This document shows, piece by piece, positions 1 to 64,000 of a stretch of DNA of 64,000 nt. Position numbers and translations under genes: made by a program. Source of the stretch: a bacterium (GTDB lineage: Bacteria; ARS69). Under the pieces are notes generated by a model, which was given only the letters and a program-made list of their open reading frames with translations, was not told the DNA's origin and made no database searches. How positions within the stretch are numbered: the stretch's first letter is position 1; each line of letters starts with the position of its first letter. The stretch covers positions 7,503-71,502 of the forward strand of contig JALGZR010000005.1 of the NCBI GenBank assembly GCA_025774805.1, given 5' to 3'.

Positions 1-755
<755 letters not shown>

Positions 756-757
756 TC

Positions 758-786
758 AGGGTAACCGGTGGGGTGAGGGGGGTCAA
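758..786 (-). promoter_or_regulatory. Candidate sigma70-type promoter for gap
   Basis: On the minus strand TTGACC (781-786) is separated by 17 bases from TACCCT (758-763). The same -10 hexamer and spacing occur upstream of cvpA. It sits in the 222-bp gap between the DHp gene and gap, giving a leader of about 130 bases. No other gene was seen in this gap. Pattern match only. Confidence 0.45.
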
Positions 787-845
787 GAAGGGGCGGGAGG
801 TTGCCCTGGGGACGGCTCGTCCTCCCCGGCGTCTCCGCTCCCGAG

Positions 846-1115
846 CTATCCGGCGGGGGTCTCGCCACCGCGAGCCTCGACGCCCCGGAGGGCGTCGGTG
901 AGCTCCTTCATCCGCTCGATCTGACCGAGGATCACCTCGAGACCCTTCCGCGCCCCGTCGAGGTTGCCCCGTTCGATGTGCAGCCGGGCGAGCTCCGCAC
1001 GGCCGCCCACGACGCCGAGGCAGTTGTTCAGGTCGTGACCGATCTGTCGGGCCGACCGCCCTTCTCCGGGCACGGTTTCGTTGGCGGTGCCGGAGCCGTC
1101 CTTTTCCGAGTTCAT
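846..1115 (-). CDS. Solo histidine-kinase DHp (HisKA-like) domain protein, 89 aa
   Basis: A short protein whose core GHDLNNCLGVVGGRAELA resembles the phospho-accepting H-box of histidine kinases (H27 in the sequence H-D-L-N-N), followed by a second helix ending near KELTDAL. No ATPase (HATPase_c) domain follows: the frame stops after 89 residues. It may be a phosphotransfer or dimerisation module, like Spo0B/ChpT-type proteins, or a decayed kinase. The start at 1115 is chosen because GAGGAGG lies directly upstream and it begins 10 bp after the HDOD gene ends. It is the last gene of the PAS/GAF-HDOD operon. Function is inferred. Confidence 0.7.
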   Translation of the reverse strand: MNSEKDGSGTANETVPGEGRSARQIGHDLNNCLGVVGGRAELARLHIERGNLDGARKGLEVILGQIERMKELTDALRGVEARGGETPAG

Positions 1116-1125
1116 TCCTTCCTCC

Positions 1126-2010
1126 TCAGACCTCGATGGACGGTCCCAGCTCCTGTTGCCTGATGGCGAGATCGGAGACCCGTTCGACGAGCTCTCCGAG
1201 ATCCTGTTCCTGCATCCCGAACGCCTCGAGGGCCTCGGGGCGCGGCGTGGGGGTTCGCGCATGGCCGTCCCCATGCTCTCCGCACCGGTGCGCGATCACG
1301 TCTCCCAGGTGGACCGCCGCGGCGTACTCGAGGTGACCGTCGGCCTCCTGGGGAGCGTGATGCCACTGCACCGCGCACGTCAACTCGTCGGGGAAGCTCC
1401 ACCGCCGCGCGAACCACTCCCCGATCCCGGCGTGGGTGAGCCCGAGAACCTCGGCTTCCGCCTCCTCAGGCTCCTCTCCCTCCGCGATCCGGGTCCGGAT
1501 TTCCGACCATCGGTCGGGCAGGAACTCCACGACCACGAGCTTGCCGAGATCGTGGAGGATGCCCCCGGCGAAGGAGGTCGGAGCCCGCCGGGGACCGATT
1601 CGCTCCATCAGCTCCCGGGCTCCGGTCGCCACGAGCAGGCTGTGGCGGAAGAAGGCCTTCGGCTCGATCCCCGAGCTTCGTCCCGGATTGAGCGCCCGGA
1701 AGACCGAGGCGCCCATGGCGAGCCACTTCACCGTCTCGAAGCCGAGGATCACGATGGCCTGCGTGACGGTGCTCACCTTCCCCGGAAACCCGAAGTAGGC
1801 CGAGTTCGCGAGTCGGAGAACGGAACCCGTGAGTCCCGCGTCCGTGCTCATCGCCCGGCCGAGGTCGTCGGCCGACGTCTCCTCCCGCTCCGCGAGGTCC
1901 CAGACCCGGATCAGCACCCCGGGCAGTGCCGGGATGTCCTCGATCCGCTCCAGGCGCGCGCGGGTCGTACCGGCCAACCGAGCCCGATGACCGGAAGGAT
2001 CGGCGCCCAT
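1126..2010 (-). CDS. HDOD domain protein
   Basis: 294-residue HDOD protein (metal-independent relative of HD phosphohydrolases, found in bacterial signalling proteins). The domain spans roughly residues 20-225: IPALPGVLIRVWDLA, the LRLANSAYFG segment, GILHDLGKLV and VQWHHAP are typical. The N-terminus is short and no GGDEF or receiver is attached. Its ATG abuts the stop codon of the upstream PAS/GAF gene (TGA then ATG, no gap), so the two are almost certainly co-translated. HDOD proteins usually act as adaptors in regulation; the partner here is probably the adjacent large sensor. Confidence 0.9.
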   Translation of the reverse strand: MGADPSGHRARLAGTTRARLERIEDIPALPGVLIRVWDLAEREETSADDLGRAMSTDAGLTGSVLRLANSAYFGFPGKVSTVTQAIVILGFETVKWLAMGASVFRALNPGRSSGIEPKAFFRHSLLVATGARELMERIGPRRAPTSFAGGILHDLGKLVVVEFLPDRWSEIRTRIAEGEEPEEAEAEVLGLTHAGIGEWFARRWSFPDELTCAVQWHHAPQEADGHLEYAAAVHLGDVIAHRCGEHGDGHARTPTPRPEALEAFGMQEQDLGELVERVSDLAIRQQELGPSIEV

Positions 2011-5000
2011 TCACAACTCCTCGTCGAAGCCCGCCTCGAATCCCTCGTCCTCCCCGGAGGGGGACGGCAGGAAGCGCAATGCCGCGGCGGCCGCGTAGTC
2101 GCAGAGACGGTGGCCGATCTCCACCTCGTGATCCTGGTAGCCGGACCACCGGCCCTGCGCATCGACCACGCGATAGACGACGACCGTTCCCACGACGCGA
2201 TCGGCCGCGATCAGCGGGACTCCGAGGGCGGCGGAGACGTTCGACCGCTCGAGATAGGGCTCGATCTCGGCGAGGGGAAGATCGGAGTCGCGGCACGGGC
2301 CTCCGTGGTCGAGGACCTCCCGCGTCAACAACTCCTCCAGCTCCCCGAGGGGATCCCCGGGACCGGAGACCGATGCGCCGTGCACGGCGAGCAGCTCGTG
2401 GAACTCCAGGCCGCGCGCCGGGTACGGCGCGTCTTCCCGGAGCAGGCGCACGCTGCAGATGTTCGAACCGAGAACGGTGCACGCCGAGAAGGAGAGCAGA
2501 CGGGCGAGACTGCTCCGCTCGGGAGCCGCGGCGAACGCCACGCCCAGCTCGCTCAGCGCCGACAGCATCGTGACCTGGCGCTGGGAGTCCTCCCGGATGC
2601 GCGACTCTCCGATGCTCTGTCCGATCACCGTCGCCAGCGACCCGACGAGACGGATCCGGGTCTCGTCGTATGCCGTCTTCGAGGCGCTCTCGAGCGTCAG
2701 TACGCCGATCAACTCGGTCTGGAAGCGGATCGGGAACCCGATACACGTCAGCTGGAATCCGCCGCGGTCGCGGGAGGCGTCCGTGCCGCTGCGGAGCACC
2801 AGGGGACGCAGGTTCTTCGCCACCCTTCCCACCATCCCCGTTCCGATCGGCACCGACAGCGCCTGGCGCGATACCGCGCTCACTCCGGACACGGCCCGGA
2901 GACCGAGATTCGTGCTCTCCGGCTCGACGAGATAGATCGCGCACGTGTCCGCGTTGAGAAGCTGCACGAGTCGGGAGGCGATTCTCTCCAGGCGGGTGTC
3001 GAGATCCAGGAGCGAGTTGATGATCGCCTCGATCTCCCCGCGCATCGCCTCCTCGAACGATCTTCCCCGCATCCGTCGAAGCTGCCGCGACCGGTCGAGG
3101 GCGGGTCCGAGCTGTTGTCCCAGTCTGGCGACCCGGTTCAGGTCGGCCTTCCCGAAGGGGGGCAGCGCCGGGTCGGAGTTCACGTTGACCACGCCGATGA
3201 CCTGACCTTCGGAGACGATCGGCGAGCAGATCGAGGAGGGGATCTCCGAACGCTCACCCAAGCGGAAGCGGTCGTCCCCCAAGTTCCCGACGAGCAGCAT
3301 CGGCTCCTCGTCTTCCGCCACGCGTCCCGCGATTCCCTCCCCTACCCGCTGCCGGGTGCCCTCGACGACCTGGTCGGACAGCCCCGAGGACGCCACGATC
3401 CGGAGCACGCGCTGTTCGTCCTCAATCAGCATCACGCTGCCGGAGCTACCGCTCGTGATCTCGAGGGCGATGTCGAGAACGCGGGACGCGAATCGATCGA
3501 AATCGAGGAGAAGATCGAGAGCTCCGAGGATGGACGCCACGTCGCGCGAGACGGCGTCCTCCCCGGTCGCGAGGGGGAGACGTTCCGATTCCGCGAGCCG
3601 GATCAACGAGAGGCTCTCCGGGTCGTTTCCGGCGGGTCCCCCCCCCACGATTCTCGGGGTCGGGGGCGCTGCGGCCCCCTCCGGCTCGGAGCGGACGGGA
3701 TCGGACGGCTCCGCCCTCTCCGGTACGGGTTCGGGGCTGAAGAAGGGCTCGGCCTCCTCCCGCACGGAGTCGCGGGTCGGCGGAGGCACAGCCACCGGCG
3801 GCCCTGTTTTCGACCCTCGGGAAGGCCCGGTCTCCTCCCGCTCGAGACCTCTCGGGGGCTCCGCCTCGGGCTCCTCCGCGGCACCTTCCTCGCGGGTTTC
3901 CGCCGGAGGCTCCGCCGCCTCCGCCACCTCCTCGGCCTCGGGCGCCGCCTCCGCCGTCACGTCCTCCCCGGTCGCGCCCTCCGGCACGACGGACGTCTCC
4001 TCCTCCGCGACGGCGGGCTCGGACTCGGGGGACGGGCCGGTCGAGTCGACTTTCTCCGAAGCCGTCGCCTTCGTGTCGTTCGGGGCCGCATCGGTCGCCG
4101 CGGTACCTTCCGGCTCGTCGGCCGTCGCGGACCCCTCGGTCGCGACGAAGGACTCCGGATCGACGAGGAACAGCTCCACCTCGTCCCGGGTCACCAAAAC
4201 GGCCCCTTCCAGGTTCAGTTCCTTCAGATGGGGCTCGAGCTCGGGGCGCGCGAGGACGACGACGTCGGGCGGACGGTCCATCTCCAGGGTGAGCGCGCCC
4301 GAGAGCGTCGGGATTCCGAGGTTGCGCGCGAGAGAGAGACCGAACGCGGTCGGCTCCGGGTCGTACACCATGCGGATGTCCATTCGCTGGACGCGGTAGA
4401 GCATTCGTAGAACGGGAACGTCCCGTTCCTCCGCGCCGAGGAGAAGAACGTGATACCGCTTCGGCTTCCCTTTGACCGAAAGCTCCGTCGCACCCTCCAC
4501 GCGGAGGTCTCCGGGCTTGGAACCTTCCGGCTCCCCGGTTCGGCACAAAACCCCCGCCACGACGGTGCGGAGCTGCTCCCGATACAGAGGTCCGGCGAGC
4601 ACCCCGAGAATCCTCACGTCGCCGACCGCCGTTCGCGCCGCCGCCTCCTCCCGCTCCGTCACCGCGACCACCGGAACCTTAGGGGCGGTCTCCGTGATGC
4701 GCGCGCAGAACTCCCGCGCCTCTTTCTCGTCCCGGTCGAAGCCGACGAGCATCAACGCGAAAGTGGCGGGATCGAAGGAGGCCAGAGCGGCCTCTCCGGA
4801 CTCCATCAGGGTCACGTCCTCGAACCCGGCGCTGCGGACGATGTCCGACAGGATCATTCGCGCCCAAGCGTCGGGCTCGACGACGAGAACGCGGGCCTGG
4901 GTCGAGGGGGGCCACATCTCCAGACGCGAGGGAGCGAGAATCTCCTCGGGAGTGACGGGGACTGGGCCGGCTTCTCGCGTGGCGGCCTCTGGGATCGGTG

Positions 5001-5892
5001 TCATGCCTTCGACCTCATGAACGATGAGTAAGATCTCTCGGGCGTTCTCGTCGCGGAGCATGACAGGCTGCAATTCCACCTCGAACCGAGGTGGCGATTT
5101 CTCCGAGGACTCCGCCTCGACGGTCCCGCGAACGGTCTGTCCCGTTCGTCGGCATTCGGAGAGGATTTCCTGAAACTCCTGATCCCGGAGAACCGGAAAA
5201 AGTGCGAAAAGATGCCGATCCCCGGTCGACCGGGGGGGCAGCCGCCGGCCGAGCATCTCCTCGAACCGGGCGTTGACCCGAAGGATGTTGAGGGCGGGAT
5301 CGAGCAGGCAGGCCCCCACCGGGAGCATCTCCAGAATCCGGTCGGTCAGCTCGGTCAGGGTGAAGATCCGGTCCGCCTTCTCCTCGAGCAGAGTCGTGAT
5401 GAACGGGGCCACGTCCTCCTCGGGAGAGGACTCCTCCTCCGCGCGGGATCGCAGCCAGACGAGGATCCGACGATACCGGGGGTCCTCCGTGTCCCAAGGC
5501 TCGGCCCGGATCGTCCACGTCCGGGACTCCTCCCCCGGGCGGGGGGGAGCCTCGAACCGGTCGAGGCGGAACGTGCGATTCGCGCCCGTCTGCTCGACCA
5601 GGATCTCTCCCAGAGGGGCGTCGCCCCGCTCGGAGACCGGAGCCTGAAAGAACGGCCCATCGCCCAGGGACACCGGTTCGGCCTCCGGCCCCGAGGGGAC
5701 GCCGAAGGCCTGAGCAAAGGCCCGGTTCGCGTTTCGGACCCGGAGCCGGTCGTCGAGAACCGCGACCTCATCCGGGATCAGATCGAGAAGGGCCTCACCG
5801 AAGGCGAGAAGGTATCCCAGCCGCTCCTCGAGGGAGAAAGGGGAGGCTGGGGGCGGGAGACCGGCGTCGATCCCCTCTTCGGACTCGACCAT
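2011..5892 (-). CDS. Large cytosolic sensor: PAS-PAS-pseudoreceiver-GAF-GAF-GAF (1293 aa)
   Basis: Domains in order, approximate residues: PAS 25-150, PAS 175-295, receiver-like fold 330-440, a second Rossmann-like segment 465-560, an E/P/A-rich low-complexity linker 590-770, then three GAF domains 785-930, 955-1100 and 1120-1280. The receiver keeps an acidic pair (VEPDAW) but the strand that should end in the phosphoacceptor Asp reads MLVGFDRD, so it is probably degenerate. There is no kinase, cyclase or HTH output domain and no membrane segment. Output is therefore likely through the HDOD and DHp proteins encoded immediately downstream. The long frames on the opposite strand here are shadows. 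Confidence 0.85.
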   Translation of the reverse strand: MVESEEGIDAGLPPPASPFSLEERLGYLLAFGEALLDLIPDEVAVLDDRLRVRNANRAFAQAFGVPSGPEAEPVSLGDGPFFQAPVSERGDAPLGEILVEQTGANRTFRLDRFEAPPRPGEESRTWTIRAEPWDTEDPRYRRILVWLRSRAEEESSPEEDVAPFITTLLEEKADRIFTLTELTDRILEMLPVGACLLDPALNILRVNARFEEMLGRRLPPRSTGDRHLFALFPVLRDQEFQEILSECRRTGQTVRGTVEAESSEKSPPRFEVELQPVMLRDENAREILLIVHEVEGMTPIPEAATREAGPVPVTPEEILAPSRLEMWPPSTQARVLVVEPDAWARMILSDIVRSAGFEDVTLMESGEAALASFDPATFALMLVGFDRDEKEAREFCARITETAPKVPVVAVTEREEAAARTAVGDVRILGVLAGPLYREQLRTVVAGVLCRTGEPEGSKPGDLRVEGATELSVKGKPKRYHVLLLGAEERDVPVLRMLYRVQRMDIRMVYDPEPTAFGLSLARNLGIPTLSGALTLEMDRPPDVVVLARPELEPHLKELNLEGAVLVTRDEVELFLVDPESFVATEGSATADEPEGTAATDAAPNDTKATASEKVDSTGPSPESEPAVAEEETSVVPEGATGEDVTAEAAPEAEEVAEAAEPPAETREEGAAEEPEAEPPRGLEREETGPSRGSKTGPPVAVPPPTRDSVREEAEPFFSPEPVPERAEPSDPVRSEPEGAAAPPTPRIVGGGPAGNDPESLSLIRLAESERLPLATGEDAVSRDVASILGALDLLLDFDRFASRVLDIALEITSGSSGSVMLIEDEQRVLRIVASSGLSDQVVEGTRQRVGEGIAGRVAEDEEPMLLVGNLGDDRFRLGERSEIPSSICSPIVSEGQVIGVVNVNSDPALPPFGKADLNRVARLGQQLGPALDRSRQLRRMRGRSFEEAMRGEIEAIINSLLDLDTRLERIASRLVQLLNADTCAIYLVEPESTNLGLRAVSGVSAVSRQALSVPIGTGMVGRVAKNLRPLVLRSGTDASRDRGGFQLTCIGFPIRFQTELIGVLTLESASKTAYDETRIRLVGSLATVIGQSIGESRIREDSQRQVTMLSALSELGVAFAAAPERSSLARLLSFSACTVLGSNICSVRLLREDAPYPARGLEFHELLAVHGASVSGPGDPLGELEELLTREVLDHGGPCRDSDLPLAEIEPYLERSNVSAALGVPLIAADRVVGTVVVYRVVDAQGRWSGYQDHEVEIGHRLCDYAAAAALRFLPSPSGEDEGFEAGFDEEL

Positions 5893-6273
5893 GATCGCGC
5901 ACGAACCTCACATCGCCGGTCCCGGGACCGCGAGCGGACAATCCAGACCAATCTTGGCAAGAGATCGGCTGCTTTCGATCCGGACTTGAAAGCGGCGGGC
6001 CTGGGCCTCGGCGACCCCGATTCTACTACGCGGAAGGGTCGCGACCGGCCCGTCCTTCGGGCCCCGCAGCCGGAGGCCGCCTCTGCCCTCCTGTCTCACC
6101 CCCCTCGGCTGCGGCGGCTCGCGACGAGCCGGGTGAGAAGCACGGGCGGGAGGTTGTGCTAATCTGCGCGGGCGCTGCCGACTCTTCCGTGGGACTCTGT
6201 TCGCGCGAAGAACCGCTCAAGACGGGGGGCGGGAGGTGTCCGATCCGAACGAGACGGGTCAGGAGGGGGCGTC
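5893..6273. other. Divergent intergenic region (381 bp)
   Basis: Lies between the PAS/GAF gene (minus) and the CHAT operon (plus). It contains a 12-bp perfect palindrome GGTCCCGGGACC at 5918-5929, which could be an operator, and a copy of the dispersed element near 6112-6145. An imperfect inverted repeat runs from TCTCACCCCCCTCGGCT (about 6093-6109) to AGCCGGGTGAGA (6127-6138). I found no convincing -35/-10 pair on either strand and no convincing small gene. Confidence 0.4.
6112..6145 (+). repeat. Dispersed element, copy 1 (degenerate)
   Basis: GGCTCGCGACGAGCC followed by GGGTGAGAAGCAC matches the core of copies at 9133 and 28611. It contains a perfect 6-bp stem GGCTCG/CGAGCC. The 3' end (GGCTAG) is not conserved; a TAA occurs further downstream at 6160. 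It lies between divergent genes. Confidence 0.6.
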
Positions 6274-6783
6274 ATGAGGGGCGACGAGGGGAGGTCGGGA
6301 GGAGAGAGAGCGCGCTTCCGCGACCACTGGAGGCCGTGGAAGGACTTCTTCACCGGCACCTGGGCTCCGGCGCTCACCGCGGGGGCCTCTGTCGGTCTTC
6401 TGCTGACCTTCGTCGTGCGGGATTCGGGGGGACCGGTACCCGATCCAGCGCCCTACCGGGTGGAGGAGTCGCCTCCCCGCGCCATCGTCCGACTCTCCCC
6501 CTCCCCCGAGGCGGAGCCGGCCGGGGACCTGAGCTTCTCTTGGGAATCCATCGAGGGCGCGATCCGGTACTGGGTCACGCTGGCGGATCCGGTGGAGGGG
6601 ACGATTCGCGAAATCGGCTCGACCGATGCGACCCGTCTCGCGGTGCCGCGCTCGCGAATGGGCGATCACTTCCCCGGAAGCGAGCCCCGAATCCTCCTCT
6701 GGACGGTCCGGGCCCGGCTGCTCGACGGAACCGAGATCTCCTCCGACCCGGGCAGCTTGCGATGGACCCCTCCGGCCCCCTGA
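6274..6783 (+). CDS. Single-pass membrane protein with extracytoplasmic Ig/FnIII-like domain
   Basis: 169 residues. A basic cytoplasmic N-terminus (about 1-28), one hydrophobic segment (about 29-48, WAPALTAGASVGLLLTFVV) and an exported domain with a fibronectin III-like strand pattern (LSFSWESIEGAIRYWVTL, then ILLWTVRARL). Such segments occur in membrane proteins next to CHAT/TPR genes, but I recognise no named family. The ATG follows AGGAGGGGG. Its last 22 bases overlap the CHAT gene, so the pair is translationally coupled. Likely role: membrane partner or sensor for the CHAT protease; inferred from context only. Confidence 0.7.
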   Translation: MRGDEGRSGGERARFRDHWRPWKDFFTGTWAPALTAGASVGLLLTFVVRDSGGPVPDPAPYRVEESPPRAIVRLSPSPEAEPAGDLSFSWESIEGAIRYWVTLADPVEGTIREIGSTDATRLAVPRSRMGDHFPGSEPRILLWTVRARLLDGTEISSDPGSLRWTPPAP

Positions 6784-9119
6784 GCACGGGACCCGGCGAA
6801 GGGCCGGCGGAGGCCGGGAACGCCCGGGAGCCTCGCGTGCTCGCCCTCGTGGCGGTCGGAATCGCGCTCGTCCCGCTTCTCGGACGCCCCGCCTCCGTCG
6901 AAGGCACGTCCCCCGAGCGGGGGCGCCCCGAGGCGACCGACCCGTCGGCCGAGGATCCGGCGAGCCGCGCTCAGGCACTCCTGGAGGCCGAGGCCTTCCT
7001 GGATGCCGCCCGCCAGTTCGACGAAGCGGCCTCGGGGGCCGCCCACGCCCGCGAGCGCGTGCTGCACCTGTGCAACGCCGCGGTCTGTCTCGAGCGGGCC
7101 GCGCGTTCGGGCGCCGGAGAGGCGAGGCTGGCCCGCGCGGCCCGGGAGGCGATGCAGCTGTCCGACTCCGATCCCGACGCCGCTTTCGTCCTCGCGAACT
7201 GGGCCCGGTGGCAGCTCGACCAGGGCCGGTGGGAGGAAGCCGAGGCGTTCGCGCTCCAAGCGATTCGAAGGGCGCGGTCGGCGAAGGAACCGGCGACCCG
7301 GGTGAGGGGCTGGCGAATCGTGGCCGAGAGCCGGCGGCTGCTCCGCCGCTTCGGGGAGGCGGAGGAGGCGGTGCGGACGGCGCGGGGCCTTCTCCGGGAT
7401 TCGGATCTCTCCCCCGGCCTCGACCCGGTGGCCCGGGAGCTCGATCTGACGGCCGGTCTCCTGGAGCTCGACCGGGGGCGGCCCGGCGCGGCCCTTCTCG
7501 ACTTGGAGGCGATCCTGCGCGCGGTGGAGGGCGAAGGGGACGAGGGTGTCCGACGTCGCGCGCTGCTCGGCATGGCCGAGGCCGCCTCCCGCGACGACCG
7601 GCCCGGACTCCGGGAGATGGCGCTGCAGCGCGCCGCCGAGCTCGCCCGGGAGGCCCGCGAGCGTGCCGACGTGCACCAGTGCCGGGCCCTGGTCGCGACG
7701 ATCGAGGGACGGCACGAGGACGCCGCCGCCGAGGCCGAGCGCTGCCTGGCGGAGGCGGAGGCGTGGATCCACCGGGCCCCGGACGAATCGGAGCGGATCG
7801 CCCGCCGGAGAGGGGCGCGGGGCTATCTCGAGGCCGCGCTCGCGACGGCGGACGCCAGCACGGTGACCGGAGACCGGGCCCGGACCGCGCTCGCTTGGAT
7901 CCGACGGATTCGGGACGGCATATCCTCCAACCCCCCCCAGGAGACCCGCCATCCGGTCACCTCGTCGGAGCCCCGCCTGGACGCGGGCGACGTCCACGTC
8001 CTCTGGTTCTGGGGGGCCCGCCGGGTGACCGGGATCCTCGGCCGCCCGGGCGAGGACGGCCGGACCGTGTATCGCCGCTTCGACGCGGGACCCTCCGAGG
8101 ACCTCCGGGAATGGATTCTCCTCTTCCGGAGCCTGCTCGGAAACGCGGGGCAGGAGGAGCTGCGGCTCCGAGCCGGGGAGCTGCTGGCTCGATCCCTCCT
8201 TCCGGGCGGGGAGGCGGGGCAGGGGGGACGGTTGGTCCTGGAGCCCGACGGGCCTCTGACCGCCCTCCCCTTCTCCGCGCTGCCCGGGGTCCGTACGGAA
8301 GGAGATGTGGACCGGGCCCCGCTCGGCATCCGGTGCGCGCTCCTCCGGTGGTTGCCGGGAGTCCCGGCTTCCCGGGGGCCCGTCTCGGCCCCGAGCTCCG
8401 ATCTGGTGATCCTGGCCGATCCCTCCCTTCCCGAGAGCGGCGGACACGACGAGCTCCCCGGGGCCCGGCGCGAGGCCGAGCGGATCGCGCGGGAAGACCC
8501 TCGCGCGGTGGTGCTCCTGGGACCCGAGGCGACGGAATCCCGCGTGATCGGATCGGGGGGAGCGGCGGTCCTTCACGTGGCGGCGCACACGTCTTTTCGT
8601 CCCGAGACGTCGGCCCTCCTGCTCGCGCCGGGGGACGGCGAGGACGGACGGTTGACCCCCGAGGAGATCCGCCACCTTCCCACCGTCCCCGGCCTCGTCG
8701 TCCTCTCGATCTGCGAGAGCCCGCTCGCGGACGTGTCGGGGCGCACGAGCGCGGGGGCCCTCGGCCACGCCTTTCTGCGGGCGGGGGCCGCGACCGTGAT
8801 CGGTGCACTGTGGAAGGTGGAGGATGATCACCTCCCGACGTTTCTCGCGGAGGTGTACCGGAGGCTTCGGGAGGGCGTGACGCCCTCGGAGGCGTTGCGG
8901 GGGGCCCGGGAAACGATGGTCCGGTCGGGCGATCCGCATCTCGCGGTTCCGCTCCTCTGGGGCGCGTTCGTCGCCGAGGGGCGCGACGAGCCGCCGCGCT
9001 GGCTTCCCCGCCGCCGCGAGAAGGGAGCCGATCCGATGGCGGCCGTCCTGGGACTGACCGCCGCCATCGGCTTTCTCGCCGCGCTCGGCGCGCGGCGGAT
9101 CCTCCGGCGCGCCGCGTAG
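6762..9119 (+). CDS. TPR-CHAT (caspase-like) protease, membrane anchored
   Basis: 785 residues from the ATG at 6762, which overlaps the previous gene by 22 bases; longer upstream extensions run through that gene and are rejected. Hydrophobic segment at about residues 27-43, helical TPR-type repeats about 65-370, CHAT domain about 400-740. The putative caspase-like dyad is H609 in LHVAAHTSF and C651 in VVLSICES, both in the expected places. A C-terminal hydrophobic helix (AAVLGLTAAIGFLAAL) is followed by RRILRRAA. CHAT proteases cut partner proteins in stress or defence pathways, and the TPR part usually binds the partner. The substrate is unknown. Confidence 0.88.
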   Translation: MDPSGPLSTGPGEGPAEAGNAREPRVLALVAVGIALVPLLGRPASVEGTSPERGRPEATDPSAEDPASRAQALLEAEAFLDAARQFDEAASGAAHARERVLHLCNAAVCLERAARSGAGEARLARAAREAMQLSDSDPDAAFVLANWARWQLDQGRWEEAEAFALQAIRRARSAKEPATRVRGWRIVAESRRLLRRFGEAEEAVRTARGLLRDSDLSPGLDPVARELDLTAGLLELDRGRPGAALLDLEAILRAVEGEGDEGVRRRALLGMAEAASRDDRPGLREMALQRAAELAREARERADVHQCRALVATIEGRHEDAAAEAERCLAEAEAWIHRAPDESERIARRRGARGYLEAALATADASTVTGDRARTALAWIRRIRDGISSNPPQETRHPVTSSEPRLDAGDVHVLWFWGARRVTGILGRPGEDGRTVYRRFDAGPSEDLREWILLFRSLLGNAGQEELRLRAGELLARSLLPGGEAGQGGRLVLEPDGPLTALPFSALPGVRTEGDVDRAPLGIRCALLRWLPGVPASRGPVSAPSSDLVILADPSLPESGGHDELPGARREAERIAREDPRAVVLLGPEATESRVIGSGGAAVLHVAAHTSFRPETSALLLAPGDGEDGRLTPEEIRHLPTVPGLVVLSICESPLADVSGRTSAGALGHAFLRAGAATVIGALWKVEDDHLPTFLAEVYRRLREGVTPSEALRGARETMVRSGDPHLAVPLLWGAFVAEGRDEPPRWLPRRREKGADPMAAVLGLTAAIGFLAALGARRILRRAA

Positions 9120-9132
9120 GATGCCGCCGACC

Positions 9133-9173
9133 CGCAGCCTCGCGACGAGCCCGGTGAGAAATGCAGGCTAGCG
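9133..9173 (+). repeat. Dispersed element, copy 2 (reference copy)
   Basis: Best-preserved copy: CGCAGCCTCGCGACGAGC, then CCGGTGAGAAATGCAGG, then CTAGCGG. It fills most of the 48-bp gap between the convergent CHAT and rnc genes. Read on the minus strand, its CTAG gives the TAG stop of rnc. Read on plus, it encodes the tail [12 protein letters not shown]-stop, close to the in-frame reading of other copies. It may act as a boundary or terminator. Confidence 0.85.
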
Positions 9174-11093
9174 GCGCCGGAGTCCTCTCACCTGCCGCCG
9201 CTTGCGTCGGGCGAACGTCCCTCGGGGAGCCGACGGAGGCTTTTCGGACTTCTCACCCTTCCCCGGCGACGGGGTGGACGAGCTCGCCGACCCGGACGGC
9301 TCCTCCGCGGGCGCGTCCACCGGTGACGGCGTATCCGCACCCTGCGGAGCGGGCTTCTCCTCGGGCGGACCTTCCGGCGGGCGAGGACGCTCCGCGTCCC
9401 CCACCGGCGGCCCTTTCGGTCGAGCTTCCGGAGCCACCTCCCGAGGCCCTTCCGTGGGGCCCGCCTCCACCCACGCCGGGGGAGGCGGTTCGGCCGGAGT
9501 GGTCGACGAGGGATCACTCTCGGGAGCAGGGGAGCGGGACGCATCCGCCCGTCGGCCCTCGGCAGGACGGAACGGCACGGGCTCCGGAGTGGAGACGGGC
9601 GTCGTCCGGGAATCCCGCCGCGCGCGGCGACGACCGACACGATCCCCCTCCCGCACCGGAGGCTCCGAGGTCTCGCGCTCCCGACGGGCCGGCGGCGCCG
9701 GAGGCCTCTCTTCCGCCGCGTCCCGGTCTCGACGGGCCGGCGGTGCCGGGGCCTCGGTCGCCTCGGAGACCCCCGAGGAGGCTCCCGGCGGAGTCGCCGT
9801 GGCGGGAGACGGATCGGGTCTCGGGGCGCTTTCCGCTTCCGCGTCCCGATCCTGCCCCGGCCGGCGCCGGCGTCCCCGACGCGGCCCGCGGCGATCGGCG
9901 GGGCCGGCCTCCGTCGTCCCGGATCGGTCGTTGGACGGGGCGGGGCGCGTCGACGAGGTCGTCTCCCGCGCGCGGGCGGCCTCCTCCCGCCGCCTTCGCG
10001 CGGACCGTCGCCGTTCCCTGGCCTCGCGCTCCGCTCTCTCCCTCTCTTCGAGCTCGACCCGCCGTTGGTGCAGGATCTTCTCGCGGGAGGCGGCGATGCC
10101 GTGTTCGCCGCGGTGACGGGCCACGCGATCGGGTCGTCCCTCGTTGCCGCCCCGCTCCGTTCGGCTCGGCCCGGTCGATCGGGATGCCGGTCGGGACGGT
10201 CCTGCCGATTCCTCGGCCCGAGGCTCGCGGATCCGGCGTCGCTCGGCGGCGGCGCGGCCCGATCGGTCGGAACGGCCGGCGCGACGTCCGCCGCCCCGTT
10301 CCGGCGCGGCTCTCCCCTGTTTCCGCTCGAGGGCGGCCCGGGCGGCGTTCTGTTCCGCCTCCTTCTTGCTCTTGCCTCGACCGGTCCCCCATACGTCGCC
10401 CCGTACGACGACCTCGATCGCGAACTCCTTCTCGTGTTCCGGACCCTCCTCGCGCCGCACCCGGTAGACCGGATGGCTGAGGCGCTTCGATTGCACGAAC
10501 TCCTGAAGCAGGGACTTGAAGTTCGTGTGCTCCTCGTCCTTGAGGATCGTGTGGATGTTCGCCAGGAGGAAGCGCTGGATGAACTTGTTCGAGGCGCGGT
10601 ACCCCTGGTCCAGGTAGATCGCGCCGATGACTCCTTCGAAGGAGTCCGCGAGAATGGACGAGCGATCGCGTCCTCCCATCTCGGACTCCTCGCCGGAGAG
10701 CAAAAGGTACTCGCCGAACCCCACATCGCGGGCCACGGAGGAGAGCACCTTTCGACTGACGAGGAGCGACTTCATCTTCGAGAGCGCTCCTTCGCTCCGG
10801 TCGGGAAACTTCAGGTAGAGGAACTGACTCACCGCGAGACCCAGCACGGAGTCTCCCAGAAACTCCATTCGCTCGTTGGAGTCGTTGCGGCTCAGGGAGG
10901 TGACGTGGGAATAGGAGCGATGGGTCAGCGCCTGTTCCAGAAGAGAGATGTCCGTGAACCGGATCCCGATCGACTTCTGAAACCTCTTGAGTTGACGGAT
11001 CCTGTCACCGGACGGGCCCTTGCGCGTACCGACGAAGAGCTTGCCGAGGACCGACATGCCCCGTCGGATCGCGGATGACTGGCTATTGCACAT
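9168..11093 (-). CDS. rnc: Ribonuclease III with a ~370-residue disordered C-terminal extension
   Basis: Residues about 30-260 form a complete RNase III: catalytic signature [12 protein letters not shown], second catalytic region [13 protein letters not shown], and a dsRNA-binding domain ending in [17 protein letters not shown]. It cleaves double-stranded RNA in rRNA processing and mRNA decay. Typical enzymes end near 230 residues; this one continues to 641 with no predicted fold, first Arg/Glu-rich ([19 protein letters not shown]) then Pro/Ala/Glu-rich, ending in a basic cluster. The frame is uninterrupted. The ATG at 11093 overlaps the fabF stop by 11 bases; M13 (11057) is an alternative start. 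The stop lies inside dispersed element copy 2. Confidence 0.9.
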
Positions 11094-12330
11094 GATTCCT
11101 GGTTGCGAGTGAGACGTTGTGTCCTCCGAACCCGAGCGAGTTGGTCAACGCGACTTCGACTCCTATCGTCCGCGGCTCGTTCGGGACGTAGTCGAGATCG
11201 CACTCGGGATCGGGGGTCTCGTAGTTGATGGTCGGAGGGATCCTTCCCTCGCTGACCGCGAGCACACACGCGATGAGCTCGATCCCCCCGGCCGCTCCCA
11301 GCAGGTGGCCGGTCATGGATTTCGTCGAGCTGACCGCGAGGTCTCGCGCGTGATCTCCGAAAACGGTCTTGATGGCGGCCGTCTCGATCTTGTCGTTGAG
11401 CTCGGTCGAGGTCCCGTGGGCGTTGACGTATCCCACGACGTCCGGGGGGATCTCGCCGTCTTCCAGGGCCGCCGCCATCGCGCGGGCGGCTCCCTCGCCG
11501 CCGGGGGACGGGGCGGTCATGTGGTAGGCGTCGGCGGTGTAGCCGTACCCGGCGAGCTCGCTGTAGACGCGTGCGCCGCGCGCCCTCGCGTGCTCCAGCT
11601 CCTCGAGGACGACGATTCCCGCCCCCTCGCCGATCACGAACCCGTCGCGATCCGCGTCGAACGGTCGACTCGCCCGCCCCGGATCGTCGTTGCGGGTGGA
11701 GAGGGCCTTCATCGACGTGAAACCTCCGACGGCCAGAGGGGTGACGGGCGCCTCCGCCCCCCCGGCGATCATGACGTCGGCGTCTCCGCAGCGGATGATC
11801 CGGAACGCATCCCCGATGGCGTTCGCGCCCGACGCACAGGCGGTCACGGTGGAGTTGCTCGGACCGCGGGCTCCGAGCCGCATGCTGATCAATCCCGTCA
11901 CCATGTTGATGATCATCATGGGAATGAAGAACGGACTGATGCGACTAGGCCCCTTCTCCATGAGGATGCGGTGTTGGGCCTCGAGCGTCCCGATTCCGCC
12001 GATGCCGGAGCCCACGAGGACCCCGATCCGATCCGCGTTGCCGTCGTGGATTTCGATCGCCGAGTCCTCAACCGCCATCAGCGCGGCCGCCATGCCGAAC
12101 TGGGTGAAGAGGTCCATCTTCCGGACCTCTTTGCGATCTCCGCAGATCGCGGAATCGAAGTCCTTCACCTCCGCCGCGATCTTCACGCCGTGACTGGCGC
12201 AATCGAAGCGGGTGATCGGACCGGCTCCGCTGGTCCCGGTGAGCGCGTTGCTCCAGAACTCCGGGTAACTGTTCCCGATCGGCGTCACGGCCCCGAGGCC
12301 GGTGACGACCACGCGTCTCTTCTGACTCAT
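11083..12330 (-). CDS. fabF: 3-oxoacyl-ACP synthase II (KAS II)
   Basis: Condenses acyl-ACP with malonyl-ACP in fatty-acid elongation. 415 residues, normal length. The Cys-His-His catalytic set is visible: [22 protein letters not shown] and [11 protein letters not shown]. Translation from [13 protein letters not shown] at 12330 fits the family; the frame is open further upstream but only with low-complexity shadow sequence. It lies 49 bp after acpP and overlaps rnc by 11 bases, so rnc is probably coupled to the fatty-acid operon. Confidence 0.97.
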
Positions 12331-12379
12331 GCTGCTTCCATCGGCAAGCCGCCGATCCCGTCGTCCGGGATCGGGCGGC

Positions 12380-12628
12380 TCAGTTCGTGGACCCGACGTG
12401 TCCGTCGATGTATTCGACGGCGTCGCGAACCGTTTTGATCTTCTCCGCCTCTTCGTCCGGGATCTCGATGTCGAAGTTCTCCTCGAGGGCCATGACGAGC
12501 TCGACGGTGTCGAGGGAATCGGCACCCAGATCCTCGATGAAGGACGCGTCTTCGGTGACCTGATCCGCCTGAACGTCGAGCTGTTCGACGATGATCTCTT
12601 TCACTTTCTCGAAATTCGGAGAGCTCAT
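12380..12628 (-). CDS. acpP: Acyl carrier protein
   Basis: 82-residue acidic protein carrying the phosphopantetheine attachment motif [16 protein letters not shown] (Ser of DSL). It shuttles acyl chains between Fab enzymes. It sits between fabG and fabF in the classic fab order. Length and composition are normal. Confidence 0.98.
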
Positions 12629-12668
12629 GCGCTCGTCTCCAGGTGGGAGTGAACAGTTGACCGGAGCC

Positions 12669-13403
12669 TCACATCACCATGCCGCCGTCCACGGTCAGCA
12701 CCTGACCGGTGACGTAGGAGGCCCCTTCGGAAGCGAGAAACGAAACGATCCCCGCCACGTCGTCGGGCGTCCCGAACCGACGAAGCGGAATCGACTGCAG
12801 CATCTTCTCCTTGACCTGATCCGACAGGACGTCGGTCATCGCCGTCTTGATGAAGCCGGGCGCGACCGCATTCACGAGGACGTTCCTCGACGAGAGCTCG
12901 CGCGCCAAGCTCTTCGTGAAGCCGATGACGCCCGCCTTCGAGGCGGCGTAGTTCGTCTGCCCCTCGTTGCCGATCAGGCCGATCACCGAGGCGATGTTGA
13001 CGATCCGACCGCTTCGCCTTTTCATCATGAGTCGGGATACGGCCTTCGAGAAGTGGAAGCACCCCGTCAGGTTGACCCGGATCACCTGCTCGAAGTCTTC
13101 GGCGTCCATGCGCATCAGCAGACGATCCCGGGTGATGCCGGCGTTGTTGACGAGGACCTCGATGTCCCCCAGCCGCTCGACCGTCTCCTTCACTGCGGCG
13201 CCCACGGCGGACTCGTCGGTCACATCCGCGGCGAGGGAGATCGCCTTTCTGCCCTCCGCGGTGACGAGATCCCGGGTCTCGTCGAGCAGATCCACCGCTC
13301 GATCGATTCCGGCGACGTCGAATCCGTCGCGGGCGAGACGCACGGCGATGGACTGCCCGATGTTCATCGCGGCCCCGGTGACCAGAGCGACTCCACGGCT
13401 CAC
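12669..13403 (-). CDS. fabG: 3-oxoacyl-ACP reductase
   Basis: 244-residue SDR enzyme that reduces 3-oxoacyl-ACP with NADPH. It has the N-terminal cofactor loop ([12 protein letters not shown], slightly unusual since most FabG proteins have TGxxxGIG), VNNAGITRD, the catalytic Ser and Y/K pair (NIASVIG, YAASKAG), and the C-terminal [10 protein letters not shown]. Gene order fabD-fabG-acpP-fabF supports FabG over a generic SDR. Confidence 0.95.
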
Positions 13404-13488
13404 GGCTGTCCTCCTCCGGACGCCCCGGGGGTGCCGTTTCCGGTGACTCTCCCGGCCCTCTCTCGATTCGGACCGGCGGACAAGGTCC

Positions 13489-14433
13489 TCATCGGACCGC
13501 TCCCTTCGGCCGGTCCAGCACGGCGGTCAGCGTCTCCGGCGGTCCCATCGACGTGGCGCGCGCGGAGCGGTCGACCGACCGGAGCAATCCGCGAAGGACC
13601 TTTCCCGACCCGATTTCGTAAAACTCCGCAACGTCCTCGTCCAGAAGAAACCGCATGGACTCCTCCCACCGGACCGGGGAAGTCATCTGATCCACGAGGC
13701 TCTTCCGGATCTCCGCGCCGTCCGTCACCGGTCGGGCCGTGGCGTTCGCGATCACCGGCACTCGGGCGTCGCGAATGTCGATTTCCTCGAGGAAGCGGGC
13801 CAGCTCGTCACGCGCGTCTTCCATCAACTCGCTGTGGAACGCGCCGGAGACCTTGAGAACCATCGCCTTCTTGGCCCCGTGCTCCGGGGCGAGCTCGACC
13901 GCCCGTTCCACTCCGGCCACCTCGCCGGAGATCACGACCTGTCCGGGACAGTTCAGGTTCGCCGGCTGAACGACTCCCGCGGCGGAGGCCTCGACGCAGA
14001 GCTTCTCGACCTCTTCGGAGGAGAGCCCCAGGACGGCCGCCATCGTGCCGGGTCGTCTCACCCCCGACTCGAACATCAGCTCTCCCCGTTTCCGGACCGC
14101 CGCGACACCGTCCGCGAAGGAGATCGCTCCCGCGACCGCGAGGGCCGTGTACTCGCCCAGGCTGTGTCCGGCGACGAAGTCGGCGGCGAGCTCGTCCTTC
14201 ACCACGTCCCAGGCCGCCCAGCTCTTCACGAAGAGAGCGGGCTGCGTGTTGACCGTCTTCTTGAGCTTCTCCTCGGGCCCCTCGAAGCAGATCCGGGAGA
14301 GGTCCTCTCCGATGATCGACGAGGCCTCGTCGAACCACCGGCGAGCCCGGGGGAAGCTCTCGCAGAGCGCCTTCCCCATGCCGACGTACTGGCTGCCCTG
14401 ACCGGGGAACAGGAATGCCACCTTGCTCATCAC
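13489..14433 (-). CDS. fabD: Malonyl-CoA:ACP transacylase
   Basis: 314 residues. Transfers malonyl from CoA to ACP. It begins with FLFPGQGSQYVGMG and carries the active-site GHSLGEYTAL nucleophile elbow. Seven bases separate it from fabH, indicating one operon. Nothing unusual was seen; the 85 bp to fabG hold no feature. Confidence 0.97.
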   Translation of the reverse strand: MMSKVAFLFPGQGSQYVGMGKALCESFPRARRWFDEASSIIGEDLSRICFEGPEEKLKKTVNTQPALFVKSWAAWDVVKDELAADFVAGHSLGEYTALAVAGAISFADGVAAVRKRGELMFESGVRRPGTMAAVLGLSSEEVEKLCVEASAAGVVQPANLNCPGQVVISGEVAGVERAVELAPEHGAKKAMVLKVSGAFHSELMEDARDELARFLEEIDIRDARVPVIANATARPVTDGAEIRKSLVDQMTSPVRWEESMRFLLDEDVAEFYEIGSGKVLRGLLRSVDRSARATSMGPPETLTAVLDRPKGAVR

Positions 14434-14440
14434 TGCGCTC

Positions 14441-15412
14441 CTAGAATCGGTGAATGGCCGAGCCCCAGGTGAAGCCGGCCCCGAAGGCCACGACCGCCAC
14501 GGTCATTCCGTCCTGAAGCGCTCCCTGGCTGCGCGCTTCGTCGAGGGCGATCGGGATGGAGGCGGCGGATGTGTTTCCGAAGCGGTGCACGTTCACGAAG
14601 ACCTTTTCCATCGGCAGTCTCAGCTTCTTGGCCGTCGCCTCGATGATCCGGATGTTCGCCTGGTGGGGAATCAGGAGGTCGATCTCCCCGGGACCGATGC
14701 CGACGTCGTTGAGGCCCTGCCGCACGATGCCCGTCATCGACTTGACCGCCGACTTGAACACGTTGTTGCCGCTCATCTTTATGTAGTGAAGGCGCAAGTC
14801 GACGGTCTCGTGGGTCGCCGGGTGAAGGGATCCTCCCGCCGGCAGCTTCAGCATGTCCCCCAGCGTCCCGTCGGACAGCATGCGAACCGAGAGCAGCCCC
14901 TTCCCGTTCTCCACCCGCTTCAGAATCGCCGCCCCGGCGCCGTCGCCGAAGAGCACGCACGTCGTGCGGTCCTGGAAGTCCAGGATTTTGCTGAGGGTCT
15001 CCGCCCCGATCACGAGTCCGGTCTCGCACGTGCCGTTCCGGATCATTCCGGCGATCACGTTGAGGCCGTAAATGAAACCGGTGCACGCGGCGGCGAGGTC
15101 GAAGGCGGCGGCGTTTCGTGCCCCGATCTCGGCCTGGACGAGGCAGGCGGTCGACGGAAAGAGCATGTCGGGCGTGGCGGTGCCCACGACGATGACGTCG
15201 ATCTCCTCCGGCGTCACCCCCGCGTCGGCCATCGCGCGGCGGGCCGCATTGCTCGCGAGCACGGACGTGGTGGTCTTGTCGTCCGCGATGTGACGTGTCC
15301 GGATCCCGGTGCGCTCGACGATCCACTCGTCCGACGTCTCGACGAGCTTCTCCAGATCGTGATTCGTGAGGAGCTGCGCGGGGGCGTCCGAGCCGATCCC
15401 GACGATGCCCAC
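14441..15412 (-). CDS. fabH: 3-oxoacyl-ACP synthase III (KAS III)
   Basis: Starts fatty-acid synthesis by condensing acetyl-CoA with malonyl-ACP. Catalytic Cys in AAACTGFIYG, His in IPHQANIRI and Asn in HRFGNTSAAS are all present. I choose a GTG start at 15412 because family members begin just before GIVGIGS and the gene then starts 7 bp after plsX. An ATG at 15502 would add 30 residues inside plsX and looks less likely. The Shine-Dalgarno is weak, so the start is uncertain. Confidence 0.94.
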   Translation of the reverse strand: MGIVGIGSDAPAQLLTNHDLEKLVETSDEWIVERTGIRTRHIADDKTTTSVLASNAARRAMADAGVTPEEIDVIVVGTATPDMLFPSTACLVQAEIGARNAAAFDLAAACTGFIYGLNVIAGMIRNGTCETGLVIGAETLSKILDFQDRTTCVLFGDGAGAAILKRVENGKGLLSVRMLSDGTLGDMLKLPAGGSLHPATHETVDLRLHYIKMSGNNVFKSAVKSMTGIVRQGLNDVGIGPGEIDLLIPHQANIRIIEATAKKLRLPMEKVFVNVHRFGNTSAASIPIALDEARSQGALQDGMTVAVVAFGAGFTWGSAIHRF

Positions 15413-15419
15413 CGGGGGG

Positions 15420-16448
15420 TCAGGGAGATACGGTGCCAATTTCCTGTTCCTGAAGCTCGATGAGCTCCCGGCGAATGTGATCGTTGATCCGCTCACGGGC
15501 AAATCGAACGGCGGCCAGAATGGCGTTCTTGATGGCCTTGGGACTCGAGCTTCCGTGGGCGATGATGACCCCGCCGTTCACTCCCAGCAGGGGGGCGCCT
15601 CCGTACTCGGCGTAGTCGAGTTGCTGCGACAGGCTCCGGAAGACCGGTTTCATGAGAAGGGCCCCGAACCGATTCCGCAGATCGTCTCCGACCTGGTCCC
15701 GGATGAGAGACGTGATGAGATGGATGACGCTCTCCGAGAACTTCAGGACCACGTTTCCCACGAAACCGTCGCAGACGACGACGTCCGCGCCCCCTTGAAA
15801 CACGTCCCGACCCTCGACGTTGCCGACGAAGTTCAGATGACTCCGCTCCAGCAGCGGATACGTGCTCTGGACCAGCTTGTTTCCCTTCGTGCTCTCCTCC
15901 CCGATGTTCAGCAGACCCACCTTCGGGTCCGGCCGACCGAGGACATGTCGCGCGTAGATCTCGCCCATGACTCCGAACTGCAGCAGGTGCAGCGGAGTGC
16001 AGTCGGAGTTGGCACCGACGTCGAGGATGATCGCCCCGCCCGTCGGAGTGGGCAGAAACGTCGCGATCGCGGGGCGCCGCACTCCTTTCAGCCGACCGAG
16101 CTGCAGCAGGGAGCCCGCGACCACCGCACCGGTGTTGCCGGCGCTCACGAGTCCATCGGCCTCTCCGTCCTTCACGAGGCGGGTGGCGACGACGATCGAC
16201 GCCCCCTTCTTCCGCCGGATCTGGCGGGCGGGGTCCTCCCCCATCTGGATCTGATCGGGAGCGTGCTCGGTGGAGATGCTCGAGGGGGCTTCCACCCGGA
16301 GCTGGCGAAACTCGGCCGCGATCCGGTCGCGGTCGCCGGCGAGGACGATCTCGAGGTCTCCGGGGTTCTCCCGGACGACCTGGAGCGCCCCCTCGACCTC
16401 GACTGCCGGCGCTCGGTCCCCCCCCATCGCGTCGACGACGATCCTCAT
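15420..16448 (-). CDS. plsX: Phosphate acyltransferase PlsX
   Basis: 342 residues. Makes acyl-phosphate from acyl-ACP for phospholipid synthesis. It starts MRIVVDAMGGDRAP, the hallmark of the family, with GALVSAGNTGA-like segment GLVSAGNTGAVV and the C-terminal ALLGVNGGVIIAHGSS. It lies in the conserved order yceD-rpmF-plsX-fabH. Confidence 0.97.
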   Translation of the reverse strand: MRIVVDAMGGDRAPAVEVEGALQVVRENPGDLEIVLAGDRDRIAAEFRQLRVEAPSSISTEHAPDQIQMGEDPARQIRRKKGASIVVATRLVKDGEADGLVSAGNTGAVVAGSLLQLGRLKGVRRPAIATFLPTPTGGAIILDVGANSDCTPLHLLQFGVMGEIYARHVLGRPDPKVGLLNIGEESTKGNKLVQSTYPLLERSHLNFVGNVEGRDVFQGGADVVVCDGFVGNVVLKFSESVIHLITSLIRDQVGDDLRNRFGALLMKPVFRSLSQQLDYAEYGGAPLLGVNGGVIIAHGSSSPKAIKNAILAAVRFARERINDHIRRELIELQEQEIGTVSP

Positions 16449-16479
16449 CCCGTTCCGTCCCGTGTCCCGAAGTGAGGAA

Positions 16480-16665
16480 TCAGGCGTCGTCCGTCCCCGC
16501 CATGACCTTGCGGCCGCCGTAGCTGCCGCAGTGGAGACAGACGCGATGCGGCAGCTTGACCTGTCCGCAATCGGGGCAGAGGTTTCGGGCGGGAACGCTC
16601 AACGCGAGATGGGAGCGCTTCTTCAGCTTCCGTGTCTTGGAGATCCGATATTTGGGAAGGGCCAT
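16480..16665 (-). CDS. rpmF: Ribosomal protein L32
   Basis: 61 residues, start MALPKYRISKTRKLKKRSH. It has a zinc-binding CPDC...CLHC pair, i.e. the C+ form of L32, which depends on zinc. Located between yceD and plsX as in many bacteria. Confidence 0.97.
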   Translation of the reverse strand: MALPKYRISKTRKLKKRSHLALSVPARNLCPDCGQVKLPHRVCLHCGSYGGRKVMAGTDDA

Positions 16666-16674
16666 GAGAGTGAA

Positions 16675-17280
16675 TCACTCCTCTGACTCCGAAGGGAAGG
16701 AGAGCCGCCGGAGAGCGTCCCAGCGCGAGTCCCCTTCCGGTGAATGACGATCGCGGGAGTCCTCACGATGCGGACAAGGTCCGTCGTTGAGGTTCACCCC
16801 GCAAACGGAGCAAATACCACGACAGTCGTCGCGGCAAAGATTCTTGATCGGAATCTCCAGGAGGGCCGCCTGCCGAAAGGAGGCCGTGAGGTCGAGTGTC
16901 GCCGCGCCGGGCTCCGAAGTCTCGATCGTCCCGGAGGTCCCTGCCGCGGAGCCGTTCGGGTCGGCCGGCGCGCCGCCGGCTTGAGACGGCGCGAGGGCGA
17001 CTTGAGCGTCCACGGAAGCTAGGATCTCCCGTCGGAACGTCGACAGACACCGATCGCAGCGGGTCTCCAGGAATCCGCTCAGGAAACCACGGACTCGACA
17101 GTCCTCACCCGTCCGTTGAAGGCTTCCCTCGAACCGGTAGCGGCGCAAGGCGCTCGGGCCCTCCGGCTCGACAGCCAGGGACGCCTTCCCCCCTTCCAGA
17201 ACCAGCGGGTGCGTACCTTCCTGAATCTCGCGAAGATCGATTCCGATCGATCCGTGGATTAGCTTAGGTGGCCGGGTCAT
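16675..17280 (-). CDS. yceD: YceD / DUF177 family protein
   Basis: About 201 residues. The family is encoded before rpmF and is linked to 23S rRNA accumulation. Visible features are the first cysteine pair (ETRCDRCLSTF) and the C-terminal zinc-like cluster CRDDCRGICSVCGVNLNDGPC. A Gly/Ala/Pro/Ser-rich insertion of about 30 residues in the middle is unusual. ATG at 17280 is used; an in-frame TTG at 17289 is an alternative, and neither has a clear Shine-Dalgarno. Confidence 0.9.
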   Translation of the reverse strand: MTRPPKLIHGSIGIDLREIQEGTHPLVLEGGKASLAVEPEGPSALRRYRFEGSLQRTGEDCRVRGFLSGFLETRCDRCLSTFRREILASVDAQVALAPSQAGGAPADPNGSAAGTSGTIETSEPGAATLDLTASFRQAALLEIPIKNLCRDDCRGICSVCGVNLNDGPCPHREDSRDRHSPEGDSRWDALRRLSFPSESEE

Positions 17281-17349
17281 TCGTGTCAAACCGGAAGGGT
17301 GTCCCCCCAGGATCCGAATCGGATCCCGAACGTGGCTCCCCTTCGTGGT

Positions 17350-17778
17350 TTAGCTCACCTCCACGGCGACTTCGGGGAAGAAGTGCGGGATCTCCTTGAG
17401 CGCCGATTCGGGTGAATCGGAGGCGTGGACGGCGTTGTTCTGGACGTTCGTGGCGTAGAGCGCCCGCACGGTCCCTTCGGCCGCCTCCGCCGGATTCGTG
17501 GCGCCGATGAGCTCCCGGAGCCCGGCGATGGCATCCCCTCTCTCGAGGACCAGGGGAATGCAGGGACCCGAGGTCATGAACGCCACCAGGTCGTCGTAGA
17601 ACGGGCGGTCCCGGTGGACCTCGTAGAACCGTCTCGCCGAATCGACGGTCAGGCGCTCCATCCTCATCGCTATCACGGTGAATCCACCCTGATTCTCGAT
17701 CATGGCGAGGATTCTCCCCGCGTTCCGCGCCGCGACGGCGTCCGGCTTGATGATCAGTAGTGTTCTCTCGACGGCCAT
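17350..17778 (-). CDS. ndk: Nucleoside diphosphate kinase
   Basis: 142 residues. Transfers the gamma phosphate between NTPs and NDPs via a phosphohistidine. MAVERTLLIIKPDAV start and active-site NAVHASDSPESA (His) are diagnostic. It follows sucCD after a hairpin-containing gap of 105 bp. Confidence 0.97.
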   Translation of the reverse strand: MAVERTLLIIKPDAVAARNAGRILAMIENQGGFTVIAMRMERLTVDSARRFYEVHRDRPFYDDLVAFMTSGPCIPLVLERGDAIAGLRELIGATNPAEAAEGTVRALYATNVQNNAVHASDSPESALKEIPHFFPEVAVEVS

Positions 17779-17819
17779 GGCACTCCCTCGCGCCCTCCGA
17801 CCGGGCGGAACGTCCTCGT

Positions 17820-17853
17820 GGGGGATCCGGTGCCCGGGGAGGACGGATCCCCC
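17820..17853. terminator. Hairpin between sucD and ndk
   Basis: GGGGGATCCG (17820-17829) pairs with CGGATCCCCC (17844-17853), a 10-bp stem with a 14-base loop. No T-run follows on either strand, so it may be a pause, attenuator or mRNA-stabilising stem and not a full terminator. Confidence 0.45.
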
Positions 17854-17883
17854 CGCCCTTCCCGGGCTCGAACGGGCCGGCGG

Positions 17884-18756
17884 TCAGACCGCGACCAGAC
17901 CGGCCACGAGTCGGCCGATCTCGGTCGGGGTCACCGCGACCTTCACGCCGGCCTGGCTGAGCGCCTCGATCTTGTCCTCGGCCTTGCCGCTGCCGCCGGA
18001 CACGATCGCTCCGGCGTGGCCCATGCGGCGACCCGGCGGGGCGGACCGTCCGGCGATGAAGCTCACCACCGGCTTGGTCACATGGGCGGCGATGTACTCG
18101 GCGGCGACCTCCTCGTCGTTGCCGCCGATCTCTCCGATCATCACGATGTACTCGGTCTGCACGTCCCTCTCGAACATCTCGAGAACGTCGACGAACTTCG
18201 TGCCGATGATCGGGTCCCCCCCGATCCCGAGGCAGGTCGACTGCCCGAGACCGCTCCGGGAGAGCTGGTCGACGACCTCGTAGGTCAGCGTGCCGCTTCG
18301 GCTGACGACGCCGACGTTCCCCGGCCGGTGGATCGAGCCGGGCATGATCCCGACCTTGCACTCGCCCGGCGTGATGACTCCGGGGCAGTTCGGACCGAGC
18401 AGACGCGTCCCGGTTCCCTCGAGAGCGGCCCAGACGTTCACCATGTCGTTGACCGGGACGCCCTCCGTGATCGCGGTGATGAAGGGGATGCCGGCCTCGA
18501 TCGCCTCGAGGATCGCGTTCGCGGCGAATCGGGGCGGCACGTAGATGACGCTCGCGTTCGCGCCCGTCGCCTCCACCGCCTCCCGCACCGTGTTGAACAC
18601 CGGCCGGCCCAGAGCCTCCTGACCGCCCTTTCCCGGGGTCACGCCGGCGACGACGTTCGTCCCGTACTCGATCATCTTCTCGGTGTGGAACGATCCGTCC
18701 CGCCCGGTGATGCCCTGGACGATGAGCTTCGTCTCCCTGTTGACCAGGATTCCCAT
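17884..18756 (-). CDS. sucD: Succinyl-CoA synthetase alpha subunit
   Basis: 290 residues. Interconverts succinyl-CoA and succinate with nucleotide phosphorylation in the TCA cycle. N-terminal CoA-binding fold ([15 protein letters not shown]) and the phosphohistidine segment [16 protein letters not shown] are visible. Start [10 protein letters not shown] at 18756 is chosen by family length; it lies 11 bp after sucC. Longer upstream frames overlap sucC and are rejected. Confidence 0.97.
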
Positions 18757-18767
18757 CGGTCCCCCTC

Positions 18768-19922
18768 CTAACTGGCGATTTTGCTCTGCAGGGCGAGACG
18801 AATGCCCTGCTGAACGACTTCGTCCATCGTGACCGCGGGGACCACGTCGACGTCGGATTCCTCGAGTATCTTCCGGGCCTCTTCCTCGTTCGTCCCGGTG
18901 AGCCGGACCACGATCGGGTGGTCGATCTTTCCCTTCTTCACCGCCCCCACGATGCCCCGGGCGACATCGTCGCAGCGAGTGATGCCGCCGAAGATGTTGA
19001 AGACGATCGCCTTCACGTTCTTGTCGGCGAGGATGATCTTCATCGCCGTCAGGACCTTCTCCGGAGAGGAGCTTCCCCCGATGTCGAGGAAGTTCGCCGG
19101 CTCGCCTCCGTAGTACTTGATGAGATCCATCGTCGCCATCGCGAGCCCGGCGCCGTTCACGCAGCAGCCGACGTCCCCGTCGAGCTTCACGTAGGACAAC
19201 CCCATCTCGCGGGCCATCCTCTCCCACTTCGACTCGGAGTCGGGATCGCGGAGCCCCTCCATCTCGGCCTGCCGGAGCAGCGCGTTGTCGTCGATCACCA
19301 CCTTCGAGTCGAGGGCGAGCACCTTGCCGGCGTCGTCGACGATCAGCGGATTGATCTCGATGAGGGAGGTGTCCTTCTCCCCGCAGATCTTCCAGAGCTT
19401 GAGAAGAACCTCGGCGGCCTGCTTCGCATGGGACTCGTCGGGGAAGACGCGACCCGAGATGTCGAGCGCTTCCTCACGGGTCAGGCCGGTCTTCGGATTC
19501 ACGAGGTGGCGCACGATCTTGTCCGGGGTCTTGGCCGCGACCTCTTCGATATCGATGCCGCCCGCCGCGGAGCACATGATCACGTGACGGCGCGCGGCCC
19601 GATCGAGCGTGATTCCGTAGTAGGCCTCGGTCGCGATCTCGGCGGCCTTCGCCACGAGGACCTTCCTGACCGGCCATCCCTTGATCTTCAGCCTGAAGAT
19701 CGCCTTCGAGACCTCGGCCGCCTGGTCGGGATTGTCCGCGAGCTTGACGCCGCCCGCCTTGCCCCGGCCGCCGGCGTGAACCTGCGCTTTCACGACCACG
19801 GTGCCGCCGAGCTCGCGGGCCGCCTCCTTCACCTCCTCCGGAGTCGTGGCCACGCGCCCCGACAGAACGGGGATTCCATAGGAGGCGAAGAGCTCCCTTC
19901 CCTGGTACTCGTGGAGATTCAT
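18768..19922 (-). CDS. sucC: Succinyl-CoA synthetase beta subunit
   Basis: 384 residues, start [22 protein letters not shown]-grasp N-terminal half ([20 protein letters not shown]) and C-terminal half with [13 protein letters not shown] are complete. Its ATG overlaps the rfaE2 stop (ATGA), so the TCA enzyme is translationally coupled to heptose-nucleotide synthesis, an uncommon pairing. Confidence 0.97.
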
Positions 19923-20464
19923 CGGTTTTCCTTTCCCGATCGCGGATTCCTCGGGGACGAGATCCCCTCGCCGCCGCTCCCGAAACGTTCCAGCACGGTC
20001 TGAATGATTCCCTGCGTCGATCGACCCGTCGTGATACGGATCCGGGCGACCCGGCCTCCCGACTCCTCCACCGTTCGCCGCCCCACGATGTCCTGCAGCT
20101 CGTAGTCGGCACCCTTGACCAGAATGTCGGGCCGGAGAGCCTCGATCAAGTGACCCGGGGTGTCCTCGGAGAAAAACACGACCCGATCCACCGCCTCGAG
20201 CGCCGCGATCACCTCAGCCCGATCCTCGCCCGGAACCAGCGGCCGTCCCTCTCCCTTCAGGCGGCGGACCGAGGCATCCTCGTTGATCCCGACCACGAGC
20301 GCGTCCCCCATCGAACGGGCCTCCCGCAACAGGTCCACGTGTCCCCGGTGCAGAACGTCGAAGCACCCGTTCGTGAAGACGACCGCGCTCCCGGCCGCTC
20401 TCAGGTCGCGGCGCCAGGCGACCGCCTCCTCCCGGCTCACGATCTTCGGCGAGGGCCCCGTCAC
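19919..20464 (-). CDS. rfaE2: Heptose 1-phosphate adenylyltransferase
   Basis: 181 residues. Transfers AMP to D-glycero-beta-D-manno-heptose 1-phosphate for LPS inner-core heptose. Nucleotidyltransferase motif FTNGCFDVLHRGHVDLL is clear, and the C-terminal TTGRSTQGII fits HldE C-domains. Overlaps rfaE1 by ATGA. In enterobacteria both activities are fused in HldE; here they are separate adjacent genes. Confidence 0.93.
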   Translation of the reverse strand: MTGPSPKIVSREEAVAWRRDLRAAGSAVVFTNGCFDVLHRGHVDLLREARSMGDALVVGINEDASVRRLKGEGRPLVPGEDRAEVIAALEAVDRVVFFSEDTPGHLIEALRPDILVKGADYELQDIVGRRTVEESGGRVARIRITTGRSTQGIIQTVLERFGSGGEGISSPRNPRSGKENR

Positions 20465-21477
20465 CGGCCCGACTCCGGCGGATAGCCCAGCTCGATCGCC
20501 AGGGCGAGCTCCTCGGCCGTGACCGAGGCGGTGCCCACCTCGCCGACGACGACCGCCGCCGCCGCGTTGGAGAGCACCGCCGCCTGCTCCAGCGTCGCGC
20601 CCGCGGCCGCGGCCAGGGTGAGCGTCGCGATCACCGTGTCCCCGGCTCCCGTCACGTCGTAGACCTCGCGGGCCATGACCGGAACGTGGGTCGGCTCCCG
20701 GTCGGGTCGGAAGAGGGACATCCCCTCCGGACCCCGGGTGATCAGAACTCCCATGCAGTCGAGCTCGTGGAGCAGCCGGCGTCCCGCCTCCTCGAGGGTG
20801 GACAGGTCGCGGATCTCCAGACGGGTCGCGCGCGAGGCCTCGTGAACGTTCGGAGTGACCACGGAGACGTGCCGGTATTGGTAGAAGTGGGACTCCTTGG
20901 GATCCACCGCCACGAAGACCCCCTTCTCCCGGGCCGCCGTGCCGAGATGCTCCATGAGCTCGAGATCGACGATGCCCTTCCCGTAGTCGGAGACGACCAC
21001 TCCGTGCACCCGGTCGAGGCGATCGAAGAGCTCGGCGTGGAACCGCTCGCGGACGCTCCCCCGGAGAGGATCCCGCCGCTCGCGGTCGACCCGGACGACC
21101 TGCTGCCGGGAGGCGACGATTCTCGTCTTCAGCGTGGTCGGGCGGTCGGGATCGGGATGGAGACCGTCACTCGGGATTCCCCGCTCGGCGAGGACCCGTC
21201 GGAGATCCTCCGCCCGGCCGTCCTCCCCCACGACGCTGAGGAGTTCCACCCGACCCCCGAGGGTGACGATGTTCCGCGCCACGTTCGCGGCCCCGCCGAG
21301 GCGCAGGGACTCGCTCACGACGTCGACGACCGGGACGGGCGCCTCGGGGGAGATCCGACCCGCCTCACCCCAGACGTACTCGTCGAGCATGACGTCCCCC
21401 ACCACGAGGACGGTTCGCTCTCCGAAGCCGGAGGCGAGGGTGCGGGCCTCGGCGGCGGTGAGGCGGGCTGGACTCAA
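20461..21477 (-). CDS. rfaE1: Heptose 7-phosphate kinase (RfaE1-type, PfkB family)
   Basis: 338 residues. Phosphorylates D-glycero-D-manno-heptose 7-phosphate at C1. GDVMLDEYVWG, LGGAANVARNI and the catalytic DVTGAGDTVIATL are all present and match HldE N-domains. The only reasonable start is TTG at 21477 (TTG AGT CCA); there is no strong Shine-Dalgarno, so the exact start is open. A good promoter lies about 125 bp upstream, making this the first gene of the long minus run. Confidence 0.92.
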   Translation of the reverse strand: MSPARLTAAEARTLASGFGERTVLVVGDVMLDEYVWGEAGRISPEAPVPVVDVVSESLRLGGAANVARNIVTLGGRVELLSVVGEDGRAEDLRRVLAERGIPSDGLHPDPDRPTTLKTRIVASRQQVVRVDRERRDPLRGSVRERFHAELFDRLDRVHGVVVSDYGKGIVDLELMEHLGTAAREKGVFVAVDPKESHFYQYRHVSVVTPNVHEASRATRLEIRDLSTLEEAGRRLLHELDCMGVLITRGPEGMSLFRPDREPTHVPVMAREVYDVTGAGDTVIATLTLAAAAGATLEQAAVLSNAAAAVVVGEVGTASVTAEELALAIELGYPPESGR

Positions 21478-21606
21478 GGGCGTGGCTCCGGAGGCGCCGG
21501 GGATCGCGCGCCGGACGGACTCGGTCGGAAGTCGGAGGGCAAGACAGACAAGGCCGAACGCAGTCGACGGAGGACGGAAAGGCCGGAGGCGCGAAAACGA
21601 CCGGGC

Positions 21607-21635
21607 AAGCTAGCACGCGGCTTCGGGGGTGTCAA
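21607..21635 (-). promoter_or_regulatory. Promoter upstream of rfaE1
   Basis: Perfect TTGACA (21630-21635) with a 17-base spacer to TAGCTT (21607-21612) on the minus strand. Predicted start of transcription near 21600. It would drive rfaE1-rfaE2-sucC-sucD and possibly the genes down to rnc. No other feature was seen in the 242-bp divergent gap. Confidence 0.6.
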
Positions 21636-21719
21636 GCGGACGGCATCAAGAGGGCCTCTCGGAACGTCGATGGCGAAGGGGGGGTTGAACGCGGTACGCT
21701 TCCGCTCCGGAAGGCCCCC

Positions 21720-23510
21720 ATGGATCCCTCCCCGATGGAGACCTCGATGTTCCCGATCCTCCGCCGGGAGTTCCTGGCCGCGTCCCTGTTCGTGATCTTC
21801 ACGATCCTCATCGCCCCCTCCCCGTCCCGGTCCGCCCCCGGCTGCGTCGCCCGTCCCTTCGGGGCCGAGGATCCGGGATCGCTGAGGGCCGCGCTGTGGG
21901 GAGCCGCGAGGGAGGACCGGCTGCGGACCGGACCGGCCGCGGTCCACCCGCGGAGCGCGACCGGCTCGATCCACCTCCTCGTGATTCTCGCCGAGTTCGC
22001 CGACCTCGACCGCCGGATCGACGCGACCCGGTTCGAGGAGCTCCTGTTCGGTGAGGGCTCGAGCATGAAGTCCTACTACCGAGAGGTGTCGGGGGGAGAG
22101 CTCTCCTTGACCGGATACGTGGTCGACTGGGTGACGCTGCCGGAGACGCAATTCCACTATTCCCAGGGAGAGGGGGGGATCGGAGCCTACCCGAACAACG
22201 GACAGAAGATGGCCGAGGACGCCGTCGAGGCCGCCCTCGCGCGCGGTCTCGATCTCGGAGGCTACGACGCGGACGAGGACGACATCGTGGACGCCCTCCT
22301 CATCATTCACTCGGGGCAGGGTTACGAGTGGGCGGGAGATACGCGTCCTCTCTACGCGAACTCCCCCGAGCCGGACCCGAACGCGATCAACTCCCACAAG
22401 TGGGTCACCCGGCGGCAGGAGTTCCGATCGGGGATGCCGCGCGTGGTCGACTACTTCACGTGTCCGGAGCTCCAGCTCGTGAAGCGGATCGCGGGCCACT
22501 CCCCGGCCTGGTCCGACTCGATCGCGACGATCGGGGTCTACTGCCACGAGTTCGGGCACGTGCTCGGCCTCCCCGACCTGTACGACACCCAGACGTTCGA
22601 GAACCGCGTCGGAGTCTGGGGAATCATGGACTACGGATCGTGGAACCGTCTTCCGGACGAGGCGCCCGGCTCGTGGCCGGGGCACTTCACCGGATGGGGG
22701 AAGCTCTACCTCGGATGGGTCGATCCGATCGAGATCGCCCCCATCACGGGGGAGATTCTCGCCCTCGATGTCACTCTGACCTCCGCCTCGACCCGGGGCG
22801 CCCCGCTTCAGCTTCTTGCGAATCCCGACGGGGTCGACTGGTCCTCCACCTCCCCCGGGAGCGGGGAGTTCTTCCTCGCCGAGGTGCGCACCCGGGAGGG
22901 CTACGACGCCGCCTTGCCCGCAGAGGGCGTGCTTCTCTACCACGTCGACGAGTCGAGCGTCTCGAACCGTGCGGGCGAGCATCCGGACGGCGGGGGGCTG
23001 TTGGTCCTCCTCCCCGAGGACGGAGACATCTCGACCAAACCGAACCTCGCCACCGGGGATCCGTGGCCCGGCGTACAGATGACGTTCGGTCCGACGAGCT
23101 CTCCCTCCTCCGACCGCTTCGACGGATCCGCGACGGGGGTCATCCTCGGAGGAACCGAGTCATTCGACGGAAGCGGCGCCCGACTCGAGGTGGTGGTGCC
23201 GAATCTCGAGACCCGGCTCGCTCTCCCCTTCGCCCGACCGAATCCCTTCCGTCCCTCGCTCCACGGACAGGTCGGACTCCTCTTCTCGCTCGATGTCGAG
23301 CCCCCTCCCGGCGTCCGAATGACGATCTACGACGCGGCGGGTCGCCGGGTGCGAACCCTGGAGACGGACTCGGAGCTCGAAGCCGGTGGGCGCGCCGCAA
23401 TCTGGGACGGCCGCGGGGACGGCGGTCGGCCCCTGCCGGCGGGCGTCTACTTCTTCCGCGTCGAGGGGGCACGGAGCAACGGCACGGGCAAGGTCGTTCT
23501 CCTTCGCTGA
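21720..23510 (+). CDS. Secreted M6-family (immune inhibitor A-like) metalloprotease with FlgD/Ig-like C-terminal domain
   Basis: 596 residues. Signal peptide about 1-40 (hydrophobic LAASLFVIFTILIAP then SRSA). Catalytic domain about 80-400 with zinc motif HEFGHVLGLPDLYD (H276, E277, H280) and downstream GIMDYGSW. The C-terminal about 80 residues (MTIYDAAGRRVRTLE, LPAGVYFFRVE) match the FlgD-Ig/T9SS type A-like fold common in FCB and allied phyla, suggesting a sorting signal. Probably degrades extracellular protein. GGAAGG precedes the ATG. Single-gene transcription unit. Confidence 0.93.
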   Translation: MDPSPMETSMFPILRREFLAASLFVIFTILIAPSPSRSAPGCVARPFGAEDPGSLRAALWGAAREDRLRTGPAAVHPRSATGSIHLLVILAEFADLDRRIDATRFEELLFGEGSSMKSYYREVSGGELSLTGYVVDWVTLPETQFHYSQGEGGIGAYPNNGQKMAEDAVEAALARGLDLGGYDADEDDIVDALLIIHSGQGYEWAGDTRPLYANSPEPDPNAINSHKWVTRRQEFRSGMPRVVDYFTCPELQLVKRIAGHSPAWSDSIATIGVYCHEFGHVLGLPDLYDTQTFENRVGVWGIMDYGSWNRLPDEAPGSWPGHFTGWGKLYLGWVDPIEIAPITGEILALDVTLTSASTRGAPLQLLANPDGVDWSSTSPGSGEFFLAEVRTREGYDAALPAEGVLLYHVDESSVSNRAGEHPDGGGLLVLLPEDGDISTKPNLATGDPWPGVQMTFGPTSSPSSDRFDGSATGVILGGTESFDGSGARLEVVVPNLETRLALPFARPNPFRPSLHGQVGLLFSLDVEPPPGVRMTIYDAAGRRVRTLETDSELEAGGRAAIWDGRGDGGRPLPAGVYFFRVEGARSNGTGKVVLLR

Positions 23511-23638
23511 CGCGATCACGGTCCGGCGGAGCGCCCCCGACGGACGTCCTCTTGCCAGGGTGATCCGCCCCGAGTAAGCTCCCAACTCCGCCGTCCGGAC
23601 TTTGACTCACGGAGTCCGAGTCGCCCACCCTCCGGACC

Positions 23639-23679
23639 GCTAGCCCGCTGATCTCCCCAGACTCGTCGCGAGGCTGCGG
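23639..23679 (-). repeat. Dispersed element, copy 3 (left member of an inverted pair)
   Basis: On the minus strand CGCAGCCTCGCGACGAG is identical to copy 2, followed by a diverged TCTGGGGAGATCAGCGGG and CTAGC. It faces copy 4 in opposite orientation. Confidence 0.8.
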
Positions 23680-23784
23680 ATAGTCGTGGCTGGCAAGGAG
23701 ATGGGGTGCTTTGGTCCGAGGCGGGGCCGTCGCTCCGTCGCAGGGCGAAAGCGCCGCAGCGACGAAGCCGGGCGCGACTTCGCC

Positions 23785-23823
23785 GCTGCCGCAGCAGAGC
23801 ATGGTGATAAATGCGGGCTAGGA
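23785..23823 (+). repeat. Dispersed element, copy 4 (right member of the pair)
   Basis: GAGCATGGTGATAAATGCGGGCTAG (23797-23821 region) matches the 3' half of copy 2 with few changes. Its final AG forms part of the AGGAGG Shine-Dalgarno (23820-23825) of the following gene. Confidence 0.7.
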
Positions 23824-23830
23824 GGCTTCC

Positions 23831-24190
23831 ATGACGAATCCGAAGACCCAGGGACCCCCGGCGGCGACGCAGCTCCCGGTCGAGCTGCCGGACGACGTGG
23901 CTCAGGGCACGTACACGAACCTGATGTTCATCACGTATTCCCCATCCGAGTTCATTCTCGATTTCGCGCGAATGCTCCCCGGCACCCGAAAGGGGAAGGT
24001 CTACTCCCGCGTGGTGATGACCCCGCAACATGCCAAGGCCCTGTTCGAGCTCCTGCAGCGAAACGTCGCGACCTACGAGGAGAAGCACGGAGCGATCCGC
24101 CGGCCGGGCCAGGAGGACGATCCGTCCCGCATCGGATTCACGCCGGCCCCCTCCTCGGCGGGTGGAGAGGCCGGGGCCGCGGAGTCGTGA
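23831..24190 (+). CDS. DUF3467 family protein
   Basis: 119 residues. The central part YTNLMFITYSPSEFILDFA followed by VVMTPQHAKALFELL is characteristic of DUF3467, whose function is unknown. The ends are Pro/Ala-rich. AGGAGG five bases before ATG comes partly from dispersed element copy 4. Its TGA overlaps the GTG of the GH57 gene, so the two are coupled. Confidence 0.85.
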   Translation: MTNPKTQGPPAATQLPVELPDDVAQGTYTNLMFITYSPSEFILDFARMLPGTRKGKVYSRVVMTPQHAKALFELLQRNVATYEEKHGAIRRPGQEDDPSRIGFTPAPSSAGGEAGAAES

Positions 24191-25992
24191 GCGACGCCCG
24201 CCCCGCCCGCTGCTTCTCCTTTTTCCTCCACGGTCATCTTCCCTGGGTCCTCCCGCACGGTCGATGGCCGCACGGAGCCGAGTGGCTCTGCGAGGCCACG
24301 ATCGCCACGTACGTTCCTCTTGTGGGAGCGCTTCGCCGCCTGCGCGCGAAGGGGATCCGCGGGGGGATCACGTTGGGAGTGAGCCCCGTGCTCGCCGAGC
24401 AGCTCGCCCACGGGAAGTTCGCCGAGCTCTTCGGGATCTACCTGGAGGATCGCGTCCGCACGATTCTCGCGGAGATCGATCGTTACGAGCGGGAGGGACG
24501 CGCCGACTTCCTCGCCCTCGCGAAGAGGGCGCTCGACGAGTATCGCCAAACGCGCTGCCTCTTCTTCGAGGAGTTGGGAGGGGATCTCCTGGGTGCCCTG
24601 CGTGACCTCGAGTCGTCGGGCACGCTCGAGATCGCGACGTGCGGTGCGACCCACGGGTATCTGCCGCTCTTGGGAAGGGAAGAGTCGATCGCCCTTCAGG
24701 TGGAGCTGGCCCGTCGCGTCCACGAACGGCACTTCGGTCGTTCCCCGCGCGGCATGTGGATTCCGGAGGCGGCATACCGGCCGGCCGGCCCCTGGAGCTC
24801 CCCGGTGGGGGGGAGAAGTGCGGATTCGCGGCCCGGCGTCGAGGAACACCTGATGCGGGCCGGGATCCGTTACTTCCTGGTCGACTCGAGCCTCCTCGAG
24901 GGAGGTCGGGGCGTCGGGTCTTACCCCCAGCTCTTCGGGAAGCTCGGAGACGTGTGCGAGGAGGCCCGACGCGATGCCCCTCCCCTTCCGGAACCGGAGC
25001 GCGCCCGTGACACCCGCCGGTCGTACCGGGTCGCCGGGGGTCCGGACGCCACGCCGGGCGTGTGCTGCTTCGTGCGCGATCCCCGAACGGGGCTCCAGGT
25101 CTGGAGCGGGGACCACGGCTACCCGGGCGATCCCGCGTATCTCGAGTTCCACAAGAAGTCGGACACGGGCGGGCACCGCTACTGGCGCGTGACGGGACCC
25201 GGGGTCGACCTCGGGAACAAGGCGGTCTACGACCCGGACGCCGCGAGCGCGCGGTCGAGTCTGCACGCGGATCACTTCCGGGATCTCGTGGCGGGAGTCC
25301 TCCGGGGGGGGCCCGACGGGTGCATCCTCGCCGCCCCGTTCGATGCCGAGCTCTTCGGACACTGGTGGCGGGAGGGAACATCCTGGCTCGAGGGCGTGCT
25401 CGAGCGGCTGGCCGATCACGACGAGGTGCGTCCGGTCACCTTCGACGAGCACGTGGAGAGCTTCCCGCCCGAGGAGGTCATCCGGCTCCCCGAGGGTTCC
25501 TGGGGAGAGGGAGGAAGGCATTACGTCTGGATGAATCCGAGGGTGGACTGGACGTGGGAGCTCATCTACTCCGCGGAGGACGAGGTCTGGTCCCTGTGGA
25601 GAAAGATCCGAGAGGCGGGAAACGAGCTGGCGCGGCGCGCGGCCGAAGCCGCCGGCCGGCAGCTCCTTCTTCTCTGCGCGTCCGACTGGCAGTTCCTGAT
25701 CACCACGAGAGGCGCCGCGGACTACGCGACCGATCGGGTCCGGCTCCACTCCGACGACCTGGCGGGTCTCACCGACGTGGCTCGGAGAGCATTGCGGGGA
25801 GAGACGATCTCGGACGAGGACCGGGCGTTCCTGGATGCGGTCGAGACGCGGGACGATCTCTTCCCCGAGCTGGCCGACGTGATGGACGTGGCCGTTGGCC
25901 ACGACGACCCGTCACGGTTCGCGGGGGCGCGCGAGCACCTCGGCGAGCCGGGTCTCGGGATTGACCCCGAGCGCCAGTCGCCCGTCGAGTAG
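24187..25992 (+). CDS. GH57 family 1,4-alpha-glucan branching enzyme-like protein
   Basis: 601 residues from GTG at 24187 (overlapping the previous stop as GTGA). GH57 motifs in order: [43 protein letters not shown] (nucleophile Glu), [12 protein letters not shown] (acid/base Asp) and DWQFLI near the end of the DUF1957-like helical domain. This set fits glycogen-branching GH57 enzymes better than amylopullulanases. The last about 27 codons overlap the end of convergent rnd by 81 bp, so one of the two C-termini may be extended. Confidence 0.92.
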
Positions 25993-27105
25993 CTTTCCCA
26001 GATCGTCCCCCACGAGCTCGGCCCGCCACCCCTTGGTGATGGCCGGGGGATCTCCGTCGATCCGGCCGTCCAGGCGCATGGCCGCCATGCGGTCCAGATC
26101 GATCCGGGTCGCCAGCACGTTCCGTCCGACGCCCGTCTCCCGCGCCCGGAGCTGCACGAGGACGTCCATCAGATCGACGAGGCGGGCCCGCGCCGGGTCC
26201 GCGGAGCGAAGCGGAGGGGGCGAGGGCCGCTGCGCGGGAGGGACGCGAAGGCCCACGGCGACGCGCCCGAGGATCTCCTCACCGTCGCGACGGAGGACCC
26301 GCTCGGGGAGGTTACGGATCGCGCCGAGATGTTGAATCTGGCGGGGCCCCCGGCGCGCGACCTCGACCAGAACGTCATCACTCACGACCCGATTGCGGGG
26401 GACGTCGCGACTCGCGGCGACCTCCTCCCGCCAGGCCGCGACCTCCCGCAACACCGCGAGCGCCTTCCCGTCGAGGGACTTCCGCCGGGAGAGGCGGAGG
26501 TAGGCCCGCCTCGGGTCCCGGCGAAACGTCTCCTCCGACTCGTAGAATCGATGCTCCTCCTCGATCCACGCGAGGCGACCCAGCCCCTCGAGAGCCGTGA
26601 CGAGATGTTCTTGAATCTGCAGCAGATGGCGGACATCGTTGAGAGCATACTCGAGCTGGGCGTCGGTGAGCGGGCGCCGCGCCCAGTCGGTCATCGTCTC
26701 TCTCTTCTTCAGCCGAACGCCGAGCTCCTTCGCCAGAAGTCCGGCGTAACTGATGCTGTCTCCGTGTCCGGCAAACGAGGCCGCGATCTGGGTGTCGAAG
26801 ACATTGGCCGCCGGACGGCCCGTCGCGTCGAAGACGATCTGGAGATCCTGCACGCCGGCGTGGAGTACGCTGAGGCACTCCGGATCGGCCACGAGATGCC
26901 AGAGAGGATCGAGTGCGCCCACCTCGAACGGATCGATGGCGGCCACGAGGTCCTCCACGGCCACCTGGACGAGGCAGAGCCGGGGCCAGTAGGTCCGGTC
27001 CTGGATGAACTCCGTGTCCCAGGCGAAGCGACCCGCCCTCCGAATCCTTTCGACGATTCGGAGGAATTCGGCTCGTTCCCGAACGTACAAGGTGCCTCCC
27101 GGCAT
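25912..27105 (-). CDS. rnd: Ribonuclease D-like 3'-5' exoribonuclease
   Basis: About 397 residues. DEDDy exonuclease domain at the N-terminus ([13 protein letters not shown]; later [10 protein letters not shown] with Tyr and Asp), then HRDC-type helical domains about 210-385. It trims tRNA and other stable RNA 3' ends. ATG at 27105 is preferred; an in-frame GTG at 27123 lies inside the palindromic repeat. Its 3' end overlaps the GH57 gene by 81 bp. Confidence 0.92.
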
Positions 27106-27110
27106 TTCAG

Positions 27111-27170
27111 CGCTAGCCCGCACGTTTCACCAGCCTCGCCGCGAGCCCGGTGGGAAATGCACGCCAGCGT
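27111..27170. repeat. Dispersed element, paired copies forming a ~60-bp palindrome (copies 5 and 6)
   Basis: Left arm 27112-27139 begins GCTAGCCCGCAC and ends CAGCCTCGC; right arm 27140-27169 begins CGCGAGCCCGG and ends GCACGCCAGC. The arms are two copies in opposite orientation joined head to head, so a transcript would fold into a stem of about 28 bp with a few mismatches. It lies just upstream of rnd and covers its leader. Confidence 0.8.
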
Positions 27171-27638
27171 CGATCGCGACGGATCATACTAACGTGGGAA
27201 TCGGGGGAGGCAAAGTCTGCAAGTCCCGGGAAAAAAAGGGGCACCCACCCGAGGGAAGGTGCCCCGAACCTGCTCGAGAGACGAAGCGGTCGAACGTCAG
27301 CGGCTCCCCCCCGGAAGCTCCTCTCTCACTGACCGTCCGATTCCTCGACGACCTCGAGGGCCGGTCCGTCGAAGCCACGGGAAAGGCTCGATGCACGTCA
27401 TTCGGCTCCGACGAGCGATAAGCTAGAAAGTTCCGTGCCGAATCCAGCCCTCTGCGACGGGAAACGGCACTCGATCACGACGAGCCACATGAACCGGTTG
27501 TCGATAATGGACTTCGCTACAAACCGACAAAACGTTCCGGATTCCCACAAGGACGCGGGTCGAGCCGCGCCCGGTCGAAAGAGGAACGAACAGGGCCCAT
27601 CGATTCCCCACGATGGTTCCCGCCAGGGCCCTTTCGGA
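27171..27638. other. Intergenic region without a recognisable gene (~470 bp)
   Basis: Only small frames of doubtful value occur here. 27420-27560 looks lower in GC than the surroundings. A good intrinsic terminator for minus-strand transcription lies at 27231-27265, some 370 bases beyond the pfkB-like stop. A non-coding RNA or long 3' leader on the minus strand is possible; I do not recognise tmRNA, 6S, SRP or RNase P RNA. Confidence 0.4.
27231..27265 (-). terminator. Rho-independent terminator (minus strand)
   Basis: GGGGCACC (27238-27245) and GGTGCCCC (27258-27265) form an 8-bp stem. On the minus strand it is followed directly by seven T (A-run 27231-27237). This is the clearest intrinsic terminator in the window. 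It would end the obgE-HEAT-dprA-acyltransferase-kinase transcript or a separate small RNA. Confidence 0.8.
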
Positions 27639-28622
27639 TCAGACGGAGGTCGGCCCCGGCGGCGAATCCGGCGGCTCGCCGGGAGGTGAGAGGCGAGGGT
27701 GACGGGCGAGCGCGCGATCCCGAACCCCCCGCAGCCGGCGCAGCGCCCGGAGACCCGCGAGCGCGCACACTTCGGAGGCGACCCAGGCGCCCAGGTGAGC
27801 GGCCTCGGAGCCGGTCATCCCCAGCACCCGGCCCGCGCAGACTCCGGAGAGGAAGGAGTCCCCGCATCCCGTCGGGTCGACGGCGTCGCGGCAGGGAACC
27901 GCCGGGATCTCCTCGCTGCGCACCGTCCCCCCGCCCCGGTAGTAGCGGACCGCTCCCTGTTCCCCCCGCGTGACGAGGACCTCCCGCGCTCCGGCCGTGA
28001 GAAGCCTCGCGGCCGCGGCGGAGACGTCGCCGGGCCGTCCGCCGAAGTGCTCGACCTCTTCCTCGTTTCCGCGGACCACGTCGAAGAGCGCCGTCCACTC
28101 CGGCGCGTCCGGAACGCCGCGCGGCCGCCGCGGGGACCCGAGCGTCCGCGCGAGCGCCTGGATGTCGAGCAGGAACAGCGCCGACGAGCTCCGTCGGAGC
28201 GCGGTCAGGGTCGCCCGTTCGAGGTCCCGCCCGGAGATCATGTTCACCAGGACCGCGCGACCCTCGGCGGCTCCCGACAAATCCGCGGGCGTGAGCGGGG
28301 CGACGCGCATCTCGACCTCCTCCCGTCGGTCTCCGGGGCCGGAGTAGTCGAGAACGGAGAGATTCGTTCCCCCCGGGTCCGGGATCAGGGCGTCGGTCTC
28401 GACGTCGGGGAAGGCGGAGATCAGCTCGACGGCCTCGCTCCGGTGCGCGGATCCCAGCCTTCCGTGCGGCCGGACCCGGATGCCCGTCCCCTCGAGCACG
28501 GCGGCGAGCGACAGGACATTGTAGAGGATCCCGCCCAGGCTCTCGTGCCGGGCTCCGTCGGGAGCGATGATGACGTCGTGGTTCACCGTGCCGACGATCG
28601 AGACGAAGTCCCTAGTCCGCAT
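27639..28622 (-). CDS. PfkB-family carbohydrate/nucleoside kinase
   Basis: 327 residues. Ribokinase-like fold: SIVGTVNHDVI start, SLGGILYNV substrate loop, GNEEEVEHF, LVTRGEQGAV and catalytic DPTGCGDSFLSG (GCGD in place of the usual GAGD). The sugar specificity cannot be read. A Pro-rich tail of about 20 residues follows. The ATG lies within dispersed element copy 8 and overlaps the preceding stop by 11 bases. Confidence 0.88.
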   Translation of the reverse strand: MRTRDFVSIVGTVNHDVIIAPDGARHESLGGILYNVLSLAAVLEGTGIRVRPHGRLGSAHRSEAVELISAFPDVETDALIPDPGGTNLSVLDYSGPGDRREEVEMRVAPLTPADLSGAAEGRAVLVNMISGRDLERATLTALRRSSSALFLLDIQALARTLGSPRRPRGVPDAPEWTALFDVVRGNEEEVEHFGGRPGDVSAAAARLLTAGAREVLVTRGEQGAVRYYRGGGTVRSEEIPAVPCRDAVDPTGCGDSFLSGVCAGRVLGMTGSEAAHLGAWVASEVCALAGLRALRRLRGVRDRALARHPRLSPPGEPPDSPPGPTSV

Positions 28623-28655
28623 TTCTCACCCGGCTCGTCGCGAGGCCGCCGCGCC
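28611..28655 (-). repeat. Dispersed element, copy 8
   Basis: On the minus strand GGCCTCGCGACGAGCC, then GGGTGAGAAATGCGG and ACTAG. In frame it encodes the tail GLATSRVRNAD-stop of the acyltransferase, while its ATG serves as start codon of the PfkB kinase. It thus holds both the stop of one gene and the start of the next. Confidence 0.85.
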
Positions 28656-29604
28656 CGCCCCGGATCGGTTCCTCCCCGCGCGGGGCGGAGGGGGTCGCCC
28701 CGCCGTCGGGCGGCCGGGTCTTCCATCGACGGTGAGCCCAGAAGTAGTTCGTCGGCCAGCGGAGGACGAGCGACTCGAGGTAGCGATTGAAACGGACGGC
28801 GCCGTCGCGCCGGTTCCGCACCTCGTCGAGACTCGGATCGGGCCTCCAGACCTCGTGCGGAACGAGGGTGTAGGTGTCTCCCTCGTCCACGAGCGCGCCG
28901 AACACGAGAGGAGCCCCGGTTCGCATCGCGAGGGACACGATCCCCCCGTGGGTGGACGCCGGCGTCCCGAGGAAGTCGATGAACACCCCCTTGCCCCGGG
29001 CGTCCTGATCCATGAGCGTGACGACGCAGCCGCCGCCTTCGAGGTGTCGCACGACCCCTCGCAGATCCCGCCGGGGCGAGAGAGGCTCGATTCCGGCCGC
29101 CCGCCGGGCCCGCATCACCCGTTCGTTCACGCGGGGATTCGCCATGTCGGCGGCCAGCGCCGCTATGGAGACCCCGAGCCGGCGGAGCCCCTGGATCGCC
29201 AGCTCCCAGTTGCCGAAGTGCCCGGACACGACCAGCGAGCCTCCGTCCTTCGTGAGCGAGTGCTTCAGCTCCTCCATCCCCGAACGGGAGAGAACGCCCC
29301 AGAGCTCTTCGTCCCCGAGGCGGCCTCCCCGAAGGAGGTCGACGAACGTGCGGGTCATCACGGCGTAGCTCTCACGGGCGATCGATTCCGCCTCCGGGCG
29401 CCCGCCCTCCGGCTGCAATCTCTCCAAAACGTTCCGAACCGCGACCTCACGGCGTACCCGGGCGATGTCGAACGCGAACCGGCCGGTGCCCGTCGCGAAT
29501 CGCATGGCCGATCGTCGCGAACCGGCTCGAACCGCGGCCTCGAGGCCGCGGAAGCCGACGAGCTCGAGAACGTGGCGGGCGCGCCGGCCCGGCCTAGCCT
29601 GCAT
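28612..29604 (-). CDS. Lipid A biosynthesis (LpxL/HtrB-like) acyltransferase
   Basis: 330 residues. The catalytic HxxxxD/E-type motif is VVSGHFGNWELA; then MDQDARGKGVFIDFLG and PLVFGALVDEGDTY, as in late acyltransferases that add secondary acyl chains to lipid A. No strong N-terminal hydrophobic anchor is evident, though the N-terminus is basic. Overlaps dprA and the PfkB gene by 11 bases each. Supports an outer membrane with lipid A. Confidence 0.88.
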   Translation of the reverse strand: MQARPGRRARHVLELVGFRGLEAAVRAGSRRSAMRFATGTGRFAFDIARVRREVAVRNVLERLQPEGGRPEAESIARESYAVMTRTFVDLLRGGRLGDEELWGVLSRSGMEELKHSLTKDGGSLVVSGHFGNWELAIQGLRRLGVSIAALAADMANPRVNERVMRARRAAGIEPLSPRRDLRGVVRHLEGGGCVVTLMDQDARGKGVFIDFLGTPASTHGGIVSLAMRTGAPLVFGALVDEGDTYTLVPHEVWRPDPSLDEVRNRRDGAVRFNRYLESLVLRWPTNYFWAHRRWKTRPPDGGATPSAPRGEEPIRGGRGGLATSRVRNAD

Positions 29605-29612
29605 GACTCGCC
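29593..29612 (-). repeat. Possible partial dispersed element, copy 7
   Basis: GAGTCATGCAGGCTAG on the minus strand matches only the 3' end of the element (ATGCAGGCTAG identical). It supplies the dprA TAG stop and the acyltransferase ATG, exactly as copy 8 does at the next junction. Short, so chance or functional convergence is possible. Confidence 0.45.
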
Positions 29613-30633
29613 TCTCTCGTGTCGACGAGACCGAGCAGCTCCAGACGGGCCAGGCGATCGCGCGCGTCGGGAGTGGAGACGCCGAGCGCGGCGGCGAGCT
29701 CGTCCGGGGTCCGCGCCCCGGAGCGGTGAGCCTCGAGGGCGCGCACCTCGTCGGGCTCGAGCCCGGGACCGCCGCGGATTCCGTTCAGGTCCTCGAGGAG
29801 GTCCTCGGCGTCCCGGATCGGGCGCGCCCCCTCCCGGAGAAGGGCGAGGGGTCCCGCCGACCGCGCCGAGCCGGGCCATCCGGGAACGACGAAGATCTCC
29901 CGCCCGAGATCGAGCCCGTGCCGAACGGTCACGAGAGCACCGCCGCGGATCCGGGACTCGACGACGACGATCGCATCTCCCAGGGCGGCGAGAATCCGAT
30001 TCCGACGCGGGAAGTGGCCCGAGCGCGGCTCGGCCCCCGGCACGAACTCGGAGACGACGGCGCCCTCCTCCCCGATCCGGTCCTGAAGATCCCGGTTCTC
30101 GGGAGGGTAGGCCACATCGGGGCCGCACCCCAGAACCGCCACCGTGTCGCCGTCCGCCTCGAGGGCTCCGCGGTGGGCGGCCGTGTCGATGCCGCGGGCG
30201 AGACCGGAGATCGTGGCCCACCCCTCTTCGGCCAGCCGCTCGCCCAGGTGACGGGCCAGCCTCGCCCCCCCGGGCGAACACTCCCGGGTGCCGACCACGG
30301 CGACCGCACGTTCCCGCAGGGTCTCGGGGCGGCCGCGCAAGAAGAGCACCTCGGGGGGATCGGAGAGGTCCTCGACGCGGTCGGGCCAATCCGCTTCGCC
30401 GCGGAAGAGAGGCCGGACGCGACAGGCGTCGCACGCGCTCTGCACCTCCTTCCCCCGGCGCTCGGCGTTCGCGAACCCCGGGCGCAGCCGCTCGGGCACG
30501 GCGCGGTCTCCCCGGGACGCGGCCTGCACGGCGCGCGACCAGCCCCCGCAGCGGTCCCGGACCGCGCGGGCGGTCTTGGGTCCGATGCCGCGCGTCCCGA
30601 CCAGTCCGAGCCGAATGCGGCGATCGCGGTCCA

Positions 30634-30634
<1 letters not shown>
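29594..30634 (-). CDS. dprA: DNA-processing protein DprA
   Basis: 346 residues. Loads RecA on incoming single-stranded DNA during natural transformation. The Rossmann-like core has AVVGTRECSPGG, ISGLARGIDTAAHRGAL and FPRRNRILAALGDAIVVVE; a SAM/HhH-like N-terminal part and a winged-helix C-terminal part (PDELAAALGVSTPDARDRLARLELLG) complete it. Start at 30634 follows GGAGGGGG and overlaps the HEAT gene stop (TGATG). With comEA and type IV pili it suggests DNA-uptake capacity. Confidence 0.95.
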
Positions 30635-32393
<1,759 letters not shown>

Positions 32394-32396
32394 TCA

Positions 32397-32414
32397 GGGC
32401 CCTCCCGAGGGCCC
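32397..32414. promoter_or_regulatory. Inverted repeat in the obgE leader
   Basis: GGGCCCTC and GAGGGCCC separated by 2 bases, lying between the predicted obgE transcription start (near 32439) and its GTG. It could form a leader hairpin that affects translation. Sequence observation only. Confidence 0.35.
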
Positions 32415-32445
32415 CTCCCGGAAGGGCGTCGGGCGAGCGGCCTCG

Positions 32446-32474
32446 AACCTACCGACGGCCTCCGGGCGCGTCAA
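32446..32474 (-). promoter_or_regulatory. Promoter for the obgE operon
   Basis: TTGACG (32469-32474), 17-base spacer, TAGGTT (32446-32451) on the minus strand. It lies back to back with the HAD-gene promoter, so one 72-bp block serves both directions. Confidence 0.6.
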
Positions 32475-32488
32475 TCGGACCCCTCCCG

Positions 32489-32517
32489 TTGACGCCGGGG
32501 GTCGGCCCCCCTAACCT
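32489..32517 (+). promoter_or_regulatory. Promoter for the HAD phosphatase gene
   Basis: TTGACG (32489-32494), 17-base spacer, TAACCT (32512-32517). The -10 hexamer is the beginning of dispersed element copy 9. Predicted leader about 45 bases. Confidence 0.55.
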
Positions 32518-32540
32518 GCACCTCTCACCAGGCTCGGCCT
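32511..32540 (+). repeat. Dispersed element, copy 9
   Basis: CTAACCTGCACCTCTCACC followed by AGGCTCGGCC on the plus strand, differing from the consensus at a handful of positions. Orientation is opposite to copy 2. It overlaps the -10 region and leader of the HAD gene. Confidence 0.7.
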
Positions 32541-32567
32541 TTCTCCATCCCCGCTCCCGAGGAGCCC

Positions 32568-33239
32568 GTGCCCGAACTTCGTGCCTCGTACGATCTCGCG
32601 GTCTTCGACATCGACGGGACGCTTCTCGCGACGGACGTCTTCTGGCTGTCCATCGGCCGGCGCGGGGTGTCCGAGGTCTACGCGCGGCACGGAATCGAGC
32701 GGGCGATTCCGCCCGACTCGACGTTCCTGGGGGCGATCGGTCTGGCCATGAGGGACTTTTGGAAGTACGTCCTTCCCGAGGATCTCCACTCCCTCGTCGA
32801 AGAGGTGGAGCAGGAGTGTCAAGAGCTCGAGAAGGCGGCCTTCGCGGGCGGTCTCGGAGCGATGTACCCGGGGGCCCGCGGTCTCCTCGGCGACCTCCAC
32901 ACGGCGGGTCTCGAGGTGGCGCTGGCCTCGAACTGCGGGCGCCGCTACCTCGAGGGGTTCATCGAGGCCTTCGACCTCGGCCCCATTCTCGCGGCGGCGC
33001 GCTGCGTCGACAGCCCCGGGATGAGATCGAAGGCCGACATGGTCCGCGACATCCTGGCGGACACGGGAGCTTCGCGGCCGGTGATGGTGGGCGACCGGGA
33101 CGGCGATCGCCAGGCCGCCCTCGCGAACCGGATTCCTTTCGTTCTGTTCACGGGGGGTTTTCTCGCCACCCGGCCCCGACCCGGAGACCGGGTGGCGCGG
33201 AACTACGAAGAGGTCCGGCGCTTTCTCTTACCGGTCTGA
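32568..33239 (+). CDS. HAD-superfamily hydrolase (phosphatase)
   Basis: 223 residues. Motif I VFDIDGTLLATD, motif II ALASNCG, motif IV VGDRDGDRQAA: a Mg-dependent phosphatase of the phosphoglycolate/beta-phosphoglucomutase type with a helical cap. The substrate cannot be assigned. GTG start at 32568 follows GAGGAG. The last 37 bases overlap the end of the convergent zinc-ribbon gene. Confidence 0.88.
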   Translation: MPELRASYDLAVFDIDGTLLATDVFWLSIGRRGVSEVYARHGIERAIPPDSTFLGAIGLAMRDFWKYVLPEDLHSLVEEVEQECQELEKAAFAGGLGAMYPGARGLLGDLHTAGLEVALASNCGRRYLEGFIEAFDLGPILAAARCVDSPGMRSKADMVRDILADTGASRPVMVGDRDGDRQAALANRIPFVLFTGGFLATRPRPGDRVARNYEEVRRFLLPV

Positions 33240-33598
33240 GAGCTGCCGGTCCGAGAGGAGCTCGATCCGGGCGAAGAGCCCTCGTCCGCCCCGGAGGAGG
33301 ACCCGGAATCCGATCCGGAGGCCGAGCTCTTGCCCGATCCGGACGACGACGCCGCGTCCGCTTTGTCCGCTTTGCCGGCGGCCTCCTTCTCCTTGCGGGC
33401 GGCCCGGTGATACGTCTCGGAACGGTAGTCGGTCGTGTAGAAGCCGCTCCCCTTGAGGATCACCCCTCCCCCGCTCCCGATGAGACGCTCCAGCCGGCCC
33501 CCGCAGTCGGAGCACTTCCGGCGCGGGCTCTCCGACATGGAGTGGAAGATCTCGTGGGTCTTCCCGCAGGAGTGACATCGGTAGCGGTAGGTCGGCAC
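33203..33598 (-). CDS. FmdB-type zinc-ribbon protein with Ser/Gly-rich tail
   Basis: 131 residues. N-terminal FmdB zinc ribbon PTYRYRCHSCGKTHEIFH with the second pair CSDCGGRLERLI, then GVILKGSGFYTTDYR, standard for the family (putative regulators). From about residue 75 the protein is Ser/Gly/Ala-rich and ends in basic KRKRR. GTG at 33598 begins 2 bp after the coaD stop. It overlaps the HAD gene tail to tail. Confidence 0.87.
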   Translation of the reverse strand: MPTYRYRCHSCGKTHEIFHSMSESPRRKCSDCGGRLERLIGSGGGVILKGSGFYTTDYRSETYHRAARKEKEAAGKADKADAASSSGSGKSSASGSDSGSSSGADEGSSPGSSSSRTGSSQTGKRKRRTSS

Positions 33599-33600
33599 GA

Positions 33601-34080
33601 TCAGCGTCCCAGCTTCTCGCGCAGAGCCGCTTCCACCGGGGCGGGCACGAAGTCGGAGACGTCCCCTCCCAGGCGCGCGATCTCTTTGACCAGGGACGAG
33701 TTCACGTAGGAGTAGTCCTCGTTGGGGCAGAGAAACACCGTTTCGATGCTGGAATCGAGCTTGCGGTTCATCCACGCCAACTGGAACTCGTAGTCGAAGT
33801 CGGTCACCGCCCTCAGCCCCCGGATGATGGCGCACGCGGAATTCTCCCGAGCGAACTCGACCGTGAGCTGGTCGAAGTGCACGACCTCCACGCCGTCCTG
33901 ATCGGCGATGGCGTTCCGGAAGAGCGCGACCCGCTCCTCGAGCGTGAACATCGGGCCCTTGGAGCCGCTGTCGGCCACGGCCACGATGATGCGATCGAAG
34001 AGCCGGCGACTTCGCAGCACGAGATCGACGTGACCCAACGTCACCGGGTCGAAGGTGCCGGGATAGAGAGCGGTCCTCAC
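33601..34080 (-). CDS. coaD: Phosphopantetheine adenylyltransferase
   Basis: 159 residues. Penultimate step of coenzyme A synthesis. YPGTFDPVTLGHVDLV nucleotidyltransferase motif, IIRGLRAVTDFDYEFQLAWMNRKL, and the C-terminal YSYVNSSLVKEIA are typical. Overlaps rsmD by ATGA. Confidence 0.97.
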   Translation of the reverse strand: MRTALYPGTFDPVTLGHVDLVLRSRRLFDRIIVAVADSGSKGPMFTLEERVALFRNAIADQDGVEVVHFDQLTVEFARENSACAIIRGLRAVTDFDYEFQLAWMNRKLDSSIETVFLCPNEDYSYVNSSLVKEIARLGGDVSDFVPAPVEAALREKLGR

Positions 34081-34676
34081 GGGAGATCCTCCGGGTGGTG
34101 TTTGAACAGCGTCACGGCGGTGCCACCGTACCGCCGCTCCTTCCAGAGCGCGAGCCCTTCGGGCGGGGGAACCGCAGGGCCGGTCGCGTCGTGCTCGAGG
34201 GCGAAGACCCCGCCCGCCCCCAGAGCCCCGGCGATCCGGCGTCCGAGCTCCGCCGGCAGCCCGTGGCGATAGGGCGGATCGGCCAGCACCAGGTCATAGG
34301 TCCCTTCGGGAAAGGCGGACTCCGCGCACGCGTCCCCGTCCACGATCCTTCCCCGGTCGGTCAGCCCGAGAGCCTCGAGATTGCGACGAAGAGAGCGCAG
34401 CGCCTCGCGATCGCTTTCCACGAACGTCGTGCGCGCCGCTCCCCGGCTGAGCGCCTCGATCCCGAGCGCCCCCGACCCCGCGAAGAGATCGAGGACCTCC
34501 GCTCCGGGCGGAATCGGCCCGAGCAGATTGAAGAGCGCCTCCCGGACGCGGTCGGCGGTGGGGCGGGTTCGCCGGCCGGGCGGCGCGTCGAGACGTCGAC
34601 CCCTCAGCTCGCCGGCGATCACCCGCAGGCGGGCGCGCGGGGGTTGCCTCGGGCTGCGATCCCGGAGCGCGGTCAC
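34077..34676 (-). CDS. rsmD: 16S rRNA (guanine966-N2)-methyltransferase
   Basis: 199 residues from a GTG that overlaps the aroK stop (GTGA). VIAGELRGRRL start region, SAM-binding LDLFAGSGALGIEALSRGA and catalytic ADPPY are clear. rsmD-coaD is a very common pairing. The frame is open far upstream through aroK, but those residues are shadow sequence. Confidence 0.95.
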   Translation of the reverse strand: MTALRDRSPRQPPRARLRVIAGELRGRRLDAPPGRRTRPTADRVREALFNLLGPIPPGAEVLDLFAGSGALGIEALSRGAARTTFVESDREALRSLRRNLEALGLTDRGRIVDGDACAESAFPEGTYDLVLADPPYRHGLPAELGRRIAGALGAGGVFALEHDATGPAVPPPEGLALWKERRYGGTAVTLFKHHPEDLP

Positions 34677-35230
34677 CTCCCGTCGGTCCCCCGGCCGAAG
34701 TAGACCTGGAACTCCTCGAGCTGGCCGAGCTTCTCGAGAATGTGGCGCCCCGCCTCGCGCGGATGGGAGAACCCGCCCGGCACGGGGATGCCGTACTTCC
34801 GGTAGAGCGGCTCCCGGACGGCCATCAGATGCGTGATCCGCGCCTCGAGATCGGGGGCCGTGGTGAGAAGGGGCCGGCGGGCGGCCCAGGGGCGCTGGCA
34901 CCGCTCGAGCACCTCGCTCTTCGTGACGCGCAGCCAGAAGACCGGACCCTGGACCCGCAGAATCTCCATCGTCCCTTCGCTGAGAACGAGTCCCCCGCCC
35001 GTGGAGAGCACGAGGTCCCGCTCGGGGGGAAGCTCTTCGACGATTTCGTGCTCGATCGCGCGAAAGTGGCTCTCCCCCTCCGACTCGAAGATCTCCTGCA
35101 CCGACATGCCGGTCCGCTCGACGATCATCGCGTCGGTGTCGTAGTGGGACCAGCCGAGCTGCCGGGCCAGCATTCTCCCGGTCGAGGACTTGCCGGAGCA
35201 CATGAAGCCGATGAGAGAAACCCAGGGCAC
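34673..35230 (-). CDS. aroK: Shikimate kinase-like protein
   Basis: 185 residues. P-loop SLIGFMCSGKSSTGRMLA, the substrate Asp region HYDTDAMIVERTG, and STGGGLVLSEGTME match shikimate kinase (chorismate pathway). GTG at 35230 is chosen for its excellent GGAGGAG; ATG starts further upstream give Ser/Pro-rich shadow sequence. The C-terminal 15 residues (QVYFGRGTDGR) are slightly longer than usual. Confidence 0.9.
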   Translation of the reverse strand: MPWVSLIGFMCSGKSSTGRMLARQLGWSHYDTDAMIVERTGMSVQEIFESEGESHFRAIEHEIVEELPPERDLVLSTGGGLVLSEGTMEILRVQGPVFWLRVTKSEVLERCQRPWAARRPLLTTAPDLEARITHLMAVREPLYRKYGIPVPGGFSHPREAGRHILEKLGQLEEFQVYFGRGTDGR

Positions 35231-35506
35231 GATCTCCTCCAGCTCGAAGGATAGCCCGAAGCCGTAACGCCCGGGTAGCCCCGATACGGACCCGAGAGAG
35301 GGCAGCACAGAGGGCAACCACGACGGGGTGGCCGTCCCGGGGCCCGTCGAAACCGACCCCGACCCCGACGAACGGGCCGATATCGACGGACCGTGACGAC
35401 CGGGTGACGACGGATCGTCACTTCGGCTCTCGAATCGCCACCGGCCGGGGGTCCGCCCACCCCGCAAACCGACACCCCCCAAGTGCTTCTACCGTCTCGC
35501 AACGAG
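35231..35506. other. Divergent intergenic region upstream of aroK
   Basis: About 275 bp without a gene. It holds a short tandem run of ACCCCG units near 35355-35370. TATCCT, 17 bases before the aroK Shine-Dalgarno, could be a -10 for aroK but lacks a -35. The rightmost part leads into the sigma54-type promoter of the plus-strand gene; an upstream activator site is expected here but I could not define one. Confidence 0.35.
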
Positions 35507-35521
35507 TGGCATCGGAGTTGC
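35507..35521 (+). promoter_or_regulatory. Sigma54 (-24/-12) promoter
   Basis: TGGCATCGGAGTTGC: TGGCA and TTGC with the exact spacing required by RpoN (GG at 35508, GC at 35520, 12 bp apart). Predicted start near 35533, 70 bases before the secreted-protein ATG. Three sigma54 activators are encoded in the window, one convergent just downstream. Confidence 0.75.
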
Positions 35522-35604
35522 AAAAGAACCGGTATGGAACCTGACGATCCACCGGTTCCATCCCCCGAAGACGCCTGGTGATCCCCGCAGGCAAGGAGGG
35601 CGAC

Positions 35605-36114
35605 ATGAGAAGGACCTCGCTCGCCGCTCTCGTGATCCTGCTGGCCGTGCCTTCCGCGCGAGCCGGTGACGAGACTGCCGGCAACCGATCGATTCACATC
35701 GTACTCGGGTCCCGTCTCTCCCTTCCCGTGATCGAACTGGCGGCCTGGGTCCCGGAGACGGGTCGACCGCAGCAGGATCATCCTGAAGTGGGAAGCCTCG
35801 ATGCACTTCATCGGATCCTGTTGCCGGGAGAGCCCACCGACCCGCAACTCACCTTCCCGGTCTCCGATCGCGAGCTCGGGGTTGGCGAGGGCGTCTCCGC
35901 AATCCTCGCCGGAACGACGGTGCACGCGGCTCCGTCGGGTGGGGGTGCCGAGGCGGGTGCGGCGAATCGGATCGACAGCCTCGACGAGAGCCCGGAAGGG
36001 GGCGAGCGGTCGCCTCGGGGGATCGGTTCTTCCCTGGAGACCCCCTGGGACGACTGGGAGAATCGTGACTCCACGTACGACGGATGGGACTACCGGGACG
36101 GCTACGACCGTTGA
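35605..36114 (+). CDS. Small secreted protein of unknown function under a sigma54 promoter
   Basis: 169 residues. Signal peptide 1-20 (MRRTSLAALVILLAVPSARA, cut before GDETAG). The mature part has no motif I recognise; a Gly/Ala-rich middle is followed by an acidic aromatic tail (WDDWENRDSTYDGWDYRDGY). AAGGAGGG precedes the ATG at 35605; the frame also opens at 35578 without a better Shine-Dalgarno. Convergent with the GAF-type activator gene, which may regulate it. Confidence 0.75.
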   Translation: MRRTSLAALVILLAVPSARAGDETAGNRSIHIVLGSRLSLPVIELAAWVPETGRPQQDHPEVGSLDALHRILLPGEPTDPQLTFPVSDRELGVGEGVSAILAGTTVHAAPSGGGAEAGAANRIDSLDESPEGGERSPRGIGSSLETPWDDWENRDSTYDGWDYRDGYDR

Positions 36115-36203
36115 GCTTTGACCGGAGTCTCATCTGAGGGCGGTGGCGCCGCGACGACGAGATCGGTCGCGGCGCGCCGCCGCAGCGGCAGGGCAGGCGG
36201 CAG

Positions 36204-36227
36204 GGCAGGGTGAGATACGCCGGCTAA
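36204..36227 (+). repeat. Dispersed element, copy 10
   Basis: GGCAGGGTGAGATACGCCGG followed by CTAA. Its CTA is the TAG stop of the activator gene on the minus strand. Just before it, CGGCAGGGCAGG is repeated directly (36186-36209). Confidence 0.65.
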
Positions 36228-37774
36228 ATGCCGAACCGCTTGATCTTCGAGTTCAGGGTCGTGCGAGGGATGCCCATGAGTCGAGCCGCCTCTCGCTTGT
36301 TCCCTTCGGTCAACTGGAGAACGGAGCGAATGTAGTCCCTTTCCATGCTCGCGTAGGACGGCACCCCCCGGCCGTCCGCTCCGAGGACGGAATCGAGGTC
36401 GGCCCCTCGGCCCCGGCCGGGGGGCGCCGGTCCGTCCGCCTCCGAGGTGGATCCGGAGGCGATTTCCGGCCCATCGGGAATGTGCTCGGGACGCAGCTCG
36501 GGACCTCCTCGGGAACGGACGATGGCCCCGGCGATCAGACTCTCCAACTCGCGGACGTTGCCCCGAAGATCCCTCGTGGACAGCACCTCGACGAAGCCGG
36601 GTGTCATCCGCAGCTCGGAGCTCACGGTGCTCCGATATCCCTCGAGAACGTGCTCGGCGATCGCGGGGATTTCCTCCCTCCGCTCCCGCAGCGGGTGGAT
36701 CTTCACCGTGTACATCTGAAGGCGATAGAAAAGATCGGCGCGGAATCGCTCCGCTTCGACTTCCCGGACGAGATCGCGATTCGTCGCGCTGATGACCCGG
36801 GCCGTAGCCGGGATCATCCGGGATCCCCCCACCCTGCGGAAGCCGCGCTCCTCCAGCACGCGCAGGAGCATGGCCTGGGTGTCGAGCGGCATGTCCCCGA
36901 TCTCGTCGAGGAAGATCGTCCCGTCGCCCGACCTCTCGAACGCTCCCCGAACCGTCGAGTCGGCCCCCGTGAAGGCTCCCTTCTCGTGGCCGAAGAGCGC
37001 GCTCGCCATGAGGTCCTGGGGGATGGCCGCGCAGCTGATCGCCTCGAAGCTCTCCGCCCGGCGGTGGCTGAGCTCGTGCACGGCGTGGGCGACGAGCTCC
37101 TTGCCGGTGCCCGTCTCCCCGAGGATCAGCACCGGTAGATCGAGCTTCGCGACGGCGACGACCTCGGCGAAGAGGGAGGCGGTGCGATCGCCCTCCCCGC
37201 GAATCGTAGTCAGGATGGGATGCTCTTTCCGGAGCGAAAGGATCCGCGCCGCGGGATCCCGGTCGCGCTCCGTAGCCCCGACATCGGCGCCGAACGAGGT
37301 CCCGAGCGCGAGGACCGACTGCCCGACGATCTCCCGGACCACCGGAACGTCTCTCCCGGCGAAGGGCTCCCCCAGCAGCTTGGGTCCCAGGGCGAAGAAG
37401 CCCCGCACCCGACCCTCGAGACGGACGGGACAGACCAGCTCGATCTCGAGACCACGGGCGAGGCGCGCGACCCTCGGGCCGAGACCGGCGATCTCCTCTC
37501 CGCAGAGCGGATCGACGGACTCGCCGAGCGTCTTCTCCATCCGGCGGGTCAGGGGCAGAGAGACCTCGGGAACCTCGGAGAGTCCCTGCGCGGCGCGGAG
37601 AGTGAGGCGATCGTCGGAATCGCGCTCGAAGAACACCGCGAAGCTCGCTCCGCTGGCGCCCATGAGCGAGAGCAGCGCCGTGGTCAGGATCGGCTCCCGC
37701 CCGCGGAGCCCGAGGAAGCCGCGCGCCGTGTCGTACAGCAGGGAGAGCTCCAGCAGGTCTTTTCTGGGATCCAC
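36224..37774 (-). CDS. Sigma54-dependent transcriptional activator with GAF sensor domain
   Basis: 516 residues. GAF domain about 15-155, AAA+ activator about 180-405 with Walker A LGETGTGKELVA, the sigma54-contact GAFTGA (FGHEKGAFTGAD), Walker B TIFLDEIGD and the arginine region, then a Fis-type HTH about 475-515 (NKREAARLMGIPRTTLNSKIK). No receiver domain, so it senses a small ligand (NifA/NorR-like layout) and does not need a kinase. Its likely target is the convergent secreted gene or pilus genes. Confidence 0.93.
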   Translation of the reverse strand: MDPRKDLLELSLLYDTARGFLGLRGREPILTTALLSLMGASGASFAVFFERDSDDRLTLRAAQGLSEVPEVSLPLTRRMEKTLGESVDPLCGEEIAGLGPRVARLARGLEIELVCPVRLEGRVRGFFALGPKLLGEPFAGRDVPVVREIVGQSVLALGTSFGADVGATERDRDPAARILSLRKEHPILTTIRGEGDRTASLFAEVVAVAKLDLPVLILGETGTGKELVAHAVHELSHRRAESFEAISCAAIPQDLMASALFGHEKGAFTGADSTVRGAFERSGDGTIFLDEIGDMPLDTQAMLLRVLEERGFRRVGGSRMIPATARVISATNRDLVREVEAERFRADLFYRLQMYTVKIHPLRERREEIPAIAEHVLEGYRSTVSSELRMTPGFVEVLSTRDLRGNVRELESLIAGAIVRSRGGPELRPEHIPDGPEIASGSTSEADGPAPPGRGRGADLDSVLGADGRGVPSYASMERDYIRSVLQLTEGNKREAARLMGIPRTTLNSKIKRFGI

Positions 37775-37799
37775 GGGTCGTCTCCCGGTCGCATCGTCG

Positions 37800-37825
37800 C
37801 CCGGACGATAGCATCATCGTCCGGG
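37800..37825. promoter_or_regulatory. Perfect inverted repeat upstream of the GAF activator
   Basis: CCCGGACGAT (37800-37809), 6-base loop, ATCGTCCGGG (37816-37825). It sits 26 bp before the ATG of the activator gene. Could be its own operator (Fis-type dimer site) or a leader hairpin. Confidence 0.45.
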
Positions 37826-37937
37826 GGAGGGAAATCAACCGGGTCTCTCGGAGCGGCCAACGTACGGTCGTGGAGGAGATGCACTGCGACCGCCCACCGG
37901 AGCCCGGAAGCGGAATCGAGCGCGAACACGCAAAGGT

Positions 37938-37971
37938 GAAGGCGCCGGGGACCGTCGTCCCCGGCGCCTTC
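37938..37971. terminator. Strong hairpin downstream of pilQ
   Basis: GAAGGCGCCGGGGAC and GTCCCCGGCGCCTTC form a perfect 15-bp stem with a 4-base loop, 60 bp after the pilQ stop. On minus it is followed by ACCTTTG, a weak U-tract. Probably terminates the long pilus operon. Confidence 0.7.
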
Positions 37972-38030
37972 AATGTTTCCGCGTTCTCCGGCGCGCGGTC
38001 ATCCGCGCCCGGAGAGATGCGACCTGAGCG

Positions 38031-39320
38031 CTAGGCCTGATCGGGCATCACGATCTTCGGAGTGACGAGGATGATCAGCTCCCTCTGCTCCCGGATGTCC
38101 GTCGAGGTCTTGAACAGGTTTCCCAGAACCGGAACGTCCATGAGATAGGGGATCCCGTTCTCCACCGAGGAGTCGTTCGTCCGGACGAGTCCGCCGATGA
38201 CCGCGGTCTGGCCGTCATTCACGATCACCCGGGTCGACGCCTCGGCCGTCACGATCACGATGCCGCCCTGGACCGTCGCCTGCGAGGACAGATCCGAGAC
38301 CTCCGGCACGAGATCGAGGGTGACCCGATTGTCCTGGTTGATGTGCGGGATCACCGTGAGCTTGATCCCGATCGTGGTCAGCTCGGTGATCGCGTTACCG
38401 GACTCGTCGGACACCACGAGCGGGATCTTCTTCCCGACGATGATCTTCGCTTCCTTGTTGTCCGCCGTGGTGATCTTCGGATTGGAGATGATCTCCGCGA
38501 AGTCGTTCCGCGCAAGCGCCTCGAGCTGCGCGGTGAGATCCCCGTCCGTTCCGATGAGCTCGAAGTCGACCGTTCCGACCTGGAGAGCCTCGGGAAGATC
38601 GAAGTCCGCGGAGAGATCGATCTTCTTGACGTCTCCCTGGTTCAATCCCGACGTCTCCCAGTCGATGCCGAGGCTGCGGAGCTTCCGGGTGTCCACATCC
38701 ACGAGCTTGGCCTCGATCTCGACCTGCGGAGTCCGGTAGTCGAGAATCGTCACCATCTCGCGAATGCTCTCCAGGCGATCGTGAATGTCGGTCACGATCA
38801 AGGCATTCGTGCGCAGGTCGGGCTCGATCTTGCCCCGCGTGGAGAGGAGAATCTCCAGCGGCTTCTTCATCTCGTCCGCCTTCGCGTAGCTGACCCGCAT
38901 GACGGCGGTCTCGAGAGGCAGGAACTCCTCCCGTTTCCTCTCCACCACCTCTTCGTTCAGCCGCTCGTTGTTGAGCTTCTCCAGCGTGGTGACCCGGATG
39001 ATGTCGTCCAGCCGTTCCCAGCCGTATCCGTTCGTCCGGAGCACCGTGTCGAGGGCGACAAGCCAGGGCACGCCCTCGATCTTGGCGGTGATCTTGCCGT
39101 CGACCTCGGGTCCGGAGATGATGTTGACTCCCGCGAACTCGGAGAACATCCGCAGCACCGATTGGACGGTCGCGGCCTGAACGTCGAGCGCGATCGGGGC
39201 CATGTCCTCCGTGTCGATCGGTGGCCGGTAGGCCTCCGCGGGAATCACGCCCGCGGCCGTCAAGACGATGATCGCCAGGCCCAGCGTGAAGCCCTTTCGG
39301 AAGAATTCCAGTCTAGCCAT
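38031..39320 (-). CDS. pilQ: Type IV pilus secretin PilQ (short form)
   Basis: 429 residues. Outer-membrane secretin channel for the pilus. Signal peptide 1-30 (ending PAEA), one STN/secretin N domain (IALDVQAATVQSVLRMFSEF), a second N domain (LPLETAVMRVSYAKADEM), and the secretin core with VEIEAKLVDVDTRKLRSLG and VPVLGNLFKT. Typical PilQ proteins are 650-900 residues with AMIN domains; these are absent. Overlaps pilP by 8 bases. Confidence 0.95.
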   Translation of the reverse strand: MARLEFFRKGFTLGLAIIVLTAAGVIPAEAYRPPIDTEDMAPIALDVQAATVQSVLRMFSEFAGVNIISGPEVDGKITAKIEGVPWLVALDTVLRTNGYGWERLDDIIRVTTLEKLNNERLNEEVVERKREEFLPLETAVMRVSYAKADEMKKPLEILLSTRGKIEPDLRTNALIVTDIHDRLESIREMVTILDYRTPQVEIEAKLVDVDTRKLRSLGIDWETSGLNQGDVKKIDLSADFDLPEALQVGTVDFELIGTDGDLTAQLEALARNDFAEIISNPKITTADNKEAKIIVGKKIPLVVSDESGNAITELTTIGIKLTVIPHINQDNRVTLDLVPEVSDLSSQATVQGGIVIVTAEASTRVIVNDGQTAVIGGLVRTNDSSVENGIPYLMDVPVLGNLFKTSTDIREQRELIILVTPKIVMPDQA

Positions 39321-39921
39321 TCTTCACGTCCTTCCTCTCCTCGAGTTTCAGCTGGACCGTGGTGGTGTATCCGAGAATCGTCTGCGAGGCGACGAGAGCA
39401 TCCTCCGTGATGCGGACCACGCGACCGTTCTTCACCCGGTCATCCTTACGCAGTACATAGCTGATTCCCTCCACGTCCTCGACGACGCAGAAGGGGACCT
39501 CTCCACTCGTGACGACTCCGACGAGAGTGACGACCGAGAGGTCGACGACGTCGGACCAGTTCTCGTCCTCGGATGAGACGAGAGAGCGGAACGGGTCACG
39601 GGACTTCGATGCCCGATACAGCATCGCTTGCTCCCGGAGGGGTACTCCCGTCTTCGTGGTCTCCTCGTTGAGGGGCTGAGCTCCCTTCGTGGCGACCGCC
39701 GGGCCTTCCACCCGGGCCGGGTCCGGGGCGGACGGGACCTGTGGCTGTGGCTGTTCCGTCGCGGAGGCGCTCACGGCCGGAGGTATTTCCGTTTTGTCCT
39801 TCGAGTTCGTTCCGCCCGTGAACTGGCTCACGGCATCGCCACTACAGCCGGCGAAAGCGAGAACGGCGCCGATCGCGAGGCCTGCGACGAGAATCCGTGA
39901 GAGGGCGTTCCTAGTGACCAC
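39313..39921 (-). CDS. pilP: Type IV pilus assembly lipoprotein PilP
   Basis: 202 residues. Lipoprotein signal with lipobox AFAGC (Cys26). Pro/Gln-rich linker, then a small beta domain (VTLVGVVTSGEVPFCVVED, YVLRKDDRVKNGRVVRI) that links PilNO to PilQ. Overlaps pilO by 11 bases. Confidence 0.9.
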   Translation of the reverse strand: MVTRNALSRILVAGLAIGAVLAFAGCSGDAVSQFTGGTNSKDKTEIPPAVSASATEQPQPQVPSAPDPARVEGPAVATKGAQPLNEETTKTGVPLREQAMLYRASKSRDPFRSLVSSEDENWSDVVDLSVVTLVGVVTSGEVPFCVVEDVEGISYVLRKDDRVKNGRVVRITEDALVASQTILGYTTTVQLKLEERKDVKNG

Positions 39922-40576
39922 CTGGCATCCCTCCCCTGGTCCTGGCGTTCGGCCGCGGCGCCGGAGTCGGCGTCGCCGCAGCCGCCCGCTGATCCGCAGA
40001 AAGCAGCGTGTACGCCATCAAGCTCAGATTCGCCTCGACGACGTCGGGAAGCTCCGAGCCGGACGGATTCGCCACGTTCTTGAGATCGATGGATTTGACG
40101 TTGATGATCCGGGGCAGGTTGCTCACCCGGCCGAGGAAGACCCCGATGTCGTGGTAGCCGCCCTGGACGGTGACCTCGATCGGGTTCTCCATGTAGATCT
40201 CGCGCGGGGTCGGAGGCTTCGGCTGGAAGAGCAGGAACTCCACCCCCGAGCGCCGACCGGCGACCGTGACCTGGGAGAGCAGCTCGGCCATCTCCTTCTC
40301 GGTGGGCAAGAGCGTCTTCGCCTCGTCCCACTGCGAGGTGATCTGCTCGTACTCCTTCTTCACCTGAGGAAGCCGGCTGGCGGCCTGTTTCGCCTTCATC
40401 AGGTCGGCCGAGAGCTTTTCGTACTCCACCTCGAGGGCCGCGATCTCCGCGGTTCGCGGCTTGTACCCGAAGGGGATGATGGGCGAGAGGAAGAAAACGT
40501 AGGCGAACGTCAGCGAGATGATCACCACCATCCCGGCAATCTGCACGTTCGGATCACGGAAATCGATGTTTCCCAT
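39911..40576 (-). CDS. pilO: Type IV pilus assembly protein PilO
   Basis: 221 residues. One transmembrane helix (about 12-33), a coiled coil (about 45-85, EVEYEKLSADLMKAKQ), and the ferredoxin-like domain (VEFLLFQP, EVTVQGGYHDIGVFLGRVSNLPRI). Forms the inner-membrane alignment complex with PilM/N/P. Confidence 0.92.
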   Translation of the reverse strand: MGNIDFRDPNVQIAGMVVIISLTFAYVFFLSPIIPFGYKPRTAEIAALEVEYEKLSADLMKAKQAASRLPQVKKEYEQITSQWDEAKTLLPTEKEMAELLSQVTVAGRRSGVEFLLFQPKPPTPREIYMENPIEVTVQGGYHDIGVFLGRVSNLPRIINVKSIDLKNVANPSGSELPDVVEANLSLMAYTLLSADQRAAAATPTPAPRPNARTRGGMPGGH

Positions 40577-40588
40577 GCTCGACCCCTC

Positions 40589-41158
40589 CTAGGAATCGCC
40601 GATCCGGACCGCGTCGATAGACGAGGTGACGGTGAAGTTCACGGTATTCTGGCCTTCCACGACCTTACGCTTCGCCACGCTCAGCTCCGCTTCGCGGAAG
40701 ATCTCGGACTGGTCGAGACTCGACATGAGATCCGAGATGACCAGATTCGAGAATGCGTAGCCGTCGATCGAGTACTTCTCGGGAGCGATGTTCTTGAACG
40801 ACGTGAGCCACATGTAGCGGGGCACCCGGCGGGCCACCTCGTCCAGCACCCGAACCGTCCGGAATCGGTCCTTGTCGAGGGTCTGCACGAGATCGAGCCT
40901 GCGGTTCAGCTCCTGCTCCTTTCGAACCATCTCGTCGATCAGCGCGATCGTTCTCCGGTACTGCTCGGACTCGGCGCGCGCCGTGGCCACGTCCCGCTCG
41001 ATCGCCTGCAGGCGCGCGCTCTGCACCACCGTGGTGGCGAGGCTGGCGATGAGGACGATGGTCAGGCAGACGAGCGGCACTACCTTCATCCGGTCGAGCC
41101 GGATTCCGGCGCGTCGGTGGTGCCGTTGTTCCTGGGGAAGCAGATTGATGCGGATCAT
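40589..41158 (-). CDS. pilN: Type IV pilus assembly protein PilN
   Basis: 189 residues. Begins MIRINLLPQEQRHHRR, the cytoplasmic INLLP motif that binds PilM, then a transmembrane helix (about 28-48), a coiled coil and a periplasmic domain (VARRVPRYMWLTSF). Three bases from pilM. Confidence 0.94.
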   Translation of the reverse strand: MIRINLLPQEQRHHRRAGIRLDRMKVVPLVCLTIVLIASLATTVVQSARLQAIERDVATARAESEQYRRTIALIDEMVRKEQELNRRLDLVQTLDKDRFRTVRVLDEVARRVPRYMWLTSFKNIAPEKYSIDGYAFSNLVISDLMSSLDQSEIFREAELSVAKRKVVEGQNTVNFTVTSSIDAVRIGDS

Positions 41159-41161
41159 GGA

Positions 41162-42214
41162 TCACTCCCCTTCCGTCCGGAGCGCGAGCCCGGCGGCCAC
41201 CATGTAGTGGGGACCCAGGAGATCGGGGTCTTCGCTCCCGAACAGGTCCTCCTCCCACACGAGGTTCCGGAACGGATTCGCGACTTCAACCGGAGACCCC
41301 TGTCGCTTCTCGATCGACTCCCGAAGCCCCGGCGCGAACGAGCTCCCGCCCGACAGGCAGATTCGGTCGACGTGGTCGGCCTCCCCGGAGGCTCTCAGGT
41401 ACGAGAGCGACTTCTCGATTCCGACGGCGAGCTCCTCGCCCACCAGCCCCACGATCGATTGGAGGTCGTCGAGACGCTCCTCGCCGGGATTCTCGAGGAT
41501 CTCGTTGGCCTCGTCGTAGTCGACGCCGAGATCCTTCTGGATCGCCTCGAGGATCGCGTTCCCCGCGAAGGAGAGGTCCCGAGTGAAGTAGGGGATCCCG
41601 TCCTTCACGATGTTCACATTCGTGACGAAGCAACCCACGTTCAGAAGGAGAGTGACGTTTCCTTCGGGGTACTCGTGGTTCCGTTCGTAGGCGTTCTGAA
41701 CGGCGAACGACTCGACGTCGATCACGGTCGGAGTGAGCCCCGCGGCTCGCATGAGCTCGGATCGGGCCTCGAGCATCTCCTTCTTCGCCGCGACCAAGAG
41801 CACGTCCATCTTGTCCGGAGAGCTCTCCCGATTCAGAACCTGGAAATCGAGGGAGACGTCATCGATGTCGAACGGGATGTGCTGCTCCGCTTCCCAGTGA
41901 ATCGCCTCTCGCGCCTGCTCGTCGGTCATCATGTCCATCTGGATCTTCTTGACGATGACCGCCCGGCCGCTGACCGCGCTCACCACATGCCGGGAGGCGA
42001 TCTCGTTGACCTCGAAGAGCTCGGCGATCGTGTCCACGACCACATCGCGATCCATGACCTCGCCGTCGACGATGGCTTCCGGGAGGAGTCCACAGCGACC
42101 GAACCTCACCAGCCGGGAAGTCTCACCGGAGTGGTCCAGCTCGACCACTTTGATGGAGCTCGAGCCGATGTCGAGGCCGACGGTCCTTTTCGATCCCCGA
42201 CCGAACTTGAACAT
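41162..42214 (-). CDS. pilM: Type IV pilus assembly ATPase-like protein PilM
   Basis: 350 residues, actin/FtsA-like. VGLDIGSSSIKVVEL phosphate-binding loop, INVGCF-like NVGCFVTNVNIV, and ICLSGGSSFAPGL. Cytoplasmic partner of PilN. First of pilMNOPQ. Confidence 0.95.
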   Translation of the reverse strand: MFKFGRGSKRTVGLDIGSSSIKVVELDHSGETSRLVRFGRCGLLPEAIVDGEVMDRDVVVDTIAELFEVNEIASRHVVSAVSGRAVIVKKIQMDMMTDEQAREAIHWEAEQHIPFDIDDVSLDFQVLNRESSPDKMDVLLVAAKKEMLEARSELMRAAGLTPTVIDVESFAVQNAYERNHEYPEGNVTLLLNVGCFVTNVNIVKDGIPYFTRDLSFAGNAILEAIQKDLGVDYDEANEILENPGEERLDDLQSIVGLVGEELAVGIEKSLSYLRASGEADHVDRICLSGGSSFAPGLRESIEKRQGSPVEVANPFRNLVWEEDLFGSEDPDLLGPHYMVAAGLALRTEGE

Positions 42215-42269
42215 GCTGTCTCCTCTCCTCCGTTGAGGCTAATCGTTCCAGGGGCTCCACCTCGGCCGA

Positions 42270-43790
42270 TCACCGCGACCGATCGTCGAGATTGCCCGAC
42301 AGGAGGGCAACGACGGGCGTGTCCAGCACGTAGGGAGACTCCCCGGCCTCCCGGAACGCGCCTCGAACGTTGATCCAGACCCGAAGGTCCTTCCCGCCCG
42401 TCACGAGATCGTCATCCCCGTCTCCGTCCAGGTCGAGCGCCGCGAAGGCTACGGGAAACTCTCCCCCCGTCGCGAGCCTCGCCGGCGATCCCGTCTCCGG
42501 AATCGCGAGCGCGGCCCCGGTCCGTGCCTCCCGCACGACCACGAGCCACCCCGGTCCACCGTCGAAGCCGAAGGCTCCGTCCACCGCGCCAAGCGGTTCC
42601 CCGGGGAGCCGCAAGACCCTGGACGAAGCCGGCTTCGAACCTCCTTGGGTATCGGCAGGCCAATCCCAGGACTCAAGCATTCCTTCGGCCCCTTCCCCCG
42701 TGAGAATGAGGAGGCGATCCGCGCCGGAAGCCGGCCCCCGAGCCCGGCGCATCACCCGGATCCGGCCCCGGGAGCCGAGGGGGGGCTCCAGCAGTTCCTG
42801 GGGAGCCCAGGCGGGCTCTTCCCCGCTCTCACGGCGCCAGACTCGAATGCGGGTGTCGTACATGTCCAAAAGCGCCAAGAAGATCTCGTCCGCCCCGTCC
42901 CCGTTCGCGTCGGCCAGCGCCAGCGCGTCCGGCAGCCCCTCCAGCGGGGTCACCTGGGCCGGCCCCTCGGCCAGCCCGAGGCGAATCGTCAGTCCCCGCC
43001 CCCGCGAGGCGGTCACGAGATCGGGCTTGCCGTCGCCGTCCAGGTCGCCGACCGCCGACGCCGCGACCTGCCGGCCGATGGCCAGCGATCGACCCGGCTC
43101 GAACCGCCCTCCTCCTCCGTTCATTCCGACCCGGAGCTCGCCGCGGGTTCCGGCCACCACGAGGTCGAGGCGATCGTCGTCGTCGAGATCGGCCAAGACC
43201 GGCAAACCGATCGGAACTCCGGTCGGGAGGATCGCTCCGGGGGTGAATCCTCCCGCCCCGCTTCCCGTCCACGCCCGGGCGGAACCGTCCCGGTCGAACA
43301 GGAAGAGATCGGGAGTCGAGACGCGCGGCTTCACCCGCACGGTGCCTCGGCCCACCGCCACCGGGGCGACCTCCGCGCCGCGAACCCGGATCTCGAAGGG
43401 GTGGACGGCGTCCCGGACCCAGGTGTAGGTGTCGATCGTGCCCACGACCTCTTCGACGCTCGAGTCGAACGCGCCATCCACGGGGAGCATCTCGATGCGC
43501 TCCCCTTCCCGTTCCTCCTCGAGGAGGACGAGCGTGGCGCCGGTCACGTGCGGCCGGGACTCTTCCGCCGCGATCCGCGCCCAGACGTTGACCGACATCG
43601 TTCCCAGCGCGATCTGCTCCGGCGCCTCCAGGTATTCGAGGACGAACTGCGGGCGGGCCTCTCCCGCGGAGGGCTCGGGAACGTCCGCGATCATCTGCGC
43701 GCGCGCCGCGAACGAGAACACGACCACCATCCCCGCGAGCGCGGTGTTCCCTGCCCGCCGGGTCACCCGGCCGGGACCCGTCGTCCTCAT
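42270..43790 (-). CDS. Secreted FG-GAP/VCBS repeat protein
   Basis: 506 residues from an ATG that overlaps the response-regulator stop (ATGA). Signal-like segment about 18-32 (NTALAGMVVVFSFAARA). FG-GAP repeats with calcium-type DxDxDGxxD motifs: LADLDDDDRLDLVVAG, VGDLDGDGKPDLVTA, LADANGDGADEIFLA, ALDLDGDGDDDLVTGG, forming a partial beta-propeller about 180-490. Lying between a sensor/activator pair and pilMNOPQ, it could be a PilY1-like surface protein, but no von Willebrand domain is visible. Confidence 0.85.
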   Translation of the reverse strand: MRTTGPGRVTRRAGNTALAGMVVVFSFAARAQMIADVPEPSAGEARPQFVLEYLEAPEQIALGTMSVNVWARIAAEESRPHVTGATLVLLEEEREGERIEMLPVDGAFDSSVEEVVGTIDTYTWVRDAVHPFEIRVRGAEVAPVAVGRGTVRVKPRVSTPDLFLFDRDGSARAWTGSGAGGFTPGAILPTGVPIGLPVLADLDDDDRLDLVVAGTRGELRVGMNGGGGRFEPGRSLAIGRQVAASAVGDLDGDGKPDLVTASRGRGLTIRLGLAEGPAQVTPLEGLPDALALADANGDGADEIFLALLDMYDTRIRVWRRESGEEPAWAPQELLEPPLGSRGRIRVMRRARGPASGADRLLILTGEGAEGMLESWDWPADTQGGSKPASSRVLRLPGEPLGAVDGAFGFDGGPGWLVVVREARTGAALAIPETGSPARLATGGEFPVAFAALDLDGDGDDDLVTGGKDLRVWINVRGAFREAGESPYVLDTPVVALLSGNLDDRSR

Positions 43791-45163
43791 CCCAACTCGT
43801 ACTCCTTCAGCTTCGACCACAGCGTCTTGTAGGAGACCCCGAGCCGCCGGGCGGCCTCCGTGCGGTTGCCGCCGGTCACCTCGAGCGCGCGGTGGATCGC
43901 CTCCGCCTCCGCCTTCCGCTGAGCGTCGCGCCCGACGTCAAGAAGCGTCGTCCCTTCGGGAAGTACCGCGTCGTCCCCTTTTCCGGAGGCGACTTCCGGG
44001 TCCCCGTCCATCACCCCCGTCAGGTGCTCGGCCCGGATCTCGTCGCCATCGGCGAGAATGACCGCGCGCTCGATCACGTTCCGAAGCTGCCGCACGTTGC
44101 CGGGCCACCCGAACCGGGTCAGGCGTGCGACCGCGTCTTCCGAGAGCACGAGCCGGGGGCGATCGAGACTTTCCCCCACCTCTCGCACGAACGTGGTGGC
44201 GAGCGAGCACACGTCTTCCGGTCGATCGCGCAGCGGCGGCATCCGAATCGGGAAGACGTTCAACCGGTAGTAGAGGTCGTCGCGAAACCGGCCCTCGCGA
44301 ACGCCGGTCTCCAGATCGCGGTTGGTGGCCGCAATCACGCGGATGTCGGTGTGGAGCTCCTCGGTCCCTCCGATTCGGACGAAGGTCCTCTCCTGGAGGA
44401 TCCGCAGAAGCTTCACCTGGAGCGATTGGGAGAGATCCCCGATCTCGTCCAGGAACAGCGTGCCGCCGCTCGCCAACTCGACCCGGCCGATCTTGCGCGC
44501 GACCGCCCCGGTGAACGCGCCGCGCTCGGACCCGAAGAACTCCGCCTCCATCAGCTCCCCGGGAATCGCCGCGCAGTTCACGGAGACAAGGGGTCCGTTC
44601 GACCGCCCGCTCCATCCGTGGATCGCGCGGGCGACGAGCTCCTTTCCGGTCCCGCTCTCCCCGAGCAGGAGCACGGTGGCGTCGCTCGGTGCGACCCGTC
44701 GGGCCGAGTGGATGACCGCCCGGATCGCCGGGCTCTTTCCGAGGATTCCCCCGTTCTCGGTCGTGCCGGACTCCGGCTCCTCGCCCGGGTCGGCGGCACG
44801 GGGTCGGCGCTCCAGGGCGTGTCCCACGAGAGAGACGAGCCGATTCGTGTCGAACGGCTTCGGCACGAAGTCGTAGGCGCCGCTCTTGATCGCCTCCACC
44901 GCGATCTCGATCGTGCCGAACGCGCTCATCACGAGGACCGGAAGCCGGGGATCGCGCCCGAGCCCCCAGGTCAGGAGCTCGAGACCCGTTCCGTCGGGGA
45001 GCTGGAGATCCGTGAGGAGGAGATCGGGGGCCTCGCCGTCGAGCAGTCGCCTGCCCTCGGCGACCGTGCCTCCGCTCACGACGTCGTATCCCCGGCGCCG
45101 GAGAGTCTCCTCCACCATGACCCGGGTCGACTCCCGGTCTTCGATGAGCACGACCCGCTTCAC
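43787..45163 (-). CDS. NtrC-family response regulator
   Basis: 458 residues. Receiver 1-120 (VVLIEDRESTRVMVEET, phosphoacceptor LLTDLQLPDG), AAA+ about 145-375 with LGESGTGKELVA, GAFTGA (SERGAFTGAV) and FLDEIGDLS, Fis HTH about 415-455 (NRTEAARRLGVSYKTLWSKLKEY). Overlaps the kinase gene by ATGA, so these form a cognate pair. Likely activates a sigma54 promoter, perhaps of pilus-associated genes. Confidence 0.95.
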   Translation of the reverse strand: MKRVVLIEDRESTRVMVEETLRRRGYDVVSGGTVAEGRRLLDGEAPDLLLTDLQLPDGTGLELLTWGLGRDPRLPVLVMSAFGTIEIAVEAIKSGAYDFVPKPFDTNRLVSLVGHALERRPRAADPGEEPESGTTENGGILGKSPAIRAVIHSARRVAPSDATVLLLGESGTGKELVARAIHGWSGRSNGPLVSVNCAAIPGELMEAEFFGSERGAFTGAVARKIGRVELASGGTLFLDEIGDLSQSLQVKLLRILQERTFVRIGGTEELHTDIRVIAATNRDLETGVREGRFRDDLYYRLNVFPIRMPPLRDRPEDVCSLATTFVREVGESLDRPRLVLSEDAVARLTRFGWPGNVRQLRNVIERAVILADGDEIRAEHLTGVMDGDPEVASGKGDDAVLPEGTTLLDVGRDAQRKAEAEAIHRALEVTGGNRTEAARRLGVSYKTLWSKLKEYELG

Positions 45164-47097
45164 GACGCCTCCTCGGGCAGCAGGATCACGAACTCGGTGC
45201 CCACGCCGACTCGGCTGTAAAGGTGCATGCGTCCTCCGTGGTCGGTGACCGTCTTGTGCGCGAGGGCCAGCCCCAGACCGCTCCCCTCCCGCTTCGTCGT
45301 GTAGAAAGGCGTGAAGACCCGGACCCGGTCCGCTTCCGGGATTCCCGGACCGGTGTCCCGAAACGAGATCCGGACGAAGCGACCTTGGGGAGCGCGGCCG
45401 CCGCGCTCACTGGGAGTTTCGGCCCAACGGGTCGCGATCGTGAGCGTTCCCCCTTGCTCCATCGACTCGATCGCGTTGAGGGCGAGGTTGCGGAAGACCC
45501 CTCGGACCGCGCGGTCGTCCACCTCCGCGGACGGTCGGTCCTCCGCGAGCTCGAGCTCGACCGTGACCCGGTTCGCCCGGGCCCTCTCCTGCGTCGACTC
45601 CACCATCTCCTCGAGGATCGTGTTCACGGACGTCATGCTGCGCGCGAGGGGGGATGGCCGGGAGAACTCGAGGACGCCTCGGACGAGGGACTCCAGGGAG
45701 CCGGCCTCGGAGAGGATGCCGCGGACGGCCATCGAGGGCTCTCCACCGTTCAAGTCGTCTTGGAGCAGGTTCTCGTACCCCTTCATCGAGTGAAGGCAGT
45801 TCTTGATCTCGTGGGCGATCCCGGCGGACATCTCCCCCACCGCGGAGAGCCGGTCCTTCAACGCCATGGTCTCCCGCAGCCGTTTCGTCTCGGTGAAGTC
45901 GTTGAGAAGGAGAATGCCGCCTGCGGTCTCGCCGTCACCGCGGCGGATCACCGAGCTCGCGATCCCGAGCCAGCGGGACTCCCCCTCGGAACCGGGGCGC
46001 TCGCACTCGATGCGGTTCTCCCCGCCGCCCGTGCGCAGGAGCTCGTCCCCGATGCGGGTCAGTTGGTCTTCCGGGCCGAAGACGTGCGCGAGATCCCGCC
46101 CGATCGTCGGACGGGCCTCGATCCCGAGGATGTCCTCCGCCGCCCGGTTGAACATCGTGATCCGTCCGGCCGCGTCGAACGCCACGATGCCGCTCGTCAT
46201 CGATTCCAGAATGAGGTCGTTCGTGATCCGGTGGTGCTCGGCGTCCGCCTCGGCGGCCGTCCAGCGGTCGCGATAGACCGACTCGCTGTCCTTGAGGGTG
46301 GTCATCACCTTCTTCATCGTTCCGAGAACCATGTCGACGTCGGAGGCCGGCGTGATCGGAGCCGGTCGGGTCACGGGCTCGGCCCCTCCCCGTGCGACCC
46401 AGCGCAGGAGAATGAGCAATCCCGCCGCGATCACCACCCCGGCCAGGGCCTTCGCCATCTGGAAGAAGAAGTCGATCGCCGCGAGATCGCCCTGGCTCTC
46501 GCGGCCGATCCGGGTGAGCAGGGCACCCGCCAGAACGCCGGGGGGGAGCGGGATGACCAGCGTGAGGCCGCCGGCCGGATCCCGTTCCGGGTCCCGATCG
46601 TCGGGGTCCACCGGAGCGGACGCGGCCGGAGGCTCGGCGAGACGGATCTGGCGCGGAACCACTCCGGTGACCGGACCACTGAGCGCGCCCCCGAGGAATC
46701 CCCCCTGACGATCGTACACCGCGATGTCCGTGACCGCGGTGGCCCGGCGAATCTCCTCGATCCGCTGCGCCAGCTCGGAGGACAGGCCCCGCTTCCCCTC
46801 GGGGTCGGCGAGGGGTCCGTCCTCGAGGACCCCCGAGACCAGATGGGCCGAGAGGCGCAATCGCTCCGCGAGCTCCCCTTCGAGCGTGCCGCGGAGTCGG
46901 GAGCTCAGGTGGAGCGAGACGACGACCAAGAGGAACAGCGCGACCGCCCCGAGAACGGGGCCCGGCCCCGGTCGGGCGGGAGACGGCGCGGGTTCCGGCT
47001 CCGGTGCGTTTCCCGGGCCGCGAGGCCGGGCGGTCCCCGGGGTCGGGCCTTCGATCGCGCGGGGGATCCGAGTCCGTGTCGGTGCAGCGCGGCTCAT
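45160..47097 (-). CDS. Membrane sensor histidine kinase
   Basis: 645 residues from the ATG at 47097 (overlap with pilD as ATGA). Pro-rich cytoplasmic N-terminus, membrane helix about 47-68, periplasmic domain about 70-210, second helix about 215-237, PAS about 295-410, HisKA with SAGIAHEIKNCLHSMKG (His), HATPase with NLALNAIESM, DTGPGIPEAD and GSGLGLALAHK. Complete. Partner of the NtrC-type regulator directly downstream. Confidence 0.94.
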   Translation of the reverse strand: MSRAAPTRTRIPRAIEGPTPGTARPRGPGNAPEPEPAPSPARPGPGPVLGAVALFLLVVVSLHLSSRLRGTLEGELAERLRLSAHLVSGVLEDGPLADPEGKRGLSSELAQRIEEIRRATAVTDIAVYDRQGGFLGGALSGPVTGVVPRQIRLAEPPAASAPVDPDDRDPERDPAGGLTLVIPLPPGVLAGALLTRIGRESQGDLAAIDFFFQMAKALAGVVIAAGLLILLRWVARGGAEPVTRPAPITPASDVDMVLGTMKKVMTTLKDSESVYRDRWTAAEADAEHHRITNDLILESMTSGIVAFDAAGRITMFNRAAEDILGIEARPTIGRDLAHVFGPEDQLTRIGDELLRTGGGENRIECERPGSEGESRWLGIASSVIRRGDGETAGGILLLNDFTETKRLRETMALKDRLSAVGEMSAGIAHEIKNCLHSMKGYENLLQDDLNGGEPSMAVRGILSEAGSLESLVRGVLEFSRPSPLARSMTSVNTILEEMVESTQERARANRVTVELELAEDRPSAEVDDRAVRGVFRNLALNAIESMEQGGTLTIATRWAETPSERGGRAPQGRFVRISFRDTGPGIPEADRVRVFTPFYTTKREGSGLGLALAHKTVTDHGGRMHLYSRVGVGTEFVILLPEEAS

Positions 47098-47885
47098 CGC
47101 ACGAAGAGGCCCCAGTACGCTTCCACGATGCGCGTTCCCACGAACATGACGACGACGGCGCCGGGCGCCAGGAACGTCCCGAAGGGAAGCTCCGCCGTCC
47201 GACCCTTGCCGGTGCGGAGCATGAACCATGTCGCGAACAGAGTGCCGGAAACCGAGCCGATCAAGATCGTCAGGAACGCTCCGACCGGCCCCAGAAACGC
47301 GCCCACCATCGCGAGGAGCTTCACGTCTCCCCCCCCGAGCCCCTCCCGACCCGTCGCCGCCCGGTAGCCGGTGGCGATGAAGAGGAGCCCGCCCGCCCCG
47401 ATCAGAACCCCGAGGAGCGCGTCCAGCGGGCCCACCACCAGCCCCGCGAAGGCGGCGGCGAGACCGAGAAGGGTCCCGGGCAGGGTGATCACGTCGGGGA
47501 TGATCATGTGATCGAGATCGATGAACGTGACCGCGATCATCGCCGTGGCGAAGACGAGAGCGACGGCGAGCCCGGTGGGCTCGGCGATGAACCGTCCTGC
47601 CGCCATGAAGAGAACGGCGGTGAGGAGCTCCACGAACGGATAGCGGAAGGAGATGCGCTCTCCGCAGGCACGGCATCGTCCGCGCAGCAGGAGCCACGAG
47701 ATCACGGGAACGTTGTCCCAGGGACGGATCGGCTCCCGGCAGTCGGGACAGCGCGAGCCGGGGCGCAGCAGCGACTCCTTCCGGGGCAAACGGTGGATCA
47801 CCACGTTGAGGAAGCTCCCCACGCACGCACCGAGCCCGGCGAGAAGCGCGGGGTGACGCAGGATCACGAGGGTCTCCGAGCTCAT
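47094..47885 (-). CDS. pilD: Prepilin peptidase / N-methyltransferase
   Basis: 263 residues. Cleaves and methylates type IV prepilins. Zinc-binding CPDC...CRAC near the N-terminus, GSFLNVVIHRLPR, catalytic aspartates in FIDLDHMIIPD and GGGDVKLLAMVGAFLG, multiple membrane helices. ATG at 47885 overlaps the TPR gene stop (ATGA). Confidence 0.96.
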   Translation of the reverse strand: MSSETLVILRHPALLAGLGACVGSFLNVVIHRLPRKESLLRPGSRCPDCREPIRPWDNVPVISWLLLRGRCRACGERISFRYPFVELLTAVLFMAAGRFIAEPTGLAVALVFATAMIAVTFIDLDHMIIPDVITLPGTLLGLAAAFAGLVVGPLDALLGVLIGAGGLLFIATGYRAATGREGLGGGDVKLLAMVGAFLGPVGAFLTILIGSVSGTLFATWFMLRTGKGRTAELPFGTFLAPGAVVVMFVGTRIVEAYWGLFVR

Positions 47886-48949
47886 ACCGGACTCCTCCCC
47901 TGATTCCGTTTCTCGGTTGCGGGCCACGGCGGATTCCACGCGACCGACCCGGTGAGCGGGTCGTAGTCGAGGGCGATGCCCATTGGGCGCAACGGCGGAA
48001 ACGGCATGATGCCCCGCTCCACCAACGACTCGAGGCTCGGCGGAAGCACACCGTCGGTTCGGTGGGCGAGGCGCACGTGCTGCTGAAACACGTCGCGCTC
48101 CTGGGCCATGCGACGATCCAGATGCGTGGTGGCCCAGACCCGCATCCCTCCGGGATCGAACAAGAAGAGCCCGCCGTAGGGCTCCGGGGGCAGGTGGCTT
48201 ACGCAGCCCTTGTCGAGGAGCTCCGCCCAGTCGTGCGGAAGTCGATCGTGCTCCGCGCGGAAGCGCTCCACGCCGGCGGTCAAGAGTTCCTCGGCGTCCT
48301 CCATGTCGAGGTTTTTCAGGTTCCTCTCGGCCACCGAGCGCATGACGTCGTTCTCCGCCTCGTCGTAGATCGCCCGCCAGACCTCCCTCGAGGAGCTGCG
48401 GTCTCCGAGACGCGCGAACGTGAGCCCCGCTAGGCGACGCGTCACCGCGGGCGCCCCGGGAAGCTCGGACGAGTGCCGGTACGCCTGCGCGGCACCGGTG
48501 TAATCCCTCAGGACGGTCTGCAGGATGAATCCGCGATCGAAGGGGTATTCCCAGGCGCCCGGATCGTCCCGCTCGGCGCGGGTGAGCAGCGCGAGCGCGG
48601 CCTCCGGCTCGCCGGCGTCCTGGGCCAGCACGAGCGCGCCGAAACGGGTCGCCCCCTTGAACGTCGGATCGAGGGTGTAGATCAGGCGGAACAGCCGATC
48701 GGCCTGGTCGTAGTTGCGGGTCGTGAGCCTCTGCTCTCCGTAGTACTGGATCGCCAGGATCCAGACGGCGTCCGCCATCAGGTTTCGGTGGCCCAAGCTC
48801 GCCGCCTTCAACACCTCTCCCTCGGGAAGGTAGGCGAGCTGATCCGGATTCCCGGGCGCGGCCCGCGCGGCCCCTGACCGCTCCCCGGTCCAGTGCGCCG
48901 CACCCAGGAGAAGCAGAGCGGTCAGGAGCTTCAGTCCTTCCCTCATCAC
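47882..48949 (-). CDS. TPR protein, exported or membrane anchored
   Basis: 355 residues. N-terminal hydrophobic stretch about 5-20. The segment ADAVWILAIQYYGEQRL and following helices (NYDQADRLFRLIYTLDP, EPEAALALLTRAERDDP, YTGAAQAYRHSSELP) are TPR-like. The C-terminal third has a LPPSLESLVERGIM...LDYDPLTGSV segment resembling the globular tail of secreted TPR proteins. Function unknown; coupled on both sides (ATGA) to an ABC permease and pilD. Confidence 0.75.
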   Translation of the reverse strand: MMREGLKLLTALLLLGAAHWTGERSGAARAAPGNPDQLAYLPEGEVLKAASLGHRNLMADAVWILAIQYYGEQRLTTRNYDQADRLFRLIYTLDPTFKGATRFGALVLAQDAGEPEAALALLTRAERDDPGAWEYPFDRGFILQTVLRDYTGAAQAYRHSSELPGAPAVTRRLAGLTFARLGDRSSSREVWRAIYDEAENDVMRSVAERNLKNLDMEDAEELLTAGVERFRAEHDRLPHDWAELLDKGCVSHLPPEPYGGLFLFDPGGMRVWATTHLDRRMAQERDVFQQHVRLAHRTDGVLPPSLESLVERGIMPFPPLRPMGIALDYDPLTGSVAWNPPWPATEKRNQGRSPV

Positions 48950-49713
48950 TCGAAATCCCGGCGGTGGAACACGACGATCGTCACGACAAGCACGGCCCCC
49001 GCATAGAGAATCGAGTACGCCGTGCAGCCGAGGATCTGGTCGGGAGGAACGGGGACTCCGGAGACGACGTTGTTGCGGACGTCGAAATGGTGGAGTGCCG
49101 GCAGCAGGACATAGGCGAACTGCGAGGCGGCGGCCACCGCACCGTTTCCCGACTGTTCGGCGAGCAGCCGAAGATCGTCGGCGAGGTGTCCGGCCACGAA
49201 GACGAGCGAGGTGAAGACCGCGGAGAGAAGGGGTGAGGCCACCGCGGAGAACAGAATCGCGATCGCCGTGACGACGAACGCCTCCACGGCGACGAGCCAG
49301 AGCGCTTCGAGGAGGTGCCAGCGGAAACCCCCGCCGAATAGCGTGGCCACCGCGAGATAGACGGCGGAGAGGACGAAGAAGCTCACCAGCACCGACGCAT
49401 ACATCCCGAAGAACTTCCCGAGGATGAAGTGCGCCCGGTCCACCGGCTGGGAGAGAATCGTCTCGATCGTGCGTCGATCGATCTCCCGGTGGACCATTCC
49501 CGTCCCCACGAGGACGATCAGCAGAAGCGTGAAGGCGCTCACGGCCGAGAGCCCCAGGTCCCGGATGACGCGATCCTGCTCACCGAGCGTGAGGGGCGCG
49601 AGGACGACGGATCCGGTGACCAGGATCCCGCCGAAGACGAGCACCGTGGTCAGGAGTCGATCGCGCACCGCCTCCCGGAACGTGTTGCGCGCGAGGATCC
49701 AGGTGTTTCTCAC
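48946..49713 (-). CDS. ABC-2 type transporter permease
   Basis: 255 residues, about six membrane helices. RNTFREAVRDRLL start and HREIDRRTIETILSQPVDRAHFILGKF are typical of ABC-2 export permeases. GTG start overlaps the ATPase stop (GTGA). Partner of the ATPase upstream; substrate unknown. Confidence 0.92.
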   Translation of the reverse strand: MRNTWILARNTFREAVRDRLLTTVLVFGGILVTGSVVLAPLTLGEQDRVIRDLGLSAVSAFTLLLIVLVGTGMVHREIDRRTIETILSQPVDRAHFILGKFFGMYASVLVSFFVLSAVYLAVATLFGGGFRWHLLEALWLVAVEAFVVTAIAILFSAVASPLLSAVFTSLVFVAGHLADDLRLLAEQSGNGAVAAASQFAYVLLPALHHFDVRNNVVSGVPVPPDQILGCTAYSILYAGAVLVVTIVVFHRRDFE

Positions 49714-50723
49714 CTCTCGACCTCCCCGTGGGCGGTTTCGTGAACAACGCCGACGGTCCGCGACGCGACCGGAGCTTCCGGCGACCTCACCGGGGGCGAG
49801 GCCACCGGCTCCGGTTGCGTGCGGGTCGTCGCGCGCGCCGGGTCGATCTGGCGAAGGAAGAAGTCCTCGAGAGACGTGCGACAGTGATGGTAGCCGTGGA
49901 GCCGTCCTCCCTCCGCGAGGATTCGATGAACGACATCCTGACCCGACGCCGCGTCGGAGGTGGTTCCGATCCACCCCCGGGCTCCCCGGCGTAGGGTGTC
50001 GAGGCGCCGCTCGAGCGTCTGCGGCACCGGATCCTCCGGCATCTCGAACGAGATCTCGATCGACCGCGGTCCCCCGGAGAGGATCTCCTCGAGAGATCCG
50101 CAGCGGACGAGACGACCTCGAGCGAGGATTCCCACGCGGTCGGCCGTCGACTCGATGTCGGCCAGGACGTGCGACGACAGGAACACCGTCCGGCCCTCCC
50201 GCTTCAGCGAGAGGAGGAGATCTCGCACCTCGCGGCGACCGAGCGGATCGAGCCCATTCATCGGCTCGTCGAGAACGACGAGCCGCGGCCCGTGAAGGAC
50301 CGCCGCCGCGATCCCGATCCGCTGGAGCATCCCCCTCGAGTAGGTGCGGAGCGCGCGCCCGCGGGCGTCTTCGGCGAGACCGACCGCGTCGAGCGTTTGT
50401 TCGATCTGCCGGGGCAGGGCGCCGCCGTTGATCCCGTGCAATCGACCCGTGAACTCCAGCAGCTCGCGGCCGGTGAGATAGCGGTAGAAGTTCGGGGTGT
50501 CGGGAACGTAGCCGACCTCGCGCCGGGCCTCCCGACTTCCGAACCGTCGACCGAGCAGCGTTCCGCGCCCGGTCGTGGGGCGAATCAGGCCCAGGAGGAT
50601 CTTGATCGTCGTCGTCTTGCCCGCCCCGTTCGGACCGAGAAAGCCGAAGATCTCCCCCTCCTCGACGGCCAGATCGAGGTCGGTCAGGGGGCACCGAGCC
50701 GGCCGGAGCCACCCCGGAGCCAC
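49710..50723 (-). CDS. ABC transporter ATPase, probably frameshifted at its 5' end
   Basis: 337 residues as read from GTG at 50723. Walker A GFLGPNGAGKTTT, signature YSRGMLQRIGIA, Walker B LVVLDEPMNGLDP and a C-terminal regulatory domain are intact. The expected first strand is missing in this frame; it appears in the next frame from GTG 50737 (VYVQRWLRGGSGRLGAP) and would join perfectly to LTDLDLAVEEGE if the G5 run at 50687-50691 had one more base. Either a sequencing error or a real frameshift. A Pro-rich tail ends the protein. Confidence 0.88.
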   Translation of the reverse strand: MAPGWLRPARCPLTDLDLAVEEGEIFGFLGPNGAGKTTTIKILLGLIRPTTGRGTLLGRRFGSREARREVGYVPDTPNFYRYLTGRELLEFTGRLHGINGGALPRQIEQTLDAVGLAEDARGRALRTYSRGMLQRIGIAAAVLHGPRLVVLDEPMNGLDPLGRREVRDLLLSLKREGRTVFLSSHVLADIESTADRVGILARGRLVRCGSLEEILSGGPRSIEISFEMPEDPVPQTLERRLDTLRRGARGWIGTTSDAASGQDVVHRILAEGGRLHGYHHCRTSLEDFFLRQIDPARATTRTQPEPVASPPVRSPEAPVASRTVGVVHETAHGEVER

Positions 50724-50850
50724 CGTTGCACGTACACGGACCCGTTTCCGTCATCGGCCTGGCGGACTGGCGAGTTGAGACCGGCGAGGATGGACCCGAG
50801 GGGGACCGGGGCCGGCGGAGCGAGATCCCGGCCAGGTGCCGGGGCCCCGG

Positions 50851-50877
50851 CGCCGGCGGGCGCCGGCGGGCGCCGGA
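50851..50877. repeat. Short tandem repeat
   Basis: The decamer CGCCGGCGGG occurs twice (50851-50870) and a third partial copy CGCCGGAGAG follows. Non-coding, downstream of pilA. Confidence 0.6.
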
Positions 50878-50924
50878 GAGGAGCGGAGCCGGCCGGGAGA
50901 GAATGATCCGGGCCGGGAAAGCGA

Positions 50925-50950
50925 GGGGCGGGACCTCGCGGCCCCGCCCC
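50925..50950. terminator. Hairpin downstream of pilA
   Basis: GGGGCGGG (50925-50932) pairs with CCCGCCCC (50943-50950), 27 bp after the pilA stop. On the minus strand a short TCGCTTTCCC follows. Likely pilA terminator, allowing high pilA expression separate from the ABC genes. Confidence 0.6.
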
Positions 50951-50976
50951 GTCGGCTCGTACCCTCTTCAGAGTGC

Positions 50977-51441
50977 CTACTGGTTCGTGAGCACCAGGGA
51001 GAGGGCCGCCCCCTGATCGTCCTCACCGGTGATGTCGTAGGCGTCCCACGCACCGCCGGCGATCGTCTGAATGACGTTCAGGCTGATTCCGCCCGCTGGG
51101 TCGGTCGTCGGGGCAGTCCCCAGGGCGTTCGACCAGTCGAGGTTGGTCGGAGCGGCCGTGAACGGGTTCAACGGCATCGCCCCGCCCGGAAGCAGCTGCG
51201 CAAAGGTGAGAGCGCCGTCGGCCGTGGTGGCGGCGGCGTTGTTCGGATACTGGCCGTTGTTCCGGGTCGCGAAGTCCTCGACCGTGACCTGGGCCGTGTG
51301 CATGGACGACTTGACCTGGGCGACCTTTGCCCGGTTCGTCATGCCCATGAAGTTCGGGATGGCAATCGCGGCCAGGATGCCGATGATGACGACCACGATC
51401 ATGAGCTCGATGAGGGTGAAACCCTTGCTGCTCCGAAGCAT
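50977..51441 (-). CDS. pilA: Major type IV pilin PilA
   Basis: 154 residues from the ATG at 51441. Class III signal MLRSSKG/FTLIELMIVVVIIG with cleavage after Gly7 and the conserved Glu5 of the mature pilin. The hydrophobic alpha1 helix is followed by a variable globular part with no cysteines (no disulphide D-loop). AGGAGGAAGA precedes the ATG. Separate transcription unit driven by a sigma54-type promoter. Confidence 0.96.
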   Translation of the reverse strand: MLRSSKGFTLIELMIVVVIIGILAAIAIPNFMGMTNRAKVAQVKSSMHTAQVTVEDFATRNNGQYPNNAAATTADGALTFAQLLPGGAMPLNPFTAAPTNLDWSNALGTAPTTDPAGGISLNVIQTIAGGAWDAYDITGEDDQGAALSLVLTNQ

Positions 51442-51509
51442 TTCCGATCTTCCTCCTGAGAGCTTCGTCCCCGAGGGGACTTCGGTTCGCGCCTGCGACC
51501 GGACAAAAC

Positions 51510-51524
51510 GCATGGGCCGTGCCA
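51510..51524 (-). promoter_or_regulatory. Sigma54 promoter of pilA
   Basis: On the minus strand TGGCACGGCCCATGC: perfect TGGCACG -24 box and GC at -12, same spacing as the site at 35507. Predicted start near 51498, leader about 57 bases. Agrees with PilR-dependent, RpoN-dependent pilA in Pseudomonas and Myxococcus; pilR lies directly upstream. Confidence 0.75.
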
Positions 51525-51816
51525 ACAGGTCCGAGCGTCCGCACTCGGCTCACAACTCGTTGGAGATCAGGGGGTTCGCACGATGTCGATCCGGTCGCAA
51601 CCGTCTCGGACCGCCCTTCGCCCCGTCCCGGAATGCAAGGACGGATCGCACTCTGCACGGTCCGAATCGGAATCCCCACGCGAGGGACGGCCCCCACGTC
51701 TCGTGCATCGGAGGCTTGTGGCGTGCCCTTTAGAGCCGCGACAAAATTGTGGGAGGCACTTGCCGATGGTGGAGGACACGAGCGTGGAGTCACGCGAGCC
51801 TGGTGAGAAATGGAGG
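51525..51816. other. Intergenic region between pilR and pilA
   Basis: About 290 bp without a convincing gene. Expected to hold PilR binding sites upstream of the pilA -24 box; I could not define a clear repeat for them. The pilR-proximal end carries dispersed element copy 11. Confidence 0.4.
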
Positions 51817-51822
51817 CTAGCG
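51791..51822 (+). repeat. Dispersed element, copy 11
   Basis: CGCGAGCCTGGTGAGAAATG then GAGG and CTAGCGG. Its CTAG provides the TAG stop of pilR on the minus strand, as copy 2 does for rnc; both genes end GCCGC-TAG. Confidence 0.8.
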
Positions 51823-53232
51823 GCCGTCGCCCTTTCCTCTTCGTCCGCTCTTCACCGGCTCGAGTCCGTAGCGCTGGATCTTCCGGTAGAGGGTGGAGGA
51901 GTTGATCCCGAGGATCGTGGACGCCTTTTTCTTCTGCCAGCCGGTGTCCTCGAGAACCTTGACGAGATACTCCCGCTCGATGTCCTCGAGCGTCCCGGAC
52001 CGATCGGCCATCGGGGAAAACAGACTGTCGGACGACCCCGGGCGGGCCGACCGCCGTCCCTCCCGCACGCGCTCCGGAAGCGACTCGAGCGTGAGGATCC
52101 CCCGGTCCTCGAGGATCACGCCCCGCTCGATCACGTTCTCGAGCTCCCGCACGTTGCCCGGCCAGTGATACTCGCAGAGGACACGCAGTGCCGTGTCGTC
52201 CACTTTCATCATGGGTCGCTCGGAGAGCGCGCAGTACGTCTCCAGGAAGTGATCCACCAGAAGGGGAATGTCCTCCCGTCGTTCCCGGAGCGGCGGCACC
52301 GTGATCGGAATCACGTTGAGGCGATAGAAGAGATCGGCCCGGAAGCTCCCGGCTTCGACCTCCTCCTCGAGATCGGCGTTCGTCGCGGCGATGACCCGCA
52401 CGTCGACCTTGAGCGGTTTCTGACCACCCACGGGAATGATCTCGCGCTCCTGGAGGATGCGCAGCAGCTTCACCTGGATGGCGAGGCTCGTCTCCCCGAC
52501 CTCGTCGAGGAGGAAGGAACCGCCGCGCGCGACGATGAAGAGCCCCTCCTTGTCGCGAATCGCCCCGGTGAAGCTCCCCTTCACGTGGCCGAAGAGCTCC
52601 GACTCGAGAAGGGTCTCCGGCAGCGCCCCGCAGTTGATCGAGACGAACGGACCGTCCGCCCGCCGGGATGCGGAGTGGATCTCGCGCGCGAAGAGCTCCT
52701 TTCCCGTTCCGCTCTCACCGCACAGCAGAACCGTCGAGTCGGACTTCGCCACCTTGTGGACGGTCTGGAAGACCTCCTGGAGTTTCGGGCTCTGACCGAT
52801 GATCGACCGCGACGTCAGGGTCTGGCGAAGCTCGTGCCTGAGGTAGCGATTCTCGCCGCGCAGCCGGCGAAGCTCGAGGGCCCGCCGGATCACGAGCTTG
52901 ATCTCGTCGTTCTTGGTCGTCTTGACGAAGTAGTGATGCGCCCCTTGGTTCACCGCCTCGATCGCCGTGTCGAGAGACGCGTAGGCCGTCATCATGATGA
53001 CCGGCACTTCGGGATCCCGAGAGCGGATCGACTTCAGGAGCTCGATCCCCGACATGCCTGGCATCTTGATGTCCGACAGAATGACGTCGTATGCCGTCCG
53101 GTCGAGCTCCTCGAGAGCCGCGACTCCGTTGGACACGCCCGTGACCTCGTAGCCTTCCTTGGACAGCATGATCGAGAGGAAGCGACGCTGCCCTTCCTCG
53201 TCGTCGACGATCAGGATTCTTTGTCTGGCCAT
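51817..53232 (-). CDS. pilR: Sigma54 response regulator PilR
   Basis: 471 residues. Receiver 1-120 (LIVDDEEGQRRFLS, DVILSDIKMPGMSG), AAA+ about 145-375 with CGESGTGKELFA and FLLDEVGET, Fis HTH near the C-terminus (KKKASTILGINSSTLYRKI). The sigma54-contact loop reads GSFTGA instead of GAFTGA. TGATG overlap with pilS and position beside pilA support PilR. Confidence 0.94.
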   Translation of the reverse strand: MARQRILIVDDEEGQRRFLSIMLSKEGYEVTGVSNGVAALEELDRTAYDVILSDIKMPGMSGIELLKSIRSRDPEVPVIMMTAYASLDTAIEAVNQGAHHYFVKTTKNDEIKLVIRRALELRRLRGENRYLRHELRQTLTSRSIIGQSPKLQEVFQTVHKVAKSDSTVLLCGESGTGKELFAREIHSASRRADGPFVSINCGALPETLLESELFGHVKGSFTGAIRDKEGLFIVARGGSFLLDEVGETSLAIQVKLLRILQEREIIPVGGQKPLKVDVRVIAATNADLEEEVEAGSFRADLFYRLNVIPITVPPLRERREDIPLLVDHFLETYCALSERPMMKVDDTALRVLCEYHWPGNVRELENVIERGVILEDRGILTLESLPERVREGRRSARPGSSDSLFSPMADRSGTLEDIEREYLVKVLEDTGWQKKKASTILGINSSTLYRKIQRYGLEPVKSGRRGKGDGR

Positions 53233-54983
53233 CAGTGGGTCGCCTCGACGGGTGGACCGGAGGCCCGGTGTACATCGGGGGAGGGTCCGGTCTTCTCTCT
53301 CTTCGGCGGGAAGGAAGGTCGGGATGACCCCCGATTCTCCGGGTTTGCGGGAAGCTCGACGGTGAACGCCGCACCCATGCCGGGCGTGCTCCGCGCGCGG
53401 ATCACGCCCGCGTTTCCCTCCACGATTCGGGATGCGATCGAGAGACCGAGCCCCGTTCCCCCCGCCTTGGACGTGAAGAAGGGTCGAAAGACGTTTTCCA
53501 GCTCGTGGTGAGGAATGCCTACCCCTGTGTCACGAAAGACGACGTGAATCCTTCCGTTGCCGGGGTTCTCACCCGTGATGCGGAGGATTCCCCCGACCCC
53601 CATCGACTCCAGCGCGTTTCGGGCAAGATTGAAGAAGACTTGTCGAATGCCCGCCTCTTCGATCTCCGCTTGGAAGTCCTGTTGCGAAGGGAACTCGAGA
53701 AGGATCGTCTTCCCCAGACTGAGATCGTGATCGTGGGAGATCAGGCGGACCACCTCTTCCGCGATCGCCGCCACGTCGTGCACGTCCCGGGAGCAGGAGT
53801 GGTCTCTCGTGTAGTCGAGCACTCCCTCGATCGTGCGGTTCAGCCGGTCCGACTCTCGGATGATGAGGTCCATCAACTCGGCCTCATCTCCTTCTCCCTC
53901 GATCTCGCTGCGGAGAACCTGGACGGCACCGGAAATCGACGCGAGAGGGTTGCGGATCTCGTGGGCCACTCCCGCGGCGAGCTCTCCCAGCGAGGCGAGC
54001 TGCTCGGACCGCTGCATCTCCCGCTCCATTTGCCGGAGCTGTCTCAGGTCGGTGAAGGTCACGATGACGCCCTCGAGGATTTCCTCGTCGTGGACGAGGG
54101 GCGTGATCGCGACCCCCACGGGGTACGACTGCATTCCCTTCTCGACGAGGATCTCCTCCCGCATCGCCCACTTGCGCGTGAGGAGCGCGCTCTCCAGCGC
54201 GTCGACCAGCGCGGGCGAGAGCTCCCCGAGGAACGCGCCGAGGTCCTGATCGATCAGAGAAATGTTCGGTTTGACCCCGAGTATCTCACGGGCCGCCTGA
54301 TTGGCGCGCAGGATCTTCCCGTCGCTGGACGCGGTCATGAGCCCGATCGGCATGCTCTCCATGATCCGGTCGGTGGAGATCATGACCCGCTGCAGCTCTT
54401 CGCGCACCGACTCCGCCCGCCGCCGGCTGCGACGCGACCGCTCCGCCACGACTCCGGAGAGCACGGCGAGCAGCGCGAACGCGCCGCCGTGAATTCCGAC
54501 CTCGTAGAGGACGCGGGGCCGCGCGAGCGACTCCCCTCCCTCTCCGACGAACACGGCGATCAGGGCGAACGTGAGCACCGCGCCTCCGGCCGTCAGCAGG
54601 GCGCCGGGCAGGTAGAGGAACATGCCTGCGGTGAGGATCGTGAGGAGATAGAGAAGGACGTAAGGGCTCGCCGTGCCCCCCGTTCCCGCGACGAGAAGGG
54701 TCTCGATGAGGACGTCGAGCGCGATCTGCACGCCGACCAGGGTCCCCAGGGAGATCCCGAACCGCAGACCGGTCCAGAACAGGAAGGTCAGCGCCCAGAT
54801 TCCGGTCAGGAGTGCCAGCGGCGGACCGGGAGACACCCCCAGGATGCCGGCGCGATCGGCCCCCCACACGAGGAGGCCGAGGGCCGTCATCACGAGCAGA
54901 CGTACGAGGATGAGACCCCGGAACTGCGACGCCAGCTCGCCCGATCCCCCCGGGGACCGGTACCCGTTCACCCTGTCCTGCAT
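53232..54983 (-). CDS. pilS: Sensor histidine kinase PilS
   Basis: 583 residues. About six membrane helices in residues 20-190, PAS about 205-315 (DRIMESMPIGLMTASSDGKILRAN split across the linker), HisKA AAGVAHEIRNPLASISGAV, HATPase NLARNALESM, DTGVGIPHHE, GTGLGLSIASR. Six-helix N-terminus plus PAS is the PilS layout. Start 6 bp after the pilC stop. Confidence 0.94.
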   Translation of the reverse strand: MQDRVNGYRSPGGSGELASQFRGLILVRLLVMTALGLLVWGADRAGILGVSPGPPLALLTGIWALTFLFWTGLRFGISLGTLVGVQIALDVLIETLLVAGTGGTASPYVLLYLLTILTAGMFLYLPGALLTAGGAVLTFALIAVFVGEGGESLARPRVLYEVGIHGGAFALLAVLSGVVAERSRRSRRRAESVREELQRVMISTDRIMESMPIGLMTASSDGKILRANQAAREILGVKPNISLIDQDLGAFLGELSPALVDALESALLTRKWAMREEILVEKGMQSYPVGVAITPLVHDEEILEGVIVTFTDLRQLRQMEREMQRSEQLASLGELAAGVAHEIRNPLASISGAVQVLRSEIEGEGDEAELMDLIIRESDRLNRTIEGVLDYTRDHSCSRDVHDVAAIAEEVVRLISHDHDLSLGKTILLEFPSQQDFQAEIEEAGIRQVFFNLARNALESMGVGGILRITGENPGNGRIHVVFRDTGVGIPHHELENVFRPFFTSKAGGTGLGLSIASRIVEGNAGVIRARSTPGMGAAFTVELPANPENRGSSRPSFPPKREKTGPSPDVHRASGPPVEATH

Positions 54984-54989
54984 CGCAGG

Positions 54990-56213
54990 CTAGCTCGCGA
55001 TGACGTTGACCATCCGGAAGATCGGAAGGTACATCGCCACGACCATTCCGCCGACGATGGCGCCCATGAAGACGATCATGATCGGCTCGATGATCGAGGT
55101 AAGGCCCTCGACCGCGCTGTCGACCTCATCGTCGTAGAAATCGGCGATCTTGGTCAACATCTCGTCGAGAGCGCCGGTCTCCTCCCCGACGGTGATCATC
55201 TGCACCACCATGGGCGGGAACACCCCCGACTGTCGCAGGGGATTCGAGATCGTGTCTCCCTCGCGAATCGAGGCCCGCGCGTTCATGACCGCATCCTTCA
55301 CGATGACGTTGCCCGCCGTCTTCGCCGTGATCTCCAGCCCGTCGAGGATGGGTACGCCCGAGGAGACCAGCGTTCCGAGAGTCCGGGTGAATCGCGCCAC
55401 GGAGCCTTTCCGGAGCACGTCTCCGAGGACCGGGACCCTCAGCAGGAGCCCGTCGATCACGTGCTTCCCCTTGTCCGTCGCGTAGTACCGACGGAACCCG
55501 AAGAAGGCAGCGACGATCAGAGCGACGCCGATCCACCACCAGTCGCGGATGAGGTTGGACGCGCCGAGGACGATTCGCGTCGGGAGCGGAAGCTGTGCCC
55601 CGAAGTCCGAGAACATCTTCGCGAACGTCGGGATGATGAACAGCAGCATGAAGAGGGTCGCAGTGACCGCAACGGTGAAGACGACCGCCGGGTACATCAT
55701 GGCCCCCTTCACCTTGCGCTTCAGAGCCTCGATCTTCTCGATGTACTCCGCCAGCCGCATGAGGATCGTGTCCAGGATGCCTCCGGCTTCGCCCGCGTTG
55801 ACCATGTTGACGTAGAGCTCGTCGAACGCCTTCGGATGCCGGACGAAGGCCTCCGAGAGGGTCGATCCCGCCTCGATGTCGTGCATGACCCTCTTGGTGA
55901 CGTCCCGGAACGCCTGCTTGTCGAGCTGACGCGAGAGGATGTCGAGGCACTGCACCAAGGGAAGGCCCGCGTTGATCATGGTCGCGAACTGCCGCGTGAA
56001 GATCGCGAGGTCCTTGGTCCCGATCCGATTGCCGAAGGGGAGCTTCAGACTGATTTCCTTGGGCTTCTGCCGAACCGAAGTGACGATGATCTTCTTTCTT
56101 CGGAGCTGGGCGAGCAGCTCACCCCGGTTCCCGACGGTGAGCTCACCGTTCACGGTGTCTCCGCCGACGGTTCGACCCTGCCATTGATATGTGATCACGT
56201 TGTCCACCCCCAT
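54990..56213 (-). CDS. pilC: Type IV pilus inner-membrane platform PilC
   Basis: 407 residues, T2SF fold in two repeats. LAIFTRQFATMINAGLPLVQCLDIL and later FTRTLGTLVSSGVPILDGLEI are the paired motifs; three to four membrane helices; ends MYLPIFRMVNVI. Platform for PilB/PilT. Normal length. Confidence 0.96.
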   Translation of the reverse strand: MGVDNVITYQWQGRTVGGDTVNGELTVGNRGELLAQLRRKKIIVTSVRQKPKEISLKLPFGNRIGTKDLAIFTRQFATMINAGLPLVQCLDILSRQLDKQAFRDVTKRVMHDIEAGSTLSEAFVRHPKAFDELYVNMVNAGEAGGILDTILMRLAEYIEKIEALKRKVKGAMMYPAVVFTVAVTATLFMLLFIIPTFAKMFSDFGAQLPLPTRIVLGASNLIRDWWWIGVALIVAAFFGFRRYYATDKGKHVIDGLLLRVPVLGDVLRKGSVARFTRTLGTLVSSGVPILDGLEITAKTAGNVIVKDAVMNARASIREGDTISNPLRQSGVFPPMVVQMITVGEETGALDEMLTKIADFYDDEVDSAVEGLTSIIEPIMIVFMGAIVGGMVVAMYLPIFRMVNVIAS

Positions 56214-56310
56214 GCAACGTAGGGGACCCTGAAGACCGGCGACCCGGGAAACGCCGGTGCTCCATTGCGCTTTCTTGCGGGTCTACCCGGACACCCGCCG
56301 AAAAGCCCGA

Positions 56311-57390
56311 TCATCCTGCCACCATCATCGCCCGGCCCAGCATCCCCTCGAACTCCTTGGGATCCGGACTCCGGGCGATCGCGTCCTCGTAGGCGATCTC
56401 CTTGCGGTTGTAGAGGGCCACGAGGGATTGGTTCATCGTCTGCATGCCGTACTTCTGGCCCGCCTGCATGAGACTGTAGATCTGGTGCGCCTTCCCCTCG
56501 CGGATGAGCGCACTGATCGCCGACGTGCAAATCATGACCTCGGCGGCCATCGACCGACCCGGGGGGGTCATCTTCGGGATGAGAGCCTGCGTCACGACAC
56601 CTCGGAGCACGAATGCGAGCTGAGCGTAGATCTGGTTGTGATGACTGGCAGGAAAGGCGTCCACGATGCGTGTGACGGACTCGGTCGCGGAGTTCGTGTG
56701 CAGCGTGGCGAAGGCCAGGTGCCCCGTTTCGGCCAGAGTCAGTGCCGTCTCCATCGTGTCGCGGTCCCGCATCTCACCCAGGAGAATCACGTCGGGGTCC
56801 TGGCGGAGAACGTGCCGCAGGGCGTTGTGGAAGCTGTGGGTGTCGGCTCCCACCTCGCGTTGATTCACGATGGCCCGCTTGTGATTGTGCATGAACTCGA
56901 TCGGATCTTCGATCGTGACGATGTGACAGGGCGTTTCCGAGTTGATCCGATCGATGAGGGACGCCAGCGTCGTGGACTTTCCGGAGCCGGTCGGCCCGGT
57001 CACGAGGATGAGGCCCCGGGGGAGGCCGGCCAGTTTCGCCACCGACTGCGGCAGACCGAGCGCCTCGAAGGGTGTCACCTCGAAGGGGATCTGGCGAACG
57101 ACCATCGTGACGACCCCGCGCTGGATGAAGCAGTTGCCGCGGAACCGGGCGAGGCCCTTGATTCCGAACGAGAAGTCCAGCTCGTTTTCGTTCTCGAACC
57201 TCTTCTTCTGCTCGTCGTTCAGGGCGCTGTACGAAAGGCGCTGGCACATGTCCGGAGTGAGGACCCCGCTGAGCTTCGAGGAGACGAGCACGCCATCGAC
57301 TCGAATCTGGGCCGGGATTCCCGCGGTCACGTGCAAGTCCGACGCCTTTGCCTTGACCATCTCTTCGAGCAGAGCGCGCAGCGAGACCAT
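56311..57390 (-). CDS. pilT: Pilus retraction ATPase PilT
   Basis: 359 residues. Walker A VTGPTGSGKSTTLASLI, Asp box TIEDPIEFMH, Walker B VILLGEMRDRDTME, His box AETGHLAFATLHTN, and the PilT-typical AIRRG-like end (EDAIARSPDPKEFEGML). GGGAGGAAAG precedes ATG. The 97 bp to pilC hold no clear feature. Confidence 0.97.
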   Translation of the reverse strand: MVSLRALLEEMVKAKASDLHVTAGIPAQIRVDGVLVSSKLSGVLTPDMCQRLSYSALNDEQKKRFENENELDFSFGIKGLARFRGNCFIQRGVVTMVVRQIPFEVTPFEALGLPQSVAKLAGLPRGLILVTGPTGSGKSTTLASLIDRINSETPCHIVTIEDPIEFMHNHKRAIVNQREVGADTHSFHNALRHVLRQDPDVILLGEMRDRDTMETALTLAETGHLAFATLHTNSATESVTRIVDAFPASHHNQIYAQLAFVLRGVVTQALIPKMTPPGRSMAAEVMICTSAISALIREGKAHQIYSLMQAGQKYGMQTMNQSLVALYNRKEIAYEDAIARSPDPKEFEGMLGRAMMVAG

Positions 57391-57408
57391 TTACTTTCCT
57401 CCCATCAG

Positions 57409-59097
57409 CTAATCGGCGGCCGACTCTCTGAGAACCTCTTCGGGAGTCGTCTCCCCCAACACCATCTTGCGGAGAGCGTCCTGACGCAGGGTCAGCATTC
57501 CCTCCTCGACGGCGACGGACTTGAGCTCCGCGGTGGACGCCCGGTCCAGGATCATCTTCCGGAGCCGGGACGACATCTGGAGCACCTCGTAGATCCCCGT
57601 CCGACCTCGGTATCCCGTCCCGTGACAGTCGTTGCAGCCCACGGCCCGGTAGAGCCTGTTGTCGCCGATCTCTGCCCGCGTGATCTGGAGTTCCGCCAAC
57701 AGCTCCTCGTGGGTCTCGATCCCCTCTCGGCACGCCGTGCACACCAGTCGCAGGAGTCTTTGGGCCACGATGCAGTTGACCGAGGAGGAGACGAGGAACG
57801 GGGCGATACCCATGTCGATCATCCGGTCGATCGTCGAAGGGGCGTCGTTCGTGTGAAGCGTCGAGAGCACGAGGTGGCCGGTGAGAGCGGCCTTCACCGC
57901 GATGGCGCCGGTCTCGAGATCGCGGATCTCGCCCACCATGACGATGTTCGGATCCTGGCGGAGAAAGGCCCGCAACGACGCCGCGAACGTGAGTCCGATC
58001 TCGTCATTGACGTTGACCTGGTTGATGCCCGGCAGGTTGTACTCGACGGGATCCTCGGCCGTCATGATGTTGACGTTGATGACGTTGATCTTGGAGATCG
58101 CCGAGTAGAGCGTCGTCGTCTTTCCCGAACCGGTGGGTCCCGTGACGAGAACCATCCCGTACGGACTCTCGATCGCCTTCAGGAAGCGCTCCAATGCCTC
58201 GGGCTGGAATCCGAACGTCTCGAGATTCACGTTCAGATTCGACTGGTCGAGGATCCGCATCACGATCTTCTCGCCGAAGATGCAGGGCAACGTCGACACC
58301 CGGAGGTCGATCTTGCGATTCTGGACCATGATCTTGATGCGGCCGTCCTGGGGGACCCGCTTCTCGGCGATGTCGAGTTCGGCCATCAGCTTGAGCCGGG
58401 AGGTGATCGGCGCCCGCATGCGCAGCGGAGGAGAGGGAAGCTCGTAGAGTGCCCCGTCCTGGCGAACCCGCACCCGAATCATCCTCTCGAATGGCTCGAT
58501 GTGGATGTCCGAAGCCTGTCGGGTCACGGCCTCGGCGAGGAGTGAGTTCACGTACTTGATGACCGGAGCGTCGTCGCTCCCCGCGAGCGGGTCATCTTCC
58601 TCCTCTTCCTCGACGTACTCCACCGCCTCGCCGTCTTCCATGTCCTTCATGATGTCGTTGAGGGCGTTGGCGGTGCCGTAGTAGCGGTCGACCGTGCGCT
58701 TGATGGCGCTCTCGGCGGCGACGACCGGCTGGACCTCCAGGCCGACGATGAACTTGATGTCGTCGATGGCGTAGAGGTTCAGCGGGTCGGACATCGCGAG
58801 GGTGAGGGTCCTTCCCACTTTCCGGATGGGGATGGCGCCGAACTTGGTGGCGACGTCGGCGGGAAGGAGATCGACCGCGACCTTGTCCACGTCGAAGTTG
58901 TCGAGATCGACGGCGGGCATGTCGTAGATGCGCGACAGCACGGTGAGGAGATCTCCTTCCGACATCAACCCCACCTTGACGAGGCAGGCGTCGAGGGTGT
59001 CCCCCGTCGACTTCTGTGCTTTTCGAGCGTGGTCGAGCTGCTCCTCGGAGATGACTTCATTCTCGAGAAGAAGAGTCTCGAGCCGTTCCATCGACAA
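57409..59097 (-). CDS. pilB: Pilus extension ATPase PilB
   Basis: 562 residues. N-terminal MshE domain (EEQLDHARKAQKSTGDTLDACLVKVG), Walker A VTGPTGSGKTTTLYSAI, MTAEDPVEYNLPGINQVNV, Walker B MVGEIRDLETG, and a zinc tetracysteine CTAC...CNDCHGTGYRGRTGIYEV. GGAGAGG fits a TTG start at 59097 (6-base spacing); ATG at 59091 is the alternative. Overlaps comEA by 41 bases. Confidence 0.96.
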   Translation of the reverse strand: MSMERLETLLLENEVISEEQLDHARKAQKSTGDTLDACLVKVGLMSEGDLLTVLSRIYDMPAVDLDNFDVDKVAVDLLPADVATKFGAIPIRKVGRTLTLAMSDPLNLYAIDDIKFIVGLEVQPVVAAESAIKRTVDRYYGTANALNDIMKDMEDGEAVEYVEEEEEDDPLAGSDDAPVIKYVNSLLAEAVTRQASDIHIEPFERMIRVRVRQDGALYELPSPPLRMRAPITSRLKLMAELDIAEKRVPQDGRIKIMVQNRKIDLRVSTLPCIFGEKIVMRILDQSNLNVNLETFGFQPEALERFLKAIESPYGMVLVTGPTGSGKTTTLYSAISKINVINVNIMTAEDPVEYNLPGINQVNVNDEIGLTFAASLRAFLRQDPNIVMVGEIRDLETGAIAVKAALTGHLVLSTLHTNDAPSTIDRMIDMGIAPFLVSSSVNCIVAQRLLRLVCTACREGIETHEELLAELQITRAEIGDNRLYRAVGCNDCHGTGYRGRTGIYEVLQMSSRLRKMILDRASTAELKSVAVEEGMLTLRQDALRKMVLGETTPEEVLRESAAD

Positions 59098-59524
59098 GTT
59101 GTTCCTCTCCCTCCGTCGCCGCGGATTCCGTCTCGGCGTCCGCTCCCCCGGCTTCCGTTCCCGTCGTCACCAGACCCCGGAGCCTCTCCACCGTTCGGGG
59201 GCCGATGCCCGGGACCCGATCGAGATCTTCGATCGTCTCGAACCGCCCCCCGCTCTCCCGGGTCGCGACGATCGCGCGCGCCTTGACGGGCCCGATTCCG
59301 GGCAGCAGCTCGAGCAGCTCCGGTCCCTCCCGATTCACGTCGATCGGGAACGGATCGCGCTCGATCACCGAAGCGCTCGGGGCCTCGCCGGCGCCCCCGG
59401 TGTTCGTCGCAGACCGGTTCCCGATCCCTCCGGGGAGGGATCCGAGGAGAACCCCCAACGCGACGAAGAGCAGAACGTTCCGCTCCTCGCGCGTCAGAAG
59501 AGACACTCCGCCTCGCGGAGCCAC
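59057..59524 (-). CDS. comEA: ComEA-like helix-hairpin-helix protein
   Basis: 155 residues. N-terminal membrane segment about 15-35 (NVLLFVALGVLLGSLPGG), linker, then two HhH motifs (LLELLPGIGPVKARAIV; IEDLDRVPGIGPRTVERL), and an acidic tail. Periplasmic DNA-binding protein for DNA uptake in competent bacteria. First gene of the pilBTC-pilSR run, and with dprA it suggests transformation. The stop lies 41 bases inside pilB. Confidence 0.88.
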   Translation of the reverse strand: MAPRGGVSLLTREERNVLLFVALGVLLGSLPGGIGNRSATNTGGAGEAPSASVIERDPFPIDVNREGPELLELLPGIGPVKARAIVATRESGGRFETIEDLDRVPGIGPRTVERLRGLVTTGTEAGGADAETESAATEGEEQLVDGTARDSSSRE

Positions 59525-59676
59525 GATTTCTCCCTCCGGGTATCGGTGTCGGTCTCCATCCCCTTGACCTTCGAAGAGAGGTGAACTCTTTAGAAGACAA
59601 CGAGTTGCCAGAATCGACCAAAACTCCCCGCGATGGACCGGGATCGCCCACGCGGGCGGGAGTCGGATGGGGAGCG

Positions 59677-59727
59677 GAGCGGCCCGGGGAGGAATGCGGG
59701 CCCGCCTGGGGAGGAACGCAGGCTAAA
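59677..59727 (+). repeat. Dispersed element, tandem pair of diverged copies (12 and 13)
   Basis: GGCCCGGGGAGGAATGCGGG (59680-59700 region) is followed by CGCCTGGGGAGGAACGCAGG and CTAA. The second copy supplies the TAG stop of manC on the minus strand. GGTGAGAAATGC is changed to GGGGAGGAACGC, the same A-to-G drift in both copies. Confidence 0.6.
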
Positions 59728-60781
59728 GCAGGTCTCGGCGCCCCCGCTCACCGAGAGTCTCGACCACCTTCTTCACGTCCTGGGCCCGATCCTTCGGGCA
59801 GACCAGGAGCGCATCGGGAGTGTCCACGACGAGCACGCCCTCGAGGCCGATCACCGCCGTGAACCGGGATGAGGATCGCACGAGACAGTCGCGCGAATCG
59901 AGCGCGAGCGCGTCGCCCTCGATCACGTTGCCGGAGCCGTCCGCGGGGAGGAGCTCCGAGAGCGCGTTCCAGGAGCCTACGTCGGACCACGGAAAGTCCG
60001 CCGGCACGACCCAGACGTTCGCGGAGTGCTCGAGCACGGCGTAGTCCACGGAGATCGACGTGAGATCGCAGTAGTGATCCGCCAGGGCCGCTTCCAGATC
60101 GGAGGCCGCGGCGATGCGCCGGCAGCTCGCGACCATCTCGGGGTGACGTGATTCGAGCTCCTCGAGGAACACGTCGGCCCGCCAGGCGAAGATTCCGCTG
60201 TTCCAGAAGTGGCGGCCGCTCTTCAGAAACGCCTCGGCCGTCGCACGGTCGGGCTTCTCCGTGAAGCGCGCGACGCGGCGCAGGCGGGGATCGACCGGAT
60301 CCCCCGCTTCGATGTATCCGTAGCCCGTCTCGGGAGAGGTGGGCACGACTCCGAACGTGACGAGTCCCCCCCGCTCGCGGGCGGCGTCGCACGCAAAGCG
60401 CGCAGTGTGGCGGAAGCGCTCCTCGTCCTCGATCCAGTGATCCGCCGGCGCGATGAGCAGGACCCCGGACGGATCCTCGCGCGAAACCAGCGCGGCGGCC
60501 AGAGCCACGCAGGGAGCGGTGTTCCGACCGACGGGCTCGCCGACCACCTGCCCGGGCGGAATCTCGGGGAGGTGCCGGCGCGCCACGTCGACGTGGGCCG
60601 CGTTCGTGACGATCCAGATCCGCTCCGCGCCGGCGAGGGGCTCGAGGCGCCGACCGGTGCGCCGCAGCATCGACTCCTTCCCCTCGAGAGGGAGGAACTG
60701 CTTGGGTCGTCCCTCGCGGCTGGCGGGCCAGAAGCGGGTGCCCCGCCCCCCGGCCATGATGATCGGGTGGATCGGGCTCAT
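59723..60781 (-). CDS. manC: Mannose-1-phosphate guanylyltransferase
   Basis: 352 residues. Makes GDP-mannose. Nucleotidyltransferase signature IIMAGGRGTRFWPASREGRPKQFLPL, ADHW for metal binding, FTEKPD and FPWSDVGSWNAL are characteristic. No C-terminal isomerase domain, so it is the single-function form. ATGA overlap with manB gives a two-step GDP-mannose unit. Confidence 0.96.
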   Translation of the reverse strand: MSPIHPIIMAGGRGTRFWPASREGRPKQFLPLEGKESMLRRTGRRLEPLAGAERIWIVTNAAHVDVARRHLPEIPPGQVVGEPVGRNTAPCVALAAALVSREDPSGVLLIAPADHWIEDEERFRHTARFACDAARERGGLVTFGVVPTSPETGYGYIEAGDPVDPRLRRVARFTEKPDRATAEAFLKSGRHFWNSGIFAWRADVFLEELESRHPEMVASCRRIAAASDLEAALADHYCDLTSISVDYAVLEHSANVWVVPADFPWSDVGSWNALSELLPADGSGNVIEGDALALDSRDCLVRSSSRFTAVIGLEGVLVVDTPDALLVCPKDRAQDVKKVVETLGERGRRDLL

Positions 60782-62145
60782 GCGACCCCCACCGACCTCA
60801 TCACTTCCTCCAGCTTCGCCTCGACGAGGGCCCGGATCTCGTTCAACCGCTCCTCGGTGTCGGCCTCGAAGCGCAGCACGAGCAGTGGCGTCGTGTTCGA
60901 CGCGCGCACGAGCCCCCACCCGTCCCCGAAGTCGATCCGGGCGCCGTCCACGTCGACAACCGGGTGGTCCTTCCGGAAGTGCTCGGTGATCTCTCGGACC
61001 ACCTCGAACTTGTGCTCCTCGGGACACTCGACCCGCACTTCCGGCGTGGAGGGATACGAGGGAATCGTCGCCATGATCTCGGAGAGCGGCGCGTCCTCGT
61101 TCGCCACGATCTCGATCAGGCGGCACGCCGCGTAGAGCGCGTCATCGAAGCCGAAGTAGCGGTGTTTGAAGAACATGTGCCCCGACATCTCTCCCGCGAG
61201 CTGCGCGCCGGTCTCCTTCATCTTCTGCTTGATGAGGGAGTGGCCCGTGCGCCACATCACGGGCTCGCCGCCGTGGGCGCGGATGTCCTCGATCAGGCCC
61301 TTCGAGCACTTCACCTCGAAGATGATCGGCGAGGGGCCGTCCCGCAGGACGTCGCGGGCGTAGAGCGCGAGCAGACGATCGCCCCAGATGATCCCGCCCT
61401 TCTCGTCGACCACGCCGATCCGGTCGGCGTCTCCGTCGAGGGCGATGCCGAAGTCGGCCCCCGTCTCCTTCACCCGGGAGATCAGGGCCGTCAGGTTCTC
61501 GGCGACGGTCGGATCGGGATGGTGATTCGGGAAGCGACCGTCCGGCTCGCAAAAGAGCTTGTGGACGGTGCACCCGAGGGTCTCGAGGACGTTCGGAAGA
61601 TGCGGCCCTCCCACCCCGTTTCCCGCGTCCACCACGACCGTGAGCCCGCGCTCCGGCGAGACGTCTTCGGTGAGGCGCCCCAGGTACTCGGGCAGGATCC
61701 GCCGCTCCTCGACCGACCCCTCTCCGGTCTCGAAGTCGTCCGCCTCGATGATCCGGCGAACCTCCTGGATCCGCTCCCCGTAGATCGAGCCCCTTCCGAC
61801 CGATGTCTTGAAGCCGTTGTACTCGGGAGGGTTGTGACTCCCGGTGATCATGATCCCCCCGCCGACGTCCATCGTGTAGAGCGCGTAATAGAGGCCAGGG
61901 GTGGGCGTGACGCCCACGTCGATGACACGCAGCCCGGTCGAGACCAAGCCCCTCACGAGATCGTCCCGGACGCGGTCGGAGGACAGACGGACGTCTCGAC
62001 CGAGGACCAGGCTCTCCGCCCCGGCGCGGGCGAGCACCGTGCCCAGTCCTTTTCCGATGAGCTCACAGGTGGCGGAGTCGAGTTGCCTTTCGACCACTCC
62101 GCGGATGTCGTACTCGCGGAAGATCTCGGTCGGGACGTTCGCCAT
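60778..62145 (-). CDS. manB: Phosphomannomutase / phosphoglucomutase
   Basis: 455 residues. Catalytic phosphoserine loop TGSHNPPEYNG, Mg-binding DGDADRIGVVD, sugar-binding GEMSGHMFF and C-terminal phosphate-binding RASNTTP. Start MANVPTEIFREYDIRG at 62145 follows AGAGGA. Works with manC; could also serve glucose 1-phosphate supply. Confidence 0.96.
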   Translation of the reverse strand: MANVPTEIFREYDIRGVVERQLDSATCELIGKGLGTVLARAGAESLVLGRDVRLSSDRVRDDLVRGLVSTGLRVIDVGVTPTPGLYYALYTMDVGGGIMITGSHNPPEYNGFKTSVGRGSIYGERIQEVRRIIEADDFETGEGSVEERRILPEYLGRLTEDVSPERGLTVVVDAGNGVGGPHLPNVLETLGCTVHKLFCEPDGRFPNHHPDPTVAENLTALISRVKETGADFGIALDGDADRIGVVDEKGGIIWGDRLLALYARDVLRDGPSPIIFEVKCSKGLIEDIRAHGGEPVMWRTGHSLIKQKMKETGAQLAGEMSGHMFFKHRYFGFDDALYAACRLIEIVANEDAPLSEIMATIPSYPSTPEVRVECPEEHKFEVVREITEHFRKDHPVVDVDGARIDFGDGWGLVRASNTTPLLVLRFEADTEERLNEIRALVEAKLEEVMRSVGVA

Positions 62146-62222
62146 GATGTCCTCTTTCTCGGTCCGGCGGACCGAAGGGAGCCCGTCGCCCTCCCGGCGC
62201 TGCCGGAGTGGAGACGGGCGGG

Positions 62223-62765
62223 TCAGATGATGTCTTCCCTGTTCTCGGGGCGGAGAGACGGACGAATCATGCCGCCCCGGAGCGATGTCCAGTCCAGCCG
62301 CTCGAGGGTCTCTTCGGGAATCAGATTCAGCAGGATGCGTCCGGCCTCCAGCGCATAGGGGAACGTGATCGATCGACTCGTCGCCGGAAGGGGACCGGAA
62401 CCCTCGACCGCGAGAGCCAGGATGCCGAGGATCGCCGCCGCCCGGAGGAATCCGAGCCCTCCCCCGAGTAGTCGATCCAACCAGGAGAGGGACAGACCCT
62501 TCATCACCTTTCGGAGCAGCCACGCGGTGAGAGTGAAGGCCAGCGCGATCCCGAGGAAGATCAGGACAAACCCCACGGCCGGGGCGGCGCGCTCCGGTAT
62601 CCACTCGGCGAGGACCATTCCGAGTGCGCCCGATTCCCGCACGGCGATGACGAATCCGACGACCAGTCCAACGATCGAAAAGACCGTCCTCACCGCACCC
62701 CGGGACAGACCGGCGAGAACGCTGGTCCCGGTGATGCCGAAAATGATCCAATCCACCCAGTTCAC
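62223..62765 (-). CDS. cvpA: CvpA family membrane protein
   Basis: 180 residues, four membrane helices. WVDWIIFGITGTSVLAGLSRG start and SWLDRLLGGGLGFLRA match CvpA (colicin V production) proteins, thought to support envelope integrity. GTG at 62765 has GGAGAG upstream. A long frame upstream of it is not conserved. First gene of the cvpA-manB-manC unit. Confidence 0.9.
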   Translation of the reverse strand: MNWVDWIIFGITGTSVLAGLSRGAVRTVFSIVGLVVGFVIAVRESGALGMVLAEWIPERAAPAVGFVLIFLGIALAFTLTAWLLRKVMKGLSLSWLDRLLGGGLGFLRAAAILGILALAVEGSGPLPATSRSITFPYALEAGRILLNLIPEETLERLDWTSLRGGMIRPSLRPENREDII

Positions 62766-62855
62766 GGGCTCTCCTCCCGGCCGCCGAAAGCTCCCCGTTC
62801 CCGGCGATTCCGGCCTGGCGCAGCGGGAAGTCGCCGGGCGGGCGCATCCGGGCGC

Positions 62856-62884
62856 AGGGTATCGACGGACCCACGGAGTGTCAA
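62856..62884 (-). promoter_or_regulatory. Promoter of cvpA-manB-manC
   Basis: Perfect TTGACA (62879-62884), 17-base spacer, TACCCT (62856-62861) on the minus strand. Leader of about 84 bases to the cvpA GTG. Same -10 as the gap site. Confidence 0.65.
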
Positions 62885-62991
62885 TCGCACCCGCGTTCGG
62901 CGCTCGCGATGCGTCCCGCCCGGTCGCGCCCGATCTCACCGCCTCATCTCGCCGGGCACCTCGCCGCGCCCGTCCTCGGCGGATGCGGGAC

Positions 62992-64000
62992 TCACCCGAC
63001 GAAGCGCCAGGAGATCCCGTACATGCGGGAGAACCCCGGGAACCGGTAACCGGGCTCGACGTCGTCCGCCCTTTCCAGGAGATCGTGAAAGCGATAGAAG
63101 AACACCGCGTCCCCGATCTCGCCCTCGAGGATCACGTCGGTCAACCACGCATCGACCGGGACGCGACCGAACAGATCGAGTCCGCCCCGATCGTCCGCGT
63201 GGGTCAATCGTCCCCGCACCCGGGCCAGAAGCTCGTCCTGGAAGAAGCGCCGCTCCAGGTAGCCCTCTCCGGTCCAGACCCGCTTCGGTCGCCCGGGCAG
63301 ACGTTCGTCCGTGTCCGTGTTCTCGGCCGACTGGACCGTGTAGCTCGTGCGGAGCTGCATCTGTCCGAGCCAGGAAAGAAGGGGAACCGGAAATGGATCG
63401 GTGTCGAATCCGATCGTCGCTCCGGTGATCTTCCCCTTTCCGACGGGAGCGTCGAGGGCCGGCTCTCGCGCCTGTACCTGCTCGAACGTGGGACCGGAGC
63501 GGAAGTCCTTGACCCAGCTGCCGTAGGCGACGCCCCGCACGCGGACCGGGCCCCGATGCCAGCGGACACCGATCTCGGCGGAATCGTGGGTCTCGTTCGC
63601 GCGGCCGGCCGCCCCCCGATCCGGGATGCGCTCCCCGCGAGAGGTGATCGCGAAGATGGACAGCGGCGACCACTCCCACTCCGCTTCGAGGCGCGCGTGG
63701 AGAGCGCGCCGACGATCCTCTTCGATGTCCGCCCGTGCGGTCCCGGTGACGAGCCACTGATCCCGGAAGCGGCGGGTGCCGCGCACCGCGGCACCTACCC
63801 TCCAGAACCGATCGACGCTCCCCGACTCCTCCTCCTCGATGCGCCAGCGGACGGCTTCGGCTCGCGCCACGAGATCCCACCGGGACATGGGGGGAAGATC
63901 TGCCGTCACGCACGCGCGCGGTGCGAGGATCTCCCGGGTCCGCGTCGGCTCGCCCCCCCCGATGTTCTCCAGGCGTTCCCGCAGAAGCCCGAGCTCGAGC
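62992..64000 (-). CDS. Outer-membrane beta-barrel protein (N-terminus beyond right edge)
   Basis: At least 336 residues in the window. The C-terminal part shows alternating polar/aromatic strands separated by charged turns (VDRFWRVGAAVRGTRRF, WLVTGTARADIEED, MQLRTSYTVQSAENT, RMYGISWRFVG) and ends in F-V-G, as in outer-membrane barrels. A GTG at 63907-63909 is the first possible internal start, but the frame stays open to base 64000 with sensible sequence, so the gene continues. Substrate unknown; some HhH-plus-barrel proteins look like this. Confidence 0.65.
   Translation of the reverse strand, partial: LELGLLRERLENIGGGEPTRTREILAPRACVTADLPPMSRWDLVARAEAVRWRIEEEESGSVDRFWRVGAAVRGTRRFRDQWLVTGTARADIEEDRRRALHARLEAEWEWSPLSIFAITSRGERIPDRGAAGRANETHDSAEIGVRWHRGPVRVRGVAYGSWVKDFRSGPTFEQVQAREPALDAPVGKGKITGATIGFDTDPFPVPLLSWLGQMQLRTSYTVQSAENTDTDERLPGRPKRVWTGEGYLERRFFQDELLARVRGRLTHADDRGGLDLFGRVPVDAWLTDVILEGEIGDAVFFYRFHDLLERADDVEPGYRFPGFSRMYGISWRFVG

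Follow-up and report, generated by a model that had tools for sequence, protein, structure and literature searches.

The short repeat dispersed among the genes of the window (the whole stretch of 64,000 nucleotides that was analyzed) is very probably a MITE of the IS1380 type that inserts at CTAG, and its association with stop codons follows from this target. The structure and copy number of the element, its CTAG target, its empty sites and the ends that it has in common with IS1380 elements were observed directly. The predicted mechanism is that an IS1380-family DDE transposase recognizes the ends of the MITE and acts on them in trans, inserting it at CTAG (also at CTAA and TTAA) with duplication of the 4 bp. 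With CTAG scarce and concentrated at stops and in intergenic DNA, many insertions would fall on a gene's own C-TAG, where the duplicated CTAG would leave the stop and the protein unaltered, and insertions within genes would be purged. A relic would occasionally be recruited later as coding sequence, for example at 28612. In total, 22% of the genome was analyzed in detail (1.15 Mb, window included), and genes were called with a simple codon-model caller written for this analysis.

Structure and Copy Number of the Element

The genome scan that the first-pass annotation had suggested was run, and the dispersed repeat is real. At three mismatches or fewer, CTAGCCTGCATTTCTCACC was found 7 times in the window (0.01 expected) and at 408 sites in the 5.1 Mb (5.10 Mb) genome (220 forward and 188 reverse), while the reversed pattern, used as a control, gave 0. 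The second motif, GGGCTCGTCGCGAGGC, was on its own at chance level (8 sites at three mismatches or fewer, 7.85 expected), and it matters solely as the subterminal continuation of CTAGCCTGCATTTCTCACC. Copies in the genome were often convergent at a fixed spacing, forming a unit of ~182 bp, CTAGCCTGCATTTCTCACC...GGTGAGAWATGCAGGCTAG, in which imperfect TIRs of ~19 bp are bounded by CTAG on both sides (CTAG, CCTGCATTTCTCACC...GGTGAGAAATGCAGG, CTAG). A MITE has TIRs, a length of 50-600 bp, no coding capacity and a high copy number; the unit has 19-bp TIRs, a length of 182 bp and no transposase inside, with 408 ends in the genome and 124 inferred insertions in the 1.15 Mb. These insertions comprised 72 elements with paired ends and 52 single ends. 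Among the paired elements, 28 measured 180-182 bp, 31 measured 54-98 bp, and the rest mainly 174-300 bp; the modal length of convergent pairs was 182 bp, and eight elements were exactly 55 bp long. The 28 full-length copies had a mean identity of 86% in the alignment. The forms of 54-98 bp are internally deleted MITEs, and the single ends are relics. The full 182-nt unit folds into one long hairpin (-106.7 kcal/mol, z -5.1, copy 23640-23821), the only form to fold better than shuffles, and an Rfam scan of the window gave no match. The copies found in the window were the following:

23640..23821, plus strand: full-length 182-bp MITE with CTAG at both ends, aligned with 27 other full-length copies and used for the RNA fold; its neighbours are an M6-type peptidase gene and a DUF3467 gene (Pfam)
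27113..27167, no strand assigned: 55-bp internally deleted MITE with both inverted repeats, CTAG...CCAG
9134..9171, minus strand: single-end relic, a perfect 19-bp TIR (9153-9171) plus the subterminal part
28612..28649, plus strand: single-end relic through which the lipid A acyltransferase gene reads outward
29594..29612, plus strand: degenerate TIR with 3 mismatches, likely a genuine relic, at the junction of an upstream gene tail (..ASHAG and stop) and the possible acyltransferase ATG
32511..32529, plus strand: single TIR end CTAACCTGCACCTCTCACC, intergenic
36209..36227, minus strand: degenerate TIR end TTAGCCGGCGTATCTCACC, whose TAG terminates a sigma-54 activator gene (36224-37774, minus)
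51802..51820, minus strand: TIR end; an NtrC/PilR-like response regulator gene (51817-53232, minus) has its stop in the CTAG
59708..59726, minus strand: degenerate TIR end TTAGCCTGCGTTCCTCCCC, whose TAG terminates manC (59723-60781 as called, minus), with a second, more decayed end directly beside it
6114..6155, minus strand: decayed single end, intergenic, with 69% identity to the copy at 9135-9176

The repeat had been credited with a dozen copies, a count that is too high: the sites at 23639 and 23785 belong to a single 182-bp element, one at each end, and the pair counted at 27111 likewise bounds a single 55-bp element. The assignment of the CTAG as the stop of rnc, the NtrC/PilR-like regulator, the sigma-54 activator and manC was correct, each of these genes running into the element, and so was that of the lipid A acyltransferase, whose stop lies in the element's CTAG in the opposite (outward) orientation. 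The TAG stop of rnc (9168-9170, minus strand) lies within the CTAG of the 9134..9171 relic, and the gene encodes RNase III and dsRBD domains (Pfam). The rnc product (9168-11057, minus strand) has its RNase III domains in the first ~245 residues, followed by an Arg/Pro/Glu-rich low-complexity C-terminal tail of ~385 residues. The HTH_8 C-terminus of the sigma-54 activator is intact (Pfam).

CTAG as the Target and Empty Sites

CTAG is the duplicated target of the element. Nested copies have one CTAG in common, as would result if the CTAG ending one element received a second element and was duplicated. Empty sites were found at orthologous positions. In one genome (G005), a gene ending YKLLRS, followed by CTAG, has a 186-bp element at its stop; two congeners, G030 (84% flank identity) and G028 (82%), have collinear flanks without the element, and there the gene ends YKLLRSS. 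Two elements of contig C11 are absent from G001-G004, in which the ends of the orthologous genes are displaced by 0-4 residues, and G004 retains an unoccupied GGC-TAG at the orthologous site. The comparison of loci with and without the element, proposed earlier, thus gave three cases, compared as nucleotide or protein sequence, in which the proteins end within a few residues of each other and a fourth with a shorter variable tail. The earlier suggestion of a mobile palindromic unit is borne out by a TIR-bounded MITE with empty sites in relatives.

Other targets were also seen. An IS1380 element of Bryobacterales (L149) is flanked by CTAA in the same orientation left and right, a direct repeat that is not what an inverted repeat would give. 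In the MITEs, terminal 4-mers other than CTAG were direct in three cases and inverted in three, with no clear direct-repeat pairing, probably due to decay. The piggyBac elements, to which IS1380 is the outgroup, duplicate TTAA with rare CTAA and TTAG variants (PMC10813416), and this fits with the CTAG, CTAA and TTAA targets of the present element. MITEPsy1 is a known MITE with CTAG or YTAA targets (PMC3189936).

Stop Codons and Availability of the Target

Base composition predicts 3409 CTAG sites in the 1.15 Mb; 287 were found (12-fold depletion), and 89 of these 287 were element ends. GATC and TCGA, unlike CTAG, were abundant in the same sample. The 198 free CTAG sites included 78 gene stops (39%), 40 coding and 80 intergenic sites; the 89 element sites included 42, 5 and 42, respectively. 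Coding insertions were depleted (P=2e-7), and the share of stops among non-coding sites did not differ between elements and free CTAG (P=0.12). Therefore, choice of target together with removal of damaging insertions suffices to explain the pattern. Every copy had been placed at a gene boundary; counted per insertion over the 1.15 Mb, 48 of 124 were at a stop, about 2 were inside genes and the rest were intergenic. The placement at gene ends is non-random, but not every copy lies at a stop.

The position of the stop relative to the element was also informative. Among the 172 ends, 49 genes ran into the element and stopped at the entry CTAG, ahead of any sequence that the element encodes; two stopped at the exit CTAG. 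Because the sequence through the entry CTAG is the target's own, stops of this class predate the insertion, and the proteins have ordinary C-termini, such as the helix-turn-helix end of NtrC. At four elements, convergent genes stop at both outer ends (CTAG was intact at both in two of them), as expected if the palindromic CTAG was the common stop of both genes. Entry stops and no exit stops were found in a Deltaproteobacteria MAG (13 of 51 ends), in Bryobacterales (13 of 102) and in Gammaproteobacteria (6 of 25); these counts were made by gene calling, a caller-free test of open frames being too noisy in GC-rich genomes.

The element might instead be a selected regulator of 3' ends, a terminator or mRNA stabilizer, whose position reflects function and not target choice. 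The hairpin of the full-length unit is strong (z -5.1), there is a modest excess between convergent genes (17/72, against 79/546 of intergenic regions), and 27 of 52 single ends have persisted as short relics at stops. However, stops account for no larger a share of insertions than of free CTAG sites, short relics fold no better than shuffles, and no T run follows the ends. We therefore regard such a regulator as unlikely.

Relics as Coding Sequence

C-terminal remodelling by the element is rare but real at one locus. The lipid A acyltransferase gene (28612-29604, minus) takes its last ~11 residues, GLATSRVRNAD, and its stop from the 28612 relic, and the PfkB gene (27639-28622, minus) has its predicted start at the relic's ATG (28620-28622), so that the relic apparently supplies the start codon as well. 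At the orthologous junction without the element (L280/L292), the acyltransferase of G003 ends RPPGAKADS and directly overlaps the next gene, and the PfkB orthologue starts elsewhere. The 29594 end, which is more degenerate, has a similar layout. In the TIR read outward (ATGCAGGCTAG; 28612-28630 and 29594-29612), an ATG overlaps the TAG. Over the 1.15 Mb, a called gene started at the element's ATG in 8 of 172 ends, with N-termini MQA- or MR-; these are predicted calls, and relics may double as start codons.

This locus favours a module that is kept because it supplies stops and a VRNAG-type tail to its neighbours, and the 29594 end is possibly a similar case. Such a role is very improbable in general: exit stops account for 2 of the 51 stop-associated ends and for none in the three other lineages, and the remaining 49 proteins stop short of any residue coded by the element. 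The remodelling of C-termini put forward in the first-pass annotation is therefore contradicted as a rule (49 entry against 2 exit stops among 172 ends) and stands as a rare exaptation at the acyltransferase. The shared tail LATSxVRNAG noted there exists as the outward translation of the element's end and should not be read as a conserved protein feature.

The Transposase

The likeness to REP/BIME sequences mobilized by a RAYT (IS200-like Y1 transposase), which rested on a short intergenic palindrome in hundreds of often inversely paired copies, is all but refuted, because Y1_Tnp (PF01797) gave 0 matches in this genome, hence no RAYT flanked by copies, though it was detected in five control genomes, and because in place of a 20-40 bp unit that carries a GTAG-type tag on one side, as GTAG REPs do (PMC3733652), there is a TIR-bounded MITE of 182 bp with symmetrical CTAG ends, a duplicated 4-bp target and ends that match elements carrying an IS1380-type transposase elsewhere.

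A PF13701 search of carrier genomes revealed IS1380 transposase genes between the same ends in Bryobacterales (L159 and L149) and Reyranella (L150). The L159 element is 1732 bp long with ends CTAGCCTGCATTTCTCACC / CTAGCCCGGATATCTCACC, and that of Reyranella 1614 bp; the L159 and L149 proteins scored 385 bits to NF033539 (IS1380 family transposase), for which the cut-off is 180. Annotated IS1380 elements of 1663-1665 bp on three complete plasmids, P. putida pKF715A, a Stutzerimonas zhaodongensis megaplasmid and Bradyrhizobium pCB82_1 (L302, L303 and L305) have the inverted ends CTAGCCCGCATTTCTCAC with CTAG outside. The ends of the MITE are thus common to these autonomous elements, and in Bryobacterales G009 MITEs and intact IS occur together in one genome. 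More distant IS1380 relatives (~48% identical) have other ends. Viral contigs (L295-L298) carry IS1380 transposases of more distant kinds; their inverted repeats, TCGACGCGGAAATCTCAC, are different but have the inner ATCTCAC/TTCTCAC part of the end in common.

In the present genome, the PF13701 search found no intact IS1380 transposase, only a C-terminal fragment, and in an assembly of 284 contigs loss and non-assembly are indistinguishable. As only this fragment was found, we infer from the shared ends that an IS1380 transposase moved the copies of this genome. Long convergent pairs were inspected for a transposase inside: apparent 2.2-kb pairs on contig C104 enclose ordinary genes, and a candidate on C35/C104 was a HAD-type gene followed by an element.

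Distribution and Implications

Among the matches listed, the exact 19-mer occurred in Deltaproteobacteria, Bryobacterales, Verrucomicrobia, Gammaproteobacteria, Nitrospira, Eisenbacteria and others. One Deltaproteobacteria MAG contained 15 copies of 186 bp that were 98.4-100% identical, which indicates recent spread. Many contigs of the Deltaproteobacteria MAG VGTG01 (L037-L141; e.g., L045, L049, L055) have a terminus no more than ~160 bp from an element end; the recent 186-bp copies therefore break the assembly. Three Verrucomicrobia loci (L071, L092, L139) hold a different element type of ~75 bp, CTAGCCTGCATTTCTCACCACTTTTTGCCACCGCGAAGCCGGAGTTC...AGCATGCAGGCTAG, whose left end is the same.

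IS1380 elements that target CTAG may, along with their MITEs, form a general "stop-codon-safe" mobile system, a proposal for which we see even chances. Genes avoid CTAG but keep it in C-TAG stops, one of which can be common to two convergent genes, so insertion there would be protein-silent. If true, this would account for one MITE superfamily with nearly invariant ends reaching hundreds of copies in several phyla, and for relics recruited as gene ends or starts. The rule is simple: a transposon with a CTAG target will look like a supplier of stop codons. In the fifth of the genome that was sampled, about 1 in 17 called genes (49/853) has its end precisely at such an element. Ends of this kind were seen in many phyla, and the 28612 locus is a concrete case in which a relic gives a stop, and probably a start codon, to adjacent genes. 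For annotation, the 19-mer can be used to mask MITEs, to explain contig breaks and to avoid mistaking VRNAG tails or MQA starts for conserved features.

Comparison with Known Systems

The literature searched contained no description of this MITE family, and the exact 13-mer of the element end matched solely an unrelated virology paper. REP/BIME sequences with a RAYT are likewise palindromic, dispersed and placed at gene ends, but they depend on another class of transposase and have neither a TIR-bounded unit of ~180 bp nor a CTAG duplication. Correia/NEMIS, ERIC and Nezha (PMC3733652) resemble the element as hairpin units of 70-300 bp that occur in hundreds, include internally deleted forms and adjoin genes, whereas their inverted repeats and their targets, commonly TA, are different. 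MITEPsy1 of Pseudomonas syringae (PMC3189936) is a MITE of ~100 bp that duplicates a 4-nt target, CTAG or YTAA; it differs in its inverted repeats, GGAAGGTCTGAAAAAGCC, in its reported derivation from ISPsy2 and in its moderate copy number, and the part of that source consulted reports no link to stop codons. The IS1380 subgroup ending CTAGCCCGCATTTCTCAC (NF033539 / PF13701; e.g., P. putida pKF715A) has the TIRs of the element (2 mismatches of 19) and CTAG at both ends; its members are 1.6-1.7 kb long with a transposase gene of ~460-480 aa, whereas the element in the window is geneless.
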